Shown here: positions 1-64,000 of the stretch, in pieces
Numbering within the stretch: position 1 is the stretch's first letter
How the letters are laid out: the number at the start of each line of letters is the position of its first letter
Origin: Agelas oroides
Lineage: Eukaryota > Porifera > Demospongiae > Agelasida > Agelasidae
Reading direction: 5' to 3'
Assembly (NCBI GenBank): GCA_949130485.1
Contig: OX422192.1
Span: 2,980,085 to 3,044,084, forward strand
DNA length: 64,000 nt
Notes under the pieces: generated by a model
What the model was told of the DNA's origin: nothing
Databases searched by the model: none
Seen by the model: only the letters and a program-made list of their open reading frames with translations
Made by a program: the position numbers and the translations under genes

Positions 1-2234
1 TACCACACTCTACCCCGACTCTACCTCACTCAACCACACTCTACCCCGACTCTACCTCACTCTACCACGCTCTACCCCAACTCTACCTCACTGTACCACA
101 CTCTACACTGACTGTACCTCACTCTACCACACTCTACCCTGGCTCCACCTGACTCTACCTCATTCTACCACACTCTACCCTGGGTCTACCCGACTCTACC
201 TCACTCTACCACACTCTACCCCGACTCTACCTCACTCTACCACACTCTACCCCGACTCTACCTCACTCTACCACACTGTACCCCGACTCTACCTCATTCT
301 ACCACACTCTACCCTGGCTCTACCCGACTCTACCTCACTCTACCACACTCTACCCCGACTCTACCTCTCTCTACCGCACTCTATCCAGGCTCGACCCGAC
401 TCTACCTCACTCTACCACACTCTACCCTGGCTCGACCCGACTCTACCTCATTCTACCACACTGTGCCCTGGCTCTACCCAACTCTACCTCACTCTACCCC
501 ACTCTACCCCGACTCTACCTCACTCTACCACACTCTACCCTGCCTCGACCCGACTCTACCTCACTCTACCACACTGTACCCTGGCTCAAGCCGACTCTAC
601 CTCACTCTACTACAGTCAACCACGACTCTACCTCACTCTACCACAATCTACCACGACTCTACCTCACTCTACCACACTCTACCCCTACTCAACCTCACTC
701 TACCACACTCTACACTGACTCTACTTCACTCTACCACACTCTACCCTGGTTCGACCCGAGTCTAACTCACTCTACCACATTCTACCCTGGCTCGACCCGA
801 CTCTACCTCACTCTACCACACTCTACCCTGGCTCTACCTCACTATACCACACTCTACCCCGACTCTACCTCACTCTACCACACTCTACCCCGACTCTACC
901 TCACTCTACCACACTCTACCCCGACTCTACCTCACTCTACTACACTCTACACTGAATCTACCTCTCTCTACCACACTCTACCCTGGTTCGACCCGAGTCT
1001 CACTCACTCTACCACACACTTCCTGGCTCGACCCAACTCTATTTCACTCTACCACACCCTACCCCGACTCTACCTCACTCTACCACACTCTACCCCGTCT
1101 CTACCTCAATCTACCACACTCTACACTGACCCTACCTCACTCTACCACACTCTACCCTAGTTCGACTCGAGTCTACCTCACTCTACCATACTCTACCCTG
1201 GTTCGACTCGAGTCTACCTCACTCTACCACACTCTTGCCCAACTCTACATCACTCTACCACACTCTACACTGACTCTACCTCACTCTACCACACTCTACC
1301 CTGGTTCGACCCAACTCTAACTCACTCTACCACACTCTACCCTGGCTCGACCCGACTCTACCTCACTCTATCACACCCTACCCCGACTCTACCTCACTCT
1401 ACAACACTCTACGCTGGCTTGACACTTCTCTACCTCACTCTACCACACTCTACGTTGGCTCGACCCGACTCTACCTCACTCTACCACACTCTAACCTGGC
1501 TCAACCCAGCTATACCTCACTCCACCACACCCTTCCCAGACTCTACCTCACTCTACCACACTCTATCCCGACTCTACCTCACTCTACCACACTCTACCCC
1601 GTCTCTTCCTCACTCTACCACGCTCTACCCTGGCTAGACCCGACTCTACCTCACTCTACCAAACTCTACCCTGGCTCGACAGGACTCTACCTCACCCTAC
1701 CACCCTCTGCCATTGCTCGACCCGACTCTACCTCACTCTACCACACTCTACCCCGACTCTACCTCACTATACCACACTCTACCCCGACTCTACCTCACTC
1801 TACGACACTCTACCCCGACTCTACCTCACTCTACCACACTCTACCCCGACTCTACCTCACTCTACCACACTCTACACTGACTCTACCTCTCTCTACCACA
1901 CTCTACCCTGGTTCGATCCGAGTCTAACTCACTCTACCACACACTATCCTGGTTCGACCCAACTCTATTTCACTCTACCACAACCTACCCCGACTCTACC
2001 TCACTTCACCACACTCTACCCCGTCTCTACCTCAATCTACCACACTCTACACTGACTCTACCTCACTCTATCACACTCTACCCTGGTTCGACCCGAGTCT
2101 AACTCACTCTACCACACTCTACCCTGGCTAGACCCGACTCTACCTGACTCTACCACACCCTACCCCGACTCTACCTTACTCTACCACACTCTACCCCGTC
2201 TCTACGTCACTCTACCACACTCTCCACTGACTCT
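1..2234. repeat. Left-edge satellite segment, mixed 31/41-base units
   Basis: This stretch has no gene. It alternates short runs of the plain 31-base unit (for example about 190-290 and 840-940) with 41-base units carrying CCCTGG. Parts of it recur far away. The block at 463-765, which begins in a GTGCCCTGG variant, resembles blocks starting near 22,943, 24,342, 38,306, 46,061 and 51,988. The block at 1,419-1,637 is closely matched at 60,750-60,968. The stretch around 1,910-2,060, with GGTTCGATCC and a CTATTTCA variant, resembles 41,970-42,070 and 61,350-61,450. It therefore belongs to the same higher-order family as the right-hand third of the window, not to the 4,975-base family that follows. 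Confidence 0.9.
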
Positions 2235-3036
2235 ACCTCACTCTACCACACTCTACCATGGTTCGACCCGACTCTAACTCACTCTACCACACTCTACCCT
2301 GGCTCGACCCGACTCTACCTCCCTCTACCACACCCTACCCCGAGTGTATCTCACTCTACCACACTCTACCCCGACTCTACCTAACTCTACCACACTCTAC
2401 TCTGGCTCGACACTACTCTACCTCACTCTACCACACCCTACGTTGGCTCGACACGACTCTACCTCACTCTACCACACTCTACCCTGGCTCTACCCGACTA
2501 TACCTCACTCTACCACACCCTACCTAGACTCTACCTCACTCTACCACACTCTACCCCGTCTCTTCCTCACTCTACCACACTCTACCCTGGCTCGACCTGA
2601 CTCTACCTCACTCTACCACACTCTACCCAAACTCTACTTCACTGTACCCCCACTCTACCTCACTCTACCACACTCTACCCTGGCTAGACCCGACTCTTCC
2701 TCACTCTACCAAACTCTACCCTGGCTCGACTGGACTCTGCCTAACTCTACCACACTCTACCATGGTTCGACCCGACTCTACCTCACTCTATCACACTCTA
2801 ACCTGGCTCTACCCGACTCTACCTCACTCTACCACACTCTACCCCGACTCTACCTCACTCTACCACACTCTACCCCGACTCTACCTCACTCTACCACACT
2901 CTACACTGACTCTACCTCACTCTACCACATTGTACCCTGGTTCGACCCGACTCTAACTCACTCTACCACACTCTACCCTGGCTCGACCCGACTCTACCTC
3001 ACTCTACCAAACTCTACGCTGGCTCGACTGGACTCT
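2235..3036. repeat. Tandem module of 802 bases, first copy
   Basis: This is the first copy of a tandem pair. The CCATGGTTCGACCC variant at 2,257 recurs at 3,059, and the unusual CGAGTGTATC variant near 2,341 recurs near 3,143, both at an offset of 802. From about 2,560 onward the offset becomes 833 because the second copy carries one extra 31-base unit. Boundaries are approximate because unequal exchange happened inside near-identical blocks. Confidence 0.88.
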
Positions 3037-3869
3037 ACCTCACTCTACCACACTCTACCATGGTTCGACCCGACTCTAACTCACTCTACCACACTCTACC
3101 CTGGCTCGACCCGACTCTACCTCCCTCTACCACACCCTACCCCGAGTGTATCTCACTCTACCACACTCTACCCCGACTCTACCTAACTCTACCACACTCT
3201 ACTCTGGCTCGACACTACTCTACCTCACTCTACCACACCCTACGTTGGCTCGACACGACTCTACCTCACTCTACCACACTCTACCCTGGCTCTACCCGAC
3301 TATACCTCACTCTACCACACCCTACCTAGACTCTACCTCACTCTACCACACTCTACCCCGACTATACCTCACTCTACCACACTCTACCCCGTCTCTTCCT
3401 CACTCTACCACACTCTACCCTGGCTCGACATGACTCTACCTCACTCTACCACACTCTACCCCAACTCTACTTCACTGTACCCCCACTCTACCTCACTCTA
3501 CCACACTCTACCCTGGCTAGACCCGACTCTTCCTCACTCTACCAAACTCTACCCTGGCTCGACTGGACTCTGCCTAACTCTACCACACTCTACCATGGTT
3601 CGACCCGACTCTACCTCACTCTATCACACTCTACCCTGGCTCTACCCGACTCTACCTCACTCTACCACACTCTACCCCGACTCTACCTCACTCTACCACA
3701 CTCTACCCCGACTCTACCTCACTCTACCACACTCTACACTGACTCTACCTCACTCTACCACATTCTACCCTGGTTCGACCCGACTCTAACTCACTCTACC
3801 ACACTCTACCCTGGCTTGACCCGACTCTACCTCACTCTACCAAACTCTACGCTGGCTCGACTGGACTCT
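3037..3869. repeat. Tandem module, second copy (833 bases)
   Basis: This is the second copy of the pair starting at 2,235. It has gained a single 31-base unit near 3,355-3,385 relative to the first copy, including a CGACTATACC variant. Landmarks after that point, such as CCATGGTTCG at 2,761 and 3,594, lie 833 bases apart. Its right part overlaps the start of the first 4,975-base higher-order unit, so this module is also a building block of the larger repeat. Confidence 0.86.
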
Positions 3870-3890
3870 AACTCACTCTACCACACTCTA

Positions 3891-3905
3891 CCATGGCTCG
3901 AGCCG
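3891..3905. repeat. CCATGG plus GGCTCGAGCC palindromic variant, first of fifteen
   Basis: The variant CCATGGCTCGAGCCG contains a perfect 10-base palindrome, GGCTCGAGCC, produced by one change (C to G) from the common GGCTCGACCC. I find the palindrome starting at 3,895, 4,573, 8,080, 8,870, 9,548, 13,055, 13,804, 17,301, 25,932, 26,589, 29,724, 33,221, 33,817, 43,599 and 62,508. It marks one module type within the higher-order units and is preceded by a CTGGACTC module in most copies. Confidence 0.9.
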
Positions 3906-6474
3906 ACTCTACCTCACTCTATCACACTCTATTTTGGCTCTACCCAACTCTACCTCACTCTACCTCACCCTACCCAGACTCTACCTCACTCTACCCCACT
4001 CTACCCTGGCTCTACCCGACTCTACCTCACTCTACCACACCCTACTAGACTCTACCTCACTCTATCACACTCTACCCCGACTCTACCTCACTCTACCACA
4101 CTCTACCCCGTCTCTTCCTCACTCTACATCACTCTACCCTGGCTCGACCTGACTCTACCTCACTCTACCAATCTCTACCCCAACTCTACCTCACTGTACC
4201 CCCACTCTACCTCACTCTACCACACTCTACCTTGGCTAGACCCGACTCTTCCTCACTCTACCAAACTCTACCCTGGCTCGACTGGACTCTGCCTCACTCT
4301 ACCACACTCTACCATGGTTCGACCCGACTCTACCTCACTCTATCACACTCTACCCTGGCTCTACCCGACTCTCCCTCACTCTATCACACTCTACCCCGAC
4401 TCTACCTCACTCTACCACACTCTACCCCGACTCTACCTCACTCTACCACACTCTACACTGACTCTACCTCACTCTACCACATTCTACCCTGGTTCGACCC
4501 GACTCTTACTCATTCTACCAAACTCTACGCTGGCTCGACTGGACTCTACCTCACTCTACCACACTCTACCATGGCTCGAGCCGACTCTACCTCACTCTAT
4601 CACACTCTACCTTGGCTCTACCCGACTCTACCTCACTCTACCACACCCTACCCGGACTCTACCTCACTCTACCACACTCTACCCCGACTCTACCTCACTC
4701 TACCATACTCTACCCAGGCTCGATCCGACTCTACCTCACTCTACCCCACTCTACCCTGGGTATACCCGACTCTACCTCACTCTACCCCACCCTACCCCGA
4801 CTCTGCCTCATTCTACTACACTCAATCCGGACTCTACCTCACTCTACCACACTGTACCCTGGCTCGACCCGACTCTACCTCACTCTACCACACTCTACCC
4901 TGGCTCCACCTGACTCTACCTCACTCTACCACAATCTACCCTGGCTCTACCCGACTCTACCTCACTCTACCACACCCTACCCCGACTCTACCTCACTCTA
5001 TGACACTCTACCCCGACTCTACCTCACTCTACCACACTCTATCCAGGCTCGACCCGACTCTACCTCACCCTACCACACTCTATCCTGGATCGACCCGACT
5101 CTACCTCATTCTACCACACTGTACCCTGGCTCTACCCGACTCTACCTCACTCTACCCCACTCTACCCCGACTCTACCTCACTCTACCACACTCTACCCTG
5201 GCTCGACCCGACTCTACCTCACTCTACCACACTGTACCCTGGTTCTACCGGACTCTTCCTTACACTACCCCACTTTACCCCGACTCTACCTCACTCTACT
5301 ACACTCAACCCCGACTCTACCTCACTCTACCACAATCTACCCCGACTCTACCTCACTCTACCACACTCTACCCCTACTCTACCTCACTCTACCACACTCT
5401 AACCTGACTCTACTTCACTCTACCACACTCTACCCTGGTTCGACCCGAGTCTAACTCATTGTACCACATTCTACCCTGGCTCGACCCGACTCTACCTCAC
5501 TCTACCACACACTACCCTCGCTCTACCCGACTATACCTCACTCTACCACACCCTACCCAGAGTCTACCTCACTCTACTACACTCTACATTGGCTCGACCC
5601 GACTCTACCTCACTCTACCACACTCTACCCTGGCTCTACCCGACTATACCTTACTCTACCACACCCTACCCAGACTCTACCTTACTCTACCACACTCTAC
5701 CCCGACTCTACCTCACTCTACCACACTCTACCCCGTCTCTTGCTCACTCTACCACACTCTACCCTGGCTCGACCCGACTCTACTTCACTCTACCACACCC
5801 TACCCCGACTCTACCTCACTCTACAACACTCTACACCGACTCTACCTTAATCTGCCACACTGTACACTTACTCTACCTCACTCTACCACACTCTACCCTG
5901 GTTCGACCCAAGTCTAACTCACTCTACCACACTCTACCCTGGCTCGACCCGACTCTACTTCACTCTACCACACCCTACCCCGACTCTACATCACTCTACC
6001 ACACTCTACCCCAACTCTACCTCACTCTACCACACTCTACCCTAGCTCGACCTGACTCTACCTCACCCTACCACAACCTACCCTGGCTCGACCCGACCCT
6101 ACCTCACTCCACCCTCGCTCGACCCGACTCTAACTCACTCTACTGCACTCTACCCCGACTCTACCTCACTCTACCACACTCTACCCTGACTCTACCTCAC
6201 TCTACCACACTCTACCCTGGCTCGACCCTACTCTACCTCACTCTATCAAACTCTACCTTGACTCGTCCCGACTCTACCTCACTCTACCAAACTTTACCCA
6301 AGCTCGACTGGACTCTACCTCACTCTACCACACTCTACCCTGGCTCGACCAGACTGTACCTCCTCCACCACACTCTACCCTGTCTCGACCAGACTCTACA
6401 TCACTCTACCACACTCTACCCCGACTCTACCTCACTCTGCTACACTCTACCACACTCAACCCCGACTCTACCTC

Positions 6475-6495
6475 ACTCTACCGCGGGTGTACCTC
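6475..6495. repeat. CCGCGG landmark variant of the higher-order unit
   Basis: A CTACCGCGGGTGTACC variant occurs once per higher-order unit. I find CCGCGG at 6,481, 11,456, 15,671, 18,336, 20,682, 28,497, 31,591 and 34,852, and none elsewhere on reading. It lies between a CTCTGCTACACTC variant upstream and a CACTATACC variant downstream. It is useful as a phase marker: its spacings (4,975, 4,215, 2,665, 2,346, 7,815, 3,094 and 3,261) show where units were shortened, duplicated or separated. Confidence 0.92.
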
Positions 6496-8495
6496 ACTAT
6501 ACCACACTCTACCCTGGCTCGACCCGACTCTACCTCACTCTACCACACTCTACCCTTGCTCTACCCAACTCTACCTCACTCTACCTCAATCTACCCCGAC
6601 TCTACCTCACTCTACCACACTCTACCCTTACTCTACCTCACTCTACCACATTCTACACTGACTCTACTTCACTCTACCACACTCTACCCTGGTTCGACCT
6701 GAGTCTAACTCACTCTACCACATTCTACCCTGGCTCGACCCGACTCTACCTCACTCTACCACACTCTACCCTGGCTCTACCCGACTATACCTCACTCTAC
6801 CACATCCTACCCAGACTCTACCTCACTCTACTACACTCTACGTTGGCTCGACCCGACTCTACCTCACTCTACCACACTTTACCCTGGCTCTATCCGAATA
6901 TACCTTACTCTACCACACCCTACCCAGACTCCACCTAACTCTACAACACTCTACCCCTACTCTACCTCACTCTACCACACTCTACCCCGACTCTTCCTCA
7001 CTCTACCACAGTCTACCCTGGCTCGACCCGACTCCACCTCACTCTACCACACACTACCCCAACTCTACCTCACTCTACTCCCACTCTACCTCATTCTACC
7101 ACACTCTACCCTGGCTCGACCTGACTCTACCTCACTCTACCAAACTCTACCCTAGCTCGACTGGACTCTACCTCACTCTACCACACTCTACCCTGTGTCG
7201 ACCCGACTCTACCTCACTCTACCACCCTGTACCCTGGCTCAACCCGACTCTACCTCACTCTACCCCACCTTACCCCGACTCTACCTCACTCTACTACACT
7301 CAACCACGACTCTACCTCACTCTACCACAATCTACCACGACTCTACCTCACTCTACCACACTCTACCCCAACTCTACCTCACTCTACCACACTCTACACT
7401 GACTCTACTTCACTCTACCACACTCTACCCTGGTTCGACCCGACTCTAACTCACTCTACCACACTCTACCCTGGTTCGACCCGACTCTACCTCACTCTAC
7501 CACACCCTACCTAGACTCTACCTCACTCTACCACACTCTACCCCGACTCTACCTCACTCTACCACACTCTACCCCGTCTCTTCCTCACTCTACCACACTC
7601 TACCCTGGCTCGACCTGACTCTACCTCACTCTACCACACTCTACCCCAACTCTACCTCACTGTACCCCCACTCTACCTCACTCTACCACACTCTACCCTG
7701 CCTAGACCCGACTCTTCCTCACTCTACCAAACTCTACCCTGGCTCGACTGGACTCTGCCTCACTCTACCACACTCTACCATGGTTCGACCCGACTCTACC
7801 TCACTCTATCACACTCTACCCTGGCTCTACCTGACTCTACCTCACTCTACCACACTCTACCCCGACTCTACCTCACTCTACCACACTCTACCCCGACTCT
7901 ACCTCACTCTACCACACTCTACACTGACTCTACCTCACTCTACCACATTCTACCCTGGTTCGACCCGACTCTTACTCACTCTACCACACTCTACCCTGGC
8001 TCGACCCGACTCTACCTCACTCTACCAAACTCTACGCTGGCTCGACTGGACTCTACCTCACTCTACCACACTCTACCATGGCTCGAGCCGACTCTACCTC
8101 ACTCTATCACACTCTACCTTGGCTCTACCCGACTCTACCTCACTCTACCTCACCCTACCCAGACTCTACCTCACTCTACCACACTCTACCCCGACTCTAC
8201 CTCTCTCTACCATACTCTACCCAGGCTCGATCCGACTCTACCTCACTCTACCCCACTCTACCCTGGCTCTACCCGACTCTACCTCACTCTACCACACCCT
8301 ACTAGACTCTACCTCACTCTACCACACTCTACCCCGACTCTACCTCACTCTACCACACTCTACCCTGTCTCTTCCTCACTCTACATCACTCTACCCTGGC
8401 TCGACCTGACTCTACCTCACTCTACCACACTCTACCCCAACTCTACCTCACTGTACCCCACTCTACCTCTCTCTACCACACTCTACCCTTGCTAG

Positions 8496-11400
8496 ACCCG
8501 ACTCTTCCTCACTCTACCAAACTCTACCCTGGCTCGACTGGACTCTGCCTCACTCTACCACACTCTACCATGGTTCGACCCGACTCTACCTCACTCTATC
8601 ACACTCTACCCTGGCTCTACCCGACTCTCCCTCACTCTACCACACTCTACCCCGACTCTACCTCACTCTACCACACTCTACCCCGACTCTACCTCACTCT
8701 ACCACACTCTACACTGACTCTACCTCACTCTACCACATTCTACCCTGGTTCGACCCGACTCTAACTCACTCTACCACACTCTACCCTGGCTTGACCCGAC
8801 TCTACCTCACTCTACCAAACTCTACGCTGGCTCGACTGGACTCTAACTCACTCTACCACACTCTACCATGGCTCGAGCCGACTCTACCTCACTCTATCAC
8901 ACTCTATTTTGGCTCTACCCAACTCTACCTCACTCTACCTCACCCTACCCAGACTCTACCTCACTCTACCCCACTCTACCCTGGCTCTACCCGACTCTAC
9001 CTCACTCTACCACACCCTACTAGACTCTACCTCACTCTATCACACTCTACCCCGACTCTACCTCACTCTACCACACTCTACCCCGTCTCTTCCTCACTCT
9101 ACATCACTCTACCCTGGCTCGACCTGACTCTACCTCACTCTACCAATCTCTACCCCAACTCTACCTCACTGTACCCCCACTCTACCTCACTCTACCACAC
9201 TCTACCTTGGCTAGACCCGACTCTTCCTCACTCTACCAAACTCTACCCTGGCTCGACTGGACTCTGCCTCACTCTACCACACTCTACCATGGTTCGACCC
9301 GACTCTACCTCACTCTATCACACTCTACCCTGGCTCTACCCGACTCTCCCTCACTCTATCACACTCTACCCCGACTCTACCTCACTCTACCACACTCTAC
9401 CCCGACTCTACCTCACTCTACCACACTCTACACTGACTCTACCTCACTCTACCACATTCTACCCTGGTTCGACCCGACTCTTACTCATTCTACCAAACTC
9501 TACGCTGGCTCGACTGGACTCTACCTCACTCTACCACACTCTACCATGGCTCGAGCCGACTCTACCTCACTCTATCACACTCTACCTTGGCTCTACCCGA
9601 CTCTACCTCACTCTACCACACCCTACCCGGACTCTACCTCACTCTACCACACTCTACCCCGACTCTACCTCACTCTACCATACTCTACCCAGGCTCGATC
9701 CGACTCTACCTCACTCTACCCCACTCTACCCTGGGTATACCCGACTCTACCTCACTCTACCCCACCCTACCCCGACTCTGCCTCATTCTACTACACTCAA
9801 TCCGGACTCTACCTCACTCTACCACACTGTACCCTGGCTCGACCCGACTCTACCTCACTCTACCACACTCTACCCTGGCTCCACCTGACTCTACCTCACT
9901 CTACCACAATCTACCCTGGCTCTACCCGACTCTACCTCACTCTACCACACCCTACCCCGACTCTACCTCACTCTATGACACTCTACCCCGACTCTACCTC
10001 ACTCTACCACACTCTATCCAGGCTCGACCCGACTCTACCTCACCCTACCACACTCTATCCTGGATCGACCCGACTCTACCTCATTCTACCACACTGTACC
10101 CTGGCTCTACCCGACTCTACCTCACTCTACCCCACTCTACCCCGACTCTACCTCACTCTACCACACTCTACCCTGGCTCGACCCGACTCTACCTCACTCT
10201 ACCACACTGTACCCTGGTTCTACCGGACTCTTCCTTACACTACCCCACTTTACCCCGACTCTACCTCACTCTACTACACTCAACCCCGACTCTACCTCAC
10301 TCTACCACAATCTACCCCGACTCTACCTCACTCTACCACACTCTACCCCTACTCTACCTCACTCTACCACACTCTAACCTGACTCTACTTCACTCTACCA
10401 CACTCTACCCTGGTTCGACCCGAGTCTAACTCATTGTACCACATTCTACCCTGGCTCGACCCGACTCTACCTCACTCTACCACACACTACCCTCGCTCTA
10501 CCCGACTATACCTCACTCTACCACACCCTACCCAGAGTCTACCTCACTCTACTACACTCTACATTGGCTCGACCCGACTCTACCTCACTCTACCACACTC
10601 TACCCTGGCTCTACCCGACTATACCTTACTCTACCACACCCTACCCAGACTCTACCTTACTCTACCACACTCTACCCCGACTCTACCTCACTCTACCACA
10701 CTCTACCCCGTCTCTTGCTCACTCTACCACACTCTACCCTGGCTCGACCCGACTCTACTTCACTCTACCACACCCTACCCCGACTCTACCTCACTCTACA
10801 ACACTCTACACCGACTCTACCTTAATCTGCCACACTGTACACTTACTCTACCTCACTCTACCACACTCTACCCTGGTTCGACCCAAGTCTAACTCACTCT
10901 ACCACACTCTACCCTGGCTCGACCCGACTCTACTTCACTCTACCACACCCTACCCCGACTCTACATCACTCTACCACACTCTACCCCAACTCTACCTCAC
11001 TCTACCACACTCTACCCTAGCTCGACCTGACTCTACCTCACCCTACCACAACCTACCCTGGCTCGACCCGACCCTACCTCACTCCACCCTCGCTCGACCC
11101 GACTCTAACTCACTCTACTGCACTCTACCCCGACTCTACCTCACTCTACCACACTCTACCCTGACTCTACCTCACTCTACCACACTCTACCCTGGCTCGA
11201 CCCTACTCTACCTCACTCTATCAAACTCTACCTTGACTCGTCCCGACTCTACCTCACTCTACCAAACTTTACCCAAGCTCGACTGGACTCTACCTCACTC
11301 TACCACACTCTACCCTGGCTCGACCAGACTGTACCTCCTCCACCACACTCTACCCTGTCTCGACCAGACTCTACATCACTCTACCACACTCTACCCCGAC

Positions 11401-13470
11401 TCTACCTCACTCTGCTACACTCTACCACACTCAACCCCGACTCTACCTCACTCTACCGCGGGTGTACCTCACTATACCACACTCTACCCTGGCTCGACCC
11501 GACTCTACCTCACTCTACCACACTCTACCCTTGCTCTACCCAACTCTACCTCACTCTACCTCAATCTACCCCGACTCTACCTCACTCTACCACACTCTAC
11601 CCTTACTCTACCTCACTCTACCACATTCTACACTGACTCTACTTCACTCTACCACACTCTACCCTGGTTCGACCTGAGTCTAACTCACTCTACCACATTC
11701 TACCCTGGCTCGACCCGACTCTACCTCACTCTACCACACTCTACCCTGGCTCTACCCGACTATACCTCACTCTACCACATCCTACCCAGACTCTACCTCA
11801 CTCTACTACACTCTACGTTGGCTCGACCCGACTCTACCTCACTCTACCACACTCTACCCTGGCTCTATCCGAATATACCTTACTCTACCACACCCTACCC
11901 AGACTCCACCTAACTCTACAACACTCTACCCCTACTCTACCTCACTCTACCACACTCTACCCCGACTCTTCCTCACTCTACCACAGTCTACCCTGGCTCG
12001 ACCCGACTCCACCTCACTCTACCACACACTACCCCAACTCTACCTCACTCTACTCCCACTCTACCTCATTCTACCACACTCTACCCTGGCTCGACCTGAC
12101 TCTACCTCACTCTACCAAACTCTACCCTAGCTCGACTGGACTCTACCTCACTCTACCACACTCTACCCTGTGTCGACCCGACTCTACCTCACTCTACCAC
12201 CCTGTACCCTGGCTCAACCCGACTCTACCTCACTCTACCCCACCTTACCCCGACTCTACCTCACTCTACTACACTCAACCACGACTCTACCTCACTCTAC
12301 CACAATCTACCACGACTCTACCTCACTCTACCACACTCTACCCCAACTCTACCTCACTCTACCACACTCTACACTGACTCTACTTCACTCTACCACACTC
12401 TACCCTGGTTCGACCCGACTCTAACTCACTCTACCACACTCTACCCTGGTTCGACCCGACTCTACCTCACTCTACCACACCCTACCTAGACTCTACCTCA
12501 CTCTACCACACTCTACCCCGACTCTACCTCACTCTACCACACTCTACCCCGTCTCTTCCTCACTCTACCACACTCTACCCTGGCTCGACCTGACTCTACC
12601 TCACTCTACCACACTCTACCCCAACTCTACCTCACTGTACCCCCACTCTACCTCACTCTACCACACTCTACCCTGCCTAGACCCGACTCTTCCTCACTCT
12701 ACCAAACTCTACCCTGGCTCGACTGGACTCTGCCTCACTCTACCACACTCTACCATGGTTCGACCCGACTCTACCTCACTCTATCACACTCTACCCTGGC
12801 TCTACCTGACTCTACCTCACTCTACCACACTCTACCCCGACTCTACCTCACTCTACCACACTCTACCCCGACTCTACCTGACTCTACCACACTCTACACT
12901 GACTCTACCTCACTCTACCACATTCTACCCTGGTTCGACCCGACTCTTACTCACTCTACCACACTCTACCCTGGCTCGACCCGACTCTACCTCACTCTAC
13001 CAAACTCTACGCTGGCTCGACTGGACTCTACCTCACTCTACCACACTCTACCATGGCTCGAGCCGACTCTACCTCACTCTATCACACTCTACCTTGGCTC
13101 TACCCGACTCTACCTCACTCTACCTCACCCTACCCAGACTCTACCTCACTCTACCACACTCTACCCCGACTCTACCTCTCTCTACCATACTCTACCCAGG
13201 CTCGATCCGACTCTACCTCACTCTACCCCACTCTACCCTGGCTCTACCCGACTCTACCTCACTCTACCACACCCTACTAGACTCTACCTCACTCTACCAC
13301 ACTCTACCCCGACTCTACCTCACTCTACCACACTCTACCCTGTCTCTTCCTCACTCTACATCACTCTACCCTGGCTCGACCTGACTCTACCTCACTCTAC
13401 CACACTCTACCCCAACTCTACCTCACTGTACCCCACTCTACCTCTCTCTACCACACTCTACCCTTGCTAG
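8496..13470. repeat. 4,975-base higher-order repeat, copy B
   Basis: This near-identical tandem copy of the preceding unit keeps a constant 4,975-base offset. The self-match runs on to about 13,760, where the third copy loses 41 bases (one four-block unit), so the duplicated tract is slightly longer than one period. Internal modules begin at CCATGGTTCG near 8,569 and 9,288 (719 apart), and 7,779 to 8,569 is 790 apart. The near-absence of differences implies recent duplication, ongoing homogenisation, or an assembly duplication. Confidence 0.93.
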
Positions 13471-16400
13471 ACCCGACTCTTCCTCACTCTACCAAACTCT
13501 ACCCTGGCTCGACTGGACTCTGCCTCACTCTACCACACTCTACCATGGTTCGACCCGACTCTACCTCACTCTATCACACTCTACCCTGGCTCTACCCGAC
13601 TCTCCCTCACTCTACCACACTCTACCCCGAATCTACCTCACTCTACCACACTCTACCCCGACTCTACCTCACTCTACCACACTCTACACTGACTCTACCT
13701 CACTCTACCACATTCTACCCTGGTTCGACCCGACTCTTACTCACTCTACCACACTCTACCCTGGCTCGACCCGACTCTACCTCACTCTACCACACTCTAC
13801 CATGGCTCGAGCCGACTCTACCTCACTCTATCACACTCTACCTTGGCTCTACCCGACTCTACCTCACTCTACCACACCCTACCCAGACTCTATCTCACTC
13901 TACCACACTCTACCCCGACTCTACCTCACTCTACCATACTCTACCCAGGCTCGATCCGACTCTACCTCACTCTACCCCACTCTACCCTGGCTATACCCGA
14001 CTCTACCTCACTCTACCCCACCCTACGCCGACTCTGCCTCATTCTACTACACTCAATGCGGACTCTACCTCACTCTACCACACTGTACCCTGGCTCGACC
14101 CGACTCTACCTCACTCTACCACACTCTACCCTGGCTCCACCTGACTCTACCTCACTCTACCACAATCTACCCTGGCTCTACCCGACTCTACCTCACTCTA
14201 CCACACCCTACCCCGACTCTACCTCACTCTATGACACTCTACCCCGACTCTACCTCACTCTACCACACTCTACCCTGGATCGACCCGACTCTACCTCATT
14301 CTACCACACTGTACCCTGGCTCTACCCGACTCTACCTCACTCTACCCCACTCTACCCCGACTCTACCTCACTCTACCACACTCTACCCTGGCTCGACCCG
14401 ACTCTACCTCACTCTACCACACTGTACCTTGGTTCTACCGGACTCTACCTTACACTACCCCACCTTACCCCGACTCTACCTCACTCTACTACACTCAACC
14501 CCGAATCTACCTCACTCTACCACAATCTACCCCGACTCTACCTCACTCTACCACACTCTACCCCTACTCTACCTCACTCTAACACACTCTAACCTGACTC
14601 TACTTCACTCTACCACACTCTACCCTGGTTCGACCCGAGTCTAACTCATTGTACCACATTCTACCCTGGCTCGACCCGACTCTACCTCACTCTACCACAC
14701 ACTACCCTGGCTCTACCCGACTATACCTCACTCTACCACACCCTACCCAGAGTCTACCTCACTCTACTACACTCTACATTGGCTCGACCCGACTCTACCT
14801 CACTCTACCACACTCTACCCTGGCTCTACCCGACTATACCTTACTCTACCACACCCTATCCAGACTCTACCTTACTCTACCACACTCTACCCCGACTCTA
14901 CCTCACTCTACCACACTCTACCCCGTCTCTTGCTCACTCTACCACACTCTACCCTGGCTCGACCTGACTCTACTTCACTCTACCACACCCTACCCCGACT
15001 CTACCTCACTCTACAACACTCTACACCGACTCTACCTTAATCTGCCACACTGTACACTTACTCTACCTCACTCTACCACACTCTACCCTGGTTCGACCCG
15101 AGTCTAACTCACTCTACCACACTCTACCCTGGCTCGACCCGACTCTACTTCACTCTACCACACCCTACCCCGACTCTACCTCACTCTACCACACTCTACC
15201 CCAACTCTACCTCACTCTACCACACTCTACCCTAGCACGACCTGACTCTACCTCACCCTACCACAACCTACCCTGGCTCGACCCGACCCTACCTCACTCC
15301 ACCCTCGCTCGACCCGACTCTAACTCACTCTACTGCACTCTGCCCCGACTCTACCTCACTCTACCACACTCTACCCTGACTCTACCTCACTCTACCACAC
15401 TCTACCCTGGCTCAACCCTACTCTACCTCACTCTACCAAACTCTACCTTGACTTGTCCCGACTCTACCTCACTCTACCAAACTCTACCCTAGCTCGACTG
15501 GACTCTACCTCACTCTACCACACTCTACCCTGGCTCGACCAGACTGTACCTCCTCCACCACACTCTACCCTGTCTCGACCAGACTCTACATCACTCTACC
15601 ACACTCTACCCCGACTCTACCTCACTCTGCTACACTCTACCACACTCAACCCCGACTCTACCTCACTCTACCGCGGGTGTATCTCACTATACCACAATCT
15701 ACCCTGGCTCGACCAGACTCTACCTCACTCTACCACACTCTACCCTTGCTCTACCCAACTCTACCTCACTCTACCTCAATCTACCCCGACTCTACCTCAC
15801 TCTACCACACTCTAACCCTACTCTACCTCACTCTACCACACTCTACACTGACTCTACTTCACTCTACCACACTCTACCCTGGTTCGACCTGAGTCTAACT
15901 CACTCTACCACATTCTACCCTGGCTCGACCCGACTCTACCTCACTCTACCACACTCTACCCTGGCTCGAACCGACTATACCTCACTCTAGCACATCCTAA
16001 CCAGACTCTACCTCACTCTACTACACTCTACGTTGGCTCGACCCGACTCTACCTCACTCTACCACACACTACCCTGGCTCTATCCGAATATACCTTACTC
16101 TAGCACACCCTACCCAGACTCCACCTAACTCTACAACACTCTACCCCGACTCTACCTCACTCTACCACACTCTACCCCGACTCTTCCTCACTCTACCACA
16201 GTCTACCCTGGCTCGACCCGACTCCACCTCACTCAACCACACTCTACCCCAACTCTACCTCACTCTACCCCCACTCTACCTCATTCTACCACACTCTATC
16301 CTGGCTCGACCTGACTCTACCTCACTCTACCAAACTCTACCCTAGCTCGACTGGACTCTACCTCACTCTACCACACTCTACCCTGCGTCGACCCGACTCT

Positions 16401-17480
16401 ACCTCACTCTACCACCCTGTACCCTGGCTCAACCCGACTCTACCTCACTCTACCCCTCCTTACCCCGACTCTACCTCACTCTACTGCACTCAACCACGAC
16501 TCTACCTCACTCTACCACAATCTACCGCGACTCTACCTCACTCTACCACACTCTACCCCAACTCTACCTCACTCTACCACACTCTACACTGACTGTACTT
16601 CACTCTACCACACTCTACCCTGGTTCATCCCGACTCTAACTCACTCTACCACACTCTACCCTGGTTCGACCCGACTCTACCTCACTCTACCACACCCTAC
16701 CTAGACTCTACCTCACTCTACCACACTCTACCCCGACTCTACCTCACTCTACCACACTCTACCCCGACTCTACCTCACTCTACCACACTCTACCCCGTCT
16801 CTTCCTCACTCTACCACACTCTACCCTGGCTCGACCTGACTCTACCTCACTCTACCACACTCTACCCCAACTCTACCTCACTGTACCCCCACTCTACCTC
16901 ACTCTACCACACTCTACCCTGCCTAGACCCGACTCTTCCTCACTCTACCAAACTCTACCCTGGCTCGACTGGACTCTGCCTCACTCTACCACACTCTACC
17001 ATGGTTCGACCCGACTCTACCTCACTCTATCACACTCTACCCTGGCTCTACCTGACTCTACCTCACTCTACCACACTCTACCCCGACTCTACCTCACTCT
17101 ACCACACCCTACCCCGACTCTACCTCACTCTACCACACTCTACACTGACTCTACCTCACTCTACCTCATTCTACCCTGGTTCGACCCGACTCTTACACAC
17201 TCTACCACTCTCTACCCTGGCTCGACCCGACTCTACCTCACTCTACCAAACTCTACGCTGGCTCGACTGGACTCTACCTCACTCTACCACACTCTACCAT
17301 GGCTCGAGCCGACTCTACCTCACTCTATCACACTCTACCTTGGCTCTACCCGACTCTACCTCACTCTACCACACCCTACCCAGACTCTACCTCACTCTAC
17401 CACACTCTACCCCGACTCTACCTCACTCTACCATACTCTACCCAGGCTCGATCCGACTCAACCTTACTCTACCCCACTCT
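13471..17480. repeat. Shortened third copy of the higher-order repeat (copy C)
   Basis: This copy follows unit B with offsets that step down. They are 4,934 near 13,802 (41 bases lost), then 4,256 near 13,843 when matched to the later internal module (one 719-base module missing), then 4,215 from about 14,649 through the CCGCGG landmark at 15,671. The offset is 4,246 near 17,001 (31 bases gained). The changes match loss or gain of whole units or modules. Divergence from A and B is visibly higher than between A and B, for example CCTATCC near 14,866 and several TAC to TAT changes. Confidence 0.88.
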
Positions 17481-20340
17481 ACCATGGTTCTACCCGACTC
17501 TACCTCACTCTACCCCACCCTACCCCGACTCTGCCTCATTCTACTACACTCAATCCGGACTCTACCTCACTCTACCACACTGTACCCTGGCTCGACCCGA
17601 CTCTACCTCACTCTACCACACTCTACCCTGGCTCCACCTGACTCTACCTCACTCTACCACACTCTACCCTGTCTCTACCCGACTCTACCTCACTCTACCA
17701 CACCCTACCCATACTCTACCTCACTCTACTACACTCTACATTGGCTCGACCCGACTCTACCTCACTCTACCACACTCTACCCTGGCTCTACCCGACTATA
17801 CCTTACTCTACCACACCCTACCCAGACTCTACCTTACTCTACCACACTCTACCCCGACTCTACCTGACTCTACCACACTCTACTCCGTCTCTTGCTCACT
17901 CTACCACACTCTACCCTGGCTCGACCCGACTCTACTTCACTCTACCACACCCTACCCCGACTCTACCTCACTCTACAACACTCTACCCCGTCTCTACCTC
18001 AATCTGCCACACTGTACACTTACTCTACCTCACTCTACCACACTCTACCCTGGTTCGACCCGAGTCTAACTCACTCTACCACACTCTACCCTGGCTCGAC
18101 CCGACTCTATTTCACTCTACCACACTCTACCCCAACTCTACCTCACTCTACTACACTCTACCCTAGCTCGACTGGACTCTACCTCACCCTACCACAACCT
18201 ACCCTGGCTCGACCCGACCCTACCTCACTCCACCCTCGCTCGACCCGTCTCTAACTCACTCTACTGTACTCTACCCCGACTCTACCTCACTCTGCTACAC
18301 TCTACCACACTCAACCCCGACTCTACCTCACTCTACCGCGGGTGTACCTCACTATACCACACTCTACCCTGGCTCGACCCGACTCTACCTCACTCTACCA
18401 CACTCTACCCTTGCTCTACCCAACTCTACCTCACTCTACCTCAATCTATCCCGACTCAACCTCACTCTAGCACACTCTACCCGTACTCTACCTCACTCTA
18501 CCACACTCTACACTGACTCTACTTCACTCTACCACACTCTACCCTGGTTCGACCCGAGTCTAACTCACTCTACCACATTCTACCCTGGCTCGACCCGACT
18601 CTACCTCACTCCACCACACTCTACCCTGGCTCTACCCGACTATACCTCACTCTACCACATCCTACCCAGATTCTACCTCACTCTACTACACTCTACGTTG
18701 GCTCGACCCGACTCTACCTCACTCTACCACACTCTACCCTAGCTCGACTGGACTCTACCTCACTCTACCACACTCTACCCTGGCTCGACCCGACTATACC
18801 TCACCCTACCACACCCTACCCTGGCTCAACCCGACTCTACCTCACTCCACACTCGCTCGACCCGACTCTAACTCACTCTACCGCACTCTACCCCAACTCT
18901 ACCTCACTCTACCACACTCTACCCTGGCTCGACCCTACTCTACCTCACTCTACCACACTCTACCTTGACTCGACCCGACTCTACCTCACTATACCACACT
19001 CTACCCCAACTCTAACTCACTCTACCACACACTACCCCGACTCTATCTCACTCTACCACACTCTACACTGAGTCTACCTCTCTCTACCACACTCTAACCT
19101 AGCTCGACCTGACTCTACTTCACTCTACCACACCCTACCCCGACTCTATCTCACTCTACCACACTCTACCCCGTCTCTACCTCAATCTACCACACTCTAC
19201 ACTGATGCTACCTCACTCTACCACACTCTACCCTGGTTCGACCCGAGTCTAACTCACTCTACCACACTTTACCCTGGCTCGACCCGACTATACCTCACTC
19301 TACCACACCCTACCCAGACTCTACCTCACTCTACAACACTCTATCCCGACTCTACCTCACTCTACCACACTCTACCCCGTCTCCTCCTCGCTCTACCACG
19401 CTCTACCCTGGCTTGACCCGACTCTACCTCACTCTACCACACTCTATCCCAACTCTACCTCACTCTACCCCGACTCTACCTCACTCTACCACACTCTACC
19501 CTGGCTAGACCCGGCTCTACCTCACTCTACCAAACTCTACCATGGCTCGACTGGATTCTACCTCACTCTACCACACTCTACCATGGCTCGACCCGACTCT
19601 ACCTCACTCTATGACACTCTACCCTGGCTCTACCCGACTCTACCTCACTCTACCACACTCTACCCCGACTCTACATCACTCTACCACACTCTACCCCAAC
19701 TCTACCTCACTCTACCACACTCTACACTGACTCTACCTCACTCTACCACACTCTACCCTGGCTCCACCTCAATCTACCTCATTCTACCACACTCTACCCT
19801 TGCTCTACCCGACTCTACCTCACTCTACCACACTCTACCCCGACTCTACCTCACTCTACCACACTCTACCCCGACTCTACCTCATTCTACCGCACTCTAC
19901 CCTGGCTCTACCCGACTCTACCTCACTCTACCACACTCTACCCCGACTCTACCTCACTCTACCACACTCTACCCCGACTCTACCTCTCTCTACCACACTC
20001 TATCCAGGCTCGACCCGACTCTACCTCACTCTACCACACTCTACCCCAACTCTACCTCACTCTACCACACTCTACACTGACTCTACCTCACTCTACCACA
20101 CTCTACCCTGGCTCCACCTCAATCTACCTCATTCTACCACACTCTACCCTGGCTCTACCCGACTCTACCTCACTCTACCACACTCTACCCCGACTCTACC
20201 TCACTCTACCACACTCTACCCCGACTCTACCTCATTCTACCACACTCTACCCTGGCTCTACCCGACTCTACCTCACTCTACCACACTCTACCCCGACTCT
20301 ACCTCACTCTACCACACTCTACACTGACTCTACCTCACTC
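17481..20340. repeat. Compressed higher-order copy plus a second module type
   Basis: From about 17,480 the order of landmarks jumps. Only about 1,035 bases separate the GGCTCGAGCC palindrome at 17,301 from the CCGCGG landmark at 18,336, whereas in copy B they are about 1,908 apart. After 18,400 come modules that are rare in copies A-C: CTCCACACTC near 18,845, CTCCTCCTCG near 19,380, CCATGG pairs near 19,540-19,585, and regular runs of the plain 31-base unit from 19,630 to 20,320. The segment 17,741-20,327 recurs at 34,257-36,843 with a constant offset of 16,516. Confidence 0.86.
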
Positions 20341-21233
20341 TACCTCATTCTACCCTGGTTCGACCCGACTCTTACACACTCTACCACTCTCTACCCTGGC
20401 TCGACCCGACTCTACCTCACTCTACCACACTCTACCCTGGCTCGACCCGACTCTATTTCACTCTACCACACTCTACCCCAACTCTACCTCACTCTACTAC
20501 ACTCTACCCTAGTTCGACTGGACTCTACCTCACCCTACCACAACCTACCCTGGCTCGACCCGACCCTACCTCACTCCACCCTCGCTCGACCCGTCTCTAA
20601 CTCACTCTACTGTACTCTACCCCGACTCTACCTCACTCTGCTACACTCTACCACACTCAACCCCGACTCTACCTCACTCTACCGCGGGTGTACCTCACTA
20701 TACCACACTCTACCCTGGCTCGACCCGACTCTACCTCACTCTACCACACTCTACCCTTGCTCTACCCAACTCTACCTCACTCTACCTCAATCTATCCCGA
20801 CTCAACCTCACTCTAGCACACTCTACCCGTACTCTACCTCACTCTACCACACTCTACACTGACTCTACTTCACTCTACCACACTCTACCCTGGTTCGACC
20901 CGAGTCTAACTCACTCTACCACATTCTACCCTGGCTCGACCCGACTCTACCTCACTCCACCACACTCTACCCTGGCTCTACCCGACTATACCTCACTCTA
21001 CCACATCCTACCCAGATTCTACCTCACTCTACTACACTCTACGTTGGCTCGACCCGACTCTACCTCACTCTACCACACTCTACCCTAGCTCGACTGGACT
21101 CTACCTCACTCTACCACACTCTACCCTGGCTCGACCCGACTATACCTCACCCTACCACACCCTACCCTGGCTCAACCCGACTCTACCTCACTCCACACTC
21201 GCTCGACCCGACTCTAACTCACTCTACCGCACT

Positions 21234-21480
21234 CTACCCCAACTCTACCTCACTCTACCACACTCTATCCTGGCTCGACCCTACTCTACCTCACTCTACC
21301 ACACTCTACCTTGACTCGACCCGACTCTACCTCACTATACCACACTCTACCCCAACTCTAACTCACTCTACCACACACTACCCCGACTCTACCTCACTCT
21401 ACCACACTCTACACTGAGTCTACCTCTCTCTACCACACTCTAACCTAGCTCGACCTGACTCTACTTCACTCTACCACACC
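21234..21480. repeat. 247-base tandem duplication, first copy
   Basis: The interval starts with CTACCCCAAC and is followed directly by a second copy beginning at 21,481. Both contain CTATCCTGG, CTCGACCCTA, a CACACACTACC variant, ACACTGAGTC and TAACCTAGCT in the same order. The segment near 19 kb and its counterpart near 35.5 kb have this sequence only once. Confidence 0.9.
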
Positions 21481-21727
21481 CTACCCCAACTCTACCTCAC
21501 TCTACCACACTCTATCCTGGCTCGACCCTACTCTACCTCACTCTACCACACTCTACCTTGACTCGACCCGACTCTACCTCACTATACCACACTCTACCCC
21601 AACTCTAACTCACTCTACCACACACTACCCCGACTCTACCTCACTCTACCACACTCTACACTGAGTCTACCTCTCTCTACCACACTCTAACCTAGCTCGA
21701 CCTGACTCTACTTCACTCTACCACACC
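21481..21727. repeat. 247-base tandem duplication, second copy
   Basis: This is the direct second copy of the preceding 247 bases, and I saw no difference between the two on reading. The offset to the parental 18-19 kb segment rises from 2,346 to 2,593 across it, exactly the length of the insert. Confidence 0.9.
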
Positions 21728-22130
21728 CTACCCCGACTCTATCTCACTCTACCACACTCTACCCCGTCTCTACCTCAATCTACCACACTCTACACTGATG
21801 CTACCTCACTCTACCACACTCTACCCTGGTTCGACCCGAGTCTAACTCACTCTACCACACTCTACCCTGGCTCGACCCGACTATACCTCACTCTACCACA
21901 CCCTACCCAGACTCTACCTCACTCTACAACACTCTATCCCGACTCTACCTCACTCTACCACACTCTACCCCGTCTCCTCCTCGCTCTACCACGCTCTACC
22001 CTGGCTTGACCCGACTCTACCTCACTCTACCACACTCTATCCCAACTCTACCTCACTCTACCCCGACTCTACCTCACTCTACCACACTCTACCCTGGCTA
22101 GACCCGGCTCTACCTCACTCTATGACACTC

Positions 22131-25100
22131 TACCCTGGCTCTACCCGACTCTACCTCACTCTACCACACTCTACCCCGACTCTACATCACTCTACCACAC
22201 TCTACCCCAACTCTACCTCACTCTACCACACTCTACACTGACTCTACCTCACTCTACCACACTCTACCCTGGCTCCACCTCAATCTACCTCATTCTACCA
22301 CACTCTACCCTTGCTCTACCCGACTCTACCTCACTCTACCACACTCTACCCCGACTCTACCTCACTCTACCACACTCTACCCCGACTCTACCTCATTCTA
22401 CCACACTCTACCCTGGCTCTACCCGACTCTACCTCACTCTACCACACTCTACCCCGACTCTACCTCACTCTACCACACTCTACCCCGACTCTACCTCTCT
22501 CTACCACACTCTATCCAGGCTCGACCCGACTGTACCTCACTCTACCACACTCTACCCCAACTCTACCTCACTCTACCACACTCTACACTGACTCTACCTC
22601 ACTCTACCACACTCTACCCTGGCTCCACCTCAATCTACCTCATTCTACCACACTCTACCCTGGCTCTACCCGACTCTACCTCACTCTACCACACTCTACC
22701 CCGACTCTACCTCACTCTACCACACTCTACCCCGACTCTACCTCATTCTACCACACTCTACCCTGGCTCTACCCGACTCTACCTCACTCTACCACACTCT
22801 ACCCCGACTCTACCTCACTCTACCACACTCTACCCCGACTCTACCTCTCTCTACCACACTCTATCCAGGCTCGACCCGACTCTACCTCACTCTACCACAT
22901 TCTACCCTTGCTCGACCCGACTCTACCTTATTCTACCACACTGTGCCCTGGCTCTACCCAACTCTACCTCACTCTACCCCACTCTACCCCGACTCTACCC
23001 CGACTCTACCTCACTCTACCACACTCTACTCTGCCTCGACCCGACTCTACCTCACTCTACCACACTGTACCATGGCCCAACCCGACTCTACCTCACTCTA
23101 CCACACTCTACCCCGACTCTACCTCACTCTACCACTCTCTACCCCAAGTCTACCTCACTCTACCACACTCTACACTGACTCTACTTCACTCTACCACACT
23201 CTACCCTGGTTTGACCCGACTCTAACTCACTCTACCACACTCTACCCTGGCTAGACCCGACTCTACCTCACTCTACCACACTCTACCCTGGATCTACCCG
23301 ACTATACCTCACTCTACCACACTCTACCCCGACTCTACCCCGACTCTACCTCACTCTACCACACTCTACCCTGCCTCGACCCGACTCTACCTCACTCTAC
23401 CACACTGTACCCTGGCTCAACCCGACTCTACCTCACTCTACCCCACCTTACCCCGACTGTACCTCACTCTACTACACTCAACCACGACTCTACCTCGCTC
23501 TACCACAATCTACCACCACTCTACCTCACTCTACCACACTCTACCCCTACTCTACCTCACTCTACCACACTCTACACTGACTCTACTTCACTCTACCACA
23601 CTCTACCCTGGTTCGACCCGAGTCTAACTCACTCTACCACACTCTACCCTGGCTCGAACCGACTCTACCTCACTCTACCACACTCTACCCTGGCTCTACC
23701 CGACTATACCTCACTCTACCACACCCTACCCAGACTCTACCTCACTCTACTACACTCTACGTTGGCTCAACCCGACTCTACCTCACTCTACCCGACTATA
23801 CCTTACTCTACCACATCCTACCCAGACTCTACCTCACTCTACCACACTCTAACACGACTCTACCTCACTCTACCACACTCTACCCCGACTCTTCCTCACT
23901 CTACCACACTCTACCCTGGCTCGACCTGACTCTACCTCACTCTACCAAACTCTACTTCACTCTACCACACTCTTCCCTGGTTCGACCCGACTCTAACTCA
24001 CTCTACCACATTCTACCCTGGCTCGACCCGATTCTACCTCACTCTACCACACTCTACCCTGGCTCTACCCGACTATACCTCACTCTACCAAACTCTACCC
24101 CGACTCTACCTCACTCTACCACACTCTACCCCGACTCTACCTCATTCTACCACACTCTACCCCGGCTCTACCCGACTCTACCTCACTCTACCACACTCTA
24201 CCCCGACTCTACCTCACTCTACCACACTCTACCCCGACTCTACCTCTCTCTACCACACTATATCCAGGCTCGACCCGACTCTACCTCTCTCTACCACACT
24301 CTACCCTGGCTCGACCCGACTCTACCTTATTCTACCACACTGTGCCCTGGCTCTACCCAACTCTACCTCACTCTACCCCACTCTACCCCGACTCTACCAC
24401 GACTCTACCTCACTCTACCACACACTACCCTGCCTCGACCCGACTCTACCTCACTCTTCCACACTGTACCCTGGCTCAACCCGACTCTACCTCACTCTAC
24501 CACACTCTACCCCGACTCCACCTCATTCTACCACACTCTACCCCGACTCTACCTCTCTCTACCACACTCTATCCAGGCTCGACCCGACTCTACCTCACTC
24601 TACCACACTCTACCCTGGCTCGACCCGACTCTACTTCATTCTATCACACTGTGCCCTGGCTCTACCCAACTCTACCTCACTCTACCCCACTCTACCCCGA
24701 CTCTACCCCGACTCTACCTCACTCTACCACACTCTACCCTGCCTCGACCCGACTCTACCTCACTCTACCACACTGTACCCTGGCTCAACCCGACTCTACC
24801 TCACTCTACCCCACCTTACCCCGACTCTACCTCACTCTACTACACTCAACCACGACTCTACCTCACTCTACCACAATCTACCACAACTCTACCTCACTCT
24901 ACCACACTCTACCCCAACTCTACCTCACTCTACCACACTCTACCCTGGATCTACCCGACTACACCTCACTCTACCACACTCTACCCCGACTCTACCTCAC
25001 TCTACCACACTCTACCCCGATTCTACCTCTCTCTACCACACTCTATCCAGGCTCGACCCGACTCTACCTCACTCTACCACACTCTATCCTGGCTCGACCC

Positions 25101-25840
25101 GACTCTACCTCATTCTACCACACTGCCCTGGCTCTACCCAACTCTACCTCACTCTACCCCACTCTACCCCGACTCTACCCCGACTCTACCTCACTCTACC
25201 ACACTCTACCCTGCCTCGACCCGACTCTACCTCACTCTACCACACTGTACCCTGGCTCAACCCGACTCTACCTCATTCTACCACAATCTACCACCACTCA
25301 ACCTTACTCTACCACACTCTACCCCTACTCTACCTGACTCTACCTCACTCTACCAAACTCTACTTCACTCTACCACACTCTACCCTGGTTCGACCCGAGT
25401 CTAACTCACTCTACCACATTCTACCCTGGCTCGACCCGACTCTACCTCACTCTACCACACTCTACCCTGACTCTACGCGACTATACCTCACTTTACCACA
25501 CCCTACCCAGATTCTACCTCACTCTACTACACTCTACGTTGGCTCGACCCGACTCTACCTCACTCTACCACACTCTACCCTGGCTCTACCCGAATATACC
25601 TTACTCTACCACACCCTACCCAGACTCCAGCTCACTCTACAACACTCTACCCCGACTCTACCTCACTCTACCACACTCTACCCCGACTCTTCCTCACTCT
25701 ACCACAGTCTACCCTGGCTCGACACGACTCCACCTCACTCTACCACACTCTACCCCAACTCTACCTCACTCTAACCCCACTCTACCTTATTCTACCACAC
25801 TCAACCCTGGCTCGACCTGACTCTACCTCACTCTACCAAA
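22131..25840. repeat. Satellite segment with plain 31-base runs and GTGCCCTGG modules
   Basis: There is no gene here. The first part repeats 19.6-20.3 kb at offset 2,511 and contains long runs of the plain 31-base unit (about 22,310-22,850). The remainder is a series of modules marked by CACTGTGCCCTGG near 22,940, 24,340 and 24,650. The segment recurs at 36.1-39.8 kb with offsets of 14,005, then 13,964 after a 41-base difference near 23,030, then 14,282 by 25,539. A CCATGGCCCAACCC variant at 23,070 is shared with 37,034. Confidence 0.87.
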
Positions 25841-28800
25841 CTCTACGCTGGCTCGACCCGACTCTACCTCACTCTACCAAACTCTACGCTGGCTCGACTG
25901 GACTCTACCTCACTCTACCACACTCTACCATGGCTCGAGCCGACTCTACCTCACTCTATCACACTCTACCTTGGCTCTACCCGACTCTACCTCACTCTAC
26001 CTCACCCTACCCAGACTCTACCTCACTCTACCCGACTCTACCTCACTCTACCACACCCTACTAGACTCTACCTCACTCTATCACACTCTACCCCGACTCT
26101 ACCTCACTCTACCACACTCTACCCCGTCTCTTCCTCACTCTACATCACTCTACCCTGGCTCGACCTGACTCTACCTCACTCTACCAATCTCTACCCCAAC
26201 TCTACCTCACTGTACCCCCACTCTACCTCACTCTACCACACTCTACCTTGGCTAGACCCGACTCTTCCTCACTCTACCAAACTCTACCCTGGCTCGACTG
26301 GACTCTGCCTCACTCTACCACACTCTACCATGGTTCGACCCGACTCTACCTCACTCTATCACACTCTACCCTGGCTCTACCCGACTCTCCCTCACTCTAC
26401 CACACTCTACCCCGACTCTACCTCACTCTACCACACTCTACCCCGACTCTACCTCACTCTACCACACTCTACACTGACTCTACCTCACTCTACCACATTC
26501 TACCCTGGTTCGACCCGACTCTTACTCATTCTACCAAACTCTACGCTGGCTCGACTGGACTCTACCTCACTCTACCACACTCTACCATGGCTCGAGCCGA
26601 CTCTACCTCACTCTATCACACTCTACCTTGGCTCTACCCGACTCTACCTCACTCTACCACACCCTACCCAGACTCTACCTCACTCTACCACACTCTACCC
26701 CGACTCTACCTCACTCTACCATACTCTACCCAGGCTCGATCCGACTCTACCTCACTCTACCCCACTCTACCCTGGGTATACCCGACTCTACCTCACTCTA
26801 CCCCACCCTACCCCGACTCTGCCTCATTCTACTACACTCAATCCGGACTCTACCTCACTCTACCACACTGTACCCTGGCTCGACCCGACTCTACCTCACT
26901 CTACCACACTCTACCCTGGCTCCACCTGACTCTACCTCACTCTACCACAATCTACCCTGGCTCTACCCGACTCTACCTCACTCTACCACACCCTACCCCG
27001 ACTCTACCTCACTCTATGACACTCTACCCCGACTCTACCTCACTCTACCACACTCTATCCAGGCTCGACCCGACTCTACCTCACTCTACCACAGTCTATC
27101 CTGGATCGACCCGACTCTACCTCATTCTACCACACTGTACCCTTGCTCTACCCGACTCTACCTCACTCTAACCCACTCTACCCCGACTCTACCTCACTCT
27201 ACCACACTCTACCCTGGCTCGACCCGACTCTACCTCACTCTACCACACTGTACCCTGGTTCTACCGGACTCTTCCTTACACTACCCCACTTTACCCCGAC
27301 TCTACCTCACTCTACTACACTCAACCCCGACTCTACCTCACTCTACCACAATCTACCCCGACTCTACCTCACTCTACCACACTCTACCCCTACTCTACCT
27401 CACTCTACCACACTCTAACCTGACTCTACTTCACTCTACCACACTCTACCCTGGTTCGACCCGAGTCTAACTCATTGTACCACATTCTACCCTGGCTCGA
27501 CCCGACTCTACCTCACTCTACCACACACTACCCTGGCTCTACCCGACTATACCTCACTCTACCACACCCTACCCAGAGTCTACCTCACTCTACTACACTC
27601 TACATTGGCTCGACCCGACTCTACCTCACTCTACCACACTCTACCCTGGCTCTACCCGACTATACCTTACTCTACCACACCCTACCCAGACTCTACCTTA
27701 CTCTACCACACTCTACCCCGACTCTACCTCACTCTACCACACTCTACCCCGTCTCTTGTTCACTCTACCACACTCTACCCTGGCTCGACCCGACTCTACT
27801 TCACTCTACCACACCCAACCCCGACTCTACCTCACTCTACAACACTCTACACCGACTCTACCTTAATCTGCCACACTGTACACTTACTCTACCTCACTCT
27901 ACCACACTCTACCCTGGTTCGACCCAAGTCTAACTCACTCTACCACACTCTACCCTGGCTCGACCCGACTCTACTTCACTCTACCACACCCTACCCCGAC
28001 TCTACCTCACTCTACCACACTCTACCCCAACTCTACCTCACTCTACCACACTCTACCCTAGCTCGACCTGACTCTACCTCACCCTACCACAACCTACCCT
28101 GGCTCGACCCGACCCTACCTCACTCCACCCTCGCTCGACCCGACTCTAACTCACTCTACTGCACTCTACCCCGACTCTACCTCACTCTACCACACTCTAC
28201 CCTGACTCTACCTCACTCTACCACACTCTACCCTGGCTCGACCCTACTCTACCTCACTCTATCAAACTCTACCTTGACTCGTCCCGACTCTACCTCACTC
28301 TACCAAACTTTACCCAAGCTCGACTGGACTCTACCTCACTCTACCACACTCTACCCTGGCTCGACCAGACTGTACCTCCTCCACCACACTCTACCCTGTC
28401 TCGACCAGACTCTACATCACTCTACCACACTCTACCCCGACTCTACCTCACTCTGCTACACTCTACCACACTCAACCCCGACTCTACCTCACTCTACCGC
28501 GGGTGTACCTCACTATACCACACTCTACCCTGGCTCGACCCGACTCTACCTCACTCTACCACACTCTACCCTTGCTCTACCCAACTCTACCTCACTCTAC
28601 CTCAATCTACCCCGACTCTACCTCACTCTACCACACTCTACCCCTACTCTACCTCACTCTACCACATTCTACACTGACTCTACTTCACTCTACCACACTC
28701 TACCCTGGTTCGACCTGAGTCTAACTCACTCTACCACATTCTACCCTGGCTCGACCCGACTCTACCTCACTCTACCACACTCTACCCTGGCTCTACCCGA

Positions 28801-29200
28801 CTATACCTCACTCTACCACATCCTACCCAGACTCTACATCACTCTACTACACTCTACGTTGGCTCAACCCGACTCTACCTCACTCTACCCGACTATACCT
28901 TACTCTACCACACCCTACCCTGTGTCGACCCGACTCTACCTCACTCTACCACCCTGTACCCTGGCTCAACCCGACTCTACCTCACTCTACCCCACCTTAC
29001 CCCGACTCTACCTCACTCTACTACACTCAACCACGACTCTACCTCACTCTACCACAATCTACCACGACTCTACCTCACTCTACCACACTCTACCCCAACT
29101 CTACCTCACTCTACCACACTCTACACTGACTCTACTTTATTCTACCACACTCTACCCTGGTTCGACCCGACTCTAACTCACTCTACCACACTCTACCCTG
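25841..29200. repeat. Higher-order repeat, copy D (truncated)
   Basis: The sequence returns to the 4,975-base family. Landmarks from 26,248 to about 28,860 lie exactly 22,016 bases after those of copy A and 17,041 after copy B, including CCGCGG at 28,497. It is shorter than A and B. Near 25,980-26,050 part of a module is missing, and near 28,900 the sequence jumps from the equivalent of about 6,845 to the equivalent of about 7,190. A second jump near 29,190 leads into copy E. Despite the 17-22 kb separation it remains very similar to A and B. Confidence 0.9.
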
Positions 29201-32200
29201 GCTCTACCCGACTCTACCTCACTCTACCACACCCTACTAGACTCTACCTCACTCTACCACACTCTACCCCGACTCTACCTCACTCTACCACACTCTACCC
29301 TGTCTCTTCCTCACTCTACATCACTCTACCCTGGCTCGACCTGACTCTACCTCACTCTACCACACTCTACCCCAACTCTACCTCACTGTACCCCCACTCT
29401 ACCTCTCCCTACCACACTCTACCCTGGCTAGACCCGACTCTTCCTCACTCTACCAAACTCTACCCTGGCTCGACTGGACTCTGCCTCACTCTACCACACT
29501 CTACCATGGTTCGACCCGACTCTACCTCACTCTATCACACTCTACCCTGGCTCTACCCGACTCTCCCTCACTCTACCACACTCTACCCCGACTCTACCTC
29601 ACTCTACCACACTCTACCCCGACTCTACCTCACTCTACCACACTCTACACTGACTCTACCTCACTCTACCACATTCTACCCTGGTTCGACCCGACTCTTA
29701 CTCACTCTACCACACTCTACCATGGCTCGAGCCGACTCTACCTCACTCTATCACACTCTACCTTGGCTCTACCCGACTCTACCTCACTCTACCACACCCT
29801 ACCCAGACTCTACCTCACTCTACCACACTCTACCCCGACTCTACCTCACTCTACCATACTCTACCCAGGCTCGATCCGACTCTACCTCACTCTACCCCAC
29901 TCTACCCTGGCTATACCCGACTCTACCTCACTCTACCCCACCCTACGCCGACTGTGCCTCATTCTACTACACTCAATGCGGACTCTACCTCACTCTACCA
30001 CACTGTACCCTGGCTCGACCCGACTCTACCTCACTCTACCACACTCTACCCTGGCTCCACCTGACTCTACCTCACTCTACCACAATCTACCCTGGCTCTA
30101 CCCGACTCTACCTCACTCTACCACACCCTACCCCGACTCTACCTCACTCTATGACACTCTACCCCGACTCTACCTCACTCTACCACACTCTACCCTGGAT
30201 CGACCCGACTCTACCTCATTCTATCACACTGTACCCTGGCTCTACCCGACTCTACCTCACTCTACCCCACTCTACCCCGACTCTACCTCACTCTACCACA
30301 CTCTACCCTGGCTCGACCCGACTCTACCTCACTCTACCACACTGTACCCTGGTTCTACCGGACTCTACCTTACACTACCCCACCTTACCCCGACTCTACC
30401 TCACTCTACTACACTCAACCCCGAATCTACCTCACTCTACCACAATCTACCCCGACTCTACCTCACTCTACCACACTCTACCCCTACTCTACCTCACTCT
30501 ACCACACTCTAACCTGACTCTACTTCACTCTACCACACTCTACCCTGGTTCGACCCGAGTCTAACTCATTGTACCACATTCTACCCTGGCTCGACCCGAC
30601 TCTACCTCACTCTACCACACACTACCCTGGCTCTACCCGACTATACCTCACTCTACCACACCCTACCCAGAGTCTACCTCACTCTACTACACTCTACATT
30701 GGCTCGACCCGACTCTACCTCACTCTACCACACTCTACCCTGGCTCTACCCGATTATACCTTACTCTACCACACCCTATCCAGACTCTACCTTACTCTAC
30801 CACACTCTACCCCGACTCTACCTCACTCTACCACACTCTACCCCGTCTCTTGCTCACTCTACCACACTCTACCCTGGCTCGACCTGACTCTACTTCACTC
30901 TACCACACCCTACCCCGACTCTACCTCACTCTACAACACTCTACACCGACTCTACCTTAATCTGCCACACTGTACACTTACTCTACCTCACTCTACCACA
31001 CTCTACCCTGGTTCGACCCGAGTCTAACTCACTCTACCACACTCTACCCTGGCTCGACCCGACTCTACTTCACTCTACCACACCCTACCCCGACTCTACC
31101 TCACTCTACCACACTCTACCCCAACTCTACCTCACTCTACCACACTCTACCCTAGCTCGACCTGACTCTACCTCACCCTACCACAACCTACCCTGGCTCG
31201 ACCCGACCCTACCTCACTCCACCCTCGCTCGACCCGACTCTAACTCACTCTACTGCACTCTGCCCCGACTCTACCTCACTCTACCACACTCTACCCTGAC
31301 TCTACCTCACTCTACCACACTCTACCCTGGCTCAACCCTACTCTACCTCACTCTACCAAACTCTACCTTGACTTGTCCCGACTCTACCTCACTCTACCAA
31401 ACTCTACCCTAGCTCGACTGGACTCTACCTCACTCTACCACACTCTACCCTGGCTCGACCAGACTGTACCTCCTCCACCACACTCTACCCTGTCTCGACC
31501 AGACTCTACATCACTCTACCACACTCTACCCCGACTCTACCTCACTCTGCTACACTCTACCACACTCAACCCCGACTCTACCTCACTCTACCGCGGGTGT
31601 ATCTCACTATACCACACTCTACCCTGGCTCGACCCGACTCTACCTCACTCTACCACACTCTACCCTTGCTCTACCCAACTCTACCTCACTCTACCTCAAT
31701 CTACCCCGACTCTACCTCACTCTACCACACTCTAACCCTACTCTACCTCACTCTACCACACTCTACACTGACTCTACTTCACTCTACCACACTCTACCCT
31801 GGTTCGACCTGAGTCTAACTCACTCTACCACATTCTACCCTGGCTCGACCCGACTCTACCTCACTCTACCACACTCTACCCTGGCTCGAACCGTCTATAC
31901 CTCACTCTAGCACATCCTAACCAGACTCTACCTCACTCTACTACACTCTACGTTGGCTCGACCCGACTCTACCTCACTCTACCACACACTACCCTGGCTC
32001 TATCCGAATATACCTTACTCTACCACACCCTACCCAGACTCCACCTAACTCTACAACACTCTACCCCGACTCTACCTCACTCTACCACACTCTACCCCGA
32101 CTCTTCCTCACTCTACCACAGTCTACCCTGGCTCGACCCGACTCGACCTCACTCTACCACACTCTACCCCAACTCTACCTCACTCTACCCCCACTCTACC

Positions 32201-33050
32201 TCATTCTACCACACTCTATCCTGGCTCGACCTGACTCTACCTCACTCTACCAAACTCTACCCTAGCTCGACTGGACTCTACCTCACTCTACCACACTCTA
32301 CCCTGCGTCGACCCGACTCTACCTCACTCTACCACCCTGTACCCTGGCTCAACCCGACTCTACCTCACTCTACCCCTCCTTAACCCGACTCTACCTCACT
32401 CTACTACACTCAACCACGACTCTACCTCACTCTACCACAATCTACCACGACTCTACCTCACTCTACCACACTCTACCCCAACTCTACCTCACTCTACCAC
32501 ACTCTACACTGACTGTACTTCACTCTACCACACTCTACCCTGGTTCATCCCGACTCTAACTCACTCTACCACACTCTACCCTGGTTCGACCCGACTCTAC
32601 CTCACTCTACCACACCCTACCTAGACTCTACCTCACTCTACCACACTCTACCCCGACTCTACCTCACTCTACCACACTCTACCCCGACTCTACCTCACTC
32701 TACCACACTCTACCCCGTCTCTTCCTCACTCTACCACACTCTACCCTGGCTCGACCTGACTCTACCTCACTCTACCACACTCTACCCCAACTCTACCTCA
32801 CTGTACCCCCACTCTACCTCACTCTACCACACTCTACCCTGCCTAGACCCGACTCTTCCTCACTCTACCAAACTCTACCCTGGCTCGACTGGACTCTGCC
32901 TCACTCTACCACACTCTACCATGGTTCGACCCGACTCTACCTCACTCTATCACACTCTACCCTGGCTCTACCTGACTCTACCTTACTCTACCACACTCTA
33001 CCCCGACTCTACCTCACTCTATCACACCCTACCCCGACTCTACCTCACTC
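29201..33050. repeat. Higher-order repeat, copy E
   Basis: This copy matches copy C, not A or B, at an offset of 15,961 and then 15,920 after a 41-base loss near 29,715. It shares copy C variants, including CCTATCC near 30,777, the CCGCGGGTGTATC form of the landmark at 31,591 (TGTACC in the other copies), and GGTTCATCCC near 32,543. The D-E pair therefore repeats the B-C pair as a block, which points to duplication of a segment spanning several higher-order units. Confidence 0.9.
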
Positions 33051-33645
33051 TACCACACTCTACACTGACTCTACCTCACTCTACCTCATTCTACCCTGGT
33101 TCGACCCGACTCTTACACACTCTACCACACTCTACCCTGGCTCGACCCGACTCTACCTCACTCTACCAAACTCTACGCTGGCTCGACTGGACTCTACCTC
33201 ACTCTACCACACTCTACCATGGCTCGAGCCGACTCTACCTCACTCTATCACACTCTACCTTGGCTCTACCCGACTCTACCTCACTCTACCACACCCTACC
33301 CAGACTCTACCTCACTCTACCACACTCTACCCCGACTCTACCTCACTCTACCATACTCTACCCAGGCTCGATCCGACTCAACCTTACTCTACCCCACTCT
33401 ACCATGGTTCTACCCGACTCTACCTCACTCTACCCCACCCTACCCCGACTCTGCCTCATTCTACTACACTCAATCCGGACTCTACCTCACTCTACCACAC
33501 TGTACCCTGGCTCGACCCGACTCTACCTCACTCTACCACACTCTACCCTGGCTCCACCTGACTCTATCTCACTCTACTACACTCTACCCTGTCTTTACCC
33601 GACTCTACCTCACTCTACCACACCCTACCCATACTCTACCTCACT
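33050..33645. repeat. 596-base tandem duplication, first copy
   Basis: The GGCTCGAGCC palindrome at 33,221 and the TACACTGACT variant at 33,061 recur 596 bases later. The pair has a single counterpart at about 17.1-17.7 kb, so this is a gain in the second large copy. Boundaries are approximate. The exchange appears to lie in the block sequence between CCCATACTC and CACTCTACACTG near 33,630-33,657. Confidence 0.9.
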
Positions 33646-34241
33646 CTACCACACTCTACACTGACTCTACCTCACTCTACCTCATTCTACCCTGGTTCGA
33701 CCCGACTCTTACACACTCTACCACACTCTACCCTGGCTCGACCCGACTCTACCTCACTCTACCAAACTCTACGCTGGCTCGACTGGACTCTACCTCACTC
33801 TACCACACTCTACCATGGCTCGAGCCGACTCTACCTCACTCTATCACACTCTACCTTGGCTCTACCCGACTCTACCTCACTCTACCACACCCTACCCAGA
33901 CTCTACCTCACTCTACCACACTCTACCCCGACTCTACCTCACTCTACCATACTCTACCCAGGCTCGATCCGACTCAACCTTACTCTACCCCACTCTACCA
34001 TGGTTCTACCCGACTCTACCTCACTCTACCCCACCCTACCCCGACTCTGCCTCATTCTACTACACTCAATCCGGACTCTACCTCACTCTACCACACTGTA
34101 CCCTGGCTCGACCCGACTCTACCTCACTCTACCACACTCTACCCTGGCTCCACCTGACTCTACCTCACTCTACTACACTCTACCCTGTCTTTACCCGACT
34201 CTACCTCACTCTACCACACCCTACCCATACTCTACCTCACT
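33646..34241. repeat. 596-base tandem duplication, second copy
   Basis: The two copies are almost identical. The one substitution I saw is T at 33,567 versus C at 34,163. Downstream of this copy the offset to the earlier large copy changes from 15,920 to 16,516, exactly 596. Confidence 0.9.
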
Positions 34242-36850
34242 CTACTACACTCTACATTGGCTCGACCCGACTCTACCTCACTCTACCACACTCTACCCTG
34301 GCTCTACCCGACTATACCTTACTCTACCACACCCTACCCAGACTCTACCTTACTCTACCACACTCTACCCCGACTCTACCTGACTCTACCACACTCTACT
34401 CCGTCTCTTGCTCACTCTACCACACTCTACCCTGGCTCGACCCGACTCTACTTCACTCTACCACACCCTACCCCGACTCTACCTCACTCTACAACACTCT
34501 ACCCCGTCTCTACCTCAATCTGCCACACTGTACACTTACTCTACCTCACTCTACCACACTCTACCCTGGTTCGACCCGAGTCTAACTCACTCTACCACAC
34601 TCTACCCTGGCTCGACCCGACTCTATTTCACTCTACCACACTCTACCCCAACTCTACCTCACTCTACTACACTCTACCCTAGCTCGACTGGACTCTACCT
34701 CACCCTACCACAACCTACCCTGGCTCGACCCGACCCTACCTCACTCCACCCTCGCTCGACCCGTCTCTAACTCACTCTACTGTACTCTACCCCGACTCTA
34801 CCTCACTCTGCTACACTCTACCACACTCAACCCCGACTCTACCTCACTCTACCGCGGGTGTACCTCACTATACCACACTCTACCCTGGCTCGACCCGACT
34901 CTACCTCACTCTACCACACTCTACCCTTGCTCTACCCAACTCTACCTCACTCTACCTCAATCTATCCCGACTCAACCTCACTCTAGCACACTCTACCCGT
35001 ACTCTACCTCACTCTACCACACTCTACACTGACTCTACTTCACTCTACCACACTCTACCCTGGTTCGACCCGAGTCTAACTCACTCTACCACATTCTACC
35101 CTGGCTCGACCCGACTCTACCTCACTCCACCACACTCTACCCTGGCTCTACCCGACTATACCTCACTCTACCACATCCTACCCAGATTCTACCTCACTCT
35201 ACTACACTCTACGTTGGCTCGACCCGACTCTACCTCACTCTACCACACTCTACCCTAGCTCGACTGGACTCTACCTCACTCTACCACACTCTACCCTGGC
35301 TCGACCCGACTATACCTCACCCTACCACACCCTACCCTGGCTCAACCCGACTCTACCTCACTCCACACTCGCTCGACCCGACTCTAACTCACTCTACCGC
35401 ACTCTACCCCAACTCTACCTCACTCTACCACACTCTACCCTGGCTCGACCCTACTCTACCTCACTCTACCACACTCTACCTTGACTCGACCCGACTCTAC
35501 CTCACTCTACCACACTCTACCCCAACTCTAACTCACTCTACCACACACTACCCCGACTCTACCTCACTCTACCACACTCTACACTGAGTCTACCTCTCTC
35601 TACCACACTCTAACCTAGCTCGACCTGACTCTACTTCACTCTACCACACCCTACCCCGACTCTATCTCACTCTACCACACTCTACCCCGTCTCTACCTCA
35701 ATCTACCACACTCTACACTGATGCTACCTCACTCTACCACACTCTACCCTGGTTCGACCCGAGTCTAACTCACTCTACCACACTCTACCCTGGCTCGACC
35801 CGACTATACCTCACTCTACCACACCCTACCCAGACTCTACCTCACTCTACAACACTCTATCCCGACTCTACCTCACTCTACCACACTCTACCCCGTCTCC
35901 TCCTCACTCTACCATGCTCTACCCTGGCTTGACCCGACTCTACCTCACTCTACCACACTCTATCCCAACTCTACCTCACTCTACCCCGACTCTACCTCAC
36001 TCTACCACACTCTACCCTGGCTAGACCCGGCTCTACCTCACTCTACCAAATTCTACCATGGCTCGACTGGATTCTACCTCACTCTACCACACTCTACCAT
36101 GGCTCGACCCGACTCTTCCTCACTCTATGACACTCTACCCTGGCTCTACCAGACTCTACCTCACTCTACCACACTCTACCCCGACTCTACATCACTCTAC
36201 CACACTCTACCCCAACTCTACCTCACTCTACCACACTCTACACTGACTCTACCTCACTCTACCACACTCTACCCTGGCTCCACCTCAATCTACCTCATTC
36301 TACCACACTCTACCCTTGCTCTACCCGACTCTACCTCACTCTACCACACTCTACCCCGACTCTACCTCACTCTACCACACTCTACCCCGACTCTACCTCA
36401 TTCTACCACACTCTACCCTGGCTCTACCCGACTCTACCTCACTCTACCACACTCTACCCCGACTCTACCTCACTCTACCACACTCTACCCCGACTCTACC
36501 TCTCTCTACCACACTCTATCCAGGCTCGACCCGACTCTACCTCACTCTACCACACTCTACCCCAACTCTACCTCACTCTACCACACTCTACACTGACTCT
36601 ACCTCACTCTACCACACTCTACCCTGGCTCCACCTCAATCTACCTCATTCTACCACACTCTACCCTGGCTCTACCCGACTCTACCTCACTCTACCACACT
36701 CTACCCCGACTCTACCTCACTCTACCACACTCTACCCCGACTCTACCTCATTCTACCACACTCTACCCTGGCTCTACCCGACTCTACCTCACTCTACCAC
36801 ACTCTACCCCGACTCTACCTCACTCTACCACACTCTACCCCGACTCTACC
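34242..36850. repeat. Counterpart of the 17.7-20.3 kb segment
   Basis: There is no gene. The interval keeps a constant offset of 16,516 to 17,741-20,327, including CCGCGG at 34,852 and the CCATGG pair near 36,056-36,097. It lacks the roughly 2.5 kb local duplication found at 20.3-22.3 kb in the earlier copy. Small differences include a CACTATACC to CACTCTACC change near 35,513 and a GCTCTACCACG to ACTCTACCATG change near 35,907. Confidence 0.88.
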
Positions 36851-39800
36851 TCTCTCTAACACACTCTATCCAGGCTCGACCCGACTCTACCTCACTCTAC
36901 CACATTCTACCCTGGCTCGACCCGACTCTACCTTATTCTACCACACTGTGCCCTGGCTCTACCCAACTCTACCTCACTCTACCCCACTCTACCCCGACTC
37001 TACCCCGACTCTACCTCACTCTACCACACTGTACCATGGCCCAACCCGACTCTACCTCACTCTACCACACTCTACCCCGACTCTACCTCACTCTACCACT
37101 CTCTACCCCAAGTCTACCTCACTCTACCACACTCTACACTGACTCTACTTCACTCTACCACACTCTACCCTGGTTCGACCCGACTCTAACTCACTCTACC
37201 ACACTCTACCCTGGCTAGACCCGACTCTACCTCACTCTACCACACTCTACCCTGGATCTACCCGACTATACCTCACTCTACCACACTCTACCCCGACTCT
37301 ACCCCGACTCTACCTCACTCTACCACACTCTACCCTGCCTCGACCCGACTCTACCTCACTCTACCACACTGTACCCTGGCTCAACCCGACTCTACCTCAC
37401 TCTACCCCACCTTACCCCGACTCTACCTCACTCTACTACACTCAACCACGACTCTACCTCGCTCTACCACAATCTACCACCACTCTACCTCACTCTACCA
37501 CACTCTACCCCTACTCTACCTCACTCTACCACACTCTACACTGACTCTACTTCACTCTACCACACTCTACCCTGGTTCGACCCGAGTCTAACTCACTCTA
37601 CCACACTCTACTCTGGCTCGAACCGACTCTACCTCACTCTACCACACTCTACCCTGGCTCTACCCGACTATACCTCACTCTACCACACCCTACCCAGACT
37701 CTACCTCACTCTACTACACTCTACGTTGGCTCAACCCGACTCTACCTCACTCTACCCGACTATACCTTACTCTACCACATCCTACCCAGACTCTACCTCA
37801 CTCTACCACACTCTAACACGACTCTACCTCACTCTACCACACTCTACCCCGACTCTTCCTCACTCTACCACACTCTACCCTGGCTCGACCTGACTCTACC
37901 TCACTCTACCAAACTCTACTTCACTCTACCACACTCTACCCTGGTTCGACCCGACTCTAACTCACTCTACCACATTCTACCCTGGCTCGACCCGATTCTA
38001 CCTCACTCTACCACACTCTACCCTGGCTCTACCCGACTATACCTCACTCTACCAAACTCTACCCCGACTCTACCTCACTCTACCACACTCTACCCCGACT
38101 CTACCTCATTGTACCACACTCTACCCCGGCTCTACCCGACTCTACCTCACTCTACCACACTCTACCCCGACTCTACCTCACTCTACCACACTCTACCCCG
38201 ACTCTACCTCTCTCTACCACACTATATCCAGGCTCGACCCGACTCTACCTCTCTCTACCACACTCTACCCTGGCTCGACCCGACTCTACCTTATTCTACC
38301 ACACTGTGCCCTGGCTCTACCCAACTCTACCTCACTCTACCCCACTCTACCCCGACTCTACCCCGACTCTACCTCACTCTACCACACACTACCCTGCCTC
38401 GACCCGATTCTACCTCACTCTTCCACACTGTACCCTGGCTCAACCCGACTCTACCTCACTCTACCACACTCTACCCCGACTCCACCTCATTCTACCACAC
38501 TCTACCCCGACTCTACCTCTCTCTACCACACTCTATCCAGGCTCGACCCGACTCTACCTCACTCTACCACACTCTACCCTGGCTCGACCCGACTCTACTT
38601 CATTCTACCACACTGTGCCTTGGCTCTACCCAACTCTACCTCACTCTACCCCACTCTACCCCGACTCTATCCCGACTCTACCTCACTCTACCACACTCTA
38701 CCCTGCCTAGACCCGACTCTACCTCACTCTACCACACTGTACCCTGGCTCAACCCGACTCTACCTCACTCTACCCCACCTTACCCCGACTCTACCTCACT
38801 CTACTACACTCAACCACGACTCTACCTCACTCTACCACAATCTACCACGACTCTACCTCACTCTACCACACTCTACCCCAACTCTACCTCACTCTACCAC
38901 ACTCTACCCTGGATCTACCCGACTACACCTCACTCTACCACACTCTACCCCGACTCTACCTCACTCTACCACACTCTACCCCGATTCTACCTCTCTCTAC
39001 CACACTCTATCCAGGCTCGACCCGACTGTACCTCACTCTACCACACTCTATCCTGGCTCGACCCGACTCTACCTCATTCTACCACACTGCCCTGGCTCTA
39101 CCCAACTCTACCTCACTCTACCCCACTCTACCCCGACTCTACCTCACTCTACCACACTCTACCCTGCCTCGACCCGACTCTACCTCACTCTACCACACTG
39201 TACCCTGGCTCAACCCGACTCTACCTCATTCTACCACAATCTACCACCACTCAACCTTACTCTACCACACTCTACCCCTACTCTACCTCACTCTACCACA
39301 CTCTACACTGACTCTACTTCACTCTACCACACTCTACCCTGTTTCGACCCGAGTCTAACTCACTCTACCACACTCTACCCTGGCTCTACCCGACTATACC
39401 TCACTCTACCACACCCTACCCAGACTCTACCTCACTCTACTACACTCTACGTTGGCTCAACCCGACTCTACCTCACTCTACCCGACTATACCTTACTCTA
39501 CCACATCCGACCCAGACTCTACCTCACTCTACCACACTCTAACACGAATCTACCTCACTCTACCACACTCTACCCCGACTCTTCCTCACTCTACCACACT
39601 CTACCCTGGCTCGACCTGACTCTACCTCACTCTACCAAACTCTACTTCACTCTACCACACTCTACCCTGGTTCGACCCGAGTCTAACTCACTCTACCACA
39701 TTCTACCCTGGCTCGACCCGACTCTACCTCACTCTACCGCACTCTACCCTGACTCTACGCGACTATACCTCACTCTACCACACCCTACCCAGATTCTACC

Positions 39801-40216
39801 TCACTCTACTACACTCTACGTTGGCTCGACCCGACTCTACCTCACTCTACCACACTCTACCCTGGCTCTACCCGAATATACCTTACTCTACCACACCCTA
39901 CCCAGACTCCACCTCACTCTACAACACTCTACCCCGACTCTACCTCACTCTACCACACTCTACCCCGACTCTTCCTCACTCTACCACAGTCTACCCTGGC
40001 TCGACACGACTCCACCTCACTCTACCACACTCTACCCCAACTCTACCTCACTCTACCCCCACTCTACCTTATTCTACCACACTCAACCCTGGCTCGACCT
40101 GACTCTACCTCACTCTACCAAACTCTACCCTAGCTCGACTGGACTCTACCTCACTCTACCACACTCTACCCTGGCTCAACCCGACTATTCCTCACTCTAC
40201 CACACTCTACCCTGTC
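36851..40216. repeat. Counterpart of the 22.9-25.8 kb segment
   Basis: There is no gene. The interval follows 22.9-25.8 kb at offsets of 14,005, 13,964 and finally 14,282. Differences are a 41-base unit missing near 37,026, an 11-base block missing near 39,133, and about 329 extra bases between 39,300 and 39,640. The modules marked by GTGCCCTGG recur near 36,947 and 38,306, and the divergent form GTGCCTTGG occurs near 38,617. The last part (39,821-40,102, with CCGAATATACC and CACAGTCTACC) recurs at 49,139, 53,350 and 58,606. Confidence 0.87.
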
Positions 40217-40359
40217 TTGACCCGACTCTACCTCACTCTACTACACTCTACCCCGACTTTTCCTCACTCTACTACACTCTACCCCGATTCTACCTCACTC
40301 TTCCACACTCTACCCTGGCTCGACCCTACTCTACCTCACTCTACCACACTCTACCTTGA
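38620..40359 (+). other. Longest stop-free + frame (579 codons), judged non-coding
   Basis: This is the longest of many open + frames, and I do not regard it as a gene. Its translation is a 31-residue periodic peptide of Pro, Ser, Thr, Leu, Tyr and His with elements such as LYLTLPHSTPTLPHSTT. The same peptide is read in all three + frames because the 31-base unit shifts frame by one each time. Start codons come only from variants such as CCATGG, GTATCTCATTG-like alternatives or TTG. There is no codon-position signal, no folded domain that I recognise, no signal peptide and no promoter. Overlapping frames are open at once throughout the array. Confidence 0.85.
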
Positions 40360-41610
40360 CTCGACCCGACTCTACCTCACTCAACCACACTCTACCCGGA
40401 ATCTACCTCACTCTACCAGACACTACCCCGACTCTATCTCACTCTACCACACTCTACACTGACGCTACCTCCCTCTACCACACTCTAACCTGGCTCGACC
40501 TGACTCTACTTCACTCTACCACACCCTACCCCGTCTCTACCTCAATCTACCACACTCTACACTGACGCTACCTCACACTACCACACTCTACCCTGGTTCG
40601 AACCGAGTCTAACTCACTCTACCACACTCTACCCTTGCTCGACCCGACTATACCTCACTCTACCCCACCCTACCCAGACTCTACCTCACTCTACCACACT
40701 CTACCCCGACTCTACCTCACTCTACCACACTATACCCCGTCTCTTCCCCACTCTACCACACTCTACCCTGGCTCGACCCGACTCTAACTCACTCTACCAC
40801 ACTCTACCCCAACTCTACCTCACTCTACCCCCACTCTACCTCACTCTACCACACTCTACCCTGGCTAGACCCGACTCTACCTCACTCTACCAAACTCTAC
40901 CCTGGCTCGACTGGACTTTACCTCACTCTACCACACTCTACCATGGCTCGACCCAACTCTACCTCACTCTATCACACTCTACCCTGGCTCTACCCGACTC
41001 TACCTCGCTCTACCACACTCTACCCCGACTCTACCTCACTCTACCACACTCTACCCCAACTCTACCTCACTCTACCACACTCTACACTGACTCTACCTCA
41101 CTCTACCAAACTCTACCCTGGCTCGACTGGACTCTACCTCACTCTACCACACTCTACCCCGACTCTCCCTCACTCTACCACACTCTACCCAGGCTCGATC
41201 CGACTCTACCTCACTCTACCACACTCTACCCTGGCTCTACTAGACTCTACCTCACTCTACCCCACCCTACCCCGACTGTACGTCATTCTACTACACTCAA
41301 TCCCGACTCTACCTCACTCTACCACACTGTATCCTGGCTTGACCCGACTCTAACTCACTCTACCATAGTCTACCCTGGCTCCACCTGACTCTACCTCACT
41401 CTACCACACTCTACCCTGGCTCTACCCGATTCTACCTCACTCTACCACACTCTACCCCGACTCTACCTCACTCTACCACACTCTACCCCGACTCTACCTC
41501 ACTCTACCACACTCAATCCAGGCTCGACCTGACTCTACCTCACTCTACCACACTCTACCCTGGCTCGACCCGACTCTACCTCACTCTACCACACTCTACC
41601 CCGTCTCTAC

Positions 41611-42073
41611 CTCAATCTACCACACTCTACACTGACTCTACCTCACTCTACCACACTCAACCCTGGTTCGATCCGACTCTAACTGACTCTACCACACTCT
41701 ACCCTGGCTCGACCCGACTCTACCGCACTCAACCAAACTCTACCCTGGCTCGACTGGACTCTACCTCACCCTACCACAATCTACCATTGCTCGACCTGAC
41801 TCTACCTCACTCTACCACACTCTACCCCGACTCTACCTCACTATACCACACTCTACCGCGACTCTACCTCACTCTACCACACTCTACCCCGACTCTACCT
41901 CACTCTACCACACTCTACCCCGACTCTACCTCACTCTACCACACTCTACACTGACTCTACCTCTCTCTACCACACTCTACCCTGGTTCGATCCGAGTCTA
42001 ACTCACTCTACCACACACTATCCTGGCTCGACCCAACTCTATTTCACTCTACCACAACCTACCCCGACTCTAC
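41611..42073. repeat. 463-base tandem duplication, first copy
   Basis: The interval starts at CTCAATCTAC and contains GGTTCGATCC, CCATTGCTCGA and CTATTTCA variants, all recurring 463 bases later (41,661 and 42,124; 42,041 and 42,504). The related tract near 61 kb appears to have the motif order once. Confidence 0.86.
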
Positions 42074-42536
42074 CTCAATCTACCACACTCTACACTGACT
42101 CTACCTCACTCTACCACACTCTACCCTGGTTCGATCCGACTCTAACTGACTCTACCACACTCTACCCTGGCTAGACCCGACTCTACCTCACTCTACCAAA
42201 CTCTACCCTGGCTCGACTGGACTCTACCTCACCCTACCACACTCTACCATTGCTCGAGCTGACTCTACCTCACTCTACCACACTCTACCCCGACTCTACC
42301 TCACTATACCACACTCTACCCCGACTCTACCTCACTCTACCACACTCTACCCCGACTCTACCTCACTCTACCACACTCTACCCCGACTCTACCTCACTCT
42401 ACCACACTCTACACTGACTCTACCTCTCTCTACCACACTCTACCCTGGTTCGATCCGAGTATAACTCACTCTACCACACACTATCCTGACTCGACCCAAC
42501 TCTATTTCACTCTACCACAACCTACCCCGACTCTAC
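42074..42536. repeat. 463-base tandem duplication, second copy
   Basis: This is the second copy of the pair. It differs from the first at several positions, for example CTCGAGCTGAC against CTCGACCTGAC near 42,254, and CTGACTCGACC against CTGGCTCGACC near 42,486. It therefore looks somewhat older than the 247- and 596-base pairs. Confidence 0.85.
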
Positions 42537-45000
42537 CTCAATCTACCACACTCTACACTGACTCTACCTCACTCTACCACACTCTACCCTGGTTCGACCC
42601 GAGTCTAACTCACTCTACCATACTCTACCCTGGCTCGACCCGACTCTACCTCACTCTACCACACCCTATCCCGACTCTGCCTTACTGTACCACACTCTCC
42701 CCCGTCTCTACATCACTCTACCACACTCTCCACTGACTCTACCTCACTCTACCACACTCTACCATGGTTCGACCCGACTCTAACTCACTCTACCACACTC
42801 TACCCTGGCTCGACCCGACTCTACCTCACTCTACCACACTCTACCCCGAGTCTATCTCACTCTACCACACTCTACCCCGACTCTACCTAACTCTACCACA
42901 CTCTACGCTGGCTCGACACTACTCTACCTCACTCTACCACACCCTACGTTGGCTCGATCCGACTCTACCTCACTCTACCACACTCTTCCCTGGCTCTACC
43001 CGACTATACCTCACTCTACCACACCCTACCTAGACTCTACCTCACTCTACCACACTCTACCCCGACTCTACCTCACTCTACCACACTCTACCCCGTCTCT
43101 TCCTCACTCTACCACACTCTACCCTGGCTCGACCTGACTCTACCTCACTCTACCACACTTTACCCCAACTCTACCTCACTGTACCCCCACTCTACCTCAC
43201 TCTACCACACTCTAGCCTGGCTAGACCCGACTCTTCCTCACTGTACCAAACTCTACCCTGGCTCGACTGGACTCTGCCTCACTCTACCACACTCTACCAT
43301 GGTTCGACCCGACTCTACCTCACTCTATCACACTCAACCCTGGCTCTACCCGACTCTACCTCACTCTACCACACTCTACCCCGACTCTACCTCACTCTAC
43401 CACACTCTACCCCGACTCTACCTCACTCTACCACACTCTACACTGACTCTACCTCACTCTACCACATTCTACCCTGGTTCAACTCGACTCTTACTCACTC
43501 TACCACACTCTACCCTGGCTCGACCCGACTCTACCTCACTCTACCAAACTCTACGCTGGCTCGACTGGACTCTACCTCACCCTACCGCACTCTACCATGG
43601 CTCGAGCCGACTCTCCCTCACTCTATCACACTCTACCTTGGCTCTACCCGACTCTACCTCACTCTACCACACCCTACCCAGACTCTACCTCACTCTACCA
43701 CACTCTACCCCGACTCTACCTCACTCTACCATACTCTACCCAGCCTCGATCCGACTCTACCTCACTCTACCCCACTCTACCCTGGCTCTACCCGACTCTA
43801 CCTCACTCTACCCCATCCTACCCCGACTCTGCCTCATTCTACTACACTCAATCCAGACTCTACCTCACTCTACCACACTGTACCCTGGCTCGACCCGACT
43901 CTACCTCACTCTACCACACTCTACCCTGGCTTTACCCGACTCTACCTCACTCTACCACACTCTACCCCGGCTCTACCTCACTCTATGACACTCTACCCCG
44001 ACTCTACCTCACTCTACCACACTCTATCCAGGCTCGACCCGACTCTACCTCACTCTACCACACTCTACCCTGGATCGACCCGACTCTACCTCACTCTATC
44101 ACACTCTACCCTGGCTCTACCCGACTCTACCTCACTCTACCACACTCTACCCCGACTCTACCTCACTCTACCACACTCTATACTGACTCTACCTCACTCT
44201 ACCACACTCTACCCTGACTCTACTTCACTCTACCACACTCTACCCTGGTTCGACCCGAGTCTAACTCACTCTACCACATTCTACCGTGGCTCGACCTGAC
44301 TCTACCTCACTCTACCACACCCTACCCTGGCTCTACCCGACTATACCTCATTCTACCACACACTACCCAGACTCTACCTCACTCTACTACACTCTACATT
44401 TGCTCGACCCGACTCTACCTCACTCTACCACACTCTATTCTGGCTCTACCCGACTATACCTTACTCTACCACACCCTACCCAGACTCTACCTCACTCTAC
44501 CACACTCTACCCCGTCTCTTGCTCCCTCTACCACACTCTACCCTGGCTCGACCCGACTCTACTTCACTCTACCACACCCTACCCCGACTCTACCTCACTC
44601 TACAACACTCTACACCGTCTCTACCTCAATCTGCCACACTGTACACTTACTCTACCTCACTCTACCACGCTCTACCCTGGTTCGACCCGAGTCTAACTCA
44701 CTCTACCACACTCTACCCTGGCTCGACACGACTCTACTTCACTCTACCACACCTTACCCCGACTCTATCTCACTCTACCACACTCTACCCCAAGTCTACC
44801 TCACTCTACCACACTCCACACTGACGCTACCTCTCTCTACCACACTCTACCCTGGCTCGACCCTACTCTACCTCACTGTACCAAACTCTACCTTGACTCG
44901 TCCCGACTCTACCTCACTCTACCAAACTCTACCCTAGCTCGACTGGACTCTACCTCACTCTACCACACTCTACCCTTGCTCTACCCAACTCTACCTCACT

Positions 45001-46305
45001 CTACCTCAATCTACCCCGACTCTACCTCACTCTACCACACTCTACCCTGGCTCGACCCGACTATACCTCACTCTACCACACCCTACCCAGACTCTACCTC
45101 ACTCTACCACACTCTAACCCGACTCTACCTCACTCTACCACACTCTACCCCGTCTGCTCCTCACTCTACCACACTCTACCCTGGCTCGACCCGACTCTAC
45201 CTCACTCTACCACACTCTACCCCAAATCTACCTCACTCTACCCCGACTCTACCTCACTCTACCACACTCTACCCTGGCTAGACCCGGCTCTACCTCACTC
45301 TACCAAACTCTACCATGGCTCGACTGGACTCTACCTCACTCTACCACACTCTACCATGGCTCGACCCTACTCTACCTCACTCTATGACACTCTACCCTGG
45401 CTCTACCCGACTCTACCTCACTCTACCACACTCTACCCCGACTCTACCTCACTCAACCACAATCTACCCCAACTCTACCTCACTCTACCACACTCTACAC
45501 TGACTCTACCTCACTCTACCACACTCTACCCTGGCTCCACCTGTCTCTACCTCATTCTACCACACTCTACCCTGGCTCTGCCCGACTCTACCTCACTCTA
45601 CCACACTCTACCCCGACTCTACCTCACTCTACCACACTCTACCCCGACTCTACCTCACTCTACCACACTCTACCCCAACTCTACCTCACTCTACCACACT
45701 CTACACTGACTCTACCTCACTCTACAACACTCTACCCTGGCTCCACCTGACTCTACCTCATTCTACCACACTCTACCCTGGGTCTACCCGACTGTACTTC
45801 ACTCTACCACACTCTACCCCGACTCTACCTCACTCTACCACACTCTACCCCGACTCTACCTCATTCTACCACACTCTACCCTGGCTCTACCCGACTCTAC
45901 CTCACTCTACCACACTCTACCCCGACTCTACCTCACTCTACCACACTCTACCCCGACTCTACCTCTCTCTACCACACTCTATCCAGGCTCGACCCGACTC
46001 TACCTCACTCTACCACACTCTACCCTGGCTCGACCCGACTCTACCTCATTCTACCACACTGTGCCCTGGCTCTACCCAACTCTACCTCACTCTACCCCAC
46101 TCTACCCCGACTCTACCTCACTCTACCACACTCTACCCTGCCTCGACCCGACTCTACCTCACTCTACCACACTGTACCCTGGCTCAACCCGACTCTACCT
46201 CACTCTACCCCACCTTACCCCGACTCTACCTCACTCTACTACACTCAACCACGACTCTACCTCACTCTACCTCAATCTACCACGACTCTACCTCACTCTA
46301 CCACA
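45001..46305. repeat. Satellite segment of plain 31-base runs
   Basis: There is no gene. The paired CCATGGCTCGAC variants near 45,314 and 45,355 match those at 19,541/19,582, 36,057/36,098 and 56,969/57,010. Between 45,400 and 46,000 most units are the plain 31-base form. A GTGCCCTGG module starts near 46,060 and has a counterpart at 51,988 (offset 5,927). Confidence 0.87.
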
Positions 46306-47991
46306 CTCTACCCCTACTCTACCTCACTCTACCACACTCTACACTGACTCTACTTCACTCTACCACACTCTACCCTGGTTCGACCTGAGTCTAACTCACT
46401 CTACCACACTCTACCCTGGCTCGACCCGACTCTACCTCACTCTACCACACTCTACCCTGGCTCTACCCGACTATACCTCACTCTACCACACCCTACCCAG
46501 ACTTTACCTCACTCTACTACACTCTACGTTGGCTCAACCCGACTCTACCTCACTCTACCCGACTATACCTTACTCTACCACACCCTACCCAGACTCTACC
46601 TCACTCTACCACACTCTAACCCGACTCTGCCTCACTCTACCACACTCTACCCCGACTCTTCCTCACTCTACCACAGTCTACCCTGGCTCGACCCGACTCC
46701 ACCTCACTCTTCCACACTCTACCCCAACTCTACCTCACTCTACCCCCACTCTACCTCATTCTACCACACTCTACCCTGGCTCGACCTGACTCTACCTCAC
46801 TCTACCAAACTCTACTTCACTCTACCACACTCTACCCTGGTTCGACCTGAGTCTAACTCACTCTACCACACTCTACCCTGGCTCGACCCGACTCTACCTC
46901 ACTCTACCACACTCTACCCTGGCTCTACCCGACTATACCTCACTCTACCACACCCTACCCAGACTCTACCTCACTCTACTACACTCTACGTTGGCTAAAC
47001 CCGACTCTACCTCACTCTACCCGACTATACCTTACTCTACCACACCCTACCCAGACTCTACCTCACTCTACCACACTCTAACCCGACTCTACCTCACTCT
47101 ACCACACTCTACCCTGACTCTTCCTCACTCTACCACAGTCTACCCTGGCTCGACCCGACTCCACCTCACTCTTCCACACTCTACCCCAACTCTACCTCAC
47201 TCTACCCCCACTCTACCTCATTCTACCACACTCTACCCTGGCTCGACGTGACTCTACCTCACTCTACCAAACTCTACTTCACTCTACCACACTCTACCCT
47301 GGTTCGACCCGAGTCTAACTCACTCTACCACATTCTACCCTGACTCGACCCGACTCTACCTCACTCTACCACACTCTACCCTGACTCTACCCGACTATAC
47401 CTCACTCTACCACACCCTACCCAGATTCTACCTCACTCTACTACACTCTACGTTGGCTCGACCCGACTCTACCTCACTCTACCACACTCTACCCTGGCTC
47501 TACCCGAATATACCTTACTCTACCACACCCTACCCAGACTCCACCTCACTCTACAACACTCTACCCTGACTCTACCTCACTCTACCACACTCTACCCCGA
47601 CTCTTCCTCACTCTACCACAGTCTACCCTGGCTCGACACGACTCCACCTCACTCTACCACACTCTACCCCAACTCTACCTCACTCTACCCCCACTCTACC
47701 TTATTCTACCACACTCAACCCTGGCTCGACCTGACTCTACCTCACTCTACCAAACTCTACCCTAGCTCGACTGGACTCTACCTCACTCTACCACACTCTA
47801 CCCTGGCTCAACCCGACTATTCCTCACTCTACCACACTCTACCCTGTCTTGACCCGACTCTACCTCACTCTACTACACTCTACCCCGACTCTTCCTCACT
47901 CTAGTACACTCTACCCCGATTCTACCTCACTCTTCCACACTCTACCCTGGCTCGACCCTACTCTACCTCACTCTACCACACTCTACCTTGA
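46306..47991. repeat. 1,686-base tandem repeat, first copy
   Basis: The interval starts at CTCTACCCCTACTC. The variant CTACGTTGGCTCG at 47,451 (its CGTT) recurs at 49,137, and the stretch at 46,991-47,251 recurs at 48,677-48,937, all at offset 1,686. Internally it is itself made of two related halves, each containing a CACAGTCTACC module and a TACGTTGGCT module. Confidence 0.92.
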
Positions 47992-49671
47992 CTCTACCCC
48001 TACTCTACCTCACTCTACCACACTCTACACTGACTCTACTTCACTCTACCACACTCTACCCTGGTTCGACCTGAGTCTAACTCACTCTACCACACTCTAC
48101 CCTGGCTCGACCCGACTCTACCTCACTCTACCACACTCTACCCTGGCTCTACCCGACTATACCTCACTCTACCACACCCTACCCAGACTTTACCTCACTC
48201 TACTACACTCTACGTTGGCTCAACCCGACTCTACCTCACTCTACCCGACTATACCTTACTCTACCACACCCTACCCAGACTCTACCTCACTCTACCACAC
48301 TCTAACCCGACTCTGCCTCACTCTACCACACTCTACCCCGACTCTTCCTCACTCTACCACAGTCTACCCTGGCTCGACCCGACTCCACCTCACTCTTCCA
48401 CACTCTACCCCAACTCTACCTCACTCTACCCCCACTCTACCTCATTCTACCACACTCTACCCTGGCTCGACCTGACTCTACCTCACTCTACCAAACTCTA
48501 CTTCACTCTACCACACTCTACCCTGGTTCGACCTGAGTCTAACTCACTCTACCACACTCTACCCTGGCTCGACCCGACTCTACCTCACTCTACCACACTC
48601 TACCCTGGCTCTACCCGACTATACCTCACTCTACCACACCCTACCCAGACTCTACCTCACTCTACTACACTCTACGTTGGCTAAACCCGACTCTACCTCA
48701 CTCTACCCGACTATACCTTACTCTACCACACCCTACCCAGACTCTACCTCACTCTACCACACTCTAACCCGACTCTACCTCACTCTACCACACTCTACCC
48801 TGACTCTTCCTCACTCTACCACAGTCTACCCTGGCTCGACCCGACTCCACCTCACTCTTCCACACTCTACCCCAACTCTACCTCACTCTACTCCCACTCT
48901 ACCTCATTCTACCACACTCTACCCTGGCTCGACGTGACTCTACCTCACTCTACCAAACTCTACTTCACTCTACCACACTCTACCCTGGTTCGACCCGAGT
49001 CTAACTCACTCTACCACATTCTACCCTGACTCGACCCGACTCTACCTCACTCTACCACACTCTACCCTGACTCTACCCGACTATACCTCACTCTACCACA
49101 CCCTACCCAGATTCTACCTCACTCTACTACACTCTACGTTGGCTCGACCCGACTCTACCTCACTCTACCACACTCTACCCTGGCTCTACCCGAATATACC
49201 TTACTCTACCACACCCTACCCAGACTCCACCTCACTCTACAACACTCTACCCCGACTCTACCTCACTCTACCACACTCTACCCCGACTCTTCCTCACACA
49301 GTCTGCCCTGGCTCGACACGACTCCACCTCACTCTACCACACTCTACCCCAACTCTACCTCACTCTACCCCCACTCTACCTTATTCTACCACACTCAACC
49401 CTGGCTCGACCTGACTCTACCTCACTCTACCAAACTCTACCCTAGCTCGACTGGACTCTACCTCACTCTACCACACTCTACTTTGGCTCAACCCGACTAT
49501 TCCTCACTCTACCACACTCTACCCTGTCTTGACCCGACTCTACCTCACTCTACTACACTCTACCCCGACTCTTCCTCACTCTACTACACTCTACCCCGAT
49601 TCTACCTCACTCTTCCACACTCTACCCTGGCTCGACCCTACTCTACCTCACTCTACCACACTCTACCTTGA
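47992..49671. repeat. 1,686-base tandem repeat, second copy (6 bases shorter)
   Basis: This is the second copy. The junction at about 47,992 joins CTACCTTGA directly to CTCTACCCCTACTC. Differences I saw are C to T at 48,892, a CCCTGA to CCCCGA change near 49,250, and a loss of 6 bases near 49,296 that removes part of a block. After that loss the offset is 1,680 (47,849 and 49,529). Loss of 6 bases is unusual here because most length changes are whole blocks or units. Confidence 0.92.
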
Positions 49672-52600
49672 CTCGACCCGACTCTACCTCACTCTACCAC
49701 ACTCTACCCGGAATCTACCTCACTCTACCAGACACTACCCCGACTCTATCTCACTCTACCACACTCTACACTGACGCTACCTCCCTCTACCACACTCTAA
49801 CCTGGCTCGACCTGACTCTACTTCACTCTACCACACCCTACCCCGTCTCTACCTCAATCTACCACACTCTACACTGACGCTACCTTACACTACCACACTC
49901 TACCCTGGTTCGACCCGAGTCTAACTCACTCTACCACACTCTACCCTGGCTCGACCCGACTATACCTCACTCTACCCCACCCTACCTAGACTCTACCACA
50001 CTCTACCCCAACTCTACCTCACTCTACCACACTCTACACTGACTCTACCTCACTCTACCACACTCTACCCCGACTCAACCTAACTCTACCACACTCTACG
50101 CTGGCTCGACACTACTCTACCTCACTCTACCACACACTACGTTGGCTCCACCAGACTCTACCTCACTCTACCACACTCTTCCCTGGCTCTACCCGACTAT
50201 ACCTCACTCTACCACACCCTACCTAGACTCTACCTCACTCTACCACACTCTACCCCGACTCTACCTCACTCTACCACACTCTACCCCGACTCTACCTCAC
50301 TCTACCACACTCTACCCCGACTCTACCTCATTCTACCACACTCTACCCTGGCTCTACCCGACTCTACCTCACTCTACCACACTCTACCCCGACTCTACCT
50401 CACTCTACCACACTCTACCCCGACTCTACCTCTCTCTACCACACTCTATCCAGGCTTGACCCGACTCTACCTCACTCTACCACACTCTACCCTGGCTCGA
50501 CCCGACTCTACCTCATTCTACCACACTGTGCCCTGGCTCTACCCAACTCTACCTCACTCTACCCCACTCTACCCCGACTCTACCTCACTCTACCACACTC
50601 TACCCTGCCTCGACCCGACTCTACCTCACTCTACCACACTGTACCCTGGCTCAACCCGACTCTACCTCACTCTACCCCACCTTACCCCGACTCTACCTCA
50701 CTCTACTACACTCAACCCCGACTCTACCTCACTCTACCTCAATCTACCACGACTCTACCTCACTCTACCACACTCTACCCCTACTCTACCTCACTCTACC
50801 ACACTCTACACTGACTCTACTTCACTCTACCACACTCTACCCTGGTTCGACCTGAGTCTAACTCACTCTACCACACTCTACCCTGGCTCGACCCGACTCT
50901 ACCTCACTCTACCACACTCTACCCTGGCTCTACCCGACTATACCTCACTCTACCACACCCTACCCAGACTTTACCTCACTCTACTACACTCTACGTTGGC
51001 TCAACCCGACTCTACCTCACTCTACCCGACTATACCTTACTCTACCACACCCTACCCAGACTCTACCTCACTCTACCACACTCTAACCCGACTCTACCTC
51101 ACTCTACCACACTCTACCCTGACTCTTCCTCACTCTACCACAGTCTACCCTGGCTCGACCCGACTCCACCTCACTCTTCCACACTCTACCCCAACTCTAC
51201 CTCACTCTACCCCCACTCTACCTCATTCTACCACACTCTACCCTGGCTCGACCTGACTCTACCTCACTCTACCAAACTCTACTTCACTCTACCACACTCT
51301 ACCCTGGTTCGACCCGAGTCTAACTCACTCTACCACATTCTACCCTGGCTCGACCCGACTCTACCTCACTCTACCACACTCTACCCTGGCTCAACCCGAC
51401 TATTCCTCACTGTACCACACTCTACCCTGTCTTGACCCGACTCTACCTCACTCTACTACACTCTACCCCGACTCTTCCTCACTCTACTACACTCTACCCC
51501 AACTCTACCTCACTCTACCCCCACTCTACCTCATTCTACCACATTCTACCCTGGCTCGACCTGAGTCTACCTCACTCTACCAAACTCTACCCTAGCTCGA
51601 CTGGACTCTACCTCACTCTACCACACTCTACCCTGGCTCCACCTGACTCTACCTCATTCTACCACACTCTACCCTGGCTCTACCCGACTCTACTTCACTC
51701 TACCACACTCTACCCCGACTCTACCTCACTCTACCACACTCTACCCCGACTCTACCTCACTCTACCACACTCTACCCCGACTCTACCTCATTCTACCACA
51801 CTCTACCCTGGCTCTACCCGACTCTACCTCACTCTACCGCACTCTATCCCGACTCTACCTCACTCTACCACACTCTACCCCGACTCTACCTCTCTCTACC
51901 ACCCTCTATCCAGGCTCGACCCGACTCTACCTCACTCTACCACACTCTACCCTGGCTCGACCCGACTCTACCTCATTCTACCACACTGTGCCCTGGTTCT
52001 ACCCAACTCTACCTCACTCTACCCCACTCTACCCCGACTCTACCTCACTCTACCACACTCTACCCTGCCTCGACCCGACTCTACCTCACTCTACCACACT
52101 GTACCCTGGCTCAACCCGACTCTACCTCACTCTACCCCACCTTACCCCGACTCTACCTCACTCTACTACACTCAACCACGACTCTACCTCACTCTACCTC
52201 AATCTACCACGACTCTACCTCACTCTACCACACTCTACCCCTACTCTACCTCACTCTACCACACTCTACACTGACTCTACTTCACTCTACCACACTCTAC
52301 CCTTGTTCGACCTGAGTCTAACTCACTCTACCACACTCTACCCTGGCTCGACCCGACTCTACCTCACTCTACCACACTCTACCCTGGCTCTACCCGACTA
52401 TACCTCACTCTACCACACCCTACCCAGACTTTACCTCACTCTACTACACTCTACGTTGGCTCAACCCGACTCTACCTCACTCTACCCCACTATACCTTAC
52501 TCTACCACACCCTACCCCGACTCTACCTCACTCTACCACACTCTAACCCGACTCTGGCTCACTCTACCACACTCTACCCCGACTCTTCCTCACTCTACCA

Positions 52601-53888
52601 CAGTCTACCCTGGCTCGACACGACTCCACCTCACTCTTCCACACTCTACCCCAACTCTACCTCACTCTACCCCCACTCTACCTCATTCTACCACACTCTA
52701 CCCTGGCTCGACCTGACTCTACCTCACTCTACCAAACTCTACTTCACTCTACCACACTCTACCCTGGTTCGACCTGAGTCTAACTCACTCTACCACACTC
52801 TTCCCTGGCTCGACCCGACTCTACCTCACTCTACCACACTCTACCCTGGCTCTACCCGACTATACCTCACTCTACCACACCCTACCCAGACTCTACCTCA
52901 CTCTACTACACTCTAACCCGACTCTGGCTCACTCTACCACACTCTACCCCGACTCTACCTCACTCTACCACACTCTAACCCGACTCTACCTCACTCTACC
53001 ACACTCTACCCTGACTCTTCCTCACTCTACCACAGTCTACCCTGGCTCGACCCGACTCCACCTCACTCTTCCACACTCTACCCCAACTCTACCTCACTCT
53101 ACCCCCACTCTACCTCATTCTACCACACTCTACCCTGGCTCGACGTGACTCTACCTCACTCTACCAAACTCTACTTCCCTCTACCACACTCTACCCTGGT
53201 TCGACCCGAGTCTAACTCACTCTACCACATTCTACCCTGACTCGACCCGACTCTACCTCACTCTACCACACTCTACCCTGACTCTACCCGACTATACCTC
53301 ACTCTACCACACCCTACCCAGATTCTACCTCACTCTACTACACTCTACGTTGGCTCGACCCGACTTTACCTCACTCTACCACACTCTACCCTGTCTCTAC
53401 CCGAATATACCTTACTCTACCACACCCTACCCAGACTCCACCTCACTCTACAACACTCTACCCCGACTCTACCTCACTCTACCACACTCTACCCCGACTC
53501 TTCCTCACTCTACCACAGTCTACCCTGGCTCGACACGACTCCACCTCACTCTACCACACTCTACCCCAACTCTACCTCACTCTAACCCCACTCTACCTTA
53601 TTCTACCACACTCAACCCTGGCTCGACCTGACTCTACCTCACTCTACCAAACTCTACCCTAGCTCGACTGGACTCTACCTCACTCTACCACACTCTACCC
53701 TGGCTCAACCCGACTATTCCTCACTCTACCACACTCTACCCTGTCTTGACCCGACTCTACCTCACTCTACTACACTCTACCCCGACTCTTCCTCACTCTA
53801 CTACACTCTACTCCGATTCTACCTCACTCTTCCACACTCTACCCTGGCTCGACCCTACTCTACCTCACTCTACCACACTCTACCTTGA
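49672..53888. repeat. Right-half higher-order repeat of about 4.2 kb, first copy
   Basis: There is no gene. Landmarks at 49,139, 49,529 and 49,668 recur at 53,350, 53,746 and 53,885 (offsets 4,211-4,217), and 50,142-50,459 recurs at 54,431-54,748 (offset 4,289). The interval includes plain 31-base runs at 50,240-50,430, a GTGCCCTGG module near 50,530 and another near 51,988. The boundary is placed where the 1,686-base pair ends. Confidence 0.86.
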
Positions 53889-56800
53889 CTCGACCCGACT
53901 CTACCTCACTCTACCACACTCTACCCGGAATCTACCTCACTCTACCAGACACTACCCCGACTCTATCTCACTCTACCACACTCTACACTGACGCTACCTC
54001 CCTCTACCACACTCTAACCTGGCTCGACCTGACTCTACTTCACTCTACCACACCCTACCCCGTCTCTACCTCAATCTACCACACTCTACACTGATGCTAC
54101 CTCACACTACCACACTCTACCCTGGTTCGACCCGAGTCTAACTCACTCTACCACACTCTACCCTGGCTCGACCCGACTATACCTCACTCTACCCCACCCT
54201 ACCTAGACTCTACCACACTCTACCCCAACTCTACCTCACTCTACCACACTCTACACTGACTCTACCTCACTCTACCACACTCTACCCTGGCTCCACCTGA
54301 CTCTACCTCACTCTACCACACCCTACCCCGAGTCTATCTCACTCTACCACACTCTACCCCGACTCTACCTAACTCTACCACACTCTACGCTGGCTCGACA
54401 CTACTCTACCTCACTCTACCACACCCTACGTTGGCTCGACCCGACTCTACCTCACTCTACCACACTCTTCCCTGGCTCTACCCGACTATACCTCACTCTA
54501 CCACACCCTACCTAGACTCTACCTCACTCTACCACACTCTACCCCGACTCTACCTCACTCTACCACACTCTACCCCGACTCTACCTCACTCTACCACACT
54601 CTACCCCGACTCTACCTCATTCTACCACACTCTACCCTGGCTCTACCCGACTCTACCTCACTCTACCACACTCTACCCCGACTCTACCTCACTCTACCAC
54701 ACTCTACCCCGACTCTACCTCTCTCTACCACACTCTATCCAGGCTTGACCCGACTCTACCTCACTCTACCACACTCTACCCTGGCTCGACCCGACTCTAC
54801 CTCATTCTACCACACTGTGCCCTGGCTCTACCCAACTCTACCTCACTCTACGCCACTCTACCCCGACTCTACCTCACTCTACCACACTCTACCCTGCCTC
54901 GACCCGACTCTACCTCACTCTACCACACTGTACCCTGGCTCAACCCGACTCTACCTCACTCTACCCCACCTTACTCCGACTCTACCTCACTCACTTCACT
55001 CAACCACGACTCTACCTCACTCTACCTCAATCTACCACGACTCTACCTCACTCTACCACACTCTACCCCTACTCTACCTCACTCTACCACACTCTACACT
55101 GACTCTACTTCACTCTACCACACTCTACCCTGGTTCGACCTGAGTCTAACTCACTCTACCACACTCTACCCTGGCTCGACCCGACTCTACCTCACTCTAC
55201 CACACTCTACCCTGGCTCTACCCGACTATACCTCACTCTACCACACCCTACCCAGACTCTACCTCACTCTACTACACTCTACGTTGGCTCAACCCGACTC
55301 TACCTCACTCTACCCGACTATACCTTACTCTACCACACCCTACCCAGACTCTACCTCACTCTACCACACTCTAACCCGACTCTGCCTCACTCTACCACAC
55401 TCTACCCCGACTCTTCCTCACTCTACCACAGTCTACCCTGGCTCAACCCGACTCCACCTCACTCTTCCACACTCTACCCCAACTCTACCTCACTCTACCC
55501 CCACTCTACCTCATTCTACCACACTCTACCCTGGCTCGACCTGACTCTACCTCACTCTACCAAACTCTACTTCACTCTACCACACTCTACCCTGGTTCTA
55601 CCTGAGTCTAACTCACTCTACCACACTCTACCCTGGCTCGACCCTACTCTACCTCACTCTACCACACTCTACCCTGGCTCTACCCGACTATACCTCACTC
55701 TACCACACACTACCCAGACTCTACCTCACTCTACTACACTCTTCGTTGGCTAAACCCGACTCTACCTCACTCTACTCGACTATACCTTACTCTACCACAC
55801 CCTACCCAGACTCTACCTCACTCTACCACACTCTAACCCGACTCTACCTCACTCTACCACACTCTACCCTGACTCTTCCTCACTCTACCACAGTCTACCC
55901 TGGCTCGACCCGACTCCACCTCACTCTTCCACACTCTACCCCAACTCTACCTCACTCTACCCCCACTCTACCTCATTCTACCACACTCTACCCTGGCTCG
56001 ACCTGACTCTACCTCACTCTACCAAACTCTACTTCACTCTACCACACTCTACCCTGGTTCGACCCGAGTCTAACTCACTCTACCACATTCTACCCTGGCT
56101 CGACCCGACTCTACCTCACTCTACCACACTCTACCCTGGCTCAACCCGACTAATCCTCACTGTACCACACTCTACCCTGTCTTGACCCGACTATACCTCA
56201 CTCTACTACACTCTACCCCGACTCTTCCTCACTCTACTACACTCTACCCCAACTCTACCTCACTCTACCCCCACTCTACCTCATTCTACCACACTCTACC
56301 CTGGCTCGACCTGACTCTACCTCACTCTAACAAACTCTACCCTAGCTCAACTGGACTCTACCTCACTCTACCACACTCTACCCTGGCTCGACCCGACTAT
56401 ACCTCACCCTACCACACCCTACCCTGGCTCAACCCGACTCTACCTCACTCCACACTCGCTCGACCCGACTCTAACTCACTCTACCGCACTCTACCCCAAC
56501 TCTACCTCTCTCTACCACACTCTAACCTAGCTCGACCTGACTCTACTTCACTCTACCACACCCTACCCCGACTCTATCTCACTCTACCACACTCTACCCC
56601 GTCTCTACCTCAATCTACCACACTCTACACTGATGCTACCTCACTGTACCACACTCTACCCTGGTTCGACCCGAGTCTAACTCACTCTACCACACTCTAC
56701 CCTGGCTCGACCCGACTATACCTCACTCTACCACACCCTACCCAGACTCTACCTCACTCTACGACACTCTATCCCGACTCTACCTCACTCTACCACACTC

Positions 56801-58605
56801 TACCCCGTCTCCTCCTCACTCTACCACACTCTACCCTGGCTCGACCCGACTCTACCTCACTCTACCACACTCTACCCCAACTCTACCTCACTCTACCCCG
56901 AATCTACCTCACTCTACCACACTCTACCCTGGCTAGACCCGGCTCTACCTCACTCTACCAAACTCTACCATGGCTCGACTGGACTCTACCTCACTCTACC
57001 ACACTCTACCATGGCTCGACCCGACTCTACCTCACTCTATGACACTCTACCCTGGCTCTACCCGACTCTACCTCACTCTACCACACTCTACCCCGACTCT
57101 ACCTCACTCTACCACACTCTACCCCAACTCTACCTCATTCCACCACACTCTACCCTGGCTCTACCCGACTCTACCTCACTCTACCACACTCTACCCCGAC
57201 TCTACCTCACTCTACCACACTGTACCCCGACTCTACCTCTCTCTACCACACTCTATCCAGGCTCGACCCGACTCTACCTCACTCTACCACACTCTACCCT
57301 GGCTCGACCCGACTCTACCTTATTCTACCACACTGTGCCCTGGCTCTACCCAACTCTACCTCACTCTACCCCACTCTACCCCGACTCTACCCCGACTCTA
57401 CCTAACTCTACCACACTCTACCCTGCCTCGACCCGACTCTACCTCACTCTACCACACTGTACCCTGGCTCAACCCGACTCTACCTCACTCTACCACACTC
57501 TACCCCGACTCTACCTCACTCTACCACACTCTACCCCGACTCTACCTCTCTCTACCACACTCTATCCAGGCTCGACCCTATTCTACCTCACTCTACCACA
57601 CTCTACCCTGCCTCGACCCTACTCTTACCTCATTCTACCACACTGTGCCCTGGCTCTACCCAACTCTACCTCACTCTACCCCACTCTACCCCGACTCTAC
57701 CCCGACTCTACCTCACTCTAATACACTCTACACTGACTCTACTTCACTCTACCACACTCTACCCTGGTTCGACCCGACTCTAACTCACTCTACCACACTC
57801 TACCCTGGCTCGACCCGACTCTACCTCACTCTACCACACTCTACCCTGGATCTACCCAACTATACTTCACTCTACCACACTCTACCCCGACTCTACCTCA
57901 CTCTACCACACTGTACCCTGGCTCAACCCGACTCTACCTCACTCTACCCCACCTTACCACGACTCTACCTCACTCTACCACAATCTACCACGACTCTACC
58001 TCACTCTACCACACTCTACCCCTACTCTACCTCACTCTACCACACTCTACACTGACTCTACTTCACTCTACCACACTCTACCCTGGTTCGACCCGAGTCT
58101 AACTCACTCTACCACACTCTACCCTGGCTCGACCCGACTCTACCTCACTCTACCACACTCTACCCTGGCTCTACCCGACTATACCTCACTCTACCACACC
58201 CTACCCAGACTCTACCTCACTCTACTACACTCTACGTTGGCTCAACCCGACTCTACCTCACTCTACCCGACTATACCTTACTCTACCACACCCTACCCAG
58301 ACTCTACCTCACTCTACCACACTCTAACACGACTCTACCTCACTCTACCACACTCTACCCCGACTCTTCCTCACTCTACCACACTCTATCCTGGCTCGAC
58401 CTGACTCTACCTCACTCTACCAATCTCTACTTCACTCTACCACACTCTACCCTGGTTCGACCCGAGTCTAACTCACTCTACCACATTCTACCCTGGCTCG
58501 ACCCGACTCTACCTCACTCTACCACACTCTACCCTGGCTCTACCCGACTATACCTCACTCTACCACACCCTACCCAGATTCTACCTCACTCTACTACACT
58601 TTACG
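53889..58605. repeat. Right-half higher-order repeat, second copy with extra modules
   Basis: There is no gene. The first part repeats 49.7-51.3 kb at offsets 4,217 and 4,289. It then picks up modules otherwise seen near 18.8-19.5 and 45.3 kb (CTCCACACTC near 56,450, CTCCTCCTCA near 56,810, the CCATGG pair near 56,969 and 57,010). A small out-of-register change, CTCACTTCACTCAACC, occurs near 54,991. The next matching landmark set starts at 58,606, 5,256 bases after 53,350. Confidence 0.85.
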
Positions 58606-61600
58606 TTGGCTCGACCCGACTCTACCTCACTCTACCACACTCTACCCTGGCTCTACCCGAATATACCTTACTCTACCACACCCTACCCAGACTCCACCTC
58701 ACTCTACAACACTCTACCCCGACTCTACCTCACTCTACCACACTCTACCCCGACTCTTCCTCACTCTACCACAGTCTACCCTGGCTCGACACGACTCCAC
58801 CTCACTCTACCACACTCTACCCCAACTCTACCTCACTCTACCCCCACTCTACCTTATTCTACCACACTCAACCCTGGCTCGACCTGACTCTACCTCACTC
58901 TACCAAACTCTAACCTAGCTCGACTGGACTCTACCTCACTCTACCACACTCTACCCTGGCTCAACCCGACTATTCCTCACTCTACCACACTCTACCCTGT
59001 CTTGACCCGACTCTACCTCACTCTACTACACTCTACCCAGACTCTTCCTCACTCTACTACACTCTACCCCGATTCTACCTCACTCTACCACACTCTACCT
59101 TGACTCGACCCGACTCTACCTCACTCTACCACACTCTACCCGGAATCTACCTCACTCTACCAGACACTACCCCGACTCTATCTCACTCTACCACACTCTA
59201 CACTGACGCTACCTCCCTCTACCACACTCTAACCTGGCTCGACCTGAATCTACTTCACTCTACCACACCCTACCCCGTCTCTACCTCAATCTACCACACT
59301 CTACACTGACGCTACCTCACACTACCACACTCTACCCTGGTTCGACCCGAGTCTAACTCACTCTACCACACTCTACCCTGGCTCGACCCGACTATACCTC
59401 ACTCTACCCCACCCTACCCAGACTCTACCTCACTCTACCACACTCTACCCCGACTCTACCTCACTCTACCACACTATACCCCGTCTCTTCCCCACTCTAC
59501 CACACTCTACCCTGGCTCGACCCGACTCTAACTCACTCTACCACACTCTACCCCAACTCTACCTCACTCTACCCCCACTCTACCTCACTCTACCACACTC
59601 TACCCTGGCTAGACCCGACTCTACCTCACTCTACCAAACTCTACCCTGGCTCGACTGGACTTTACCTCACTCTACCACACTCTACCATGGCTCGACCCAA
59701 CTCTACCTCACTCTATCACACTCTACCCTGGCTCTACCCGACTCTACCTCACTCTACCACACTCTACCCCGACTCTACCTCACTCTACCACACTCTACCC
59801 CAACTCTACCTCACTCTACCACACTCTACACTGACTCTACCTCACTCTACCAAACTCTACCCTGGCTCGACTGGACTCTACCTCACTCTAACACACTCTA
59901 CCCCGACTCTCCCTCACTCTACCACACTCTACCCAGGCTCGATCCGACTCTACCTCACTCTACCACACTCTACTCTGGCTCTACCAGACTCTACCTCACT
60001 CTACCCCACCCTACCCCGACTGTACGTCATTCTACTACACTCAATCCCGACTCTACCTCACTCTACCACACTGTATCCTGGCTTGACCCGACTCTAACTC
60101 ACTCTACCATAGTCTACCCTGGCTCCACCTGACTCTACCTCACTCTACCACACTCTACCCTGGCTCTACCCGATTCTACCTCACTCTACCACACTCTAAC
60201 CCGACTCTACCTCACTCTACCACACTCTACCCCGACTCTACCTCACTCTACCACACTCAATCCAGGCTCGACCCGACTCTACCTCACTCTACCACACTCT
60301 ACCCTGGCTCGACCCTACTCTACCTCATCTACCACTCTGTGCCCTGGCTCTACCCGACTCTACCTCACTCTACCCCACTCTAGCCCGATACTACCTCACT
60401 CTACCACACTCTACCCTGGCTCGACCCGACTCTACCTCACTCTATCACACTCTACCCTGGCTCTACCCGACTCTACCTCACTCTACCACACTCTACCCCG
60501 ACTCTACCTCACTCTACCACACTCTACACTGACTCTACCTCACTCTACGACACTCTACCCTGGTTCGACCCAACTCTAACTCACTCTACCACACGCTACC
60601 CTGGCTCGACCCGACTCTACCTCATTCTACCAAACTCTACCCTGGCTCGACTGGACTCTACCTCACTCTACCACACTCTACCATGGCTCAACACGACTCT
60701 ACCTCACTCTATCACACCCTACCCTGACTCTACCTCACTCTACGCTGGGTTGACACTTCTCTACCTCACTCTACCACACTCTACGTTGGCTCGACCTGAC
60801 TCTACCTCACTCTACCACACTCTACCCTGGCTCAACCCAGCTATACCTCACTCTACCACACCCTTCCCAGACTCTACCTCACTCTACCACACTCTATCCC
60901 GACTCTACCTCACTCTACCACACTCTACCCCGTCTCTTCCTCACTCTACCACACACTACCCTGACTCGACCCGACTCTACCTCACTCTACCACACTCTAC
61001 CCCAACTCTACCTCACTCTACCCCCAACTCTACCTCACTCTACCACACTCTACCCTGGCTAGACCCGACTCTACCTCACTCTACCAAACTCTACCCTGGC
61101 TCGACTGGATTCTACCTCACCCTACCACACTCTACCATTGCTCGACCTGACTCTACCTCACTCTACCACACTCTACCCCGACTCTACCACACTCTACCCC
61201 GACTCTACCTCACTATACCACACTCTACCCCGACTCTACCTCACTCTACCACACTCTACCCCGACTCTACCTCACTCTACCACACTCTACACCGACTCTA
61301 CCTCACTCTACCACACTCTACACTGACTCTACCTCTCTCTACCACACTCTACCCTGGTTCGATCCGAGTCTAACTCACTCTACCACACACTATCCTGCCT
61401 CGACCCAACTCTATTTCACTCCACCACAACCTACCCCGACTCTACCTCAATCTACCACACCCTACACTGACTCTACCTCACTCTACCACACTCTACCCTG
61501 GTTCGACCCGAGTCTAACTCACTCTACCACACTCTACCCTGGCTCGACCCGACTCTACCTCACTCTACCACACCCTATCCCGACTCTATCTTACTCTACC

Positions 61601-64000
61601 ACACTCTACCCCGTCTCTACATCACTCTACCACACTCTCCACTGACTCTACCTCACTCTACCACACTCTACCATGGTTCGACCCGACTCTAACTCACTCT
61701 ACCACACTCTACCCTGGCTCGACCCGACTCTACCTCACTCTACCACACCCTACCCCGAGTCTATCTCACTCTACCACACTCTACCCCGACTCTACCTAAC
61801 TCTACCACACTCTACGCTGGCTCGACACTACTCTACCTCACTCTACCACACCCTACGTTGGCTCGACCCGACTCTACCTCACTCTACCACACTCTTCCCT
61901 GGCTCTACCCGACTATACCTCACTCTACCACACCCTATCTAGACTCTACCTCACTCTACCACACTCTACCCCGACTCTACCTCACTCTACCACACTCTAC
62001 CCCGTCTCTTCCTCACTCTACCACACTCTACCCTGGCTCGACCTGACTCTACCTCACTCTACCACACTTTACCCCAACTCTACCTCACTGTACCCCCACT
62101 CTACCTCACTCTACCACACTCTACCCTGGCTAGACCCGACTCTTCCTCACTGTACCAAACTCTACCCTGGCTCGACTGGACTCTGCCTCACTCTACCACA
62201 CTCTACCATGGTTCGACCCGACTCTACCTCACTCTATCACACTCTACCCTGGCTCTACCCGACTCTACCTCACTCTACCACACTCTACCCCGACTCTACC
62301 TCACTCTACCACACTCTACCCCGACTCTACCTCACTCTACCACACTCTACACCGACTCTACCTCACTCTACCACATTCTACCCTGGTTCAACTCGACTCT
62401 TACTCACTCTACCACACTCTACCCTGGCTCGACCCTACTCTACCTCACTCTACCAAACTCTACGCTGGCTCGACTGGACTCTACCTCACCCTACCACACT
62501 CTACCATGGCTCGAGCCGACTCTACCTCACTCTATCACACTCTACCTTGGCTCTACCCGACTCTACCTCACTCTACCACACCCTACCCAGACTCTACCTC
62601 ACGCTACCACACTCTACCCCGACTCTACCTCACTCTACCATACTCTACCCAGCCTCGATCCGACTCTACCTCACTCTACCCCACTCTACCCTGGCTCTAC
62701 CCGACTCTACCTCACTCTACCCCACCCCCCGACTCTGCCTCATTCTACTACACTCAATCCGGACTCGACCTCACTCTACCACACTGTACCCTGGCTCGAC
62801 CCGACTCTACCTCACTCTACCACACTCTACCCTGGCTCCACCTGACTCTACCTCACTCTACCACACTCTACCCTGGCTTTACCCGACTCTACCTCACTCT
62901 ACCACACTCTACCCCGACTCTACCTCACTCTATGACACTCTACCCCGACTCTACTTCACTCTACCACACTCTATCCAGGCTCGACCCGACTCTACCTCAC
63001 TCTACCACACTCTACCGTGGATCGACCCGACTCTACCTCACTCTATCACACTCTACCCTGGCTCTACCCGACTCTACCTCACTCTACCACACTCTACCCC
63101 GACTCTACCTCACTCTACCACACTCTACCCCGACTCTACCTCACTCTACCACACTCTACACTGACTCTACCTCACTCTACCACACTCTACCCTGACTCTA
63201 CTTCACTCTACCACACTCTACCCTGGTTCGACCCGAGTCTAACTCACTTTACCACATTCTACCGTGGCTAGACCCGACTCTACCTCACTCTACCACACCC
63301 TACCCTGGCTCTACCCGACTATACCTCACTCTACCACACACTACCCAGACTCTACCTCACCCTACTACACTCTACATTGGCTCGACCCGATTCTACCTCA
63401 CTCTACCACACTCTACTCTGGCTCTACCCGACTATACCTTACTCTACCACACCCTACCCAGACTCTACCTTACTCTACCACACTCTACCCCGACTCTACC
63501 TCACTCTACCACACTCTAGCCCGTATCTTGCTCACTCTACCACACTCTACCGTGGCTCGACCCGACTCTACTTCACTCTACCACACCCTACCCCGACTCT
63601 ACCTCACTCTACAACACTCTACACCGTCTCCACCTCAATCTGCCACACTGTACACTTACTCTTCCTCACTCTACCACACTCTACCCTGGTTCGACCCGAG
63701 TCTAACTCACTCTACCACACTCTACCCTGGCTCGACACGACTCTACTTCACTCTACCACACCCTACCCCGACTCTACCTCACTCTACCACACTCTATCCC
63801 AAGTCTACCTCACTCTACCACACTCTACACTGACGCTACCTCTCTCTACCACACTCTACCCTGGCTCGACCCTACTCTACCTCACTCTACCAAACTCTAC
63901 CTTGACTCGTCCCGACTCTACCTCACTCTACCAAACTCTACCCTAGCTCGACTGGACTCTACCTCACTCTACCACACTCTACCCTTGCTCTACCCAACTC
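58606..64000. repeat. Right-half higher-order block, second copy, cut by the window edge
   Basis: This block is the counterpart of 39.8-45.0 kb at offsets 18,785 to 19,009. It also contains 60,750-60,968, which closely matches 1,419-1,637, so the two ends of the window carry the same module. A three-base loss near 62,727 produces a run of six C where other copies have CACCCTACCCC. The block runs off the right edge in mid-unit. Confidence 0.88.

Follow-up and report, generated by a model that had tools for sequence, protein, structure and literature searches.

What is a stretch of sponge DNA that consists, from end to end, of blocks about one helical turn long, and does its place in the chromosome suggest a role? 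The satellite described here, from Agelas oroides, lends itself to testing whether centromere-like places are suited by DNA with one bend in each helical turn. The window (the whole 64-kb stretch that was analysed) is a pure tandem repeat and a slice of a much longer array. The tandem-repeat decomposition proposed in the earlier note was carried out as a tiling with 10- and 11-base blocks of six types. It accounts for 99.98% of the 64,000 bases, with a mean mismatch of 6.4% and at most 11.5% in any 200-bp window; indels counted from this tiling come out too few, because one-base changes can hide behind the choice between a 10- and an 11-base block. The blocks combine into mixed 31-base units (T-A-c and T-A-d) and 41-base units (T-A-w-g), such that 817 of the 1,973 spacings between T blocks are 31 bases and 784 are 41 bases. 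Self-identity is 72% at a lag of 41, 70% at 31, 67% at 72 and 59% at 10, against a median of 33%, and a 27-mer core occurs in 428 exact copies, versus none in 100 dinucleotide shuffles. G+C content is 53%, the two strands differ strongly in composition (GC skew about -0.74), and because the window has no 11-mer in common with its own reverse complement, it holds no inverted copy. The earlier description of an uninterrupted satellite of 10/11-base blocks and 31/41-base units, free of unique DNA and of inverted copies, is thus borne out.

The enclosing array lies in the interior of a 9.54-Mb contig (C10), and is described from the tiling, the T-block spacing and the array edges:

About C10:2,736,453-3,209,732, forward strand: satellite array in one orientation, enclosing the window.

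The window is therefore 64 kb of about 473 kb, and its orientation is the same as in 15 of 15 other samples of this array. As a long head-to-tail array of related units, the sequence is satellite DNA in the ordinary sense.

Above the level of the 31- and 41-base units, the window is built of irregular, nested, recent duplications, with no regular higher-order repeat. For three quarters (75%) of 400-bp windows, a second copy with at least 97% identity lies elsewhere in the window, at offsets that include 4975, 4215, 15920, 16516, 17041, 22016 and 13964, among others. Self-alignment with gaps does not help here, since all parts align with one another at about 80%. The main duplications are as follows:

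3464..8911 (5,448 bp), copy at 8439-13886, forward strand: tandem duplication, offset +4975, 99.2% identity, with an exact run of 3,224 bp.
13702..17789, copy at 29622-33709, forward strand: repeated segment, offset +15920, 98.6% identity.
17037..20455, copy at 33553-36971, forward strand: repeated segment, offset +16516, 98.5% identity.
23016..25201, copy at 36980-39165, forward strand: repeated segment, offset +13964, 97.7% identity.
46276..47634, copy at 47962-49320, forward strand: repeated segment, offset +1686, 97.0% identity.

The earlier note had read three nested levels into this structure: modules of 0.7-0.83 kb, units of 4.2-5 kb and repeats of 14-19 kb. The data show irregular duplications in place of regular levels. 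The lag spectrum does peak at 4.2 kb and 4.975 kb; 14-19 kb is not one level, because strong offsets occur at 9, 13, 15-16, 20 and 25 kb alike; and the smallest module corresponds to a weak local excess at lags 700-799 (2,416 windows, versus 630 and 879 in the adjacent bins), which is one among several. A constant period repeated many times, as in alpha satellite, was not found in the window, where offsets vary.

Searches across the 259-Mb genome, which has 23 large contigs, found 14 arrays on 12 of the 23 among the matches listed; the spans outside C10 are lower bounds. There are two arrays on C12 and two on C15, so the rule is not one array per chromosome, and at least two arrays would not be active centromeres unless these contigs are misjoined. 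On the other 11 large contigs, including the three largest, no array was found among the matches listed. The absence on C14, C16, C18, C20, C22, C23 and the small contigs comes from complete match lists (49, 65 and 95 matches), that on C6 and C9 from complete lists together with further listings that reach past both in contig order, and that on C1-C3 from listings that extend past them; outside C1-C3, an array without any of the searched core variants would escape detection. All 14 array midpoints lie in the chromosome interior: their distance to the nearer end is 0.20-0.49 of chromosome length, and the probability that none would fall within 0.20 of an end under uniform placement is 7.9e-4 (calculated post hoc). 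Array direction relative to the nearer telomere is inward in 10 of 14, which is not significant (p 0.18).

The C10 array is homogenised apart from the other 13 sampled arrays, by kilobase-scale duplications. When 50-mers were compared with 124 kb of C10, all 13 other arrays had 0.2-13.6% in common with it and pieces of C10 itself 15.5-100%, a comparison that sets C10 against the rest only and in which the gap between the lowest C10 self-share (15.5%) and the highest other array (13.6%) is narrow.

The helical register of the blocks is reflected in TA steps, which have a period of 10.30 bp with a power of 10.0, versus 0.91 in shuffled sequence and 0.69-0.89 in three control loci; a flexible dinucleotide step thus recurs at about the 10-bp period looked for in rotational phasing. 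In the window, 7 of 471 spacings are off register (0.27/kb); in the 13 other arrays the count is 11 of 105 (1.96/kb), and register is lost there at 7 times the rate in the window. Selective conservation of the phased step was sought and not found, TA positions being no better kept than other T and A: the T of TA steps is mutated in 42 of 1212 cases versus 62 of 2070 for other T (p 0.47), and the A of TA steps is mutated more than other A (67 of 1212 versus 62 of 1843, p 0.004), an excess that is partly due to block assignment.

Relatives of the satellite occur elsewhere in the genome. Among the matches listed, a (CTCYACCATA)n minisatellite lies on C2 at about 4,950-7,200 and on C1 at about 7.0506 Mb; like the array satellite it has a CTCTACC core and a 10-base step, but it consists of pure 10-base units and is short. 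On C2 it extends over about 2.2 kb and has 28 off-register spacings of 216, or 12.5/kb. Short fragments of the satellite are also dispersed over C1-C3 among the matches listed, and one on C2 carries a one-base variant identical to that at two places in the C8 array. Two other repeats were considered as centromeric candidates and rejected. A 191/192-bp satellite adjoins the arrays on C10 and C4, and a 26-mer from it has 343 matches in the genome (at most 3 mismatches); since these fall on many contigs, it is a dispersed repeat rather than a centromere core, the first 100 of the 343 including C2, C4, C6, C8, C9, C12, C17 and other sites on C10. Another satellite made of 10-base blocks, which lies where C14 starts, was considered as the missing centromere of the other chromosomes; it also occurs in the C10 subtelomere and is therefore probably subtelomeric.

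How are these observations best explained? The genome map, with its 14 interior arrays on 12 of the 23 large contigs among the matches listed, suggests a centromeric location, and on sequence evidence we judge the chances about even that this is a centromere-region satellite whose 10/11-base register suits nucleosome wrapping. Under such a model, the family would have grown from a 10-base repeat and would most likely occupy the centromere region of C10 and some other chromosomes; likeness within an array would be upheld by unequal exchange or break-induced replication; and maintenance of the register would let one nucleosome after another take up the same favoured rotation, which may provide stable, uniform chromatin for the kinetochore or its flanking heterochromatin. 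A stronger version, in which this is the sponge centromere sequence itself and selection for uniform nucleosome rotation has kept the 10.3-bp register over half a megabase by removing small indels but not substitutions, strikes us as rather unlikely.

The main rival, which we regard as a serious possibility though short of an even chance, is a non-centromeric heterochromatic satellite forming knob-like blocks, spread and homogenised neutrally by unequal exchange, with the 10.3-bp phasing a mere side effect of its origin in a 10-base repeat. Several points that tell against a centromere speak for it: 11 of the 23 large contigs have no array among the matches listed, two contigs have double arrays, and T and A in TA steps are conserved no better than elsewhere. 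The centromere reading is further weakened by the faster loss of register in the 13 other arrays, by the narrow gap in shared 50-mers between C10 and the rest, and by the lack of a CENP-B box core in the window. The minisatellite with the same core and the dispersed fragments, including the one with the C8-array variant, favour it too. It does not readily account for the interior position of all 14 arrays, nor for a register 6 to 46 times better kept than in the 10-base relative, which is unexpected for a mere by-product, although the events compared are not independent, since duplication multiplies copies. Patchy presence and double arrays would also be consistent with a selfish satellite with biased transmission, through centromere-associated or neocentromere-like drive, which might then occupy only some chromosomes; we consider this improbable. 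Least credible of all is an assembly artefact, in which the assembler multiplied repeats or misplaced arrays: near-identical 5-kb copies (99.2%) are hard to assemble, and C12 and C15 each have two arrays, but both edges of the C10 array run into ordinary sequence, each array bears its own sequence variants and the window contains no N.

The centromere-region reading has consequences either way. If the arrays carry CENP-A, they would offer assembled centromeres from an early-branching animal and a clean test of whether a periodicity of one helical turn favours the nucleosomes of centromeres. Should CENP-A be absent from them, it would still be useful to contrast their free base change and nearly fixed 10/11-base register with the 10-base relative, which often loses register, as a measure of what keeps satellite units in step.

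The family was not recognised at the outset, and this still holds: the literature searched holds no match to it, and the exact core occurs 0 times in viral and 0 times in prokaryote contig collections. Fourteen arm and flank loci gave no Rfam match at the gathering score, single-strand folding of two stretches on both strands gave no signal (z 0.95, -1.04, 0.03 and -0.44), and the window has no G-quadruplex motifs. Avian CNM/PO41 satellites have a period of about 41 bases and clusters of A and of T; going by description rather than sequence, the sponge satellite is like them in period and set apart from them by having no such clusters. Among freshwater sponges, no description of centromere or satellite DNA was found in the literature searched; in Spongilla lacustris, a collapsed repeat at 3.21 Mb that joins the arms of chromosome 7 is described (PMC12141999). 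This repeat is a candidate counterpart that would favour the centromere reading.

Of the better-known systems, primate alpha satellite had been suggested as a parallel, and the parallel holds in process and not in form. Local duplication, array-specific homogenisation and nested recent duplications are common to both (process model in PMC8997354), whereas the sponge satellite has no 171-base monomer and no regular higher-order unit, and the CENP-B box core TTCGNNNNANNCGGG, which a CENP-B-dependent centromere would be expected to hold, is absent from both strands of the window. Closer in form are the 5- and 10-base centromeric satellites of Drosophila melanogaster, such as Prodsat (AATAACATAG), for which helical-turn periodicity is proposed to favour rotational phasing, and which have in common with the sponge satellite short helical-turn units, long arrays and a phasing of dinucleotide steps with a period of about 10 bp (PMC5844345). 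Prodsat is A+T-rich and built of a single 10-base unit (PMC5844345); the sponge satellite is G+C-richer and strongly skewed and, unlike Prodsat, combines blocks of 10 and 11 bases in units of 31 and 41 bases.

The whole 64,000 bases of the window form a single tandem satellite on one strand, as the earlier note had claimed in calling it uninterrupted: 99.98% of it is tiled, with a mean mismatch of 6.4%, by six block types of 10 or 11 bases (T, A, c, d, w and g), most of them CTCTACC with three or four further bases. Their main combinations are T-A-c and T-A-d, of 31 bases, and T-A-w-g, of 41 bases, the unit sizes given in the note, with 817 of 1,973 successive T-block distances at 31 bases and 784 at 41 bases, and the claimed lack of inverted copies agrees with the finding that the window and its reverse complement have no 11-mers in common.

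The nested hierarchy that had been described above these units holds in part. For three quarters of all 400-bp windows, a second copy that is 97% identical or more exists at another place in the window. Among the strongest offsets is 4975, where the duplication spans 5,448 bp at 99.2% identity with an exact run of 3,224 bp. Further strong offsets are 15920, 16516, 17041, 22016, 20135, 25110, 4215, 9190 and 13964, among which the pairs 17041/22016, 20135/25110 and 4215/9190 differ by exactly 4975, as expected if one duplication overlies another. Since the lag spectrum lacks a constant unit, with prominent lags at 4.2 and 4.975 kb and a weak one at 0.7–0.8 kb, and near-identical copies are many, the larger levels are real but irregular.

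The assembly comprises 259,295,671 bases in 141 contigs (C1 to C141; C10 is OX422192.1), 23 large ones of 6.76–32.68 Mb accounting for 256.6 of 259.3 Mb. On C10 the window occupies 2,980,085-3,044,084. An exact 28-mer core of the satellite matches 19,153 times; scaled by its density in the window, this count corresponds to 3.07 Mb, or about 1.2% of the genome. Located through rare-variant patterns, at least 14 arrays lie on 12 contigs among the matches listed (C4, C5, C7, C8, C10, C11, C12, C13, C15, C17, C19 and C21); 1.2-kb samples confirmed the satellite in 13/13 of the others, and the known spans sum to at least 3.18 Mb, those outside C10 being lower bounds. Two contigs carry two arrays each:

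C12: ~2.04–2.17 and 4.55–4.72 Mb, two arrays, same orientation
C15: ~2.46–2.70 and 5.16–5.28 Mb, two arrays, same orientation

Among the matches listed, those on C1–C3 are confined to brief fragments and to a 10-base relative that is itself short; C6, C9, C14, C16, C18, C20, C22, C23 and all smaller contigs have no match in three full variant-pattern lists (49, 65 and 95 rows), such that these searches found no array on 11 of the 23 large contigs.

Samples along C10 place its array between ~2,736,453 and ~3,209,732, roughly 473 kb, in one orientation in the window and 15/15 other array samples, with a 191-bp satellite on its left and a reverse-transcriptase fragment on its right. The 191/192-bp family adjoins the arrays on C10 (~2720166-2736379, sampled loci L051-L052) and C4 (L054:4320-6446), occurs at the start of C9 (L062) and, among the matches listed, forms small arrays along several chromosome arms. 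Unlike the C10 array, the C4 array edge (L054:6445-7115, C4:6642944-6643614) has two orientation flips in 0.7 kb. C10 starts with (CCCTAA)n, followed by a tandem subtelomeric repeat (CCCCCTTTCAGTCAATTAACTATTAACACCAAA..., L009:361-4000) that also adjoins the (CCCTAA)n telomeres at the starts of C3, C5, C6, C7, C11, C12, C13 and C20; a second satellite, whose blocks are of about 10 bases (CAGGGGAATG) and whose sequence is unrelated to the arrays, lies at C14:1-2000 (L066) and in the C10 subtelomere (L009). Elsewhere, a chromosome-arm locus encodes TIG and tyrosine-kinase domains, and a Helitron-like element at C10:5000000-5005000 (L027) carries open frames for Helitron_like_N and PIF1 helicase domains. 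The mitochondrial contig, C141 (22,436 bp; L086, L087), reads TGA as W and has cox1 in two pieces ~1.2 kb apart, possibly an intron; C107 also has a cox1-like match, which is free of inner stops and may come from another organism.

The TA step, the TA dinucleotide, has a period of 10.30 bp, its mean local power being 10.0 against 0.91 in shuffled sequence and 0.69–0.89 in three control loci. A pure 10-base relative serves for comparison:

C2:4800-7300 (L088): (CTCYACCATA)n, ~2.2 kb near the contig start
C1:7050450-7051050 (L089): (CTCYACCATA)n, a few hundred bases

Block spacings out of the 10/11-base step number 7/471 in the window (0.27 per kb), 11/105 across the other 13 arrays (1.96 per kb) and 28/216 in the C2 relative (12.5 per kb), a single control of 2.2 kb for register loss. 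The window has ~4,060 mismatched bases to 28 near-miss T-block distances, a ratio of about 145 to 1 that, like the other register figures, counts copies and not independent events, because duplications multiply near-misses and mismatches alike. In the neighbouring 191-bp satellite, at a similar divergence, the number of substitutions for each gap event is 13.4 in a sample of 11 copies and 5.6 in one of 8. Within the TA step, T is mutated as often as elsewhere (42/1212 versus 62/2070) and A more often (67/1212 versus 62/1843), partly an effect of block assignment; thus it is the register that is kept and not the step itself. The relative, with its frequent register loss, may possibly model the ancestral unit.

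Sampled at 1.2 kb, once per array, the 13 others have 0.2–13.6% of their 50-mers in common with 124 kb of C10, against 15.5–100% for C10 pieces compared with the rest of C10 (mean 82.5% for 20 random window pieces; 15.5–59.3% for 6 pieces from other C10 samples), a gap that is clear on average and narrow at the edges. The C10 array is thus homogenised largely separately, through kb-scale duplications like those in the window. Exact copies of the 72-base 31+41 consensus number 19 and fall on C4, C7, C12, C15 and C17, so arrays that differ in other respects have the same unit grammar. Among the matches listed, a C2 fragment has the one-base variant of two places in the C8 array, which suggests that it was seeded from an array. 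On C1 (L001:1352-1650 and 1645-2792), a 0.3-kb satellite fragment has, by eye, retroelement-like sequence on one side and an element with long inverted ends on the other.

As to function, we give an even chance to the family being a centromere-region satellite whose register suits nucleosome wrapping. Length, an interior position, one orientation, homogenisation apart from other arrays and phasing that favours nucleosomes all fit; that DNA which favours nucleosomes would also serve a centromere is our inference. All array midpoints lie at least 0.20 of chromosome length from either end (7.9e-4 under uniform placement, with a post-hoc threshold). That the arrays are instead a non-centromeric heterochromatic satellite is a tentative but serious possibility, kept close behind because the searches located none on about half of the chromosomes. 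Moreover, C12 and C15 have two arrays each, so that, if both contigs were correctly joined, two or more of the arrays must be inactive as centromeres; a misjoin, an inactive second array and a centromere shift are possible readings of the pairs. The array has a CpG observed/expected ratio of 0.90 and the 191-bp satellite one of 1.18, against 0.27–0.52 in four other C10 loci, which is compatible with low methylation and also with fast homogenisation.

In the open-access literature, seven papers contain one or more of four 13-base words from the array, none of them concerned with a satellite as judged by title and abstract opening. Work on satellites with units of 31 and 41 bp yielded one paper, on a beetle, work on satellites of freshwater sponges one monkey genome, and the listed titles on sponges and centromeres nothing on sponge centromeres. 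For Spongilla lacustris, the genome's authors note that the arms of chromosome 7 are joined by a collapsed repeat at 3.21 Mb (PMC12141999). Talbert and Henikoff proposed that the helical-turn periodicity of Drosophila 5- and 10-base centromeric satellites favours rotational phasing (PMC5844345), and traced higher-order repeats to unequal exchange or break-induced replication (PMC8997354); the present family offers a natural case for both ideas.
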